64,000 nucleotides of DNA from Limnomonas spitsbergensis (Eukaryota; Chlorophyta; Chlorophyceae; Chlamydomonadales): NCBI GenBank assembly GCA_037349105.1, contig JAYJMM010000100.1, forward strand, positions 2,195,001-2,259,000, written 5' to 3'. Made by a program: the position numbers and the translations under genes. The notes beneath the pieces were generated by a model. It searched no databases and was not told the DNA's origin. It worked only from the letters and a program-made list of their open reading frames with translations. Below, one piece after another: positions 1-64,000 of this stretch; the stretch's first letter is position 1; each line of letters begins with the position of its first letter.

Positions 1-540
1 CAATCACCATTCACGGCTGCAAGGCTGCGAGCATGCTTGTCTGACCCGTCCATGACACCGCGCATCATTTACGCAACCATGAAACAATCACCATGCATGG
101 CTGCATGGCTGCATTTCCCTCGCATGCCTGTGAGACCTGTACATGACACCGTACACTTGCCACTTGGCTAGCAGCCCCATGCGGCCAGTTTATTTCACTG
201 TCCCTCGCATAGACGTGTCCCAGACGAATCACAACCTGACAAACATCAACGTGTCCACAGCCTCTCAGCCCAAAGCAGTACTCGGACATGAAGACACGAG
301 TTAGGACAAGATGCTAGTAAGATGCTATGCGTCCTGCCTCCCTTGCTGCCACAGGAAGGTGCTGGCTGGCCTGTCGTGTATTCATGATGGTGGGACACGT
401 CACAATATCCCAACTTGACGATCATGGCCTTGTCCTTACCGTCTGAACCCAAGGCAGTGCATGGACATGACGACATGGACTTGGACATGATGCTGTGTGT
501 GTATGGTCAGGATGCTATGCGCCAGGATACGATGAGACCT
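1..540. other. Unassigned DNA with degenerate duplications
   Basis: No gene is supported. Two decayed copies of an ~85-bp block lie at about 6-70 and 91-155; both run from a CACCAT start through GGCTGC and CATGACACCG motifs. A second pair lies at about 255-330 and 443-525 and shares CCAAGGCAGT-like and GGACATGA-like motifs. This resembles the decayed tandem copies seen beside exons elsewhere in the window, so an unrecognised exon may lie nearby. Confidence 0.4.
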
Positions 541-558
541 GTCACCAGCGCCCCACCT

Positions 559-806
559 GATGATCAGCGCCGTGTCCGCGCCGTCGCAGTCGAGCACGGT
601 GCCATTCGTAAAAGTACCACCTGTGGCAGCCCCAAGCCGGCGGCGGGCACTGAGTATGATGTCTTGCTGCCCTACGTCCTCTTCACCACCACCACCATCC
701 GCAGAAACAGCAGCGGAGACGGGGTCGGAGATGCCGCTCAGATGCACGGGCGCTACGAGCCGCAGCGGCAGAATGGCCCGCGGGTCCAGCTGCTGCAGCA
801 GCTGCG
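559..806 (-). CDS. Possible exon of an unidentified minus-strand gene
   Basis: On the minus strand an 82-residue open stretch starts after a TCTTCATCGCAG acceptor-like site at 807-818 and ends at a GTGGGG donor-like site just below 559. It begins LLQQLDPRAILPLRLVAP, is of normal complexity, and ends GADTALIIR. I do not recognise a family. The open frame is longer (436-1362), but beyond this block it becomes low-complexity Gly, Ala and His repeats. The GGA-rich tract upstream on this strand would be an unusual polypyrimidine region, which counts against the call. A plus-strand reading with a CTCTCCCAG acceptor near 988 is an alternative. Confidence 0.25.
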
Positions 807-829
807 ATGAAGAGACACCTCCAGTGCCC

Positions 830-932
830 GCCCCTCCTCCTCCTTCTGTCCCGCCTCCTGTCCCGTCTCCTGTCTCCACTCCAGCTCCTGCTCCTTTCGC
901 TTCTCCTCCTCCTCCTCCTCCTCCTCCTCCTC
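830..932. repeat. (TCC)n-rich polypyrimidine tract
   Basis: An imperfect TCC/TGT-CCC repeat becomes a pure TCC run at about 898-931. It produces proline/serine or leucine runs in the plus frames and glycine/arginine runs in the minus frames. None of those is likely to be a real protein. Confidence 0.8.
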
Positions 933-1187
933 CGCCCGCTCCTATACCTCTGGCCCATCCTCCTATACCTGTGCTTCTTCTCTCCCAGCTGCTCCCGTGG
1001 GCCTGCCAATCCCAGGGCGGTCCCTGCTCGTGGGTCTTCCCATCTGCTTGCGCCTGAGCATGAGCCTGCCCTGCTCCCTGCACCAGTGCGTGAGCCACCC
1101 CGGCCTGTGTATGAGAGGCGGTGGGGTGAGGAAGCTTAAAGGCATCAAGATAGGTATGGGGTGCCAGCTGGGGAGGTATGAGAATTG

Positions 1188-1510
1188 AGAAGGTATGGAG
1201 AGGTATGGGGAGGTATGGGGAGGTAAGAGAAAGCATGGGAAGATATGGGGAGGTATGGCGAGATATGGGAAAACGTACAGCATGTGCAGGGGTGCGGGGC
1301 GCGGGGTGTGGGGTGTGGGATGTGGAATCTTTTGGGTGCAGGGTGCGGGGTGCGGGATGCATGGCGCATTGAGTGTGGGTTTGGGGTGATGTGTGCTGCC
1401 TGCTGCATGCAGAGTGCTCGGCGAAGGGCGCGGGGTGTGGTATGCATGGTGTGTGGGGTACGGTGTCAGTACGTGGTGTAAAATGTGAGATTCAGGGTGC
1501 ATTGGGTGTG
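1188..1510. repeat. G-rich tandem repeats
   Basis: The stretch 1188-1275 is an imperfect 10-bp repeat built on GGTATGGGGA. From about 1285 to 1510 it becomes GGGTGCG-type heptamers mixed with ATGCATGG. These make the overlapping low-complexity frames in this area. Confidence 0.75.
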
Positions 1511-1539
1511 TGGTATGTTCCTACTCATGCAGTCGGTCT

Positions 1540-1865
1540 GTCAGCCAGCCATGCACTGAGCAGGGATATGTGGCGCTACTGCGAGTGTCCTCAAGTTGCA
1601 TCGATTTCCAATACCGTCACTAACCGTTTGCAGCAGCAGAAACAGCAGAAACAGCAATGGAGCCCAGCTCGCAGCTATGGATGCGCGCTGCTGCTTGGGG
1701 GAGAGCGTCCTTCGAGACCTCGTGTCAGGTCCAGCAGCAGCGGCAGCAGCAGCTGGCGCGGGAGTTTGATCGATGGTGCAGAAATTCATACCAATGGCGA
1801 CCATATCTGCGACTGGGCTGGGGTTTGTGTCACCCTCGCCTCGCGGCAAAGGTGAAAGCAAAAAT
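1540..1865. other. CAG-rich block, possibly coding, unidentified
   Basis: A moderately complex, CAG-rich stretch is open on both strands. The plus frame has a glutamine-rich start and reads to about 1855. I recognise no domain and cannot choose a strand, so no gene is claimed. Confidence 0.25.
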
Positions 1866-2860
1866 TAGGATGATCTGAATGACCACTGTGGCGCTTCCGA
1901 AGCTCAGCAGCGATGAGAAGGGCACATGGTCCAGCTTGTGATTATTGCTGTGCTTCGAGGTGACTAGATAGAAAAGAAAAGGAACGAGAGGGCCGATGCG
2001 GCCAGCGTGGATAAGGTATAGATGTTGTCCCTGGATTTGCTCCTCCTCCGATCGTGGGCGAGCGAGCCGCTTGTCCCTCTAATGTGAGGGTTGTGGAGCG
2101 TCAACGCGTGTTCCCATACTACCGAACGGCGCACATACACGAGCGCCTCTCGAAAGGGCCTGTGCACCGGTGCTGTGTACCCACAACCCACCACCCACAG
2201 TCCAGAAATGTACGATTCGATGCGAAGATAATATTACTTCGATTGACTCGATGTAAAGGTTGTCGTACCATGTGGCGAGCAAGGACTGCGACGACAACGC
2301 CGCAGTCGATGCAAAAAAAATACAGAGAGACGCTTTATAATGTAAAAGGCGCAGGGTTCGGAGTGGTGACATCGCGGGAAGAGCCAGCGAATAAAGATTC
2401 GGGAAGTGTAATCCAGTCACTCGTGTAACCTCGGGATACGAATGTAAATGACTCGATGTAAAGGTTGTCGTACCATGTGGCGAGCAAGGACTGTTATGGA
2501 AGATGTATTAATTTGTCCATCGGCCAGTCAAAGACTGTTATGGAAGGTGTATTAATTTGTCCATCGGCCATTCATTGTCAGCCAAGTCCACTTTCATGGA
2601 CGTCCAGTCCATTGCCTTCGCACCGTTAACGTGTCGGGGCTAATGGCTGCGCAAGCAAATGACTGCGCAACAGCAAAAGACAAAAAGAACTAAAAAGGTG
2701 TAACCCCCTTTCAGTAGAAAAGTGCTATGACTTCAGGAATATGACAGATTCCTGATCACTGCTATTGAGACTCGAATTCCCAGCTGTTAACCTGGGAATC
2801 AGTCGATGTATGTAAGATAAGTATCCCCTGGACTACTTACCTGACTATTCTCTACTGTTG
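1866..2860. repeat. Intergenic DNA with direct duplications
   Basis: A ~44-bp block containing GATGTAAAGGTTGTCGTACC occurs twice, at 2245-2288 and 2452-2495. Immediately after it an ~40-bp unit (ACTGTTATGGAAG followed by ATTAATTTGTCCATCGGCCA) is tandemly duplicated at about 2490-2570. The remainder shows no gene that I can support. Confidence 0.6.
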
Positions 2861-4289
2861 ACAGGATTGCCAGATGGGTCAACCCTTCCGAAGGTGACTG
2901 TAGTAGCAGTCTCTGATGTAGTACACTGGTGACAGGGTACGATGATCTTCAGTGGGAAGTCGCTTGTAGGCGATCTTCAGATGGGGAGACTCGCTTGATG
3001 ATATATCAGGGAGTCGACTTGGAGCCTCTGGACTGGCTGTTGATGAAGAGTTGATGGAGTTGGTGGTGGTAAACCAGCTGGGAGGCTGGAGAATGCCTGA
3101 TAAGGGCCGAAATATCAAGAGAAGACCTTCAAGGTGTTTGGGCTTGCTTAGACTGAAAGGGTCGAACAGTCGGTTTTGGTACTTGTTATGTTTGATGGAT
3201 CGATATTCGAGCAGTGTTTGTGCTTGCTGGAATAAAGTGAGCAGTGTTTGTGCTTTCTCGATGAGGGGTGACTATGTTACTTCAGATTAAAGGGTGATTA
3301 CGAAATCAGGGCTTCAAGTAAGAAAGAAATAGTGGCTGCAAGAGACAATTCAGCCACTTACAAAGCAAGATAAGTGTGAACTCACACTTCACAGACAACC
3401 AGAGAAGGCACAGCAGTGTGACTGCAAAAGCAGTTACGCACACAGAGTTCAGCAGCAGAATTCCTTAGTTCAAGAGCTGATAATCCAGTAAAACGCACGG
3501 AGCACTAATTCAGCATGACAAACGCCGATAATTGTCAGTGATTTAAGGTTTGACCAATCATAAATGTGAAATCATTTTAATACCATACTCGCGGTATTTG
3601 AGGCCTTGAGAATTTAAAAAACGAATTCAGAAAAACAATACGGTAATTGTCTTGCGGCATATATTAATTAATCACACAACTTCATTATTAAACTCTGAAA
3701 AATCGCCCGTGAATATCGATATTGTACCAATTGCCCACACTTCCCACAACGTTGCCGATATTCGGATCGTCATGCTTTGTGCGTCCCCACATCCAGAAAT
3801 TGATCTGCCTACTCTCGCTAGTGAAGTGCCGGTTTCCATTCAAGAGACTTCGCGGTTAACATTTCACTATTTATGGCCCCCGTAGCGTAATAAAAACTAC
3901 TTTCTGACCCTGCGGATAACAAAATCCACTTACTTACCTCACGCGAATGCAAAGAGCGTCAACCGTACCATACATTTGAATTGCCTTCCCTAGGAAAAGG
4001 GTTTCCGATTTTTTTATGTTGCCCAGGGGGCAAATTCAGTTGTTTACTGTTGTGTCCTCAGGGCAGAATTTGTTTTTTATTTCCGGCGTCGAAATGCGCT
4101 CAATTAAGCACGGCCAGCCCAACAGCAGCCATGTATCACAAATTACCAACCACTTAAACATCCATCTGCATAAGGTATAACAGTCAACACAGTTCTTTAG
4201 GTCAATCCATGAACACTAAACTCCATTGGCCTGATGCAAATGTAGCATGCAACATTCCTACCTGATGTCTCCGCCGCTTAGGTACCGAA
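2861..4289. other. Intergenic, partly AT-rich, no recognised gene
   Basis: No coding signal is recognised. Around 3225-3256 GAGCAGTGTTTGTGCTT is duplicated. From about 3480 to 4200 the base composition is AT-richer than the surrounding DNA. Confidence 0.4.
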
Positions 4290-6145
4290 ACTACGAAGTT
4301 CTGAAACACACATGGATTTCACCAAGGCCTATGACTGCGGTATGCCACAGGAGCAGCTATGACAGCACCTGTCTGAGCGGCTTCACATGCCTTCAGGTCT
4401 GTTACGAGCCCTCTAGAAAGGTGCAGTCTACACGCTCACAGACGGCCATAAAAGCACTGGCCCTATACCTTGAACCCGAGGTATCAAACAGGGCTGCCCA
4501 CTTAGCCCCCTCCCCTTCAGCCTCTATATCAGCGATCTACCGGGCAAGATCGCAGCCCAATGCCCAGCAGCCGAGGGCATTGTGCTGGGGGCGGGGGCGC
4601 GGGGCGAAGACTCAGGCGCCTCTTATATGCTGATAATCTCAACATGCTAGCCGGCAGCGCGGCAAGTCTGCAACACGTGCTAAATGCCCTGCATGAATAT
4701 GCGGCGGTCTCCAGGTCGACGTCAGCAAGACAGAGATATTGGAGATTGGCAGCCACTTAGCGGCGCAGCGCCGGCAATCAGCCCATACTTCATTGCGTGT
4801 ACGGCCCCGTTAAGATAGCGCTGAAGCGTGTCCAAGAATTCAAGTTCTTGGGCATCATCCAGCACCAGAGCGGCAGCATGAGGAAGGCCATGCAAGGAAG
4901 AGAGGTGCCTTTGGCTGCCGCGTTGCAGCGTCGATGTCCGCCGCATGGCCACCAAGGTGCGCCTCAGGCATCATCTGCCTACACGCATCCGGTTGGCGTC
5001 TGTCTATGCAGCGCCTGCGGCCAACTACGGTGATGTGGTGTGGGCCACCGATCACCTCAGGTCGCGGCATTGCCTCAAGAGCAAGATGCAGTCCAGCTTC
5101 CTCAAGCATCTGCGCCATGCTGCAGGGCTACCTCCGTCCGCTGCCAGTTGGGGGGTCATGAGGAAGCTGCAGATCCAGCCGTTACAGCGAAGGTGGTGAC
5201 AGCATGTACTTAGCTTCCACAACGCCGAGGTCGCACCAGCAACACAGCAAGACAGCCCACGCATGGCCGCAGCCATGGCGGCCGGCATGGATCTCGCTGT
5301 CAGACAGAGCACCGGAGGGCGCAGTTTTTGCAGGGAATTGCTAGGTGCATTGGAGGAGCTGGATTTAGGATCAGCCGTCCCCAAACTGCGTCAGACAGCA
5401 ACTGACCTGCAGCCGCTACCTGTCCCAGAGGTGCTTGCGCTAGTTGATGCAGCATACGAGCGGGCGCAGCTGGATGCAGCTGGCAGAGGGGACCCCAGAG
5501 ATCCTGCCACTGAACACAGGTCTGCGGCCGCCTACCGCACCTGGTTTCAGGCGACGGCGGGCACCGTGCTGGCGCAGGCCAGGGGCCGCACCAATCGAAG
5601 GGATTGTGCTTGCGTGCGCAGGAACTTAAGGTTGCGGCTCGGCGCCGTCAACACGGCTGATACTCGAGGACGACGCAGCGGTCAGCAGCGTGACGGACGG
5701 TGCTGCCAACGGTGTTGGGCAAGGGGAGATAGCGAGCATGTGGAGGTTGCGCTGCATGTCTGCTTTCAGCGCCCTAGCGTGAAGGAGAGGCTTAGGGAGA
5801 GAGGTTGGGCAGGTCCCACAGAGGGCGCCAAAGACTTTCAGTCCTTGTACCAGGGCAGGCTTGGATGGGTCATGGGGGGCTCTGACTTTTGTTGAAGACG
5901 TCGTACGCATTGTTGAGGCCTAGTTTTGTTGCTTTTCTTTGCCTTCTTGGGGAGTAGGCTTGACAGCGGCCAGGATACTTCGGGCTGCCTTTTCCTTTTG
6001 GGGGGGTATTTCTTTCCTTTGTGTTATTCTCCTTCTTTCCCTCTTACCTTAAGTTTCTTTCCTTCCAACGAGACAGTCGGGTGCCTACGCGGCCGAGCCT
6101 TTTTGAGCAGGGCCCAGAGGTGTTATGTCATTGACTTGCACTGAA
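4290..6145 (+). mobile_element. Broken non-LTR retrotransposon (LINE), 3' part
   Basis: Reverse-transcriptase blocks appear in order but in shifting frames: an FTKAYD block near 4315, a GIKQGCPLSPL block near 4485-4515, and the catalytic YADD box as YADN near 4623-4640. Downstream are an FKFLG block near 4837, a conserved C-terminal region (4945-5890) and a Cys/His cluster near 5700-5760. The last part, 6070-6140, is a pyrimidine-rich tail followed by a conserved motif containing GAGCAGGGCCCAGAGGTGTT and ending TCATTGA. Frameshifts, stops and the D-to-N change at the active site make this a dead copy. The 5' end is missing. Confidence 0.8.
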
Positions 6146-6885
6146 AAAGGCAGCAGCCCCAGAAGACATACTCACAGCACACCTCGCCCCTGACGTGGCA
6201 GAGCATGCACCCTTTGAGACCCCGGCATAGTGCTCTACTAAAGGGGACGCCGCGACCATGAGATATTGAGATCTCCCACCTCGCCATGCCCCTCCCGCAT
6301 GCCCTCCATCGCTCCTCTTGGTTCGACCCCACCTCTTGGTGGGGCCAGGCATGTGTTGGGGCACTGCGGGCCTTGCGTCCTCTGGAAGGTAGCAGCCAGG
6401 GGCAGCAGCTCCTCCTCGCCATGCACATCACCCCTCAGCCCGATCTCTCCTTGACATCTGTTCTTCAAGCATCACCCACAATTCCTTGCTAGTAACTTCC
6501 CTCCCTCCTCGACCTGCACGTATCCTTCGGTATCATCTAAACCGCTAATGAGTTGCGCCCTATCTACTGCGGCTCGAAATAGAGCTCCTAGTCCTACGTA
6601 ACTCTACCGCGCGCGAAGATGAACGAGCCAACGAGGCCAGCTGAAGAAGATGGTCGAGCCACTTGCGACGCCTAGCAGGTGCCGTTGGTTATCTGCAATG
6701 CTTAAAATTCAAAGTGCAGCATCTTTGCGAGCAGTGCTTGGAACATCAGTTTGTGATATTTTGCTGTGACTTAATGAATTATGATCTCTGGTATGAACCC
6801 TAACTTAACCCCTGCGATTTGAAATTTAGTCGAAGGAGACGAGATCAGTTCTAGTCTGTCGACGCATTCCGGGTTATCAGTCAAA
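6146..6885. other. Upstream region of the B3 gene
   Basis: No exon is recognised before the B3 start at 6886. Small open frames at 6123-6492 lie on both strands and show no family resemblance. The promoter and 5' untranslated region of the B3 gene should lie in the 3' half; I see no clear TATA element. Confidence 0.4.
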
Positions 6886-9800
6886 ATGGCCGAAGCAGCA
6901 GGGAAATTGCTGCTGGCAAAGCTGACGCGTCCTAGTATTCTCAAGGTAAATTAACTCACCTCTCCCGCTTCGTTGTCTGTGATTGAGCGCCTACTATGAC
7001 TCTCCTCACCCCTGCGTTTCTTTATTTGTGCAGACAATGAAAATGTCCCACATATCAGGCGGGTTCTGGATGGGTGGCTTTGGCAGCTGTAGTGACTTTC
7101 TATCGGCCCTCCCAAAAGAGGTCTCTGACCTCGCGCTCGAGCATCAGAACGAACACTGGCCAGTGCGTTGGCTGGTTGGAAATTACGGCCTGTCAGGAGG
7201 ATGGCGAACATTCGCTATGGATCACAAACTGTTGGAGAACGACTGCGTGGTCTTCGAGAGGAAGGACGACGTGGTCATCAAGATGTATATATTTAGGTGC
7301 GGTAGCAGAACGTGCTGACGCAGTAACAAGACCATGTGCGCCTGTCTCTTCTGGGTTGTCATGTAGGCATGCACCGCATGGAGCATGGCAGCGTTAGCAG
7401 AAGTGCGCACTAGACCACATTGGGGGAGCTGCCGGGCAGCCAACACTTGGTGCATGGAGAGCAAACCATCCTCAAGCAATAAAGATTGCTGCACCATGCC
7501 CTGCTGGTCGTAGGGCCGGATCTAGCTACATTGTTGCATACGCACCCTAAAATAATTAAATAAACAGACAAGCATGGTGCATGAGGAATATTCATAACGC
7601 GCATGCATGCTGATTACGAGGCAAAGACGAATCGGACGACAGCTGCATGCTGTGAAGTGTAGCTGGAGAACACTTAAATGAAACATGGTGCATGAGACAA
7701 ATATCTCAAATGCAGGCATGCTGATTACGAAGATGAAGCCCATCCGCCGGCGGACGCATATTTTGAAGACGCCGCAGCCGTTGTCTACAAGAATCGGCGC
7801 CTTCAAAGCGCTATCAAGAAGGAGGGTGAGCATGCTGATTGGGGGGGCATACTTGAACGGCCACGGACAGCAAGGACTGTTGCAACCAAGCTGCTGAACC
7901 TCAGAGGAGCGCGGCTCACTCTTATTTTAGGTACCTTCAGCTTTCAGGCTGCTATATCACGGCTTGCAGGTGCGATGGCCTGTTGCAACAGGCTCTGCTA
8001 CTTCTGTGCTCAGACCACCCGCCGTAGGCAGGTCCAGGTTGCGTCATCACTGGCCCCCAGAGGTAGCTGTGACCCAAGGTCTGACGAAGACGATTAAGTG
8101 CACACTAAAACAGTCACAGGTCCAGCTTAACATATCTTGCTTTCAGGGGTGTCCAGCTTGTAAGCGCAAGAGCTTCAAAATGTGATTAAGTGTGAAATAA
8201 TGTAGCAGTGAAGACTGGTTCAGCCGCATCAACCCTTTCCTTCCTGACCCTATTTATTTATTTGTGTTGATCCCTCAGGGGGGCTGAGCGCTAAGCGCAA
8301 GAGCGCCTCAACGGGCCTTGCCAGCGGCAGCCCAGGAGACACCGTATCGCCTGGGCCATCAGCCAGGCGCAAGGGCGCAGCACAGGAACCTTCTCGTTTC
8401 AGCCCAGGGGACACAGTGTCGCCTGGACACTCGGGTAAGATCAAGAGCTTAACACGGCTGGCCATGGATCCACCGGACGCAACGGATCTCACTGCCGGGC
8501 CATCCTTCGACAGCAGCTACGGAGGCTGCGCGTTGCAGGAAGCAGCGGGCGGCAGCCCGATGGCTGTGGAGGCAGCAGGAAGTGGCCATCCAGGCGTGCT
8601 AAAGAAAGCTGCAGGCAGCAGGGGTCCATGCCCCAAGAAAGTGTCGGCAGGGGAAATTCCTGCATGCGCGTCGGGACAGGATCCGGGATCCTCGGAAAAG
8701 GCGGGCGTAGCGGATGCCCGTGCTCGTCTGAGGGACAGATCGGAGCTGGTTCCGGTTCTGAAGCCTGCTGCTCCCGTCTCCGCTGCGGCCAAGATGGTCA
8801 AGAAGTCCTTGGCCGGGAAGCGCTCCAAGGTGGCTGTGGGTGGGAAGGTCCCTGCAGACAAGGGTGGCAAGCTGACAAAGAAAGGTAAGGAAGAGGGCTG
8901 GGGGGTTAACTGCTCACTGAGATCTGTGTTGCCAAAAATGACATGTTCATGATTAAGCCGAGGCCCATATAGAGATGCTCATAGAAACGGCGCAGATTTG
9001 GCTTCGGCCCAGGCTGCGCTGTTTCCTTAAATTTCACGGCGTAGCTTTCTTTCTTTCTTTGCTCATAGGGAACATTTGTTAATACACTTTTTGATGGCAT
9101 TTTCTTGAATCACCTCTCGCTGTGCTGTTGCCAGCCGCCATCAAACAAGGCACTGGCGTTGTCAAGCCCAAGGTTGTGAGGGCACGTGCCCCGCCCAAGA
9201 AAAAGAAAATGTCCGTCTGGGATTACCCGTTCACCGGGAAAGCAGGTGGGTGGGTCCGTCCTTGGCATGTAACTTGTCCACTTGGTCGGATTTATGTGAG
9301 CGCAACAACTCCTGCTACTCTGCAGCTACTTCCTACTGCCATCTCTGCAGGTACTTCCTTCTGCTATTTTTTGTGTTTCTGCAGCTACTTCCTACTGCTA
9401 TTTTTGTTTTCTGCAGCTACTTCCTACTGCTATATCTGCTAGTTTGCTATTCTGCAGCTACTATGTTATGCTGGGGGCCTGGGGCAGGAAGCCATGCTGC
9501 TTTGGCCACCCGCCGTTCACTTCAGATCAAAGGATTTCTTTCCCCGTTAGCCCTGTACTAGTGGCTGGACTGGCTGCTTTGTGGCCTGCCGAAGGCGTTT
9601 GCATGTGCTGAATGCCCTCCTCCATATTGAGGGCCATGATGAAGCTGACTTCTTGCTAGGGCTGGTCTACCGTAGATTGACTTAGACTTCGCGCATAATT
9701 AGTTAATGATTGGCCTGCGCGGACATAGCTGCGCGCCAAAAACGATGCAAAAACTGCCGTTGCGCGGAGTTGAATTCAGGTTCTGGTCGTAGTTGCTGCA

Positions 9801-11389
9801 CAGAGTGTCAGTCAGGTGCCTGGTGTACCTACTGTACGGCGTTGAATTAAGTTCAAAAATGTTGTCGCTGCGCGACCCTTCAAAATTATATTTTGCTGCG
9901 CGGCAATTTTAATTAACTGTTGTCTTGCTGCGCAGACCCTATGTCAATCTACTGTATATCGTACCGTTTCTGCCCAGCGTCGATATCGCACACCCCGGAT
10001 ATTAATCACCCTTATTTGATAGTCCTGTTGCGCACCCCTCATAAACAACATGTGTGTCCCAAGGCAATTTGAAACTACTACCAATACCGGTACCTGTGCT
10101 GTGTACTTTTCCAGGGTTTGGGACAAACATTCATTTTGGTTTCGGTACAATAATTAATTACCGGAAGTAAACCATTCGTTTTATAAAACAACAACAACAA
10201 CGTAAATGAAATCCGACTGATACGATGGTACCAGTATGCCGTGTACAAGATTTCATATGTTTATTTTAAATTACGTAATGGTCCAGCCCTATATTTGCTG
10301 CACTTCCAATTGTTCCGTAGCTCAATCGGTAAACTACCATGCTGCGAAGAATGGGGATGTGGGTCATACCTGATGTGAGTCACCTAAACGATTGGTAAAA
10401 CCTCTCGGTGTGAAATGCCGTAGCTGGTAATGAGGAAAATCGCACTAGATTACTGAGGTACTGTGGAGTGATTAATCCACAATTGCAATGATACTGGGGA
10501 GAATGCGCGTATCCTATACGGGAAGGTCTGTCCTTTGGGATCACCTACACAGGGCTTCGTTAATAAGCACGAAGGATTGGAAACCATACGTAGTTCTTAC
10601 TTCTTACTTGCGCTTCCAACGCAGCTGAGTATGCTGATGCCCTGAAAGCCAAGTACCTGGAGGCTACCAAGGACGCCGTCCGAGTGGAGAAGAAGACAGG
10701 CAACATCCTCGGCGGCCCGCGCCCGGGTGGGTGCACCCTGGCCTTATGTGTGTGGTTGTAAGAGTGTCGATGCAGTGACCCCTAAATCCATTATAGCCCT
10801 GTCCCACCCCTCCCAAGAAGGAAGGATTGTTGGGACTTTGGTTTATGGAGTTCCGCACTGCCCTACATATGACATCTGGCGATAGATGTCACGAGTGGCA
10901 GTATCGCCACTATGATACCCTCAGAAACCTCAACAGATAACCAGGTGCATGACGTTACACCCAGGGTTACCCCGTACGACTGTTTGGGTCAAAATCCCCA
11001 TACCGTTTACCGTATCGTGTCGCATCATTTACCCATACTGTACCGTGTTAAATCACCGTGTCGGCCATTTTCTTACCTGTCCCGCCATTTGGCCGTACCG
11101 TGCCGCAGTTCCGTACACTGGTTACATCTGAACAGAGAACCAGGTGTATGACGTTACACATCAGGACATGGCCAGGTGCACGACGTTACACCCTAAAAAA
11201 CAATTGCTGCCCTTTGAGAGTATGAACTGGTATGAATGTTCAAACTCCTGTTTTTTCAAATGTTGCCATTCTGTTTCATGGTCATGTTTAAAATGCCACG
11301 ATGCAGGGATGTACGTGCAAGGGTACGCGTCGCTGTGCTGGACGTGGAACGACGGAAAGTACTCGCCCATCCATGTGATACATGTGTGA
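6886..11389 (+). CDS. B3 domain DNA-binding protein, 7 exons
   Basis: Exons by GT-AG and phase: 6886-6945, 7034-7296, 7716-7825, 8279-8884, 9135-9245, 10625-10726, 11307-11389. All junction phases agree (0,2,1,1,1,1), giving 444 codons before TGA. Residues about 15-108 form a B3 domain. It starts RPSILKTMKMSHISGGFWM and has the family motif GLSGGWRTFAMDHKL followed by NDCVVFE, as in plant B3 transcription factors. Exon 3 encodes an acidic linker. Exon 4 (about 200 residues) is rich in Ser, Gly, Pro and Lys with basic clusters such as KKSLAGKRSK, and is probably disordered. Exons 5 and 6 add PPKKKKMSVWDYPF and a charged helix-like stretch. The role is inferred to be nuclear DNA binding. The last exon rests only on phase and a stop, so the true 3' end may differ. 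Confidence 0.82.
7573..7752 (+). repeat. Decayed copy of B3 exon 3 beside the real exon
   Basis: The stretch from TGGTGCATGAG through ATGCTGATTACGA occurs at about 7575-7625 and again at 7687-7735, offset about 111 bp. The second copy spans the real acceptor (AATGCAG, exon from 7716). The first is an altered copy that lacks the exon's reading frame. A similar weak copy of the exon 4 start (CTTGTAAGCGCAAGAGC) lies near 8157-8176, before the real exon at 8279. Confidence 0.6.
8987..9062 (+). repeat. Dispersed repeat with (CTTT)n end, copy 1
   Basis: A ~75-bp element contains GGCTTCGGCCCAGGCTGCGC and ends in a short CTTT run. A related copy with the same core and tail lies at 26098-26187. GGCTTCGGCCC resembles a tRNA B box, so a tRNA-derived SINE end is possible but unproven. 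It lies in B3 intron 4. Confidence 0.55.
9310..9468 (+). repeat. Acceptor-like short tandem repeat in B3 intron 5
   Basis: About five copies of a ~34-bp unit contain CTGCAGCTACTTCCTACTGC. In the transcribed direction each copy holds pyrimidines followed by TGCAG, which is like a 3' splice site. The real acceptor of the next exon (CTTCCAACGCAG, 10613-10624) has a related CTTACTTC-rich upstream tract. Confidence 0.6.
10310..10609 (+). mobile_element. tRNA-derived SINE-like insertion
   Basis: The 5' end carries a tRNA A-box-like TAGCTCAATCGGTA (10318-10331) and, about 30 bp on, a B-box-like GGGTCATACC. The 3' end is a short simple repeat, CTTACTTCTTACTT. It is flanked by near-identical GCACTTCCAA (10300-10309) and GCGCTTCCAA (10610-10619), a probable target-site duplication. 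The right duplication lies inside the pyrimidine tract of the B3 exon 6 acceptor, so the element sits immediately upstream of the splice site. Confidence 0.6.
10940..11205. repeat. Three copies of a CCAGGTGCATGACGTTACAC motif
   Basis: The motif or a close variant appears near 10940, 11138 and 11172, with unrelated sequence between the first two. It lies in the last proposed B3 intron, just upstream of the tentative last exon. Confidence 0.6.
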
Positions 11390-11518
11390 AGGAGTGTGGA
11401 GCCAGCGCGGGGCTGCTCTTCGCCTGCCTGTACCGTATAAGCTGGGTGACTTGGAGCATCCAGGCATGCCCACGGCGACGAGCCAGTGTGTATTTTAGTG
11501 TGCACCTCCATAAGCAAC

Positions 11519-11702
11519 CACATGGTGAATCGGGACCAACCTTGACTGGCCTGTGGTTATAGAAGCAGCATTTGGATCTAGAAGCAGGACTTGTTGTATC
11601 CGGCCCATCATGGTGAATCGGGACCAACCTTGACATGCCTGTGGTTATAGAAGCAGCATTGGATCTAGAAGCAGGGAGCCCTTGCTGTATCCGGCCCATC
11701 CG
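11519..11702. repeat. ~90-bp tandem duplication
   Basis: Two nearly identical copies at 11519-11608 and 11609-11702 begin CATGGTGAATCGGGACCAAC and end with TATCCGGCCCATC. They differ by small indels. No coding function is seen. Confidence 0.85.
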
Positions 11703-12189
11703 GCCATAGACTGCCTCGTAGCTGAGTTGTAGCTGAAGCACATTTGATCATCAGTCGTGTGTGACATAATAACAGGAGGGTTGATCAGGGGGCCCTCTTG
11801 AGTATCAAATTGGACCGTGCGCAACCAACTGTCCAACACCGACTTGTTTCATTCGTACACAATTTGCATTGTTGAGGATTATGTGCGACAACACTAGTAC
11901 AGCCAACCCCTTTTCTTGTTCATGAGTCTTACCACGAGAGCAGATGTGAGGATTGCCTTCTGTATGATGCAGCAACACAAACCTCCGAGTCAGTTAGGTG
12001 AATTTTACTCACATTGCAAGGCTTTTGACTGGCCGGTTCACCTAATTTCAGTGCAAGGTATTCGTGTGTGCCTGCTATGGAAAGGGGTCTGCCACTGCCT
12101 ACTCTTGGTGCATTTTTATACACGTACGCATGGCAGCCCGTGACCTAGCAGACCCCATGACTCCAAACACGCCAAGACTCAAGTGCGAA
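11703..12189. other. Intergenic DNA, nothing recognised
   Basis: There are only short open frames with no family resemblance, and no repeat or element was recognised before the LINE fragment that follows. Confidence 0.4.
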
Positions 12190-13031
12190 AGTGAGTATGA
12201 GGCATCTTTTTCATGCATCCATCCGGTTGGTGTCTGTCTATGCTACGCCTGCCGCCAACTACGGTGATGTGGTGCAGGCCACCGGACACCCCAGGCCGCA
12301 TCACGGCCTCAACAACAAGATACGGTCAAGATTGCTTCAACACCTGCGCCAAATTGCAATGTACCTGCGCCCGCCACCAGCTGGGGGGGCATGAGGGAGG
12401 TGCAGATGCAACCGTCACAACGAGGTTGGTGGTCTGCTGGGTGCATTAGAGGAGCTGGAGCGGGGGGCAGCCACCTACACCTTGCGCGAAGCAGCAGCTG
12501 CCCTACAGCGACTACCTGTCACTGAGGTGTTGGCACTCGTTGACGCAGCCTACTCTGGGCGCTGCCACTAACTTCCACCAGTTGTACCAGGCTGAGCATG
12601 GGTGGGACGCACTTGCTTTTGTGAACTGTGCTGTGGGCATTATAGAGGGTTAGTCTCCAGGGTTTCTGAGGCCGTTGTCGTTGGCCTTTCCGGCCTTCTC
12701 TTTTGGCCCTTATTTGTTTTGTTGTTGTTGTTGTTTCCCCCCTTTTCGTTTCTTCTACTCTCCCTTCTGATCAGTGGGGCGCCCTCGCAGCCAAGCAGGG
12801 GTGGGATACGCTTGCTTTTCTGGACTTTTCTTTTCTTAGAGGCTTTGTTGAGGGCTAGTCTCTAGTGGATTTCAGGTGTTGGACTTGGTCTGCTTTGCCT
12901 TCCATGCCTCTCCCTTTGTTCCTTTCCCCCTCTCTTCATTTAAGTTCCTTCTTTACTCCCTTCTGAACACTTGGGCGCCCACACGGCCGAGGTTTGAGCG
13001 GGCGCAGAGGTGTATTGTTATTGACTTGCAG
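12190..13031 (+). mobile_element. LINE fragment, second copy, 3' end
   Basis: 12215-12400 matches the 4980-5160 part of the first LINE at protein level (SVYATPAANYGDVVQATGH against SVYAAPAANYGDVVWATDH). 12450-12560 matches the following part in another frame (LQRLPVTEVLALVDAAY). After an internal deletion it runs into the pyrimidine-rich tail and ends with a diverged family terminus, GCGCAGAGGTGTATTGTTATTGA (first 20 bases from 13002). It is frameshifted and dead. Confidence 0.75.
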
Positions 13032-13335
13032 GACAGCTCACGCATGTCGGCGGCCGAACGTGGGAGTTGTCATGCAGCTCCAAGTCAGGCAGAGCATCGA
13101 TGGGTGCGACTGGTGTAGGGAATTGCTTGTTACTTAAGAGGATCTGGAGCAGGGAGCAGGCGTCACAGAGGTGCTGGAGCTAGTGGGTGCAGCCTACGAG
13201 CAGGCGCAGCTGTCGCTGACCGGCCAAGGAGATCCCAATGAAATCCCAGCCATCGAAAATAGGTTTGCGACCACGTTTCTCGCGTGGTATCAACCCACAA
13301 CGGGAACTGTGGATGAAGTAGGGCCGTGTGTAAAT
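13032..13335 (+). mobile_element. LINE fragment, third copy, internal part
   Basis: Directly after the previous tail, an internal piece of the same family restarts. The frame at 13171-13320 reads like the first copy at 5435-5580 (LVGAAYEQAQL against LVDAAYERAQL, then an FLAWYQPTTGTV block). It is truncated on both sides. The junction with the preceding tail suggests rearrangement or nested insertion. Confidence 0.7.
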
Positions 13336-13739
13336 TTGGGTCACATTGGGTGTGATAGTCCGTTTGTAGTGGCTTGTGTATGTGCGGGGCCCGCGACCAT
13401 GGCTGGAGCGTAATGCCAAGGTCACGGGGTGGAAGGGGCCATAGCAAGCTCTGGACACCCAACACCCCCACGAAAAATTAGGATAGTAATGTGAGGGCCC
13501 AATGGGTGATGATGTGTGATGATGAAGTGCAGAATGGGATCCATAGACTTGGGGCCGGTCGGTCGGCTCCCTTGGGTGATGGTGGGGGTCAGTTGAGGCG
13601 GAGGGTATTGGCGCTATAAATTGACCGCGCGTTCGGCAAGAAATCACGATTACTTGTTTAATTATCGTATTTACAATAAAATAACCAAAATGTAGAATCT
13701 GCCGGCCTCTCCGGCAGTCATCGCTGCTGCTGGCTGCAT

Positions 13740-14066
13740 TTGTCCACGTCAGATAGACAGGCGGCCCCTCGGCAGACGGCGGCAGCAGTCCGTATCACAG
13801 CAGCAGCAGGCCCTACATCTGGAGCACATGGTCGATCGTGTTGTGGCAGGACTTCAAGCAGACATGCCAAGTACACAGCTTTACTCTCGAGGGCGGGGCT
13901 GCTACAACTGTCGCAGCCGGGCGGCGGGACTTTCCCGAGCAAAGCAACTCAGCTACCGTACATACTCATCTCGGGCCGAGAGGATGAGTCAGCCAGCTCG
14001 GTTCGGCTACCAATGCACGTGCGTGTACAGCTCGCCCAGAAGTTACTCCAGCAATGCTTAGCCTAG
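13740..14066 (+). pseudogene. Possible gag-like remnant with broken zinc knuckle
   Basis: A glutamine-rich stretch is followed by a helix-like segment (LEHMVDRVVAGLQADM) and then RGRGCYNC, the start of a CCHC-knuckle-like motif. The frame shifts before the second half. It resembles a retroelement gag C-terminus, but the evidence is only this motif and its position in a retroelement-rich tract. Confidence 0.25.
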
Positions 14067-14149
14067 TAGTGGAGTCGTGGACAGCCTGACTGTCCAGCTC
14101 CATGCATGTTACGGCATCATGTGCATCACCCATGACTGCGCATGCTTGC

Positions 14150-14268
14150 AGCATGCAAGCGCATGAGGCATTGAGGCTGCGCATGTGCAAGCATGCAGCA
14201 TGCAAGCGCATGAGGCATTGAGGCTGCGCATGTGCATGCATGCAGCATGCAAGCGCATCATGTGCATC
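14150..14268. repeat. 47-bp tandem repeat, about 2.5 copies
   Basis: GCATGCAAGC starts units at 14151, 14198 and 14245 (offset exactly 47). The unit contains ATGAGGCATTGAGGCTGCGC. It is rich in the palindrome GCATGC, as are several unrelated arrays in this window. Confidence 0.85.
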
Positions 14269-14320
14269 GCCCACGCCGCCGAGCCCTCTTGAGCAGGGCC
14301 CAGAGGTGTAATGTCATTGA
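14269..14320 (+). mobile_element. LINE 3'-tail fragment (~50 bp)
   Basis: This carries only the conserved terminus of the LINE family, with GAGCAGGGCCCAGAGGTGTA and TCATTGA. GCATCATGTG occurs on both sides (14255-14264 and 14326-14335), a possible target-site duplication, but the flank is repetitive so this is uncertain. Confidence 0.55.
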
Positions 14321-14386
14321 CACATGCATCATGTGGTGCAGGGGTTCGATAACAATTTACAATATGCCCATGGCACGTTACCATGT

Positions 14387-14430
14387 TAATGACGTTGCAC
14401 CTCTGGGCCCTGGTCAAAATTAAGCTCGGC
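14387..14430 (-). mobile_element. 44-bp LINE tail insertion with 13-bp target duplication
   Basis: The inserted 44 bp are the reverse complement of the LINE terminus, with CACCTCTGGGCCCTGGTCA preceded by TAATGACG. It is bounded by perfect CACGTTACCATGT copies at 14374-14386 and 14431-14443. An extremely short 5'-truncated target-primed insertion explains both features. Confidence 0.8.
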
Positions 14431-14539
14431 CACGTTACCATGTGCGAATGGTACGTAGTTACGATACCACACAAGCAGGGGGCTGCTACTTAGCGAGGGC
14501 TGGGGATAAGCGTGCTTTTATCCGTGCGTTAGCCTTGAA

Positions 14540-14865
14540 TATCCCTTGTCTGGTAGACTTTGTTCAGGGCTAGGGCGAAGGGCGAGGGTCTTCAGGAGAT
14601 GGAGGTCTGGATTTTCTTTACTTTTGGGGCGGGCCTTTTTGTCCCCTCTTGCTTTCTATACTCTCTGTGCTTTTGCTTGGTTGAGGGCCAGGATCTGGGT
14701 GGGCTCTGGGGAATCTCCATACTTTCTTTCCTTTTTGTCCTACTCATTTTTCGCATGTTTCTTTCCTTTCTCCTCTACCCACAACTGTTTTTGCCTCCCG
14801 ACCTGACAGTCGCATACATGGCCAAGCCTTTTGGGGGGCTTGGCCCGGACGTGTAACGTCATTGA
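14540..14865 (+). mobile_element. LINE 3'-tail fragment with pyrimidine-rich tract
   Basis: A CTTTCC-rich stretch leads to CTGACAGTCGCATACATGGCC and then a diverged terminus (GGCCCGGACGTGTAACGTC, then ATTGA). The order matches the tails at 5950-6140 and 12600-13031. Confidence 0.65.
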
Positions 14866-15115
14866 CCTGTCTGCCCTGTTCTTTAAAGATGCTGCCGACG
14901 CCTTGTTTGGGGCACTCCACAACGCCTATGCCAACCTCTGGAGTGGTTACTTCATTGCGCATCCTCCTTTCCAGCCCGAAGCCAACAAAAAAACAGTCCG
15001 ATGGGCTGCCTGCCTGACTCTGCCCAACGTCCCGCTGTGTCCACTTGCACTGCCATGCAAATTGGCGATCCTCCGCCTTCCTCTCCTTCTGCTCTCGTGT
15101 CCTGGAAATTGAAAT
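14866..15115 (+). CDS. Possible coding fragment, unidentified
   Basis: An open frame of normal complexity follows the LINE tail. It begins with an FFKDAADALFGALHNAY-like stretch and carries ANLWSGYFIAHPPF. No family is recognised, no clear splice sites define it, and the minus strand is open too. It could be a captured gene fragment or chance. Confidence 0.2.
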
Positions 15116-15930
15116 GTCGTGCTTCCTCTTTCGCTTTTGTACCTTGACCATACAGTATGCTCTAATCTGTCCCACCGTCCTATAGCCAATCCAAGTGGCT
15201 TTTAACTCATCTCATGGTCACCAGCTTTAAAGGCCTATACACACCCTCACACATCTCCCCTCACCCATCCCCCGTGACAGACCATACACCCTTCTGCTTC
15301 CACCTTCCACCTGACCACACTACCCTCCACCCCTCGTAAGGCCCTCCGCCCTGGGAGCAATGTCCCATTCTTTTTTCGACAATTAAAAACAAGTTTTAGG
15401 TTAAATAAATTCTACCGGTTGATTTTCTTGTAGTTTTGGGTCCAGTAGATCCTACCTAGAGTTTGTTTTGGAGCCATGGAACCCACCAGCTGTTTCCCCC
15501 CGTGCAAGATCATTTCTCCGTACAGTACCGCATGGCATCAGCCTGTTCCCACACACCCTTCTTGCCCTTCCCAACGTCGCCACCTTCTTCCCAAGCATCC
15601 GTTTCTCCCATTACCCTTCCACACTCCTGTTTTTTGACACGTCTCTAAGCCTAGCTACTCAACTTACGCTTGTTTCAACCAGGCATGGACTCCTCTCACT
15701 TCCTCGGCGCATCTGCTTATGCTACACGTGCCATCCGGTGAAAGTGTGGATATGCTAGCGGCTCCACACCGTCATAGTCAAGGTCAATATCAACATGAGC
15801 CTTCACCCTATGAACCCGGGCCATAGTGAGTTAGTGACACGCTGGCTGATAGCCATTCTGTGCAGCCATGCCATCTGGTCAAAGTGTGAACGTTCCATTC
15901 ACACCCACAGGCTGATGGTATGCTGCGTGG
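15116..15930. other. Downstream flank of the glycosyltransferase gene
   Basis: No further gene is recognised. At about 15728-15760 and 15862-15900 lie two decayed copies of the end of the glycosyltransferase's last exon (CCATCTGGTCAAAGTGTG-like motifs). The real copy is at about 15950-15975. Confidence 0.5.
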
Positions 15931-15933
15931 CGG

Positions 15934-16219
15934 CTATCCTGAGTAGCCGTACCATTTGGCCAAAGTGTGGACGTCCACACCCAGCCGGTACCCCAGGAGC
16001 ACCGCCTGGTTCAGCAAGAACGTCTTGAAGAATCCGCGCCGCTCCCATCGCCTGCGCCAGGACGATTCCACACTTCAAATCTCAAACTATGCCTATGCAG
16101 AAGCAGCAACAAAAACTGCAGCAACAGCAGCAGCTGGTGGCGGTGGGGGCAGGATGCAGGGCAGGGCATGCAGGGAGCGTAAGACGTGCCACTCCCATGG
16201 TCAGGACAGCAATAGCTAG

Positions 16220-16264
<45 letters not shown>

Positions 16265-19200
16265 GGGTACAACAAAGATAGCATCTGGTGGTGGTGGGGA
16301 CAAGGTGTAGGGCAGGGTGTATGGTGGGCGGAAGCCGGACCGTTCCCCAGGCCAGATCAGATCTCAGGTTCCGGGTTTCAGGTTTCTGATTTCAGGTTTC
16401 AGGTTCCAGGTTTCGGACCACAGGGAAGCTGTGTCGATCACGTCAGCTGCAAGGGTTCACAATTCAAAAATGCTGGGGTTTAGACATCAGGGTTCTGAAT
16501 TCGTGCACCCACACGGATACGACGTGCTGATACGACGTACCAGAGATACAACGGTGCATCGTGCATTGCATGCAGTGATGCCCTGTTCAGCTGCTCCAAC
16601 ATCCAGGCATATGATTCATAACATTGAAATATAATCTCCAGCCCCCAACATGCACCGCCCAGACGCGTACAACTCTGTACTGCCGATGGCAGCGGTGAGA
16701 CCCTCTTCAGCTTCTCGCCTTCTCCACAATCCAACCTCCACCCTCAAAACATAACCGGTTCAGGCGCTCCACTATCCACCACTCACCCCTCTCCCCTCAC
16801 CCCCTCCACCCCTCACCCCCTCCACCCCTCACCCCCTCCACCCCTCACCCCCTACTTCTCCCTTTTTACCCAAAGGTCCCGCCTACGCATGTTCGACGGT
16901 GCGTCACCCAATTCCTGTGGAGAAACCAGACTCAGCCACTCCATCTTACAAATAAAGCTGCCTCAACCTCAAACCTTAAACTCTCGACCTAAACCTAGAC
17001 CTCAAACCCCCGAAACGTACCGCCCGGACGTGTACAACGGTGCGTCGACGATGGCAGGTGGCGACAAACAGTTCAGCCGCTCAACGAGCTCCACATCCTC
17101 CAGCAGTGGCCACTCTTTAAAACCACCAAGGGCCTGCCAAGTACAGCAGCAGCACAGTGTGCACGATAAATTTATGCGGTACGTGCACAAACCTGCACCC
17201 ACATCCTACACCAGCGACTGCTCCTAAACAACCCCAAGGGCCTGCCGTGTACATCAGCAAAACAGCGTGCACGGTAAATCCTAGTGCGTGCGTGGGTGCA
17301 CCGGCTCCCATCACCCGCAGCATTTGCTGCTCTTTATGACCGCCCAGTGCCTGTCATCGTACCCTTTAGCAGTGCAGCGGTGAAAATCAGCTACACGTGT
17401 ACACCCTTTCACATCACGGCCTCATCTCAAGAAGAAAAGAAAAGATGAAAAATACCAGCACCCTAAATTGTAAACCTTTACCATAAGCATGAACCCGCCC
17501 AGATTAATTACCATAAGCATGAACCCCCCTAGATTAATTACCATAAGCATGAACCCGCCCAGATTAATTACCATAAGCATGAACCCCCCCAGATTAATTA
17601 CCGTAAGCATGAACCCGCCCAGATTAATTACCATAAGCATGAACCCGCCCAGATTAATTACCATAAGCATTAACCCCCCCAGATTAATTACCATAAGCAT
17701 GAACCCCCCTAGATTAATTACCATAAGCATGACCCCGCCCAGATTAATTACCATAAGCATGAACCCCCCTAGATTAATTACCATAAGCATGAACCCCCCT
17801 AGATTAATTACCATAAGCATGAACCCCCCCAGATTAATTACCATAAGCATGACCCCCCCAGATTGATTACCGTAAGCATGACCCCCCCCAGATTAATTAC
17901 CATAAGCATGAACCCCCCCAGATTAATTACCATAAGCATGAACCCCCCCAGATTAATTACCATAAGCATGAACCCCCCCAGATTAATTACCATAAGCATG
18001 AACCCCCCCAGATTAATTACCATAAGCATGAACCCGCCCAGATTAATTACCATAAGCATGAACCCGCCCAGATTAATTACCATAAGCATGAACCCCCCCA
18101 GATTAATTACCATAAGCATGAACCCCCCCAGATTAATTACCATAAGCGTGAACCCCCCTAGATTAATTACCATAAGCATGAACCCCCCCAGATTAATTAC
18201 CATAAGCATGAACCCGCCCAGATTAATTACCATAAGCATGAACCCGCCCAGATTAATTACCATAAGCATGAACCCGCCCAGATTAATTACCATAAGCATG
18301 ACCCCCCCCAGATTAATTACCATAAGCATGAACCCGCCCAGATTAATTACCATAAGCATGAACCCGCCCAGATTAATTACCATAAGCATGAAACCCCCAG
18401 ATTAATTACCATAAGCATGACCCCCCCCAGATTAATTACCATAAGCATGACCCCCCCCAGATTAATTACCATAAGCATGACCCCCCCAGATTAATTACCA
18501 TAAGCATGAACCCCCCCAGATTAATTACCATAAGCATGAACCACCCTAGATTAATTACCATAAGCATGAACCCCCCTAGATTAATTACCATAAGCATGAA
18601 CCCCCCCAGATTAATTACCATAAGCATATACCCCCCTAGATTAATTACCATAAGCATGAACCCCCCTATATTAATTACCATAAGCATGAACCCGCCCAGA
18701 TTAATTACCATAAGCATGACCCCCCCAGATTAATTACCATAAGCATGAACCCCCCCAGATTGATCACCATAAGCATTAACCCCCCCAGATTAATTACCAT
18801 AAGCATGAACCCGCCCAGATTAATTACCATAAGCATGACCCCCCCCCCCCAGATTAATTACCATAAGCATGACCCCCCCCCAGATTAATTACCATAAGCA
18901 TGAACCCGCCCAGATTAATTACCATAAGCATGACCCCCCCAGATTAATTACCATAAGCATGAACCCCCCCTAGATTAATTACCATAAGCATGAACCCCCC
19001 CAGATTAATTACCATAAGCATGAACCCCCCCAGATTAATTACCATAAGCATGAACCCCCCCTAGATTAATTACCATAAGCATGAACCCCCCAGATTAATT
19101 ACCATAAGCATGAACCCCCCCAGATTGATTACCATAAGCATGAACCCCCCAGATTGATTACCATAAGCATGAACCCGCCCAGATTGATTACCATAAGCAT

Positions 19201-22200
19201 GAACCCCCCCAGATTAATTACCATAAGCATGAACCCCCCTAGATTAATTACCATAAGCATGAACCCCCCCAGATTAATTACCATAAGCATTAACCCCCCC
19301 TAGATTAATTACCATAAGCATGAACCCCCCCAGATTAATTACCATAAGCATGAACCCCCCCAGATTAATTACCATAAGCATGAACCCCCCCAGATTAATT
19401 ACCATAAGCATGAACCCCCCCTAGATTAATTACCATAAGCATGAACCCCCCTAGATTAATTACCATAAGCATGAACCCCCCCAGATTAATTACCATAAGC
19501 ATTAACCCCCCCTAGATTAATTACCATAAGCATGAACCCCCCCAGATTGATTACCATAAGCATGAACCCGCCCAGATTGATTACCATAAGCATGAACCCC
19601 CCCAGATTGATTACCATAAGCATGAACCCGCCCAGATTGATTACCATAAGCATGAACCCCCCCAGATTGATTACCATAAGCATGAACCCGCCCAGATTGA
19701 TTACCATACGCATGAACCCCCCCAGATTAATTACCATAAGCATGAACCCCCCCAGATTAATTACCATAAGCATGAACCCCCCCAGATTAATTACCATAAG
19801 CATGAACCCCCCTAGATTGATTACCATAAGCATGAACCCCCCCAGATTAATTACCATAAGCATGAACCCCCCCAGATTAATTACCATAAGCATGACCCCC
19901 CCAGATTGATTACCATAAGCATGAACCCCCCTAGATTGATTACCATAAGCATGAACCCCCCCAGATTAATTACCATAAGCATGAACCCCCCCAGATTAAT
20001 TACCATAAGCATGACCCCCCCAGATTGATTACCATAAGCATGAACCCCCCCAGATTAATTACCATAAGCATGAACCCCCCCAGATTAATTACCATAAGCA
20101 TGACCCCCCCAGATTGATTACCATAAGCATGACCCCCCCAGATTGATTACCATAAGCATGAACCCGCCCAGATTAATTACCATAAGCATGAACCCGCCCA
20201 GATTAATTACCATAAGCATGAACCCCCCTAGATTGATTACCATAAGCATGAACCCCCCCAGATTAATTACCATAAGCATGAACCCCCCCAGATTAATTAC
20301 CATAAGCATGACCCCCCCAGATTGATTACCATAAGCATGAACCCCCCCAGATTAATTACCATAAGCATGAACCCCCCCAGATTAATTACCATAAGCATGA
20401 CCCCCCCAGATTGATTACCATAAGCATGACCCCCCCAGATTGATTACCATAAGCATGAACCCCCCCAGATTAATTACCATAAGCATGAACCCCCCTAGAT
20501 TAATTACCATAAGCATGAACCCCCCCAGATTAATTACCATAAGCATTAACCCCCCCTAGATTAATTACCATAAGCATGAACCCCCCCAGATTAATTACCA
20601 TAAGCATGAACCCCCCCAGATTAATTACCATAAGCATGAACCCCCCCAGATTAATTACCATAAGCATGAACCCCCCCTAGATTAATTACCATAAGCATGA
20701 ACCCCCCTAGATTAATTACCATAAGCATGAACCCCCCCAGATTAATTACCATAAGCATTAACCCCCCCTAGATTAATTACCATAAGCATGAACCCCCCCA
20801 GATTGATTACCATAAGCATGAACCCGCCCAGATTGATTACCATAAGCATGAACCCCCCCAGATTGATTACCATAAGCATGAACCCGCCCAGATTGATTAC
20901 CATAAGCATGAACCCCCCCAGATTGATTACCATAAGCATGAACCCGCCCAGATTGATTACCATACGCATGAACCCCCCCAGATTAATTACCATAAGCATG
21001 AACCCCCCCAGATTAATTACCATAAGCATGACCCCCCCAGATTAATTACCATAAGCATGAACCCCCCTAGATTGATTACCATAAGCATGAACCCCCCCAG
21101 ATTAATTACCATAAGCATGAACCCCCCCAGATTAATTACCATAAGCATGACCCCCCCAGATTGATTACCATAAGCATGAACCCCCCTAGATTGATTACCA
21201 TAAGCATGAACCCCCCCAGATTAATTACCATAAGCATGAACCCCCCCAGATTAATTACCATAAGCATGACCCCCCCAGATTGATTACCATAAGCATGAAC
21301 CCCCCCAGATTAATTACCATAAGCATGAACCCCCCCAGATTAATTACCATAAGCATGAACCCCCCCAGATTGATTACCATAAGCATGAACCCCCCCAGAT
21401 TAATTACCATAAGCATGAACCCCCCCAGATTAATTACCATAAGCATGAACCCCCCCAGATTAATTACCATAAGCATGACCCCCCCAGATTAATTACCATA
21501 AGCATGACCCCCCCAGATTGATTACCATAAGCATGACCCCCCCAGATTGATTACCATAAGCATGAACCCGCCCAGATTAATTACCATAAGCATGAACCCC
21601 CCCAGATTAATTACCATAAGCATTACCCCCCCAGATTGATTACCATAAGCATGAACCCCCCCAGATTAATTACCATAAGCATGAACCCCCCCAGATTAAT
21701 TACCATAAGCATGACCCCCCCAGATTGATTACCATAAGCATGAACCCCCCCAGATTAATTACCATAAGCATGAACCCCCCCAGATTAATTACCATAAGCA
21801 TGACCCCCCCAGATTGATTACCATAAGCATGACCCCCCCAGATTGATTACCATAAGCATGAACCCGCCCAGATTAATTACCATAAGCATGAACCCGCCCA
21901 GATTAATTACCATAAGCATGAACCCCCCCAGATTAATTACCATAAGCGTGAACCCCCCTAGATTGATTACCATAAGCATGAACCCCCCCAGATTAATTAC
22001 CATAAGCATGAACCCCCCCAGATTAATTACCATAAGCATGACCCCCCCAGATTAATTACCATAAGCATGAACCCCCCTAGATTGATTACCATAAGCATGA
22101 ACCCCCCCAGATTAATTACCATAAGCATGAACCCCCCCAGATTAATTACCATAAGCATGACCCCCCCAGATTGATTACCATAAGCATGAACCCCCCTAGA

Positions 22201-25200
22201 TTGATTACCATAAGCATGAACCCCCCCAGATTAATTACCATAAGCATGAACCCCCCCAGATTAATTACCATAAGCATGACCCCCCCAGATTGATTACCAT
22301 AAGCATGAACCCCCCCAGATTAATTACCATAAGCATGAACCCCCCCAGATTAATTACCATAAGCATGACCCCCCCAGATTGATTACCATAAGCATGACCC
22401 CCCCAGATTGATTACCATAAGCATGAACCCGCCCAGATTAATTACCATAAGCATGAACCCGCCCAGATTAATTACCATAAGCATGAACCCCCCAGATTAA
22501 TTACCATAAGCGTGAACCCCCCTAGATTGATTACCATAAGCATGACCCCCCCAGATTGATTACCATAAGCATGAACCCGCCCAGATTAATTACCATAAGC
22601 ATGAACCCGCCCAGATTAATTACCATAAGCATGAACCCCCCCAGATTAATTACCATAAGCGTGAACCCCCCCAGATTGATTACCATAAGCATGACCCCCC
22701 CAGATTGATTACCATAAGCATGACCCCCCCAGATTAATTACCATAAGCGTGAACCCCCCTAGATTGATTACCATAAGCATGACCCCCCCAGATTGATTAC
22801 CATAAGCGTGAACCCCCCCAGATTGATTACCATAAGCATGAACCCGCCCAGATTAATTACCATAAGCATGAACCCGCCCAGATTAATTACCATAAGCATG
22901 AACCCCCCCAGATTAATTACCATAAGCATGAACCCCCCCAGATTGATTACCATAAGCATGAACCCCCCCAGATTGATTACCATAAGCATGACCCCGCCCA
23001 GATTAATTACCATAAGCATGAACCCCCCTAGATTGATTACCATAAGCATGAACCCCCCTAGATTGATTACCATAAGCATGAACCCGCCCAGATTGATTAC
23101 CATAAGCATGAACCCCCCTAGATTGATTACCATAAGCATGAACCCCCCTAGATTGATTACCATAAGCATGAACCCCCCTAGATTGATTACCATAAGCATG
23201 AACCCCCCTAGATTGATTACCATAAGCATGAACCCCCCTAGATTAATTACCATAAGCATATACCCCCCTAGATTAATTACCATAAGCATGAACCCCCCCA
23301 GATTAATTACCATAAGCATGAACCCCCCCAGATTAATTACCATAAGCATGACCCCCCCCAGATTAATTACCATAAGCATGAACCCCCCCAGATTAATTAC
23401 CATAAGCATGAACCCCCCCAGATTAATTACCATAAGCATGACCCCCCCCCCCCCCCCCCCCCCATATTAATTACCATAAGCATGAACCCCCCCAGATTAA
23501 TTACCATAAGCATGACCCCCCCCAGATTAATTACCATAAGCATGAACCCCCCCAGATTGATTACCATAAGCATGAACCCCCCCAGATTAATTACCATAAG
23601 CATGACCCCCCCAGATTGATTACCATAAGCATGAACCCGCCCAGATTGATTACCATAAGCATGAACCCCCCCAGATTGATTACCATAAGCATGAACCCCC
23701 CAGATTGATTACCATAAGCATGACCCCCCCAGATTAATTACCATAAGCATGAACCCGCCCAGATTAATTACCATAAGCATGAACCCCCCTAGATTAATTA
23801 CCATAAGCATGACCCCCCCTAGATTAATTACCATAAGCATGAACCCCCCTAGATTAATTACTATAAGCATGAACCCGCCCAGATTGATTACCATAAGCAT
23901 GAACCCCCCCCAGATTAATTACCATAAGCATGACCCCCCCAGATTAATTACCATAAGCATGAACCCGCCCAGATTAATTACCATAAGCATGAACCCCCCT
24001 AGATTAATTACCATAAGCATGACCCCCCCTAGATTAATTACCATAAGCATGAACCCCCCTAGATTAATTACTATAAGCATGAACCCCCCTAGATTAATTA
24101 CCATAAGCATGAACCCCCCCAGATTAATTACCATAAGCATGAACCCCCCCAGATTAATTACCATAAGCATGAACCCCCCCAGATTGATTACCATAAGCAT
24201 GAACCCGCCCAGATTGATTACCATAAGCATGAACCCCCCCAGATTAATTACCATAAGCATGAACCCGCCCAGATTAATTACCATAAGCATGAACCCCCCC
24301 AGATTAATTACCATAAGCATGAACCCCCCCCCAGATTAATTACCATAAGCATGAACCCCCCAGATTAATTACCATAAGCATGAACCCCCCCAGATTAATT
24401 ACCATAAGCATGACCCCCCCCAGATTAATTACCATAAGCATGAACCCGCCCAGATTAATTACCATAAGCATGAACCCGCCTAGATTAATTACCATAAGCA
24501 TGAACCCGCCCCAGATTGATTACCATAAGCATGAACCCCCCCCTAGATTAATTACCATAAGCATGAACCCGCCCAGATTGATTACCATAAGCATGAACCC
24601 CCCCAGATTAATTACCATAAGCATGACCCCCCCCAGATTGATTACCATAAGCATGAACCCGCCCAGATTGATTACCATAAGCATGAACCCCCCCAGATTA
24701 ATTACCATAAGCATGACCCCCCCTAGATTAATTACCATAAGCATGAACCCGCCCAGATTAATTACCATAAGCATGAACCCGCCCAGATTAATTACCATAA
24801 GCATGAACCCGCCCAGATTAATTACCATAAGCATGAACCTGCCCAGATTAATTACCATAAGCATGAACCCCCCCATATTGATTACCAAGTAACCTCATTA
24901 ACCTCAAATTATGTTCCTCGCATCTCTATAACCAGAGGTTACAGGCATCACTGACATTGTCTGCTCCACAAACATTCCTTGGTCGCCGCAGGGCTTTAGA
25001 TCCTTGAACCCTATAGGTAGATAATTAATCCCTCCTCCAATATCCTTAAGTCTCCGCATGGCTGCTTTAATCCTTAAAACTAATACGTAAATAAATTGCT
25101 TCGCCGCCACTCCCACCTCCAATGTGCTTTGGTCGCCGCATGGCTGCTTTAATCCTCAACCCTTAGACCTAGATACACATCCTTAGCCCTTCACCCGGAA

Positions 25201-28200
25201 TACATTAGACTGCCTGCGTGCCACCACTCCCACCTCCAATGTGCTCTGTTCCACAATGCTGCCCTGGTCGCCGAACGGCTGCTTTCACGCTTAACCCTTA
25301 GACCGGAATAAATTAGATTGCCTGCATGCCGCCATTCTCACCTCTAATGTACTCTGTTCCACAAAAATGCCCTGGTCGCCATACGGCTGCCTGAGCATCC
25401 TTGTCCTCATCTCCACACCCAGGCTGAGCAGGCGACCTCTGAACGTCCCCTTGAACTGTGACCAGTGAAATAGAAGCTGCAGGATTTCTGTTTATTATTA
25501 TAGTTCAAGGACTGCGAATTTATGATCCTCGTCCTCATCTCCACACCCAGGCTGAGCAGATGCTTTACAATCGTCTTCCGCATCTGCACAACGAGGCTGA
25601 GCAGGGGCCTCTAAGCCCCCTAACACAGTGACCAGCGGAAGTAAAAGCCGCAGGACTCATGGTTTTTATTTTGTATGGTATAAAGATTTTGACCCCCCTC
25701 TGCCTCTCCATGCCCAGTCTGAGCAGGAGGCCTCTAAGCGTCCCCTTCAAATGCGTCAGGGGGGAATAGGAGCTGCGCCTCTCTCCTGCCGCTCACATTC
25801 CTAGTCGGCAGCCGCGTCCTCCATTAGGGCCTCAGACTTACGCCTGCCCCCTTGCGGAGGCTGCTTTTCCGAAGGCGGTTAGCAACCCTTGTCTTCTGGA
25901 GCCCATAGTCATTCCTTTCTTTAAAAGCCACTCCTACTCGCGGAGTTGCAAGATGTAAGTTTTCTATTTTACGACCCTCTTCCACGTAAGCACGCCGGGG
26001 CTGGAAAGTCCCCTTTCAATGCAACCAGCAAACTTAATAATTGCAAGGTGCGTACTTTATGTTTGATACTTTACGATCCTTTTCCAAATATACGGTAACG
26101 GCGCGGATGTGGCTTCGGCCCAGGCTGCGCTGTTTCCTTAACTCTCACGCCTCCAACGGGGCATACCTTTCTTTCTTTCTTTCCAGATGCACCCACCAAG
26201 GCAGAGCAGGCGGCCCCCAAACGTCCCGGTGAATTGTGGCCAGCGAGAAGGAAAGGGTGTTAGTAGTGAGCCTATGGTTCACGACCCAAACAAAAAACGC
26301 AAGAAATAAACCGGAGGAGCACTACTTCAGTATGCGTGTGCTTCTGTGCATGTCTTCCTTTTATTTTTGCACTTGGCCTGCGATCCCAATCGGTTTGTGC
26401 ATACCTGGCTGGATGCCTGACAGTAGCTGCGATCCCAATCGGCCTGACAGTAGCTGCCAGGCATCCAGCCAGGTATGCACAAACACGCACATTAGTACGA
26501 TTACAGGTACCACTATTTTTTTTACTGTTTACAGGACCCGTAACCATTCGCACCAAGAATACCCCGACACGGTGCCACATCCACATTCACACATATCTGT
26601 ACCTCCGTTTTAACATCCGTACCTCTGTCTAAACATCCGTACCTCCGTCTAAACATCCGTACCTCCGTCTAAACATCCGTACCTCCGTCTAAACATCCGT
26701 ACCTCCGTCTAAACATCCGTACCTCCGTCTAAACATCCGTACCTCCGTCTAAACATCCGTACCTCCGTCTAAACATCCGTACCTCCGTCTAAACATCCGT
26801 ACCTCCGTCTAAACATCCGTACCTCCGTCTAAACATCCGTACCTCCGTCTAAACATCCGTACCTCCGTGTCTCTGTACCTCCATCTACCTCCGTCTGCAC
26901 ATATCCGTACCTCTGTCTGCACAGTCTTGAAGCAGCCCCACACCGGCCAGCGCTGCGGGCGCTCCATGTCGCAGAGGCCGGAGACACTTTGCCGCCCTGC
27001 TGTCCAGCTGCTGCTGCCGCTGCCGCTGCTGGGGTTGCCACCACCACAGCTGCTGCTACTCTTGTTGTTGTTGTTGCTTGGGTTGCTACTACTGCTGGTG
27101 TTTTTGCTGCCCTTGTTGCTATTCTGTTGGCCGAGCCAAGCCCAGGGCCAGCTGGCAGCCAAACCCGAGGCGAGGCGGTTGTTCCCCGGTTTGTCGGATG
27201 AGTTGCTGCTTCTCTTCTCACAAACGGTGGCACAGGTGCTGCATCGACCGGACGAGGTGTTGCAGAACGAGTTGCCCTGGCAGCGAGGGGTGCGCGCTAG
27301 GGCGGCCTGCAGGGGGACAATCAGCGGCAGTAATTCAGAGGGACCATTTGTGTACCCGATTTGCATATTTGGTTTGACCGGTACAATATGTTCACCACTT
27401 TTCACTATAATTTCTCCAAATTTCGAACTCGGTTTTCACTAGAATTTCTCCAGATTTGTACCCTGTTGCAAGAAAACATTACACACCAGTGCCTGCTCAG
27501 ACCCAATAGCATCAGTTTCGAGGATGAACTACGCCTTGTGCGGGGGCAGAGGCCAGAAAAGTGCAGCTGGGGCCCTGGCCGCGTCCCCGCCGCTATGAAA
27601 TAGGCGACGAGGCCTATGCCCCCCCAGCTGATAACTGCCTGCTGGCCATAGTTCAACCAGCGGCCGAATGAACAGTAATAGAATTTTAGTTCAGGGTTTA
27701 GCGTCCAGGTTTTATGCAGCTTGCTGCACTCACTGCATGTATTTAAGTTCCTGGCACATTGATTTAATTAAGGTACATTTGCAATCATTCTCTCATACCC
27801 ATTCATCTATTACTTTGCCGACATGCATCAGGTTCAACCCCACACCTGCATGACCTCCAGGTAGCTGGGAGGCAGCTGGCTCCCGTCGATTGCATTTGTT
27901 TGCAAAACATAACTTAATTTATCAACACAGGTATTGATTTACCTAATGACCAGCATTCACCAGCATGCAGTTATGCATTATCTTGAACCCCACACCTGCA
28001 TAAGCTCCAGGTGGCAGGGAGGCAGCTGGCTCTCGTCGATTGCATTTGTCTGCAACATTGCTACCCTACGAGTTGATATCCCGCCCAAAGAGAGGGAGCC
28101 GGGCCCTTTGTTAATATTTAGTATTATATACCAGCACCGTACTTTTTTTTTAGAGTTTGGAGATTTTTCAAATGGATTTTTTCATGCATTTGGTTTCTTT

Positions 28201-31200
28201 TTTACTTAAAAAGTTTTTTAGACACAAAATTTAAAAGTGTTTGCATCATTATCAAAAAATTTAAAAGCTTACTAGAAGATATCTGGAAGATTTGTTTCTT
28301 TACTTTCTTATATTCTTTATTGATTTTTATTAGTAAAACTAAAAAATTCTAGTTTAGTTAAATTTTTTGAGTTTGTAAAATTTTGAAAGACCAGCTAAGC
28401 GATTGACCATGCAAAATCTTATGGCAAGGCTTTATAAGATTCTGCATTGATAAGATCTTACTTGGCCTAATCTTGTTTTTAGCTACGCTAAGCGATTGAC
28501 AATGTTTTAAATGTAACAGATTTTAAAACAGCTTTGCTGCGAAATATATTATATTTTTGGACAACAAAGTTGTAATAGTAATGTTTTTATAAGATTTTCC
28601 GCTAAGCAGTTTTTAAAATTTAAGACAGAAAAAAAGTTTATAATTTTTCCCCCCAACATCATTACTTTTAAAATCATATTTGATTAAATCAGAGTCATTT
28701 CCGCTGTGGACGCGGTCCGCCCGGTTACGTCCGGCATGCACCAGCATGCAATCATGTATTCCTTTGAACCCCACACCTGCATGAGATCCAAGTAGTTGGG
28801 AGGCAGCTGACTGTCGCCGTGCAGAAATAGGAACCAGCAGGGGCTGCGGCCGGGCTGAGACATGGGGGACCGCTTCTGTGCAGTGGTAATAATGGTGGGA
28901 GGAGGAGGAGGAAGAGGAGGAGGAGGGGGGGGGCTGGGATATAAATACATGCAGAAACAGGAACCAGCTTCAGGAGCCGCGGCCGAGCTGTGACATGGGG
29001 GACCGCTTCTGTGCAGTGTGTAAGAGTAATAAGGGTGGGAGGAGGAGGAGGAGGAGGAGGAGAAGGAGGAGGAGGAGGAGGAGGAGGAGGAGGAGGAGGA
29101 GGAGGAGGAGGAGGAGGAGGAGGAGGAGGAGGAGGAGGAGGAGGAGGAGGAGGAGGGGGGCTGGGATATAAAGACATGCAGAAATATAAACCATCTTTCG
29201 GTGGCACAGCCAGGCTGAGACATGGGGGGCCGTTTCTGTGTAAGAGTAATAATGGTGGGAGGAGGAGGAAGAGGAGGAGGAGGAGGAGGAGGGGGTGCCT
29301 GGTATACAGAAACAAGAACCGTCTTTAGGTGGCGCAGAGACCACTTAAATGCAAGAGAGATCATGGTGGGAGGAGGAGGAGGAGGGGGAGGGGGGTATAA
29401 ATGGTTGCAGAAATAGGAACCAGCGGGAGCCGCCGGGGCTGCAGCTGCTGAGGCTGTGAGGCATGTTGAATTGCTTATTTGCAAGGGATAGTGGTGGGAA
29501 GAGGAGGAGGGGGGTGGGGGGGTGAGAAATGAAGTCATGCAGACACGGAAAGGAACAGGTGCCGCGGTGGGGCTGTGATTTATAGAAAGCATGGAGACTT
29601 TCCTTGGCACCCTGCTTGGCACCTTACCAAACTGCCTCTATCTGGTGGGAATGTGTGAATAGAGGGAGATGCAGAGGAGAAAGGCACTATATATGAACTG
29701 GAAGAAAGCTGCAGCAGCTGGGAAGCCACTAAGAGGACGGAGAAGGTCAAGCCCCTTACTTTCCACCTGACCCAACTGATTTTGTTACAGGCAAAGGGCA
29801 ATGCAGGGGGTGGGTGGGGGCAGGGCAGTTTGTCGTCAAGGTATTCTGTTTGCTTCAGTCTTCAGCTATGCGTCAGCTACATGTCAGCTCGATGTCAGTT
29901 ACATATCAGCTGCACTCCAGCTTCTCGCCCGAGGCGTCCCGCATGGCCTGCCCTGCTGTTTGGGCCGCCGGCCATGGTCTGGTCGAGGTTTGGTCCAATA
30001 TATATTTTTCGCCGGGACGCGACCCACCGAAGGTGACTTCCAAGACATAAAGGAAATGCTGGGGTCATTACAGTGTGATTCCCCCAGTAAAGTGTGACCC
30101 CTTAGTAAAGCGTGATTCCCCTGGCAAAGTGTGATTCCCCTACCACAGGTTCGGTTGGAACCGAAACCTGACCGGCCTACAGAGATGCAGGCCTAAGCAG
30201 CATGGCTGCCAGTGCATGGAGCTTTTAGCCAGAGTCCAAGGGGTAGCTGAAATGTAGCTGACATGCAGCGGAAATAAATTGAGATGCAGAATAAATGGAG
30301 CCCAGACGCTCCTATTGAATGGATTTTTCATACCCGAGGGAAGGTAAATCAAATCCATGGTAGACAACCCTTCTTGCTAGACCTATATTGCAGAAGCCTT
30401 AATCAGGCCCGCCATCCTGCATCGAGTTGCACAGCATGCGAGCACATGCATGGCGGTGCATGGTCGTGAATGAAAGGATGCTCGCATGTGTGCATGATGC
30501 CCCTTACCGTTGCTGCTGATGAGGCTCGCCATCCTGCGTTGAGTTGCCTGCCCCGTCCCCGCCCGCAAGAGATGACCTGCTTGGCATGCAATAATGGGCA
30601 TGGGCAGTGCATGGGTGATGAATACCACTCACGCATGGGCGGTGCATGGGCGGAGCATGGGTAGTGCATAGGTGATTGATGCCACTCACACATGGGCGGT
30701 GCATGGGTAGTGCATGGGTGATTCATGTCACTCACGCATGGGCGGTGCATGGGCAGTGCATGGGTAATTGATGCCACTCACGCATGGGCGGTGCATGGGC
30801 AGTGCATGGGTGATTGATGCCACTCCCGCATGGGCGGTGCATGGGCAGTGCATGGGTGATTGATGTCACTCACGCATGGGCGGTGCATGGGCAGTGCATG
30901 GGTGATTGTCACTCACGCATGGGCAGTGCATGGGCAGTGCATGGGTGATTGATGCCACTCACGCATGGGCGGAGCATAGGTGATTGATATCACTCACACA
31001 TGGGCGGTGCATGGGTAGTGCATGGGTGATTGATGCCACTCACACATGGGCGGTGCATGGGTAGTGCATGGGTGATTCATGCCACTCACGCATGGGCGGT
31101 GCAAGGGCAGTGCATGGGTGATTGATGTCACTCACGCATGGGCGGAGCATATGTGATTGATGTAACTCACACATGGGCGGTGTATGGGTAGTACATGGGT

Positions 31201-34200
31201 GATTGACGCCACTCCGCATGGCCGTGCATAGGCGGAGCATGGGTGACAGCGGCTACTTACCAATGGGCGGTGCATGGACAGTGCATGGGAGGTGTGTGCA
31301 TGGGAGGTGTATGGGAGGTGCATGGGAGGTGCATGCATTGGTGACGCATACATGGGCAGTGCATGGGCAGTGCATGCATGGGCGGTGCATGAGCGGGCCA
31401 TAGATGGTGCATGGGCAGTGCTCGAGCAGTGCATGGGTAGTGCATGGGCAGTGCACGGGCGGTGCTCGTGCGGTGCACAAGCGATACATGGGCGGTGCAT
31501 GGGCGTTGCACGGGCGGTGCTCGGGTGGTGCATGGGCGGTGCACGGGCGGTGTATGGGCAGTGCACAGGCGGTGCTCGGGCGGTGCACGGGCGGTACAGG
31601 CGTTGCATGGGTAGTGCACAGGCGGTGCTCGGGTGGTGCTCAGGCGGTGCGTGGGCGGTGCACGGGCGGTGCATGAGCGGTGCACGGGCGGTGCACGGGC
31701 GGTGCATGGGCGGTGCATGGGCAGTGCACAGGCGGTGCTCGGGTGGTGCTCGGGCGGTGCATGGGCGGTGCACGGGGTGCACGGGCGGTGCACAGGCGGT
31801 GCATGGGCGGTGCATGGGCAGTGCACAGGCGGTGCTTGGGTGGTGCTCGGGCGGTGCATGGGCGGTGCACGGGGTGCACGGGCGGTGCACGGGCGGTGCA
31901 TGGGCGGTGCATGGGCAGTGCACAGGCGGTGCTCGGGTGGTGCTCGGGCGGTGCATGGGCGGTGCACGGGGTGCACGGGCGGTGCACGGGCGGTGCACGG
32001 GCGGTGCATGGGCGGTGCAGGGGCAGTGCACAGGCGGTGCTCGGTTGGTGCTCGGGCGGTGCATGGGCGGTACGGTACAGGCTTAACCAGATTGTGCAAT
32101 CAATGTACTACGGTGCAACATGATAAGGGACCGCTTTAGACGTTTTGTGCTACCATGAGCCCATGGCACACTTGGCCGCAGCAGTGCCTACCTTTGCCCC
32201 GCTCTTGCGCGCCTTGTCCTGAGTACCGTCAGTGCTGCCACCGTCCGCCACCACAACTTCCACGAGTCCAGCGTCACGCCGCACACTGCTTGGGCAGAGA
32301 AGCAAATGAACCACTGAATACAAAAGTATATGAAGCCCTGTGCAGCGCTCATGCTCTTGGGCATAATTGCTTGGGGAGAGAAGCAAATGAACCACTGAAT
32401 ACAAAAGTATGAAAATGGAAAGCCTACGCCCTAAACAACTTCAGGCCAGATGTTCCAAAGATGTGCATGAGGCCCTGCGCAGCAGCGTATGAGCTTATGT
32501 CCTTGGGGATACTTGCATGAACAACTGAATACAAAAGTATGAAATGGAAAGCCTACATCCTCAACAACTTCAGGCCAGATGTTCCAAAGATGTGCATGGA
32601 GCCCTGCGCAGCAGCGTATGTTCTTAAGCTCTTGGGGATACTTGCATGAACAACTGAATACAAAACATTTAAATGGAAACCCCTGACCCCGAAACAGCTG
32701 TATAGTGTATGGTAGTTGTTCCGATGATGTGCATGAAGCCCTGTGCGGCGCTTGTTTCCTAGGGCATAAAAAATTGCATGGACATGTAAATTAAACCGGT
32801 CAAAATGGCAACCCTGAACCAACCCCCTACCAACTTGTACATCTTCCAAAGATGTGCAATCGTGCATGAAGCCCTGTGCGGCGCTCATGCCCTTGGGCAT
32901 AATGGCAAGGACACATAAATCAAATGATCAATATGGAAATCCTTGACCTCCTTCACAACTGGTGGATCTTCCAAAGATGTGCATACAGCCCCATGCAGAA
33001 CAGCTCATGTGTTTGAGCGTAATTGCATGGCAAGTCCATAAAATAAAATGAAACCCTCGGAGGCTGAACAGGAACCTTTTGTTCACTTGAGTGCACACCA
33101 GTGCCCAGTGCAGTGCTCGCGTGTCGAAAATAATTCATGGCAGGCGATGAACTACAACCCCGCGGAGGCTGAACAGGAACCTTTTGTTCACTTGAGTGCA
33201 CACCAGTGCCCATCAAACAGTACGCGGCATGTTGCTTGAACGTAATGGCATGACGGGCCATCGAAATATGACCCTCGGAATGTATGTGTATATATATACA
33301 ATGGTATGCTATCCATGGAACCACTGCTCGCACAGAGGACACGAGGCCCTCTCTACTCTTTAGCAGGCGCCTGGCTGATGGCCGCCTAGCAGGCGGCCAT
33401 CAGCCGTCACTGTAGGGCTGCACCATGCGCTGCTTGGCAGAGTTAGTTGCATGAAACAAACAACGCTAATGAAATCCAGAGAACATACAAAGGAAGGCAT
33501 GGGTATGAACCAAAGGGGAGTGGACATTTTGAACAGACCCTACCCTAACACTGTTTAAACAAATAACCTAAATCCGGGGAAACTAAAAAGAAAGGATCGG
33601 GTGTAAACCTGAAGGGTGTAAAACTGAGGGTGTGTGAAGCTGAGCGGTGTGAACCTGAGGGGGTGTGATCCTGAGGGGTGTGAACGTGAGGGGTGTGAAC
33701 ATAGGCCCTAGAGCCTCACCTGGCAATGGAGCTCACGATATTGTCGGCCTCGTTCTGAAGGCAGCGGCACAAATACAGGTCAGGTGAAACAGACTTGGTA
33801 GATAAATAAATGAATACGCAAACAAGCGAGTGGATTAAGAAAGCCACCCATTTTGGCTGAAGCATGAGACGTGGCCACCGTGACCACCTCGATCACCATG
33901 GGCACACAGGGAGCCCCCTCCCTGTTAAGGAGACCTGCTGACAGGAGGACTCAGGGCTCGACGTTTCAAATCGTGGTTTAGGGTTTATAATAAATAGATT
34001 AATACACCCTGGGGCATGGATTAAGGAAGCCACCCGTTCGGCTGTAGCACTAGGTGGGCTACCAGGCTTAGGGTTAACAGTACAGGAAGGATGGCAGCCA
34101 TTAAGGCCTGCTGTCAGGCAGTCTTGTTGGCTGGGTGCCCTCTAACCAATCTTTCCCCTATGTGCCCAACGGTGGGTGCTTCCTGTCCATGTGCATGCAT

Positions 34201-35193
34201 CATCCCCCCATGCGTTCAACCCTCCCTCCTTCCCCACCAATAAGGGTGCCCAGGCCATGCATGAAACCCACACATGCAAGACATGACCCTGAGCATGCAA
34301 TCTTCCCATGCAAGAACTCACCCATGCAGGCAGTGTTCCCATGCAAGAACTCACCCATGCAGGCAGTGTTCCCATGCAAGTACTCACCCATGCAGGCAGT
34401 GTTCCCATGCAAGTACTCAACCATGCTTGCCTCCTCCCCATGCCATCACTCTCCCATGCTTGTAGCCTCCCCATGCATGCTGTCTCCCCAAGCAAGCACT
34501 CCACCCTGCCTGCAGTCCCCCCATGCAAGCTCTTAACCATGCATGCAGTGTCTCCATGCAAGTAGTCTCCCTAAACATGCAGTCTCCACTTGCATGCACT
34601 GACCCATGCATTAAGTCTCCCCATGCGTTCAACGTTCAACGTCCGCTCTCCCATGCATGCGCTCTCCCCATACTTGCACACTCCCCATGCATTCTCCCCA
34701 TGCATACCCTCTCCCGATGCATATACTTCCCCATGCATGCACTCCTCCCATGCTTGCACTCACCCAGTGTCCCTCCTCCTCGTGTCCCTTCCGCTCCCTC
34801 AGTTGATGGCTTTGCATGGATTGTATGCACTCCCCTCACATGTCGCCATGCAACGCCCAAAGTGTCCCCATGCATGGATTGTATGCACTCCCCTCACATG
34901 TCGCCATGCAACGCCCAAAGTGTCCCCATGCATGGCTTGTATGCACTCCCCTCACATGTCGCCATGCAACGCCCAAAGTGTCCCCATGCATGGATTGTAT
35001 GCACTCCCCTCACATGTCGCCATGCAACGCCCAAAGTGTCCCCATGCATGGATTGTATGCACTCCCCTCACATGTCGCCATGCAACGCCCAAAGTGTCCC
35101 CATGCATGCGCTCCCCTCACGCAGAACCATGTGCCTCACCAACGTCGGAATGACGACGCAGATATGGATGGGGGACTCTTGCGGTGGGGCCAT
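15934..35193 (-). CDS. Family 2 glycosyltransferase, 9 exons over 19 kb
   Basis: Minus-strand exons 5' to 3': 35193-35140, 33754-33720, 32285-32192, 30576-30508, 28875-28777, about 27306-27226 (least certain), 25455-25342, 17133-17021, 16051-15934. Phases match at every junction, giving about 258 residues. In order they encode MAPPQESPIHICVVIPTL, NEADNIVSSIA, VEVVVADGGSTDGT (GT-A nucleotide-sugar binding), GRGRGRQLNAGWRA, WFLFLHGDSQLPPNY, MRTRMLRQPYGDQGIF, LGGFKEWPLLEDVELVERL and FLLNQAVLLGYRLGVDVH before TAG. This is the motif order of compact GT2 enzymes of the TIGR04283 type. The enzyme probably transfers a sugar from a nucleotide donor; its acceptor is unknown and no membrane segment is obvious. 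The exon 6 donor (GTTTGT) is weak, but an exon of that kind is needed to fill the family alignment. Confidence 0.88.
16215..16264. repeat. (CAG)n trinucleotide run
   Basis: About 15 CAG units follow a shorter CAG-rich stretch. It lies just upstream of the last glycosyltransferase exon in the transcribed sense, as (CTG)n in intron 8. Confidence 0.9.
16535..16930 (-). repeat. Decayed copies of glycosyltransferase exon 8
   Basis: Three decayed copies of the exon at 17021-17133 lie near 16535-16610, 16660-16720 and 16880-16935. They share the order GTACAACGGTGCRTC, then GATGGCAG-like, then TTCAGC-like motifs on the plus strand. A further partial copy of its acceptor side (AAGGGCCTGCC, then GTACA) lies at 17234-17262. 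Between them, 16788-16852 is a ~17-bp CTCCACCCCTCACCCCC repeat. Confidence 0.65.
17469..24886. repeat. 30-bp minisatellite, ~7.4 kb, in an intron
   Basis: Roughly 245 units are present. The consensus begins CCATAAGCATGAACC, continues with a C-run or CCGCCC, and ends AGATTAATTA. Main variants are TTAATTA or TTGATTA, CCGCCC or CCCCCC, and C-runs usually 6-8 long but reaching about 20 at 23442-23463. Because 30 is divisible by 3 and the unit lacks stops in some frames, both strands show long false open frames. The array lies wholly in intron 7 of the glycosyltransferase, between exons 25342 and 17133. Internal higher-order duplication is visible: rare variants repeat 1256 bp apart (ATACG at 19707 and 20963) and 210 bp apart (CTATAAG at 23861 and 24071). 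Confidence 0.97.
24945..25395 (-). repeat. Exon 7 and three decayed copies of its GDQ half
   Basis: On the minus strand the GGCGACCA core of the PYGDQ motif occurs four times, near 24980, 25133, 25267 and 25375, spaced about 110-150 bp. Only the 25375 copy is joined to the intact exon 7. The others read PFGDQ, a truncated form and PCGDQGMFVEQ. The flanking intron sequence after the donor is copied with them. Confidence 0.75.
25396..26240 (-). repeat. Decayed copies of the 5' half of exon 7
   Basis: Upstream of exon 7 in the transcribed sense, about five decayed ~140-bp copies carry its FKGTFRGRLLSLG half together with the acceptor tract (motif GCTCAGCCTGGGTGTGGAGA in the real exon). They are near 25565-25640, 25690-25765, 25980-26035 and 26190-26240. 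A dispersed repeat copy with a CTTT tail (26098-26187) interrupts the series. Confidence 0.6.
26393..26484. repeat. Perfect 27-bp inverted repeat
   Basis: 26393-26419 and 26458-26484 are exact reverse complements, separated by 38 bp; the left arm starts GTTTGTGCATACCTGG. Inside and beside it, GATCCCAATCGG and CTGACAGTAGCTG occur as direct repeats. It lies in intron 6 of the glycosyltransferase. It could form a long hairpin in the transcript or be a recent palindromic duplication. Confidence 0.9.
26600..26868. repeat. 20-bp tandem array, about 13 copies
   Basis: Near-perfect repeats of AAACATCCGTACCTCCGTCT, with slightly diverged units at both ends (to about 26925). The copies are almost identical, implying recent expansion. 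It lies in intron 6 of the glycosyltransferase. Confidence 0.97.
27835..28050 (-). repeat. Two decayed copies of the exon 5 donor region
   Basis: Near 27835-27905 and 27983-28050 the plus strand carries CCCCACACCTGCAT followed by GGGAGGCAGCTGGCTC. This mirrors the donor end of glycosyltransferase exon 5 at 28765-28830. Neither copy keeps the coding frame. Confidence 0.7.
28120..28700. other. AT-rich block in a GC-rich intron
   Basis: About 580 bp are strongly AT-rich with T and A runs and no gene-like frame. GCTAAGCGATTGACNATG occurs twice (near 28394 and 28488), with a shorter GCTAAGC near 28601. The edges are abrupt. The composition recalls algal organelle intergenic DNA, so a nuclear insertion of organelle DNA is a reasonable guess, but no organelle gene is visible. 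Confidence 0.5.
28861..29575 (-). repeat. Five decayed copies of exon 5 with (TCC)n tracts
   Basis: Upstream of glycosyltransferase exon 5 the block of pyrimidine tract, acceptor and exon recurs near 28930-29030, 29160-29240, 29290-29350, 29400-29480 and 29520-29580. On the plus strand the tract is (GGA)n, with one run of about 120 bp at 29034-29155. The copy at 29222 still reads MSQPGCATERWFIFLH. The one at 29000 has a stop. Only 28777-28875 has an intact frame and donor. Confidence 0.8.
30065..30142. repeat. Four short GTGTGATTCCCC repeats
   Basis: About four ~19-bp units built on AAAGTGTGATTCCCC lie in tandem in intron 4 of the glycosyltransferase. Confidence 0.75.
30400..30460 (-). repeat. 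Decayed copy of exon 4
   Basis: On the minus strand this reads VQLDAGWRA, a mutated copy of RQLNAGWRA from the real exon 4 (30508-30576), about 120 bp further along the transcript. It has no matching donor. Confidence 0.75.
30595..31250. repeat. ~46-bp array upstream of exon 4
   Basis: About 14 imperfect units contain CACTCACGCATGGGCGGTGC and GGGTGATTGATG. The array runs almost to the acceptor of glycosyltransferase exon 4 at 30577 and repeats the sequence found just upstream of that acceptor. Confidence 0.9.
31255..32080. repeat. 12-bp array with ~96-bp higher-order units
   Basis: Repeats of GGGCGGTGCATG or GGGCGGTGCACG. CACGGGGTGCAC marks a higher-order unit at about 31771, 31868 and 31964, spaced about 96 bp (8 x 12). 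As 12 is a multiple of 3, long false frames of His, Pro, Cys and Ala appear on both strands. It lies in intron 3 of the glycosyltransferase. Confidence 0.95.
32290..33040. repeat. ~118-bp degenerate tandem units in intron 2
   Basis: About six units contain TTCCAAAGATGTGCATG, GCCCTGTGCGGCGCTCATG and CCTTGGGCATAA-like motifs. The unit nearest exon 3 repeats the acceptor flank (TTCTCTGCCCAAGCAG on the minus strand). Next to it, 33056-33224 is a further duplicated block with CAGGAACCTTTTGTTCACTT. Confidence 0.8.
33373..33405. repeat. Perfect 15-bp stem hairpin
   Basis: GGCTGATGGCCGCCT and its exact reverse complement are separated by AGC. It is in intron 2 of the glycosyltransferase; no function is assigned. 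Confidence 0.85.
33597..33705. repeat. ~16-bp array at the exon 2 donor
   Basis: About seven units built on GAGGGGTGTGAACCT lie directly downstream (minus sense) of the exon 2 donor of the glycosyltransferase. Confidence 0.85.
34305..34440. repeat. 33-bp array in intron 1
   Basis: About four units contain CCCATGCAAGWACTCACCCA and GGCAGTGTT, followed to about 34780 by looser CATGCA-rich repeats. Confidence 0.85.
34806..35104. repeat. 58-bp array beside exon 1
   Basis: Five near-identical 58-bp units (starts 34814, 34872, 34930 and so on) contain CACTCCCCTCACATGTCGCC. The array ends 36 bp from glycosyltransferase exon 1. The sequence just past the exon 1 donor (GTGAGGGGAGCGCAT in minus sense) matches part of the unit, so it probably grew from the donor flank. 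Confidence 0.95.
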
Positions 35194-35452
35194 CCTTCAC
35201 CAAGCCACGGCTATGCTAACTTCCAATCGATGAGGGGCAACAAGAAGCCAATGTTGTCCGTCCCTCGTTGGGGCGGGTGAGGATGTTGAACGGTCGTCCC
35301 GAGGTACAAGCGGATGTGGATCTTGGGGCTGGCTGGCAGATCTGTATTTCCGATTCACAGCGTCTGGCCTTTTGAAAAATACGGTTAAGTGGATGTGCAG
35401 ATTACGATGTGACAGTAAGTATCAACCACAGCGGAGGCTCTCTTTGCCCGCA
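35194..35452. promoter_or_regulatory. Candidate bidirectional promoter
   Basis: Only ~260 bp separate the glycosyltransferase start codon (minus, 35193) from the first plausible start on the plus strand (35453). Both genes would have to use this interval. No TATA box or known element is recognised; the call rests on gene arrangement. Confidence 0.35.
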
Positions 35453-36410
35453 ATGGATTTTCTTGGTTGGTCGGATGAAGAATTCAGTAGCTTGAACTGT
35501 GTAAAACTAGATTATATTGAAGAGCTGGTCCTGCCAGTTGGAAAGCTGGCTTGTTCGTTGGATGTCTGTCGCCAGACTGGCGCTTGGTGTGGTGGACAGG
35601 CTGTCAGTGGGCTTGCTGAATGGCTAATGCACAGGCAGGCAGGCTGGCATTAGCTGCTGTACAATAGGATAGGATTGGAATGCTTTGTGGACAGCTGGCA
35701 AACCCTGATGGATGTTTGCTTGGCTTAGGAGTGGGGACCGCGCCAAAACGGCGGTAACTGGAGGGAATTCTGAAGGGTAGGTTCCTAGGTTGAGAGGGAT
35801 TGCTTCAATGGTGGATGGCAGCTGGATCCTGGAGGGAAAGGGTAGGCGCTGAGAGCGGTGGATGCTCTTGTACAGGCTGTGTTTCCGAAATACACTGATA
35901 TGGATGGCAGGCGGCAAGGCTGGTCCAGAGGCCTAGCTTTTACGTCGGATCAGAGATCTCTGGGTCGGATCAAGTGTTTCAGTACGTTTTTGATGACGCA
36001 GGGTGTTGCTGCGTCAGCACTCAGCAGCAGCAGCAGCTGCAGCGGCTACAGAGGCTGGTGATAGCAGGGGAGCGTATGGTGAATTTTGATTGGCGCTTCA
36101 AAGCTACAACTTCATGTCACACAATCAGAATCGCCCGACCCAAGCACCTCCTGCTGTCGCTGTCACTGTTGCGGGTGGCAGTGGGTGTGGGAAGTTTGAA
36201 CTTCCTCTCAAGGAAAATCGATACCTGATCCAAGCGCTGCTCATCCCTCAACTTGCTTGCAAAACCTTCTGTTACACTGACGTGGAGTATACACGCACAC
36301 CTGGACTCGCACACGGCCACCATTCAACTACCAGCTCGTTTTCTACCAACCAAATACAAACGCTTCGCTACTGCGGAGCTCATCTCGCACCCCTCATTCG
36401 ACTGTGAAAA
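35453..36410 (+). CDS. Possible COMM-domain protein gene, structure unresolved
   Basis: A first open block starts MDFLGWSDEEFSSLNCVKLD at 35453. A second (about 35984-36160, after a GTGTTTCAG acceptor) has a Gln run, then RMVNFDWRFKATTS. In the neighbouring frame from about 36125 it continues AVAVTVAGGSGCGKFELPL and LIQALL. The order (aromatic DWR motif, beta strands, Gly turn, L-x-x-L helix) is that of a COMM domain, most like COMMD8 from memory. The shift of frame within the domain is either a real frameshift, a sequence error or an unrecognised splice. Middle exons near 35858-35940 are uncertain. COMMD proteins act in endosomal cargo recycling. Confidence 0.33.
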
Positions 36411-37127
36411 GGGCATCGCAATCAGAACATAATTAAATCCAGATTTACGCTGCGTGCGTGCTTGTCTACCCCTTAAGAACTGGTGACCCTCTGCCTCACC
36501 CATCACAGCGAGCGATACGTGGCAACGGGATCTGGCCAAATCTGTGAGTCCTACCACTCTACGGTACGGAATCAAAGCAATCAATGGAAGAGTGGGCACC
36601 GCAGGTGTATCTGCAGCTTAGGCACTCCCTAAATGAGGGAGTCCTGCCACCACCACCATGCACAGGAGTGAAGCACTGGGACTGACCAGTTGCTGGAACC
36701 TCATAAGTGAATCCTTCCACCACCAACATGCATCAAGTATAATAAATAATTAAAGATTGGGATATCCGGCTGGGGAGCTAACTCAATCTGTAAACCCTGC
36801 GACCACCACTACCATGCACAAAATAAAGTAAAGCAATGCAGGGGAAATAAATGGGGACACACAGGTGGAGTTCTAAGTTTATGACCTGGACCGCCCTACC
36901 TCCCCCCCCTGAAACAGACAATTGAAGAGCCCCGCTCTCACCTCTCTCCCATCCAAGGCGTGCTGTCCTCAAACCCTGAAATGTCAGCGTTTTTTTCACG
37001 CCCTGATAAAGCTGCGGCGCTTGATTAGTCCTGATAGGCCTGTGTTGTTTGGACGCCTCTCTCCCCTCCTTCCTGGTGCCTGCAACCTCCAGATGGACCC
37101 TAGCACACATACAGAGCATGAGTCACA
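36411..37127. other. Intergenic DNA with tRNA A-box-like decayed repeats
   Basis: Four loose copies of a block ending in ACCACCACCATGCA lie at about 36535-36560, 36620-36665, 36700-36735 and 36780-36825; the last includes GGGGAGCTAACTCAATCTGT, resembling a tRNA 5' half. No gene is recognised in the remainder. Confidence 0.45.
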
Positions 37128-37230
37128 CACTATTTTGTCTTCATTGTCTTCCCTCTAGTTTCTATCAGACAGTTGGATGCCAAAGCGTCCGAGCCTTTTT
37201 ACCAGGGCCCGGAGGTGCTTAGTCATTAAA
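37128..37230 (+). mobile_element. 103-bp 5'-truncated LINE tail with target duplication
   Basis: The segment carries the family terminus (CCGAGCCTTTTTACCAGGGC, then CCGGAGGTGC and TCATTAAA). It is flanked by ACAGAGCATGAGTCACA (37111-37127) and ACAGAGCATGAGGCACA (37231-37247), a 17-bp duplication with one mismatch. This is strong evidence for target-primed insertion of a 5'-truncated copy. Confidence 0.85.
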
Positions 37231-37379
37231 ACAGAGCATGAGGCACAAAGCTGCGGAGGCCTTGCTTCTCCATGAACGTGGCTTTTGGTGAATGGTAATT
37301 CAGCACCGCGTGCCACCTGAGCCACTGCGCTCACTCAAGCAACCGTAGCTGACAGGACACTCAGTTCCTGTACCTATCT

Positions 37380-37475
37380 ACCTACCCCTCCCCCCCTCCC
37401 CTCCTTCCCTCCCTCCCTCCCTACCCCCACCCCACCCCCCCTCCCTACCAATCCCCCCCCCCCCCCCCCCCCATT
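37380..37475. repeat. C-rich tract ending in a long poly-C run
   Basis: CCTCCC and CCACCCC repeats lead into an uninterrupted run of about 20 C. Such a run is prone to length change and to assembly error. Confidence 0.85.
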
Positions 37476-37574
37476 GTACCCCCTTCCCTCCTCTCCCCCA
37501 CTTCCACCTCTCTCTCGATCTCTCTCCCCCTTTTCCTCTCTTTATAACCTGCTTGCTCATCATCTCTCTAACAA

Positions 37575-37925
37575 GATGCGACACTGCCTCTTGGGCAGGT
37601 TCTGGCATGGGCATCATGTGCAGCGCCCAGTGCACTTTTCTTACCACTCTCCCTCCCCCTCTCTCTTTCCTCACTCCTCTATCTCCTTCCCTATCTCACA
37701 TGACACGCTGCTGCCTCCAGGGCTGGCACCGGCATACGCAAGAAGTACAGCTCCCTGTCTCTCTCCATCTTAAGGTGCGTTGTTGCTGCTTCTGGGGCTG
37801 GCGCCGGAACGGGCAACACATGTTGCAATGATGGCTTTGGGATCATTTACCACGCCTCCATCCCTTTATTTCCCTCTTCTCTCTCTCTTTGAAGGTACGC
37901 TGCTGCTGCTTCTTGAGCAGGCGCC
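37575..37925 (+). repeat. Three decayed copies of calcineurin B exon 1
   Basis: Blocks at about 37579-37630, 37704-37755 and 37775-37835 match the leader and start of the real exon 1 (37900-37960). The counterparts of GGAATGGGCAACAAGTGC are GGCATGGGCATCATGTGC, GGCATACGCAAGAAGTAC and GGAACGGGCAACACATGT. Only the real copy combines the start codon, the open frame and the donor. Confidence 0.8.
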
Positions 37926-37928
37926 GGA

Positions 37929-40900
37929 ATGGGCAACAAGTGCAGCACTAATGGTCAGCTGGGTGGTCGGTTGACGCAAGATGACATCGCCAGGTTGCAA
38001 CGAAGGTGTGTGGGTTCAACAAAGAGCCTGGTGGAGTTTAGGGTTTAGGGTTTGATCCCCAATAGCCTAGTGGAGTTTGTGGCAACAGGCCTATGTACAG
38101 ATGATCAGCTGGGGAAGGGGGGAGGGGGGGGCGGTTGACGCGCGATAACTTCGCCAGGCTATAGAGAGGGCCAGTGGTTAAACAACCCACCTGGTGAAGC
38201 GCTATGACAGATCTACCTCTAATGAGGTGATCAGCTGGGGGAAGGGGCGGGTGGGAGGGGAGTCCCCTCAGTCTCACCGCCAGTGTTGCTATTATCGTCC
38301 TTCAGCTACAATTCAGCTACATCACGGTCTACGGCCGTGGGGGGCTGGTGCAGCAAGTCCTGCTGTTTGGGACACCGGCAATTAGGCCGGTCGATGTTTC
38401 GTCCCAATTGGCCCAACAGTGGCCGCCCGGCGGCCCCCTAAGCGTGGTCTGGTGCCCACTAATCACCTCCCTCCCTGATGACATGACAATGACACTCAAT
38501 CACTCATGCAGGTTTACCAGGCTGTCTGTTCAGTCCCCTCAGCGGCTCAGCCTCACATCCTTCCCTGAATGGCACTCAATCACTCATGCAGGTTTACCAG
38601 GCTGTCTGGCAACAGCAGCGGAAAGGTGTCCATCGGGCAGGTCAGTTCCAAGCCGGTTTTTAAAGGTTTTCAGTTTCAAAACCCTGAACCTTACATGCCA
38701 TATTACAATTCTCACACTGGGATGGGGATCGGGGGGTATGAACAGGGTATGGGCAGGGTATGAACAGGGTATGAATCAGAGGGTCTCAGATTGTTGACCT
38801 CAAATCCTAAACCAGGGTGACGTTTGGCCATGTGAATCACATGGCCTAGTTAAGTGAGTTCTACAAAGGGAAACCAGGGTAGGCATGAATGGCGCGAAGG
38901 CCCATGCAGTGAGGATATGTGCAGCATTAAGACACTGGATATCGGAGTGCATGGGTGCTGGCCGCGCTATCCTTGGAGCTGATTACCACGCTTGCTCCTT
39001 TCCCGAATTGCAGATCCTGAGCATGGTGGAGCTAGGGGCCAACCCCTTCATCCCAAGGTGTGACGGATGTGCACCTGTAGATGCTGATCCAGTTACAACC
39101 CGATCCTGATCCAGACCTATCCGTCAGGTCTCAAGTCTGGATCCTGGACCCTGATCTGCAGGTCAAAGAATGAAAATGTTGAAGAATAAGGCAGATCCTG
39201 GTATTTGAAACTGTTGGGAACAAGTTCTGAATTTGAATTTGAATTTGACGGCCGCAAGGCCTCCTCAAGTCATCCAGCTGCTTTAATTCTTGAGGGGCCT
39301 CCTCAGTGTGCCTTCATAAATTGCTTATTGTTGTCCGTTTTTGCCTTGGGCTGCCTTGCTGTTGCTCCCGCTGGCGTGCTGCCCCTTGTTTATCCGCTTA
39401 ATCTGTATTCTTGCTCGCTCACTCTCAGGATTTTCCAAATGTTTGACAGTGACAAGGATGGGATGGTGAGTTCGGAGAGAGAGGACAGGGGCGGAGGTAT
39501 GGGTAGGGGAATTGGGGCAGGCAGGGAGGGTAGTGAAAGGGATCTTATGTGGTGGAGCACTACAACCCTTACCGATAGAAAGGGCAGGTGGGTCGGGGTA
39601 ATGGAAGGCTGAGGGAAGGATTCTCCACCTTCGATAGTGGCAAGGACGGGATGGTGCGTTGGTAGGGAGAGGACAGGGAGTAGGGGCAGGGAGGGGAAGG
39701 AGGGGGCCAGGGGGGAGGGATAGGGGAAGGCTGTGGGAAGGATTCTCGACCTTTGACAGTGGCAAGAACAGGATGGTGTGGTCTGTGGGGAAAAGGGGCA
39801 GGCCTGGGGGGGAGGGGGAAGGGAGGGGAAGGGGAATCGCTTATTGCAATGGAGTTTCAGGACAGAATTGGAGAGGGGTGTGATCAGATTTCAGATTCGC
39901 AGTCCATTGGGCGCCAACGAGGCGCTTGCTGGCGTGGGACTTGAGCCTGCAGGCCTCGATTTTTCCTGTCGTGCCACTGTTCCACTCTCACCTGCACCCT
40001 TCACATTTTCTCCTCACACATCCTCATACCTCCTCACACATCCTTAAACCTGCTCACACATCCTCATGCCTCCTCATTCCTCAAACATCCGTATACCCCC
40101 TCACACATCTTCATACCTCCTCACACATCCTCACACATCCTCACTCCTGCAACCTCCTTTTCATCACTTAGCTGTCACTGGAAGAGTTCACGATGGCGCT
40201 GGAGCTCTTCGGACGGCTCGATAACGAGGAGGAGCAGTACAAGTGTGAGTTGTAGTGTGATACTGTGATTGTATGGCAGTACGGGCACAGCGCACCATTG
40301 AGCGTCCACAGCCCCTACCGCAGTTCCAAAGCCTTGCCTCTATTTCCCTCATGCCTCCTAATCCCATGCGAGTGCATGGCCACATGCCTCGCATTCCTAT
40401 GCATGCATATGGACGCATGCCTCCTATTTGCATACGCGTACATGGCCGCATGCCTCGTATTCCCATGTGAGCACATGGCCGCATACGTGCGCATGGACCC
40501 ATGCATGCACATTGACTACCTCCTCGCTTGTCAAACCGTGAAATTGCCTCCCAGACCTGGATGAGGGCGACGTCGTTTCCACACGCCTGCACATGGCCCA
40601 ATACCTCACGTCTTCATGCTTGCACATGGCCACATGCATGCACATGGAACCATGCATGCACATGGACCCATATCACCGCTCCTCGTGTTCCCAACCGTGC
40701 ACATGGCTGCATGCATGCACATGGTCCCATGCACGCACATGGCTGCATACGTGCACATGGCTGCAATGCATGCACATGGTCCCATGCATGCACATGGCCC
40801 TATGCATGCACATGGCCCCATGCATGCACATGGCTGCATGCTTGCACATGGCTGCATGCATGCACATGGCCCCATGCGTGCACATGGCCCCATGCGTGCA

Positions 40901-42651
40901 CTTGGCTGCATGCGTGGACATGGCTGCATGCGTGCACATGGCTGCATGCGTGCACATGGCTGCATGCATGCACATGGCCCCATGCGTGTACATGGTCCCA
41001 TGCATGCACATTGCTGCATGCATGCACATGGCCCCATGCGTGCACATGGACTCATTCTTCACATTCCCAATTGTACAGTTGCCTTCAAGATCTATGACCT
41101 GGATGAGGACGGCGTCATATCATCTCAGGAGCTGTTCAAGACGCTGCAGGGCATGGTCGGGGCTCACTACTCTGAGGCGCAGCTGGAGCAGGTATGGGGG
41201 AAGGTGTGGAATGGTGTGGAGGTGTGAAGGACAGGTTTGGACGGATGGCTGGAGATGTAAGGATCAGGTGTGGACGTGTGGCTGCTGGAGGTGTGAGCGG
41301 ACGTCAAGGGGCTTGCATGGGGCGTTAGAGGGGGGCTTGCCTGCATACTGCATAGGAGGCTGATGCAGTTGCTTGCGTAAATGAAATGCCAGTAAGTATC
41401 AAGTTAGAATGAATAGGTTTCCATGTTCCATGCAATGGCGTCACCCGCATGCATCACCCATGCTGATTGGTTGCCCTTTGCAACCTTTATGGGGGCATTT
41501 CCCTGCTATCCCAGCCGAGGTCAGTCATATACCCCTACCCTCTCCATGATCAACTGTCCCTTGGATTGTCCTCAATCAACACGCTGACGGTACGCGGATG
41601 GTCCTCGGGTTTAGGTTTAAGTGACAAACACAATGACGGTACGGCATTTGATTTCAACCTGATTTCGAACTATCCATGGCGGTGCGAAATCATCTCCTCC
41701 TCTTTGCAGACTGCTCCCTACACCTTTGTGATAAAGAAATAAGAAAATAGACATTGACATGGTGACGAACTGTCGACAGCAATAGGGAATGACAGGGTTT
41801 GACCCCCTGTTCCATGGTGTCTGTTTTTGTCTGCTTTGCAGATATTTCTCAACACCTTGGTGGAGTTGGACCTTGACATGAATGACAACCTGTGTGTAGC
41901 AATATGCAATGGCAGAGTTTGGCACCCTGTTCCATGGTGTCTGCATACGTCTCCTGAGTTTGACCCCCTGGTCCATGTTGCCTGTATTCGTCTCCTTTGC
42001 AGATTGTTCTCAATACCATGGCCGAGTTCGACCTCGATGGTGACAATTGTCTGAGTCCAGAGGAGTTCAAGATGTTGCTGAGCAGGTGAAAGGGAGGAGG
42101 CGATGAGGGGAGCATTAGGGCCAAAAGGGGGGGGGGGGCTGAGGGGCTGAGGGGAGCATTAGAGCCAGGGGGGGGGGGGGGGGGGCTGAGGGGAGCATAA
42201 GTACCGGGGGGAAAGGGGGTGGGGGGGCTGAGGGGAGCATAAGAGCCAAGGGGGAGAAGGGGGTGGGGGGGGGCTGAGGGGAGGGAGGGGGGGCTGAGGG
42301 GCGGGAAAGCTGAGCAGGTGGGGGTAGGGGTGGGGGGATTGAGATGGGTTGAGAGGGAAAAGGGGGGCTGAGGAGAGGGAGAGGGCTGAGGGTGGGAGCT
42401 GTGGTGATTGAATGGAGGGAGAGGGGATGAGGGGGGAGGGAAGGGGGGCTGAGCAGGTAGAGGGGTGGGAGATGGGATGAGGGAGGGTGTAAGGATGGAT
42501 GGTCGGGGCAGAGGGGAGGGAGTGGGGGCTGAGGGGAGGGGCAACATTTTGCTGGTGCTGTTGGTGCTGAATCTGACTCCGCATCTCTCCTTTCTGACCC
42601 TACTTCTCCCACAGCTCCGACCTGCAGTCAAAATTCGCTTTATCGCTGTGA
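37929..42651 (+). CDS. CNB1: Calcineurin B, regulatory subunit of PP2B
   Basis: Exons: 37929-38005, 38592-38640, 39014-39057, 39429-39465, 40172-40244, 41079-41191, 42003-42085, 42615-42651. All have GT-AG ends and matching phases; the product is 170 residues, the usual length for this subunit. It begins MGNKCS, an N-myristoylation signal. Four EF hands follow. EF1 (residues 31-42) is degenerate, with Ser at position 1 and Gln at 12, so Ca binding is doubtful. EF2 (63-74, DSDKDGMLSLEE) and EF3 (100-111, DLDEDGVISSQE) are canonical. EF4 (141-152) has Asn for the usual Gly. LSMVELGANPF between EF1 and EF2 is typical of calcineurin B. It should bind a catalytic A subunit and activate it with Ca. 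Repeats in its introns are described separately. Confidence 0.93.
38038..38053. repeat. Telomere-like TTTAGGG tract
   Basis: Two TTTAGGG units lie in calcineurin B intron 1, just downstream of exon 1. Confidence 0.7.
38095..38280 (+). repeat. Decayed copies of exon 1 inside intron 1
   Basis: At 38100-38180, GATCAGCTGGGG followed by CGGTTGACGCGCGATAACTT mirrors exon 1's GGTCAGCTGGGTGGTCGG and TTGACGCAAGATGACATC. A shorter third copy starts near 38228. The copies carry stops and indels. Confidence 0.8.
38494..38530 (+). repeat. Decayed copy of exon 2 with its acceptor
   Basis: The ~36 bp from CACTCAATCACTCATGCAG through GTTTACCAGGCTGTCTG are identical to the real acceptor and exon 2 start 80 bp downstream (exon from 38592). 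The copy then diverges and lacks the EF1 loop. Two identical splice acceptors therefore compete. Confidence 0.9.
39612..39782 (+). repeat. Two decayed copies of exon 4 in intron 4
   Basis: Copies at 39615-39657 and 39737-39780 match the EF2 loop exon (39429-39465), for example TTCGATAGTGGCAAGGACGG against TTTGACAGTGACAAGGATGG. Both lack two bases, breaking the frame, and the donors are altered (GTGCGT, GTGTGG). Confidence 0.85.
40375..41050. repeat. ~18-bp GCATGCACATGG array in intron 5
   Basis: Dozens of units of CTGCATGCATGCACATGG with CCC/CTG and CGTG/CATG variants run to within 30 bp of the exon 6 acceptor (41078). At 40525-40590 lies a decayed copy of exon 6 itself, with GACCTGGATGAGGGCGACG against the real GACCTGGATGAGGACGGCG. 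Three looser copies of the acceptor flank sit around 40600-40700. The array appears to have grown from the intron end. Confidence 0.9.
41704..41960 (+). repeat. Two decayed copies of exon 7 in intron 6
   Basis: The real exon 7 (42003-42085) is preceded by copies beginning at about 41710 and 41842. The second keeps the CTTTGCAG acceptor and an open frame reading FLNTLVELDLDMNDNLC, against VLNTMAEFDLDGDNCL in the real EF4. It lacks a clear donor. Each copy brings ~130 bp of flank containing GTTTGACCCCCTGTTCCATG. Confidence 0.88.
42105..42560. repeat. G-run repeats in intron 7
   Basis: Imperfect units of GCTGAGGGGAGCATNAG with G-runs up to about 17 fill most of intron 7. The transcribed strand is the G-rich one, so RNA quadruplexes are possible. 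Confidence 0.85.
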
Positions 42652-42785
42652 TTGAGCCATGCTGGATGGAGGGTCTGAGAACGGCCGCCTGCTTGAGGGA
42701 GAGGTTGGCTACCGCCTGGCTCTCTATGGGTACAGGTTGGAAGAGCGACATGGCATGTCAGCTGCCGCCTGCTTGAGGGAGAGTC

Positions 42786-42790
42786 TGTAA
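42786..42790 (+). terminator. TGTAA polyadenylation-type signal
   Basis: TGTAA lies 135 bp past the calcineurin B stop; it is the usual poly(A) signal of volvocine green algae. It follows a ~95-bp duplicated piece of the 3' region (GCCGCCTGCTTGAGGGAGAG twice, near 42684 and 42764). Confidence 0.45.
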
Positions 42791-43319
42791 GCAGTATGGC
42801 TCTCGATGGGTGCTGGGGTGAAGGCAGCAGCACAGCATTTATAAAGCTGCTACTGTACCGTTGGAGCGTATTTTCTTTTTATCATTTCCGGAAGCATGAG
42901 CTGTAGTGTTGCTGGTGGTGGTTCGCATGCAGTGGTGTGACTCCGCCCCCGCTGCCTGCCTCGCTGTGGGTTGACTCGTAGAGAAGTGAAGGTCGGGGTG
43001 AAAGTAGCATTTGCACTGTAGTTTCCCTGCATTGTTCTGGAAGCAGTAATGTTCTGGGCGGTGGCTTTCACGCAGTGTTGTAGCACTGGCCCTGCCCCTA
43101 CCCTGAATTCTGAAGTCAGCTGCACTCGTACAAAATGCATGAAGTTATTTGGCCAGACTGTCCTAGTGGGACGTCGGAGTGTGGAAACCGGAGTGGAAAC
43201 ACCGGCTTCGGATTTTAACGATTAGCTAGGCCTCAAAGCTGCTTCGACGCCTCGACAGTGCTTCGACACACAATCCCGCCACAAGGCTTAATCTTTCTGA
43301 ACAACAGGACAACCCAGAT
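42791..43319. other. Region between calcineurin B and the PP1 inhibitor
   Basis: Two decayed ~150-bp copies (near 42870-42990 and 43010-43110) share TGTAGTGTTGCTGG-like and GAAGCA motifs. The rest should contain the promoter of the next gene. No gene is recognised. Confidence 0.4.
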
Positions 43320-46300
43320 ATGTTTCAGGCAGGAACGCAAACTGCCATGCATGCTGAGGCCGGGACGAGCCAAGGACCGTCGACTAGTAGCACTGTGACA
43401 AGCACAGTCGCCCCTCGGACCACAGTAACAGGTATCTTAGCACTTGATTTCAAAAATGTCCTGCATGCGAAACTTTGTCGTTGTCATGGCGACGGGCACG
43501 GGGAGGGGGGCCCCCGCACCCCCCGGAAGCCAGCGTGATTCAAATTTGCCTTGTCCACTACCGCAGAGACGCTCACGCTGCGGCTAGTGCCGAAAAGAAA
43601 GAAGAAAAAGGTGCGAGCCGCTGACTGGACTTAAAAGGGGAGTCGTTGCGGCAGCTACACCCATTTGCACTCATGGCATGCCGGCGCTCCCGTCTAGGCT
43701 CTGCGCTGGGCTTCCTTGCCCGCCAGCGTTTTGTGTGGGCGGGGGGCATGATAACTGCATGCCTGCACTGACGCAGCTGGTCCATTAGGTTTCGCCCTTG
43801 GCACCCTCCAGCCCAGGCTCTGCGCTGCGCTTCACGCCGGCGAGCGCTTTATATGAGGGGGGCCTTTGCGATTGCAAGCATGCCCAGTGCCTGTCGCTGC
43901 CATGCATGGCGTCAAGTGGGCAAGAGAGGTTATGCTGATTACATGCATGCCATGTGTCTGATGCTGCCAGACATGGCGTCAAGTGGGCAACGGATCATGC
44001 TGATTACATGCATGCCATGTGTCTGAAGCCGCCATGCATGGTGTCAAGTGGGCTTGAGAGATAATGCTGATTACATACATGCCATCTGCCTGTCACTGCC
44101 ATGCATGGCGTCAAGTGGGCAAGAGAGATTATGCTGATTACATACATGCCATTTGTCTGACGGTGCCATGCATGGTGTTAAGAGGGTAAGAGACATTATG
44201 CTGATTGCATGCTTTCGCTACGGCAGGGTGGGGGGGGGCACCTTCACGAGAATCATGATGACTTGTGTGCTGACTGACTGCATGCACCGTGCATGCCCTG
44301 TGTCTGTTGCTGCCTTGCACAGTAGTGGTGGGAAAAATCTGTGATGCTGATTACATGCATATGCTACACCTAGGGTGGGAACTGGGGAGCGACTTCATTG
44401 GCTGCACGCATGCTGACCGCATGCGCTTTGGGGGGGGTAGCGCGTTCGTGGCTGCATGCAAGCTGACCGACTGCATGCCTGCGCTTTTTCTTGAAGGGGG
44501 GCCTTCTTGAGTACCATATTGAGAGCTTGCTGACTGACTGACTGACTAATTGAGTGATTCCTGATTGCTTGTGTGCCGACCAACTGCATGCATGCTGACC
44601 AGTGACCACCTGCATGCAACCGCTGCTATGAGTGGGGACGCCCATGTGAGAGACATGTTCAGTGCATGCTGATTCCTGATTGCTTGTATGCTGACCACCT
44701 ACATGCATGCAGACAACCTGCATGCATGCTGACCACCTGCATGCATGCTGACCAACTGCATGCATGCTGCCCAACTGCATGCATGCTGGCCACCTGCATG
44801 CATGCTGACCAACTGCATGCATGCTGACCACCTGCATGCATGCTGACCACCTGCATGCATGTTGACCACCTGCATGCATGTTGACCACCTGCATGCATGC
44901 TGACCACCTGCATGCATGCTGCCCAACTGCATGCATGCTGACCACCTGCATGCATGCTGACCACCTGCATGCATGCTGACCACCTGCATGCATGCTGACC
45001 AACTGCATGCATGCTGACCACCTGCATGCATGCTGACCACCTGCATGCATGTTGACCACCTGCATGCATGCTGACCACCTGCATGCATGCTGACCAACTG
45101 CATGCATGCTGACCAACTGCATGCATGCTGACCAACTGCATGCATGCTGACCACCTGCATGCATGTTGACCAACTGCATGCATGCTGACCACCTGCATGC
45201 ATGCTGACCACCTGCATGCATGCTGACCACCTGCATGCATGCTGACCACCTGCATGCATGCTGACCAACTGCATGCATGCTGACCAACTGCATGGATGCT
45301 GACCAACTGCATGCATGCTGACCACCTGCATGCATGCTGACCAACTGCATGCATGCTGACCAACTGCATGCATGCTGACCACCTGCATGCATGCTGACCA
45401 CCTGCATGCATGCTGACCACCTACATGCATGCTGACCAACTGCATGCATGCTGACCAACTGCATGCATGCTGACCACCTGCATGTATGCTGACCACCTGC
45501 ATGCATGCTGACCAACTGCATGCATGCTGACCAACTACATGCATGCTGACCAACTGCATGCATGCTGACCAACTGCTGTTAGGGAGGGAGGCCTTCTTGA
45601 CAATCATGTTGAGTGCAAGCTGACCGATCGCTTGCACGTGCTGTCGCCACCGAGCAGGGCGTCAAGTGGTCGGAGGAGGTCATCGACAACGAGTTCCTGG
45701 GGAAAAAGAGCTCGAAAAGTAAGCCGTCTATTAATTGCTTCTTCAAGGGTTCAAGATTAGGGTTCATATTTAGGGTTTAGGGTTTAGGGTTAAACCCCCT
45801 CATGCTCGCTTGCTGCATTACCACGTGCCAGCCTGCCCCGTTCCTGCAACACCACATGCCAGCGTGCCCCTTAGTGGCCACCTGCTCAGCTGCATAAATG
45901 ACCACCGACCTGCAGGCCTGCAGATGTCTAGTCCTTCTTGCTATCATGCCCGGATTTTCAGCATCCGGAGCAGGCTCTTGCCCAGCTGCTGAAATGACTA
46001 CCGTCCTGCAGGCCTTTAGATGTCTAGTTCTTCGTGCAATCATGCCCGGACTTGCAGCATTCGGAGCAGGCTCTTGCTCAGCTGCTGAAATGACTACCGT
46101 CCTGCAGGCCTTTAGATGTCTAGTTCTTCGTGCAATCCTGCCCGGACTTGCAGCATCCGGAGCAGGCTCTTGCTCAGCTCCTCCAATGACCACCGCCTGC
46201 CTAGCAGCGGGCCTTAAAAACCTAAACCGTACAACCTTTAACCTAAACCCAAAACCCTAGCCCAGCTGCTCAAATGACCACCGCCTGCAGGCCGCTGAGA

Positions 46301-49300
46301 TGTCTAATCTGTCACGCAGAATAATTTGCATGACCCCCTGTTGAGAACTCCCGCTCGGGTGCTCAGTTTTCTCACATTTACCTCATATTTGCCAGCTCCA
46401 GGCCCCGTTAGCTCTGTTCTTATGCTCATAGTCATTAGATCAAGGCAGAGAGCTGTCTGGCTCAAGGTATCTTTACCTCACATTCTTGAGCTCATGTCCA
46501 TGCGCTGAAGGTATGTAGCTAACATTTTCTGAAGCTCAAGGTCTTCAACATATTTTTAAAGTCAAGAGGACTCAAGACCTTGAATTCATGTTATTTGCAT
46601 ACGACTGAACCCAAGCACGCCCCTGCCCCCCCCCCCTCCCCCACGCCCCTCTGTCAGTCTATCCCCCCCCCCCCACGCCCCTCTGTCAGTCTATCCCCCC
46701 CCCCCCACGGACCTCTGTCAGTCTGCCCCCCCCCCCCACCCCACGCCCCTCTGTCAATCTATCCCCCCCCCCACGCCCCTCTGTCAATCTATCCCCCCCC
46801 CCACACGCCCCTCTGTCAGTCTATCCCACACGCCCCCACGCCCCTCTGTCAATCTATCCCCCTCCCCCCCCACGCCCCTCTGTCAGTCTATCCCCCACGC
46901 CCCCACGCCCCTCGGTCAGTCTATCCCCCACGCCTCCCACGCCCCTCTGTCAGTCTATCCCCCTCACACACACGCCCCTCTGTCAGTCTATTTCATCCCC
47001 CACACACGCCCCTCTGCCAGTCTATCCCCCCCCCCCACACACACACCCCTCTGTCAGTCTATCCCCCCCCCACACACACGCCCCTCTATCAGTCTGTCCC
47101 CCACACACATGCCCCTCTGTCAGTCTATCCCCCCCACACACGCCCCCCTGTCAGTCTATCCCCCTCACACACACGCCCCTCTGTCAGTCTATCCCCCCCC
47201 CACACGCCCCTCTGTCAGTCTATCCCCCCCCACACACGCCCCTCTGTCAGTCTATCCCCCCCACACACGCCCCTCTGTCAGTCTATCCCCCCCCACACAC
47301 ACCCCTCTGTCAGTCTATCCCCCCCACACACACCCCTCTGTCAGTCTATCCCCCCCACACACGCCCCTCTGTCAGTCTATCCCCCCCACACACGCCCCTC
47401 TGTCAGTCTATCCCCCCCCACACACACCCCTCTGTCAGTCTATCCCCCCCACACACGCCCCTCTGTCAGTCTATCCCCCCCCACACACGCCCCTCTGTCA
47501 GTCTATCCCCCCCCACACACCCCTCTGTCAGTCTATCCCCCCCCACACACACCCCTCTGTCAGTCTATCCCCCCCCCCACACGCCCCTCTGTCAGTCTAT
47601 CCCCCCCCCACACACACCCCTCTGTCAGTCTATCCCCCCCCACACACGCCCCTCTGTCAGTCTATCCCCCCCACACACGCCCCTCTGTCAGTCTATCCCC
47701 CCCCACACACACCCCTCTGTCAGTCTACCCCCCCCCACACACACGCCCCTCTGTCAGTCTATCCCCCCCCCACACACGCCCCTCTGTCAGTCTATCCCCC
47801 CCCACACACACCCCTCTATCAGTCTATCCCCCCCACACACGCCCCTCTGTCAGTCTATCCCCCCCACACATGCCCCTCTGTCAGTCTATCCCCCCCACAC
47901 ACGCCCCTCTGTCAGTCTATCCCCCCCCACACACACCCCTCTGTCAGTCTATCCCCCCCACACACGCCCCTCTGTCAGTCTATCCCCCCCCACACACACC
48001 CCTCTGTCAGTCTATCCCCCCACACACGCCCCTCTGTCAGTCTATCCCCCCCCACACACACCCCTCTGTCAGTCTATCCCCCCCCACACACGCCCCTCTG
48101 TCAGTCTATCCCCCCCCACACACACCCCTCTGTCAGTCTATCCCCCCCCACACACACCCCTCTGTCAGTCTATCCCCCCCCACACACACCCCTCTGTCAG
48201 TCTATCCCCCCCACACACGCCCCTCTGTCAGTCTATCCCCCCCCACACACGCCCCTCTGTCAGTCTATCCCCCCCCACACACACGCCCCTCTGTCAGTCT
48301 ATCCCCCTCCCCCCCCACGCCCCTCTGTCAGTCTGTCCCCCACACACATGCCCCTCTGTCAGTCTGTCCCCCACACACACACCCCTCTGACAGTCTATCC
48401 CCCTCCCCCCCCTACGCCCCTCTGTCAGTCTGTCCCCCACACCCACGCCCCTCTGTCAGTCTATCCCCCCCCCCACACGCCCCTCTGTCAGTCTATCCCC
48501 CCCCACACACGCCCCTCTGTCAGTCTATCCCCCCCACACACGCCCCTCTGTCAGTCTATCCCCCCCCACACACGCCCCTCTGTCAGTCTATCCCCCCCAC
48601 ACACGCCCCTCTGTCAGTCTATCCCCCCCCACACACGCCCCTCTGTCAGTCTATCCCCCCCACACACGCCCCTCTGTCAGTCTATCCCCCCCCACACACG
48701 CCCCTCTGTCAGTCTATCCCCCCCCACACACACCCCTCTGTCAGTCTATCCCCCCCACACACACCCCTCTGTCAGTCTATCCCCCCCCCCACACACACCC
48801 CTCTGTCAGTCTATCCCCCCCCACACACGCCCCTCTGTCAGTCTATCCCCCCACACACACATACCTCTGTCAGTCTATCCCCCCCCACACACACCCCTCT
48901 GTCAGTCTATCCCCCCCACACACGCCCCTCTGTCAGTCTATCCCCCCCACACACACACCCCTCTGTCAGTCTATCCCCCCCACACACGCCCCTCTGTCAG
49001 TCTATCCCCCCACACACACACCCCTCTGTCAGTCTACCCCCCCACACACGCCCCTCTGTCAGTCTATCCCCCCCACACACACCCCTCAGTCAGTCTATCC
49101 CCCCCACACACGCCCCTCTGTCAGTCTATCCCCCCCACACACGCCCCTCTGTCAGTCTATCCCCCCCCACACACGCCCCTCTGTCAGTCTATCCCCCCCA
49201 CACACACCCCTCTGTCAGTCTATCCCCCCCCACACACGCCCCTCTGTCAGTCTATCCCCCCAAACACACGCCCCTCTGTCAGTCTATCCCCCCCCCCCAC

Positions 49301-52300
49301 ACACGCCCCTCTGTCAGTCTATCCCCCCCCACACACGCCCCTCTGTCAGTCTATCCCCCCCCACACGCGCCCCTCTGTCAGTCTATCCCCCCCCACACAC
49401 GCCCCTCTGTCAGTCTATCCCCCCCCACACACACGCCCCTCTGTCAGTCTATCCCCCTCCCCCCCCACGCCCCTCTGTCAGTCTGTCCCCCACACACATG
49501 CCCCTCTGTCAATCTGTCCCCCACACACACGCCCCTCTGACAGTCTATCCCCCTCCCCCCCCTACGCCCCTCTGTCAGTCTGTCCCCCACACCCACGCCC
49601 CTCTGTCAGTCTATCCCCCCCCCCACACGCCCCTCTGTCAGTCTATCCCCCCCCACACACGCCCCTCTGTCAGTCTATCCCCCCCACACACGCCCCTCTG
49701 TCAGTCTATCCCCCCCCACACACGCCCCTCTGTCAGTCTATCCCCCCCACACACGCCCCTCTGTCAGTCTATCCCCCCCCACACACGCCCCTCTGTCAGT
49801 CTATCCCCCCCACACACGCCCCTCTGTCAGTCTATCCCCCCCCACACACGCCCCTCTGTCAGTCTATCCCCCCCCACACACACCCCTCTGTCAGTCTATC
49901 CCCCCCACAGACACCCCTCTGTCAGTCTATCCCCCCCCCCACACACACCCCTCTGTCAGTCTATCCCCCCCCACACACGCCCCTCTGTCAGTCTATCCCC
50001 CCACACACATACCTCTGTCAGTCTATCCCCCCCCACACACACCCCTCTGTCAGTCTATCCCTCCCACACACGCCCCTCTGTCAGTCTATCCCCCCCACAC
50101 ACACACCCCTCTGTCAGTCTATCCCCCCCACACACGCCCCTCTGTCAGTCTATCCCCCCACACACACACCCCTCTGTCAGTCTACCCCCCCACACACGCC
50201 CCTCTGTCAGTCTATCCCCCCCACACACACCCCTCTGTCAGTCTATCCCCCCCACACACGCCCCTCTGTCAGTCTATCCCCCCCCACACACGCCCCTCTG
50301 TCAGTCTATCCCCCCCCACACACGCCCCTCTGTCAGTCTATCCCCCCCACACACACCCCTCTGTCAGTCTATCCCCCCCCACACACGCCCCTCTGTCAGT
50401 CTATCCCCCCACACACACGCCCCTCTGTCAGTCTATCCCCCCCACACACGCCCCTCTGTCAGTCTATCCCCCCCCACACACACCCCTCTGTCAGTCTATC
50501 CCCCCCACACACGCCCCTCTGTCAGTCTATCCCCCCCCCACACACACCCCTCTGTCAGTCTATCCCCCCCCACACACGCCCCTCTGTCAGTCTATCCCCC
50601 CCCACACACGCCCCTCTGTCAGTCTATCCCCCCCACACACGCCCCTCTGTCAGTCTATCCCCCCACACACGCCCCTCTGTCAGTCTATCCCCCCCCACAC
50701 ACGCCCCTCTGTCAGTCTATCCCCCCCACACACACCCCTCTGTCAGTCTATCCCCCCCCCACACACCCCTCTGTCAGTCTATCCCCCCCACACACACCCC
50801 TCTGTCAGTCTATCCCCCCCACACACACCCCTCTGTCAGTCTATCCCCCCCACACACACCCCTCTGTCAGTCTATCCCCCCACACACATACCTCTGTCAG
50901 TCTATCCCCCCCCACACACGCCCCTCTGTCAGTCTATCCCCCCCACACACACACCCCTCTGTCAGTCTATCCCCCCACACACACACCCCTCTGTCAGTCT
51001 ATCCCCCCCACACACACCCCTCTGTCAGTCTATCCCCCCACACACATACCTCTGTCAGTCTATCCCCCCCCACACACGCCCCTCTGTCAGTCTATCCCCC
51101 CCCACACACACCCCTCTGTCAGTCTATCCCCCCACACACGCCCCTCTGTCAGTCTATCCCCCCCCACACACATACCTCTGTCAGTCTATCCCCCCCCACA
51201 CACACCCCTCTGTCAGTCTATCCCCCCCACACACGCCCCTCTGTCAGTCTATCCCCCCCACACACACACCCCTCTGTCAGTCTATCCCTCCCACACACGC
51301 CCCTCTGTCAGTCTATCCCCCCCACACACGCCCCTCTGTCAGTCTATCCCCCCCCCACACACACCCCTCTGTCAGTCTATCCCCCACACACACGCCCCTC
51401 TGTCAGTCTATCCCCCCCACACACACACCCCTCTGTCAGTCTATCCCTCCCACACACACCCCTCTGTCAGTCTATCCCCCCCACACACGCCCCTCTGTCA
51501 GTCTATCCCCCCCACACACACACCCCTCTGTCAGTCTATCCCTCCCACACACGCCCCTCTGTCAGTCTATCCCCCCCACACACGCCCCTCTGTCAGTCTA
51601 TCCCCCCACACACACACCCCTCTGTCAGTCTACCCCCCCACACACGCCCCTCTGTCAGTCTATCCCCCCCACACACACCCCTCTGTCAGTCTATCCCCCC
51701 CACACACGCCCCTCTGTCAGTCTATCCCCCCCACACACGCCCCTCTGTCAGTCTATCCCCCCCCACACACGCCCCTCTGTCAGTCTATCCCCCCACACAC
51801 ACCCCTCTGTCAGTCTATCCCCCCCCCACACGCCCCTCTGTCAGTCTATCCCCCCCACACACGCCTCTCTGTCAGTCTATCCCCCCCCAACACACGCCCC
51901 TCTGTCAGTCTATCCCCCCCCACACACGCCCCTCTGTCAGTCTATCCCCCCCCACACACGCCCCTCTGTCAGTCTATCCCCCCACACACACGCCCCTCTG
52001 TCAGTCTATCCCCCCCACACACGCCCCTCTGTCAGTCTATCCCCCCCCACACACGCCCCTCTGTCAGTCTATCCCCCCCACACACACCCCTCTGTCAGTC
52101 TATCCCCCCCCACACACGCCCCTCTGTCAGTCTATCCCCCCCACACACGCCCCTCTGTCAGTCTATCCCCCCCCCACACACGCCCCTCTGTCAGTCTATC
52201 CCCCCCCACACACGCCCCTCAGTCAGTCTACCCCCCCCCCACACACACACACCCCTCTGTCAGTCTATCCCCCCCACACACGCCCCTCTGTCAGTCTATC

Positions 52301-55300
52301 CCCCCCCAACACACGCCCCTCTGTCAGTCTATCCCCCCCCACACACGCCCCTCTGTCAGTCTATCCCCCCCCACACACGCCCCTCTGTCAGTCTATCCCC
52401 CCACACACACGCCCCTCTGTCAGTCTATCCCCCCCACACACGCCCCTCTGTCAGTCTATCCCCCCCCACACACGCCCCTCTGTCAGTCTATCCCCCCCAC
52501 ACACACCCCTCTATCAGTCTATCCCCCCCCACACACGCCCCTCTGTCAGTCTATCCCCCCCACACAAGCCCCTCTGTCAGTCTATCCCCCCCCCACACAC
52601 GCCCCTCTGTCAGTCTATCCCCCCCCACACACGCCCCTCTGTCAGTCTACCCCCCCCCCACACACACACACCCCTCTGTCAGTCTATCCCCCCACACACG
52701 CCCCTCTGTCAGTCTATCCCCCCCCACACACACCCATCTGTCAGTCTATCCCCCCCCACACACGCCCCTCTGTCAGTCTATCCCCCCCCCCACACACGCC
52801 CCTCTGTCAGTCTATCCCCCCCCACACACACGCCCCTCTGTCAGTCTATCCCCCCCACACACGCCCCTCTGTCAGTCTATCCCCCCCACACACGCCCCTC
52901 TGTCAGTCTATCCCCCCCACACACGCCCCTCTGTCAGTCTATCCCCCCACACACACGCCCCTCTGTCAGTCTATCCCCCCCCACACACGCCCCTCTGTCA
53001 GTCTACCCCCCCCACACACACCCCTCTGTCAGTCTATCCCCCCCCACACACGCCCCTCTGTCAGTCTACCCCCCCCCACACACACACCCCTCTGTCAGTC
53101 TATCCCCCCCACACACGCCCCTCTGTCAGTCTATCCCCCCCACACACGCCCCTCTGTCAGTCTATCCCCCCCACACACACCCCTCTGTCAGTCTATCCCC
53201 CTCCCCCCCCACGCCCCTCTGTCAGTCTGTCCCCCACACACATGCCCCTCTGTCAGTCTGTCCCCCACACACACGCCCCTCTGACAGTCTATCCCCCTCC
53301 CCCCCCTACGCCCCTCTGTCAGTCTGTCCCCCACACCCACGCCCCTCTGTCAGTCTATCCCCCCCCCCACACGCCCCTCTGTCAGTCTATCCCCCTCCCC
53401 CCCCTACGCCCCTCTGTCAGTCTGTCCCCCACACCCATGCCCCTCTGTCAGTCTATCCCCCCCCACACACGCCCCTCTGTCAGTCTATCCCCCCCACACA
53501 CGCCCCTCTGTCAGTCTATCCCCCCCCACACACGCCCCTCTGTCAGTCTATCCCCCCCCACACACGCCCCTCTGTCAGTCTATCCCCCCCACACACGCCC
53601 CTCTGTCAGTCTATCCCCCCCCACACACATACCTCTGTCAGTCTATCCCCCCCCACACACACCCCTCTGTCAGTCTATCCCCCCCACACACGCCCCTCTG
53701 TCAGTCTATCCCCCCCACACACACACCCCTCTGTCAGTCTATCCCTCCCACACACGCCCCTCTGTCAGTCTATCCCCCCCACACACGCCCCTCTGTCAGT
53801 CTATCCCCCCCCCCCACACACACCCCTCTGTCAGTCTATCCCCCACACACACGCCCCTCTGTCAGTCTATCCCCCCCACACACACACCCCTCTGTCAGTC
53901 TATCCCTCCCACACACACCCCTCTGTCAGTCTATCCCCCCCACACACGCCCCTCTGTCAGTCTATCCCCCCCACACACAACACCCCTCTGTCAGTCTATC
54001 CCTCCCACACACGCCCCTCTGTCAGTCTATCCCCCCCACACACGCCCCTCTGTCAGTCTATCCCCCCACACACACACCCCTCTGTCAGTCTACCCCCCCA
54101 CACACGCCCCTCTGTCAGTCTATCCCCCCCACACACACCCCTCTGTCAGTCTATCCCCCCCACACACGCCCCTCTGTCAGTCTATCCCCCCCACACACGC
54201 CCCTCTGTCAGTCTATCCCCCCCCACACACGCCCCTCTGTCAGTCTATCCCCCCACACACACCCCTCTGTCAGTCTATCCCCCCCCCACACGCCCCTCTG
54301 TCAGTCTATCCCCCCCACACACGCCTCTCTGTCAGTCTATCCCCCCCCAACACACGCCCCTCTGTCAGTCTATCCCCCCCCACACACGCCCCTCTGTCAG
54401 TCTATCCCCCCCCACACACGCCCCTCTGTCAGTCTATCCCCCCACACACACGCCCCTCTGTCAGTCTATCCCCCCCACACACGCCCCTCTGTCAGTCTAT
54501 CCCCCCCCACACACGCCCCTCTGTCAGTCTATCCCCCCCACACACACCCCTCTGTCAGTCTATCCCCCCCACACACGCCCCTCTGTCAGTCTATCCCCCC
54601 CACACACGCCCCTCTGTCAGTCTATCCCCCCCCCACACACGCCCCTCTGTCAGTCTATCCCCCCCCACACACGCCCCTCTGTCAGTCTACCCCCCCCCCC
54701 CACACACACACCCCTCTGTCAGTCTATCCCCCCCACACACGCCCCTCTGTCAGTCTATCCCCCCCCAACACACGCCCCTCTGTCAGTCTATCCCCCCCCA
54801 CACACGCCCCTCTGTCAGTCTATCCCCCCCCACACACGCCCCTCTGTCAGTCTATCCCCCCACACACACGCCCCTCTGTCAGTCTATCCCCCCCACACAC
54901 GCCCCTCTGTCAGTCTATCCCCCCCCACACACGCCCCTCTGTCAGTCTATCCCCCCCACACACACCCCTCTATCAGTCTATCCCCCCCCACACACGCCCC
55001 TCTGTCAGTCTATCCCCCCCACACAAGCCCCTCTGTCAGTCTATCCCCCCCCCACACACGCCCCTCTGTCAGTCTATCCCCCCCCACACACGCCCCTCTG
55101 TCAGTCTACCCCCCCCCCACACACACACACACCCCTCTGTCAGTCTATCCCCCCCACACACGCCCCTCTGTCAGTCTATCCCCCCCCCACACACACCCAT
55201 CTGTCAGTCTATCCCCCCCCACACACGCCCCTCTGTCAGTCTATCCCCCCCCCCACACACGCCCCTCTGTCAGTCTATCCCCCCCCACACACACGCCCCT

Positions 55301-58300
55301 CTGTCAGTCTATCCCCCCCACACACGCCCCTCTGTCAGTCTATCCCCCCCACACACACCCCTCTGTCAGTCTATCCCCCCCCACACACGCCCCTCTGTCA
55401 GTCTATCCCCCCACACACACGCCCCTCTGTCAGTCTATCCCCCCCCACACACGCCCCTCTGTCAGTCTACCCCCCCCACACACACCCCTCTGTCAGTCTA
55501 TCCCCCCCCACACACGCCCCTCTGTCAGTCTACCCCCCCCACACACACACCCCTCTGTCAGTCTATCCCCCCCACACACGCCCCTCTGTCAGTCTATCCC
55601 CCCCACACACGCCCCTCTGTCAGTCTATCCCCCCACACACACCCCTCTGTCAGTCTATCCCCCTCCCCCCCCACGCCCCTCTGTCAGTCTGTCCCCCACA
55701 CACATGCCCCTCTGTCAGTCTGTCCCCCACACACACGCCCCTCTGACAGTCTATCCCCCTCCCCCCCCTACGCCCCTCTGTCAGTCTGTCCCCCACACCC
55801 ACGCCCCTCTGTCAGTCTATCCCCCCCCCCACACGCCCCTCTGTCAGTCTATCCCCCTCCCCCCCCTACGCCCCTCTGTCAGTCTGTCCCCCACACCCAT
55901 GCCCCTCTGTCAGTCTATCCCCCCCCACACACGCCCCTCTGTCAGTCTATCCCCCCCACACACGCCCCTCTGTCAGTCTATCCCCCCCCACACACGCCCC
56001 TCTGTCAGTCTATCCCCCCCCACACACGCCCCTCTGTCAGTCTATCCCCCCCACACACGCCCCTCTGTCAGTCTATCCCCCCCCACACACGCCCCTCTGT
56101 CAGTCTATCCCCCCCCACACACACCCCTCTGTCAGTCTATCCCCCCCACACACACCCCTCTGTCAGTCTATCCCCCCCCCCACACACACCCCTCTGTCAG
56201 TCTATCCCCCCCCACACACACCCCTCTGTCAGTCTATCCCCCCCCACACACGCCCCTCTGTCAGTCTATCCCCCCCCACACACGCCCCTCTGTCAGTCTA
56301 TCCCCCCACACACACACCCCTCTGTCAGTCTATCCCCCACACACACGCCCCTCTGTCAGTCTATCCCCCCCACACACGCCCCTCTGTCAGTCTATCCCCC
56401 CCCACACACGCCCCTCTGTCAGTCTATCCCCCCCACACACACCCCTCTGTCAGTCTATCCCCCCCCCACACACGCCCCTCTGTCAGTCTATCCCCCCACA
56501 CACACGCCCCTCTGTCAGTCTATCCCCCCCACACACGCCCCTCTGTCAGTCTATCCCCCCCCACACACGCCCCTCTGTCAGTCTATCCCCCCACACACAC
56601 CCCTCTGTCAGTCTATCCCCCCCCACACACGCCCCTCTGTCAGTCTATCCCCCCCCACACACGCCCCTCTGTCAGTCTATCCCCCCCACACACGCCCCTC
56701 TGTCAGTCTATCCCCCCCACACACGCCCCTCTGTCAGTCTATCCCCCCCCACACACACCCCTCTGTCAGTCTATCCCCCCACACACACGCCCCTCTGTCA
56801 GTCTATCCCCCCCCACACACGCCCCTCTGTCAGTCTATCCCCCCACACACATACCTCTGTCAGTCTATCCCCCCCCACACACACCCCTCTGTCAGTCTAT
56901 CCCCCCCACACACGCCCCTCTGTCAGTCTATCCCCCCCCACACACACACCCCTCTGTCAGTCTATCCCTCCCACACACGCCCCTCTGTCAGTCTATCCCC
57001 CCCACACACGCCCCTCTATCAGTCTATCCCCCCACACACACACCCCTCTGTCAGTCTACCCCCCCACACACGCCCCTCTGTCAGTCTATCCCCCCCACAC
57101 ACACCCCTCTGTCAGTCTATCCCCCCCACACACGCCCCTCTGTCAGTCTATCCCCCCCACACACGCCCCTCTGTCAGTCTATCCCCCCCCACACACGCCC
57201 CTCTGTCAGTCTATCCCCCCACACACACCCCTCTGTCAGTCTATCCCCCCCCCCACACGCCCCTCTGTCAGTCTATCCCCCCCACACACGCCCCTCTGTC
57301 AGTCTATCCCCCCCCAACACACGCCCCTCTGTCAGTCTATCCCCCCCCACACACGCCCCTCTGTCAGTCTATCCCCCCCCACACACGCCCCTCTGTCAGT
57401 CTATCCCCCCACACACACGCCCCTCTGTCAGTCTATCCCCCCCACACACGCCCCTCTGTCAGTCTATCCCCCCCCACACACGCCCCTCTGTCAGTCTATC
57501 CCCCCCACACACACCCCTCTGTCAGTCTATCCCCCCCACACACGCCCCTCTGTCAGTCTATCCCCCCCCACACACGCCCCTCTGTCAGTCTACCCCCCCC
57601 CCACACACACACCCCTCTGTCAGTCTATCCCCCCCACACACGCCCCTCTGTCAGTCTATCCCCCCCCCACACACACCCATCTGTCAGTCTATCCCCCCCA
57701 CACACGCCCCTCTGTCAGTCTATCCCCCCCCCCCACACACGCCCCTCTGTCAGTCTATCCCCCCCCCACACACACGCCCCTCTGTCAGTCTATCCCCCCC
57801 ACACACGCCCCCCTGTCAGTCTATCCCCCCCACACACACCCCTCTGTCAGTCTATCCCCCCCACACACGCATCTCTGTCAGTCTATCCCCCCACACACAC
57901 GCCCCTCTGTCAGTCTATCCCCCCCCACACACGCCCCTCTGTCAGTCTATCCCCCCACACACACGCCCCTCTGTCAGTCTATCCCCCCCACACACACCCC
58001 TCTGTCAGTCTATCCCCCCCCACACACGCCCCTCTGTCAGTCTACCCCCCCACACACACACACCCCTCTGTCAGTCTATCCCCCCCACATACGCCCCTCT
58101 GTCAGTCTATCCCCCCCACACACGCCCCTCTGTCAGTCTATCCCCCCCACACACACCCCTCTGTCAGTCTATCCCCCTCCCCCCCCCACGCCCCTCTGTC
58201 AGTCTGTCCCCCACACACATGCCCCTCTGTCAGTCTGTCCCCCACACACACACCCCTCTGTCAGTCTATCCCCCCACACACACACCCCTCTGTCAGTCTA

Positions 58301-61300
58301 TCCCCCCACACACATACCTCTGTCAGTCTATCCCCCCCCCCCACACGCCCCTCTGTCAGTCTATCCCCCTCCCCCCCCTACGCCCCTCTGTCAGTCTGTC
58401 CCCCACACCCACGCCCCTCTGTCAGTCTATCCCCCCCCACACACGCCCCTCTGTCAGTCTATCCCCCCCACACACGCCCCTCTGTCAGTCTATCCCCCCC
58501 CACACACGCCCCTCTGTCAGTCTATCCCCCCCCACACACACCCCTCTGTCAGTCTATCCCCCCCACACACACCCCTCTGTCAGTCTATCCCCCCCCCCCC
58601 ACACACACCCCTCTGTCAGTCTATCCCCCCCCACACACACCCCTCTGTCAGTCTATCCCCCCCCACACACGCCCCTCTGTCAGTCTATCCCCCCCCACAC
58701 ACGCCCCTCTGTCAGTCTATCCCCCCACACACATACCTCTGTCAGTCTATCCCCCCCCACACACACCCCTCTGTCAGTCTATCCCCCCCACACACGCCCC
58801 TCTGTCAGTCTATCCCCCCCACACACACACCCCTCTGTCAGTCTATCCCCCCCACACACGCCCCTCTGTCAGTCTATCCCCCCACACACACACCCCTCTG
58901 TCAGTCTACCCCCCCACACACGCCCCTCTGTCAGTCTATCCCCCCCACACACACCCCTCTGTCAGTCTATCCCCCCCACACACGCCCCTCTGTCAGTCTA
59001 TCCCCCCCACACACGCCCCTCTGTCAGTCTATCCCCCCCCACACACGCCCCTCTGTCAGTCTATCCCCCCACACACACCCCTCTGTCAGTCTATCCCCCC
59101 CCCCACACGCCCCTCTGTCAGTCTATCCCCCCCACACACGCCCCTCTGTCAGTCTATCCCCCCCCCAACACACGCCCCTCTGTCAGTCTATCCCCCCCAC
59201 ACACGCCCCTCTGTCAGTCTATCCCCCCCCACACACGCCCCTCTGTCAGTCTATCCCCCCACACACACGCCCCTCTGTCAGTCTATCCCCCCCACACACG
59301 CCCCTCTGTCAGTCTATCCCCCCCCACACACGCCCCTCTGTCAGTCTATCCCCCCCACACACACCCCTCTGTCAGTCTATCCCCCCCCACACACGCCCCT
59401 CTGTCAGTCTATCCCCCCCCACACACGCCCCTCTGTCAGTCTATCCCCCCCACACACGCCCCTCTGTCAGTCTATCCCCCCCTTACACGCCCCTCTGTCA
59501 GTCTATCCCCCCCCACACACACCCCTCTGTCAGTCTATCCCCCCCCACACACGCCCCTCTGTCAGTCTATCCCCCCCCACACACGCCCCTCTGTCAGTCT
59601 ATCCCCCCCACACACGCCCCTCTGTCAGTCTATCCCCCCCCCACACGCCCCTCTGTCAGTCTATCCCCCCCACACACGCCCCTCTGTCAGTCTATCCCCC
59701 CCCACACACACCCCTCTGTCAGTCTATCCCCCCCCACACACATACCTCTGTCAGTCTATCCCCCCACACACACACCCCTCTGTCAGTCTATCCCCCCCCC
59801 CACACGCCCCTCTGTCAGTCTATCCCCCCCACACACACCCCTCTGTCAGTCTATCCCCCCCACACACGCCCCTCTGTCAGTCTATCCCCCCCACACACAC
59901 ACCCCTCTGTCAGTCTATCCCTCCCACACACGCCCCTCTGTCAGTCTACCCCCCCCACACACACACGCCCCTCTGTCAGTCTATCCCCCCCACACACGCC
60001 CCTCTGTCAGTCTATCCCCCCCACACACGCCCCTCTGTCAGTCTATCCCCCCCCACACACACCCCTCTGTCAGTCTATCCCCCCCCACACACGCCCCTCT
60101 GTCAGTCTATCCCCCCCCACACACGCCCCTCTGTCAGTCTATCCCCCCCACACACGCCCCTCTGTCAGTCTATCCCCCCCCCACACGCCCCTCTGTCAGT
60201 CTATCCCCCCCCACACACACCCCTCTGTCAGTCTATCCCCCCCCACACACACCCCTCTGTCAGTCTATCCCCCCCCACACACATACCTCTGTCAGTCTAT
60301 CCCCCCCCACACACACCCCTCTGTCAGTCTATCCCCCCCCACACACGCCCCTCTGTCAGTCTATCCCCCCCACACACACCCCTCTGTCAGTCTATCCCCC
60401 CCACACACACCCCTCTGTCAGTCTATCCCCCCCACACACACACCCCTCTGTCAGTCTATCCCTCCCACACACGCCCCTCTGTCAGTCTATCCCCCCCACA
60501 CACGCCCCTCTGTCAGTCTATCCCCCCACACACACACCCCTCTGTCAGTCTACCCCCCCACACACGCCCCTCTGTCAGTCTATCCCCCCCACACACACCC
60601 CTCTGTCAGTCTATCCCCCCCACACACGCCCCTCTGTCAGTCTATCCCCCCCCACACACGCCCCTCTGTCAGTCTATCCCCCCACACACACGCCCCTCTG
60701 TCAGTCTATCCCCCCACACACACCCCTCTGTCAGTCTATCCCCCCCCCCACACGCCCCTCTGTCAGTCTATCCCCCCCACACACGCCCCTCTGTCAGTCT
60801 ATCCCCCCCAACACACGCCCCTCTGTCAGTCTATCCCCCCCCACACACGCCCCTCTGTCAGTCTATCCCCCCCCACACACGCCCCTCTGTCAGTCTATCC
60901 CCCCACACACACGCCCCTCTGTCAGTCTATCCCCCCCACACACGCCCCTCTGTCAGTCTATCCCCCCCCACACACGCCCCTCTGTCAGTCTATCCCCCCC
61001 ACACACACCCCTCTGTCAGTCTATCCCCCCCCACACACGCCCCTCTGTCAGTCTATCCCCCCCCACACACGCCCCTCTGTCAGTCTACCCCCCCCCACAC
61101 ACACACACCCCTCTGTCAGTCTATCCCCCCCACACACGCCCCTCTGTCAGTCTATCCCCCCCCCACACACACCCATCTGTCAGTCTATCCCCCCCCACAC
61201 ACGCCCCTCTGTCAGTCTATCCCCCCCCACACACACGCCCCTCTGTCAGTCTATCCCCCCCCACACACACGCCCCTCTGTCAGTCTATCCCCCCCACACA

Positions 61301-63721
61301 CGCCCCTCTGTCAGTCTATCCCCCCCACACACACCCCTCTGTCAGTCTATCCCCCCCCACACACGCCCCTCTGTCAGTCTATCCCCCCACACACACGCCC
61401 CTCTGTCAGTCTATCCCCCCCCACACACGCCCCTCTGTCAGTCTATCCCCCCACACACACGCCCCTCTGTCAGTCTATCCCCCCCACACACACCCCTCTG
61501 TCAGTCTATCCCCCCCCACACACGCCCCTCTGTCAGTCTACCCCCCCCCACACACACACCCCTCTGTCAGTCTATTCCCCCCACACACGCCCCTCTGTCA
61601 GTCTATCCCCCCCACACACGCCCCTCTGTCAGTCTATCCCCCCCACACACACCCCTCTGTCAGTCTATCCTCCCCCACACACGCCCCTCTGTCAGTCTAT
61701 CCCCCCACACACACACCCCTCTGTCAGTCTATCCCCCCCACACACGCCCCTCTGTCAGTCTATCCCCCCACACACACGCCCCTCTGTCAGTCTATCCCCC
61801 CCCACACACGCCCCTCTGTCAGTCTATCCCCCCCACACACACCCCTCTGTCAGTCTATTCCCCCCCACACACGCCCCTCTGTCAGTCTATCCCCCCCACA
61901 CACACCCCTCTGTCAGTCTATCCCCCCCCCCACACACACCCCTCTGTCAGTCTATCCCCCCCCACACACACGCCCCTCTGTCAGTCTATCCCCCCACACA
62001 CACGCCCCTCTGTCAGTGTATTCCCCCCCACACACGCCCCTCTGTCAGTCTATCCCCCCCACACACACGCCCCTCTGTCAGTCTACCCCCCCCCACACAC
62101 ACACACCCCTCTGTCAGTCTATCCCCCCCACACACGCCCCTCTGTCAGTCTATCCCCCCCCCACACACACCCCTCTGTCAGTCTATCCCCCCCCACACAC
62201 GCCCCTCTGTCAGTTTATCCCCCCCCCACACACGCCCCTCTGTCAGTCTATCCCCCCCACACACGCCCCTCTGTCAGTCTATCCCCCCCACACACACCCC
62301 TCTGTCAGTCTATCCCCCCCCACACACGCCCCTCTGTCAGTCTATACCCCCACACACACACCCCTCTGTCAGTCTATCCCCCCCACACACGCCCCTCTGT
62401 CAGTCTATCCCCCCACACACACGCCCCTCTGTCAGTCTATCCCCCCCCCACACACGCCCCTCTGTCAGTCTATCCCCCCCACACACACCCCTCTGTCAGT
62501 CTATTCCCCCCCACACACACCCCTCTGTCAGTCTATCCCCCCCCACACACGCCCCTCTGTCAGTCTATCCCCCCCCACACACGCCCCTCTGTCAGTCTAT
62601 CCCCCCCCACACACGCCCCTCTGTCAGTCTATCCCCCCCCACACACGCCCCTCTGTCAGTCTATCCCCCCCCACACACACCCCTCTGTCAGTCTATCCCC
62701 CCCCACACACGCCCCTCTGTCAGTCTATCCCCCCCCACACACGCCCCTCTGTCAGTCTATCCCCCCCCACACACGCCCCTCTGTCAGTCTATCCCCCCCC
62801 ACACACGCCCCTCTGTCAGTCTATCCCCCCCCACACACGCCCCTCTGTCAGTCTATCCCCCCCCACACACATGCCCCTCTGTCAGTCTGTCCCCCATACA
62901 CACGCCCCTCTGTCAGTCTGCCCCCCCCACACACGCCCCTCTGTCAGTCTATTCCCCCCCACACACACCCCTCTGTCAGTCTATCCCCCCCCACACACGC
63001 CCCTCTGTCAGTCTATCCCCCCCCACACACGCCCCTCTGTCAGTCTATCCCCCCCCACACACGCCCCTCTGTCAGTCTATCCCCCCCCACACACGCCCCT
63101 CTGTCAGTCTATCCCCCCCCACACACACCCCTCTGTCAGTCTATCCCCCCCCACACACGCCCCTCTGTCAGTCTATCCCCCCACACACACGCCCCTCTGT
63201 CAGTCTATCCCCCCCCACACACGCCCCTCTGTCAGTCTATCCCCCCCCACACACGCCCCTCTGTCAGTCTGTCCCCCATACACACGCCCCTCTGTCAGTC
63301 TATCCCCCCCACACACGCCCCTCTGTCAGTCTATCCCCCCCCACACACACCCCTCTGTCAGTCTATCCCCCCCCACACACGCCCCTCTGTCAGTCTATCC
63401 CCCTCCCCCCCCACGCCCCTCTGTCAGTCTGTCCCCCACACACATGCCCCTCTGTCAGTCTGTCCCCCCTACACACGCCCCTCTGTCAGTCTGTCCCCCC
63501 CACACACGCCCCTCTGTCAGTCTCTCCCCCCTACACACACCACGCGCCCATGCCCACGCTGTACAGAGTGCTGCATTTTCCACAAGCAGCGTGTGTGGGG
63601 CCAGTGGAGCGACAACGAGGACAGCGACCAGGAGTGTAGTGGTGGCTTGCCACCGGCAGACCTAGGGGGGCCAGCAGGGCCAGGGCCCGTCGGTCTTCCG
63701 CCTTCGGGGCCTACGCAATAA
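43320..63721 (+). CDS. PPP1R11: PP1 inhibitor, PPP1R11/inhibitor-3 (YPI1) type
   Basis: Four exons with GT-AG ends and matching phase: 43320-43431, 43567-43610, 45658-45718, 63567-63721; 123 residues, close to the ~126 of animal PPP1R11. Exon 1 is Thr/Ser-rich. Exons 2 and 3 give ETLTLRLVPKRKKKK joined to GVKWSEEVIDNEFLGKKSSK. Exon 4 gives KCCIFHKQRVWGQWSDNEDSD, then QECSGG and a Pro/Gly tail. The KGVKW stretch is an RVxF-type PP1 docking site, split by intron 2. VKW..E.VDNE..G..SSK.CCI(F/Y)HK is diagnostic of the family, including the Cys-rich element linked to ubiquitin-ligase activity in the animal protein. Likely role: nuclear or cytosolic inhibition of protein phosphatase 1. Intron 3 is 17.8 kb and almost wholly minisatellite. 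Confidence 0.88.
43889..44220 (+). repeat. Five decayed copies of exon 3 in intron 2
   Basis: Units of ~66 bp match the real acceptor and exon 3 (about 45640-45690). CTGTCGCTGCCATGCATGGC then GTCAAGTGGGCAAGAGAGG parallels CTGTCGCCACCGAGCAGGGC then GTCAAGTGGTCGGAGGAGG. Copies start near 43889, 43955, 44020, 44085 and 44150. The distal half has become ATGCTGATTACATGCATGCC. A longer upstream flank (GGCCTTCTTGAN, then GCTGACNGA) is copied near 44225, 44500 and 45590. Confidence 0.85.
44690..45573. repeat. 19-bp CTGACCACCTGCATGCATG array
   Basis: About 46 units alternate CTGACCACC with CTGACCAAC before TGCATGCATG. The unit is very close to ATGCTGATTACATGCATGC in the decayed exon-3 copies just upstream. 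In the sense strand each unit carries CTGAC, a branch-point-like pentamer, and the palindrome TGCATGCA. The long minus-strand open frames over it are artefacts of the repeat. Confidence 0.96.
45771..45797. repeat. Telomere-like (TTTAGGG)3 tract
   Basis: Three consecutive TTTAGGG-type units lie in the 5' part of intron 3. The reverse-oriented relative CCTAAACCCAAAACCCTAG lies near 46240-46260. Confidence 0.8.
45890..46295. repeat. ~95-bp degenerate repeats in intron 3
   Basis: Four to five copies contain TGACTACCGTCCTGCAGGCC, TAGATGTCTAGTTCTTCGTG and GGAGCAGGCTCTTGC. Spacing varies from 86 to 104 bp. The two middle copies are nearly identical. Confidence 0.85.
46615..63530. repeat. ~17-kb minisatellite of ~31-bp C-rich units
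   Basis: Roughly 540-550 units, estimated from length, of CCCCTCTGTCAGTCTATC followed by a run of 5-10 C and ACACACG or ACACACA. Length varies through the C-run and the CA count. Rare variants recur at long range: ACGCCTCTCTGTCAG at 51861 and 54321, exactly 2460 bp apart; CACCCATCTGTCAG near 52731, 55195, 57674 and 61170. A module with CCCCCTCCCCCCCC then GTCTGTCCCCCACACACATG marks larger blocks near 48307, 49455, 53200, 55661, 58170 and 63400. The 5' end (46615-47100) is the most diverged. No + frame contains a stop, which creates a false frame of over 5500 codons. It fills intron 3 of the PP1 inhibitor gene and ends ~35 bp before the real acceptor. Confidence 0.98.
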
Positions 63722-64000
63722 CCCTGCATCTTGGGAGCAGGGATGGAGCTGCGTTTTGCACTGTGCGTGTTTTATTTTTCATATTTTTTTCGTGTTGTCT
63801 GGGTGCGCCACGCCTTTATAAAGCTACGCTGCCGCTTAAAAGCGATCTGTTATAGCTTTTAGAGGCCTGTTTTATTTCGGCAGTTAGGCGGCTGCATGAT
63901 TGCTGTCGTACGTGCCGCAGCCGGTCAGCCATTACGCAGCGTGGGCTTGCAAGCTGTGGCCCCCCACCCCCGAATTTCCCCCCACCTCTGACTAACTACA
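63722..64000 (+). other. 3' untranslated and downstream region of the PP1 inhibitor gene
   Basis: T-rich stretches near 63765-63795 follow the stop codon. No TGTAA is seen before the window ends, so the transcript end may lie beyond it. Confidence 0.45.

Follow-up and report, generated by a model that had tools for sequence, protein, structure and literature searches.

Tandem genomic duplication has been described as a route of intron gain, and intron sliding has been described in Drosophila (PMC3443670, PMC2891723); in the former, as the accessible portions of these reports set it out, exon sequence is duplicated and the splice sites decide which of the copies becomes intron. Repair-mediated duplication, known from vertebrates, leaves local copies of exons, splice sites and partial exon/intron segments within 5 kb, with microhomology; the study describing it, in the part at hand, discarded copies lying within 50 bp as tandem and counted partial exon/intron donors in 4/824 (PMC2671141). 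Copies in neighbouring introns are also a feature of tandem exon duplication and mutually exclusive exons (PMC9013439), where the copied exons are whole and functional. Finally, core-Reinhardtinia algae share unusually long introns, and the account of Craig et al., in its accessible part, names no mechanism and leaves the driver open (PMC8226300). The initial annotation of the DNA analyzed here, which interpreted mutated exon copies beside real exons as the outcome of a genome-wide process, had known of no named mechanism for it; tandem genomic duplication and repair-mediated duplication are related ones in print. In the open-licence PubMed Central literature searched, we found no account of the two features described below, namely a rule that ties the copied part of an exon to the side on which the copy lies (the side rule) and tandem arrays seeded by exon edges.

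Our locus, hereafter the window, is the whole stretch of 64,000 nucleotides that was analyzed from the green alga Limnomonas spitsbergensis, on contig C100 of a genome of 260,226,709 bases in 124 contigs. According to the genome paper, Limnomonas belongs to the Moewusinia, a clade other than that of the core-Reinhardtinia algae; introns of the species average 788 bp, repeats account for 33%, and RNA-seq and IsoSeq data are presented (PMC11228838). Our main reading, to which we assign a probability of roughly 0.83, is that general microhomology-associated tandem duplication, together with purifying selection, explains the exon-edge copies found here. The likeness to intron gain by tandem genomic duplication is plain, but the intron seems to be pre-existing in our case, an existing splice edge being duplicated and the intron lengthened. 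Unlike the products of vertebrate repair-mediated duplication, the copies in this alga obey the tandem side rule and occur often (11/89 exon-like segments at random loci), and unlike mutually exclusive exons they are partial, decayed edges. Whereas the core-Reinhardtinia account names no mechanism, some intronic arrays in this alga carry the edge of the adjacent exon in their unit.

The calcineurin B gene of the window has eight exons and GT-AG introns and encodes a complete 170-aa protein. The best relatives of known structure are chains with calcineurin B, and Chlamydomonas eustigma and C. euryale have named relatives of 71% identity. The exons with copies, and the copies themselves, are the following:

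37929..38005, forward strand: exon 1 (coding part)
37584-37624, 37707-37751 and 37758-37834, forward strand: three copies upstream of exon 1, each of its 5' part plus flank, 75.6-80.5% identity, E 6e-4 to 3e-13
38125..38158, forward strand: downstream copy of the 3' part of exon 1, 82%, E 5e-5
38592..38640, forward strand: exon 2
38488..38528, forward strand: upstream copy of the acceptor and start of exon 2, 41 bp, 97.6%, E 2e-15, AG intact
39429..39465, forward strand: exon 4
39617-39678, forward strand: downstream copy of nearly whole exon 4, 64 columns, 79.7%, E 4e-11, GT kept
39752-39778, forward strand: second downstream copy, 3' part of exon 4, 85.2%, E 5e-4, GT kept
41079..41191, forward strand: exon 6
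40400..40574, forward strand: upstream diverged copy of the intron end and start of exon 6, 68% over 188 columns, E 9e-15
42003..42085, forward strand: exon 7
41797..41876, forward strand: upstream copy of the acceptor and first 35 bases of exon 7, 80 bp, 82.5%, E 4e-19, CAG kept

A search of each exon with 150-bp flanks against the same gene found direct copies in the gene's own introns for exons 1, 2, 4, 6 and 7, exactly the exons that the initial annotation had named, and no same-gene direct copy at E <= 1e-3 for exons 3, 5 and 8. In the main tally described below, the copies of these five exons have E values of 8e-4 to 6e-17. The own-gene best scores of exons 1, 2 and 7 lay above those of 200/200 shuffled exons; the scores of exons 4 and 6 were reached by 1/200 shuffles each and that of exon 3 by 2/200, and those of exons 5 and 8 by 77/200 and 158/200. 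At all five exons with copies the homology crosses the exon border into the intron (at exon 1 the border on the start codon side), and the exon 7 block spans -45 to +35 around the acceptor. The copy of the 3' part of exon 1 ends 11 bases before the exon end, the exon 2 copy sits 80 bases upstream, with its edge at 38511/38512, and the exon part of the exon 6 copy comprises 40554-40574 (90%, E 8e-4). In the near-whole copy of exon 4, AG and GT remain and the frame is broken by a 2-base gap. Flank-only copies outnumber exon copies in this gene, many of them being minisatellite units. The introns of the window also contain telomere-like TTTAGGG runs, at 38037-38053 and 45770-45791.

Three other genes, for which exon copies had likewise been proposed, contribute copies, again listed with the exons to which they belong:

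45658..45718, forward strand: PP1-inhibitor exon 3 (PF07491)
43320-43431, 43567-43610 and 63567-63721, forward strand: further PP1-inhibitor exons as read
43870..44212, forward strand: minisatellite of five 67-bp units in PP1-inhibitor intron 2, the unit including the acceptor side and start of exon 3
7037..7294, forward strand: B3-domain exon (PF02362, 29.3 bits, just under the cut-off of 30.1)
7570..7619, forward strand: acceptor-side copy of proposed B3 exon 3 (template 7681-7730), 79%, E 1e-6
32204..32294, reverse strand: glycosyltransferase GGSTDG exon (VVVADGGSTDGTQ)
32368-32410, reverse strand: acceptor-edge copy of the GGSTDG exon (template 32287-32329), 97.7% over 43 bp, mostly intron side, 8 exon bases only
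30521..30586, reverse strand: glycosyltransferase GRGRQ exon (GRGRQLNAGWRAS), with a donor-edge copy at 30402-30430, 86%, E 1e-5
24960..25431, reverse strand: glycosyltransferase PYGDQG block (25290-25390) with downstream copies at 25182-25282, 25103-25134 and 24960-24995, exon ends putative

The PP1 inhibitor (PPI_Ypi1) has a PF07491 match of 75.5 bits. The copy of its exon 3 does exist (83% identity over 29 bp, E 4e-4), restricted to the acceptor side and the 12 exon bases that follow; the two best 67-bp units match this exon edge at 79-83% over 29 bp, with E of 4e-4 and 0.004. Shuffled exons reached the score of exon 1 in 1/200 cases, that of exon 3 in 2/200 and that of exon 2 in 187/200. 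The last intron of this gene (45719-63566, about 17.8 kb, GC skew near -0.73) houses a 17-kb array of a 32-bp C-rich unit, in about 530 copies, at 46631-63540. The copy of the proposed B3 exon 3 was also found (53 columns at 79%, E 1e-6), again for the acceptor side only, and the exon is itself putative, as are the B3 exon models past the domain and most of the glycosyltransferase. Joined pieces of the latter match PF00535 at 31.9 bits. Copies had been claimed for glycosyltransferase exons 4, 5, 7, 8 and 9; edge copies are present at the GGSTDG and GRGRQ exons and further copies at the PYGDQG block, and the claimed exon numbers are unmatched. The three PYGDQG-block copies have 80.6-83.2% identity (E 7e-5 to 4e-27), a putative block at 28731-28819 has two copies, and the NEADN exon had no copy in the same search. 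At 17478-24887, a 30-bp unit that is strongly C-rich on the forward strand is repeated 247 times over 7.4 kb.

Copies were tallied as direct copies within 2.5 kb of an exon at E <= 1e-3; those lying within the exon were excluded, as were overlaps shorter than 12 bases. Ras-family genes retrieved by homology served as a first test set (30 exon segments, later 12 more). Because the window genes are not typical and Ras copies are scarce, random loci were adopted as the sample: twenty 10-kb stretches at round-number positions, chosen blind to content and totalling 200 kb. Their exon-like segments were chosen by codon usage with copies ignored, and 89/117 were used after those scoring under 7 were omitted. 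The Pfam cut-off was reached by 12/30 checked segments, including exons of glutamate synthase, fructose bisphosphatase, Arm, BTB and phosphodiesterase and one transposon-like chromodomain, and two segments of L014 match MAP kinases; the majority of the segments rest on codon usage. As for the background of repeats, tandem arrays with at least 2.6 copies occupy 23.8% of the random 200 kb (and 98% of locus L017), local direct repeats make up 8.0% outside arrays vs 1.5% for inverted ones, and the offset is below 500 bases in 52/75 direct repeat pairs.

Direct copies accompany 7/15 exons of the window set vs 11/89 random-locus segments and 4/42 Ras-family exon segments (2/30 at first, then 2/12 more); the window is atypical in copy richness. 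The process nevertheless reaches beyond it, with similar copies at random loci (fructose bisphosphatase, MAP kinase) and in some Ras-family genes. The genome-wide reading is supported in that repeated short tandem duplications span intron end and exon also outside the window, and it is not supported as a process of exons: in the 20 random loci a nearby direct copy was found for 11/89 exon-like segments vs 122/712 non-coding ones, with an exon-to-non-coding ratio of copy rates of 0.72 (95% CI 0.41-1.28), and at identities of at least 85% the counts were 5/89 vs 50/712. A comparison of own and other loci agrees with the expectation that exons resemble their own surroundings, as 13/89 exon-like segments reach 30 bits at home vs 0.95 expected from other loci (two of the 13, E6 and E38, being one weak reciprocal pair about 4 kb apart); at that level 6/89 have inverted own-locus copies. 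Non-coding segments of the same lengths have own-locus direct copies of at least 30 bits in 93/445 cases, vs 12.4 expected from other loci, and inverted ones in 30. From the own-locus excess and the non-coding counts together it follows that local duplication is real and that exons are not favoured. In the Ras-family genes the expectation was not borne out, the own locus being strictly best in only 2/30 segments, where chance gives 2.5; for all 41 exons together the figure is 10, vs 3.4 expected. The copies are real, and an exon-targeted process lacks support from the random loci.

Only 1/29 direct copies spans more than 80% of the exon from which it derives, calcineurin B exon 4; the other 28 are partial, contrary to the idea that exons are copied whole and the extras then decay. 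In 27/28 partial direct copies, those of the 5' part of the exon lie upstream and those of the 3' part downstream (random loci 13/14, Ras genes 4/4, window 10/10), the breaker being the exon-like segment E48; when homology-supported exons alone are counted, in this tally and among the further segments below, 24/24 partial copies, in 14 exons, obey. The frame and both splice sites are missing in copies mainly because the whole exon was apparently never held. As regards orientation, 29 copies are direct and three inverted, all three in L018, a locus with transposon-like ORFs. In L018, at 3008-4090, nearly identical (97%) inverted ORF-segment copies share the locus with a chromodomain ORF and are the source of the only inverted copies in the main tally; some of the ORFs there presumably resemble retroelement ORFs. 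Among 57 further segments outside the main tally, eight with direct copies, we counted 16 direct copies, two of them whole, and two short inverted ones (22 and 16 bp). The side rule is obeyed by 12/14 partial copies of this group, five of the 12 coming from one exon, and both misses belong to F8, itself a copy within the glycosyltransferase block; F8 and F5 (B3) sit at sites searched earlier in the window.

Non-coding DNA behaves differently. In the 712 control segments, 142/213 partial copies obey the rule and 71 violate it, and 30 copies are whole. Only rule-obeying copies were found for 18/20 exons vs 54/122 non-coding segments, with a Fisher P of 1.5e-4 that is rough because the control segments were resampled from the same 20 loci, and copies inside the segment itself occur in 1/134 exons vs 22/712 non-coding segments. 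The rule is violated in non-coding DNA where segments straddle a unit junction. Since a tandem unit beginning in the intron and ending in the exon, combined with an exon that is kept intact, yields the geometry of the side rule, the rule points to a tandem origin of the copies and to selection for the intact exon.

The junctions of tandem rows offer a view of how such units arise. In a set of 41 young tandem rows, each of two copies with 93% identity or more (L001, the window copy, and L003, near-identical to L002, were left out), the exact junction overlap averages 3.9 bp vs 0.88 in 20,000 random junctions, the rows partly sharing larger arrays and thus not being independent, and several overlaps being homopolymeric C or G. 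When the rows are grouped by hand into 20 arrays, the overlap is at least 3 bp in 12/20 vs 7% expected. These overlaps, which were measured on tandem rows in general and not on the exon copies themselves, fit slippage or microhomology-mediated joining. High-identity pairs have an offset of at least 1.5 times their length in 17/20 cases. Templated insertion, which such offsets suggested, was rejected for 7/9 examined pairs, whose spacers match the sequence downstream of copy 2 (at most 1/100 shuffles as good) and which are older tandem arrays. The spacers were unrelated to the downstream flank in 2/9 pairs, window 2244/2449 and L012 6975/7092, the latter being one of the exon copies. The former is a 45-bp identical direct repeat (2244-2288 and 2449-2493) with a 160-bp spacer, which simple tandem duplication does not explain.

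We propose that short head-to-tail duplications, of tens to hundreds of bp, would occur frequently everywhere, often between short identical words and probably by way of a repair or replication pathway. Some units would reach across a splice site, breaking at one end within the intron and at the other within the exon, and the outcome would be either two acceptors and two exon starts or two donors and two exon ends. Because the protein can be made only from the copy that is continuous with the remainder of the exon, splicing would have to use the inner site, as protein homology suggests that it does. The outer edge would turn into intron, and could then decay or multiply into a minisatellite. 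Duplications within the exon, or of the whole exon, would usually alter the protein and be lost, selection probably acting as the filter. Weighing against this reading are segment E48, the near-whole copy of calcineurin B exon 4 and the two whole copies among the further segments, the scarcity of copies in Ras genes, and the 2/9 spaced repeats with unrelated spacers, which could be repair-mediated insertions.

Other explanations account for parts of these observations. A process aimed at exons or splice sites, duplicating exons repeatedly, would agree with the abundance of copies in the window genes (7/15 tested exons), but random exons are copied no more than length-matched non-coding DNA, and in calcineurin B the flank-only copies exceed those of exons; we regard it as very unlikely. 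Still less credible is the tandem duplication of whole exons as alternative or mutually exclusive exons whose extras decayed: the calcineurin B exon 4 copy, near-whole and with AG and GT left, is of the expected kind, but whole copies number one against 28 partial ones in the main tally, the frame of that one is broken, and the side rule is not a prediction of this model. Synthesis-dependent repair could instead copy exon pieces into nearby breaks with no tandem step, and human partial exon/intron duplications have been attributed to that route in the part of the study available (PMC2671141). The 2/9 examined spaced, near-identical pairs with unrelated spacers would suit it, and the orientation gap is narrower at the looser 30-bit level (13/89 direct vs 6/89 inverted). 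However, insertion into breaks gives no reason for the side rule or for direct orientation, which prevails by 29 to 3 in the main tally (with all three exceptions in L018) and by 16 to 2 among the further segments. We therefore consider repair copying an unlikely source of the copies as a whole.

The copies could also be remnants of intron birth, through tandem genomic duplication of AGGT-containing exon sequence, the same type of mutation and a documented route of intron gain, as far as the consulted parts of those papers describe it (PMC3443670, PMC2891723). Against this, the blocks include intron sequence lying beyond the acceptor or the donor, as at calcineurin B exon 7, so the intron seems older than the duplication, and we find intron birth highly improbable here. 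An artefact of assembly or sequencing might be suspected in a long-read assembly of a genome that the accessible text describes as repeat-rich (PMC11228838), but the copies diverge by about 2-32% from their exons, which polished errors would hardly produce, and the chance of this is close to negligible.

If general tandem duplication filtered by selection is at work, intronic arrays may preserve its later stages. In L044, a Ras-family exon ends in WDTAGQERYQSLAPMYYR followed by GTAGGG, and five direct copies of this edge lie in the next intron at 72-80% identity, one of them still reading CTACAG-GTAGGG; L037 has three exon-edge copies of similar kind. The suggestion of the initial annotation that the copies inflate genes and supply decoy splice sites is supported at the sequence level, as they add to introns and leave splice-site-like decoys. 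The splice dinucleotide is kept, in alignments, in the copies of calcineurin B exons 2, 4 (two copies) and 7 and, beyond the window, in two copies each of fructose bisphosphatase and L044 and in two donor-like edges of L012; it is lost in the copies of calcineurin B exon 6 and PP1-inhibitor exon 3.

A bolder possibility, which we hold as tentative and rather doubtful, is that introns in this algal lineage have grown, and still grow, in large part by exon-edge duplication, with edges copied outward, the site of the full exon working, and old edges seeding minisatellites. If this were so, introns would be a stratified record of former splice edges, the spliceosome would constantly ignore near-perfect decoys, and exon-edge duplication could be a cause of long introns in related green algae, whose driver is left open in the accessible part of the core-Reinhardtinia study (PMC8226300). 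What deserves to be followed is the edge rule, together with the way in which coding edges seed intronic arrays. Since coding edges, unlike intron sequence, are recognisable, they can date and orient duplications inside introns, and the side rule, if it applies genome-wide, would be a simple test of how introns lengthen. Decoy splice sites beside true ones form natural sets in which the choice of the spliceosome should be readable from existing RNA data. For annotation, exon-like pieces in such introns are not to be taken for exons.

Other repeats of the window include a dispersed 75-90 bp element, at 8986-9060 and 26097-26182, with at least 40 further matches in the genome at 77-91% identity, possibly a short interspersed repeat. 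Diverged copies (about 68-78%) of a longer repeat lie 7-8 kb apart at 4966-5568 and 12200-13311, and a 92-bp inverted repeat at 26393-26484 is 80% self-complementary.
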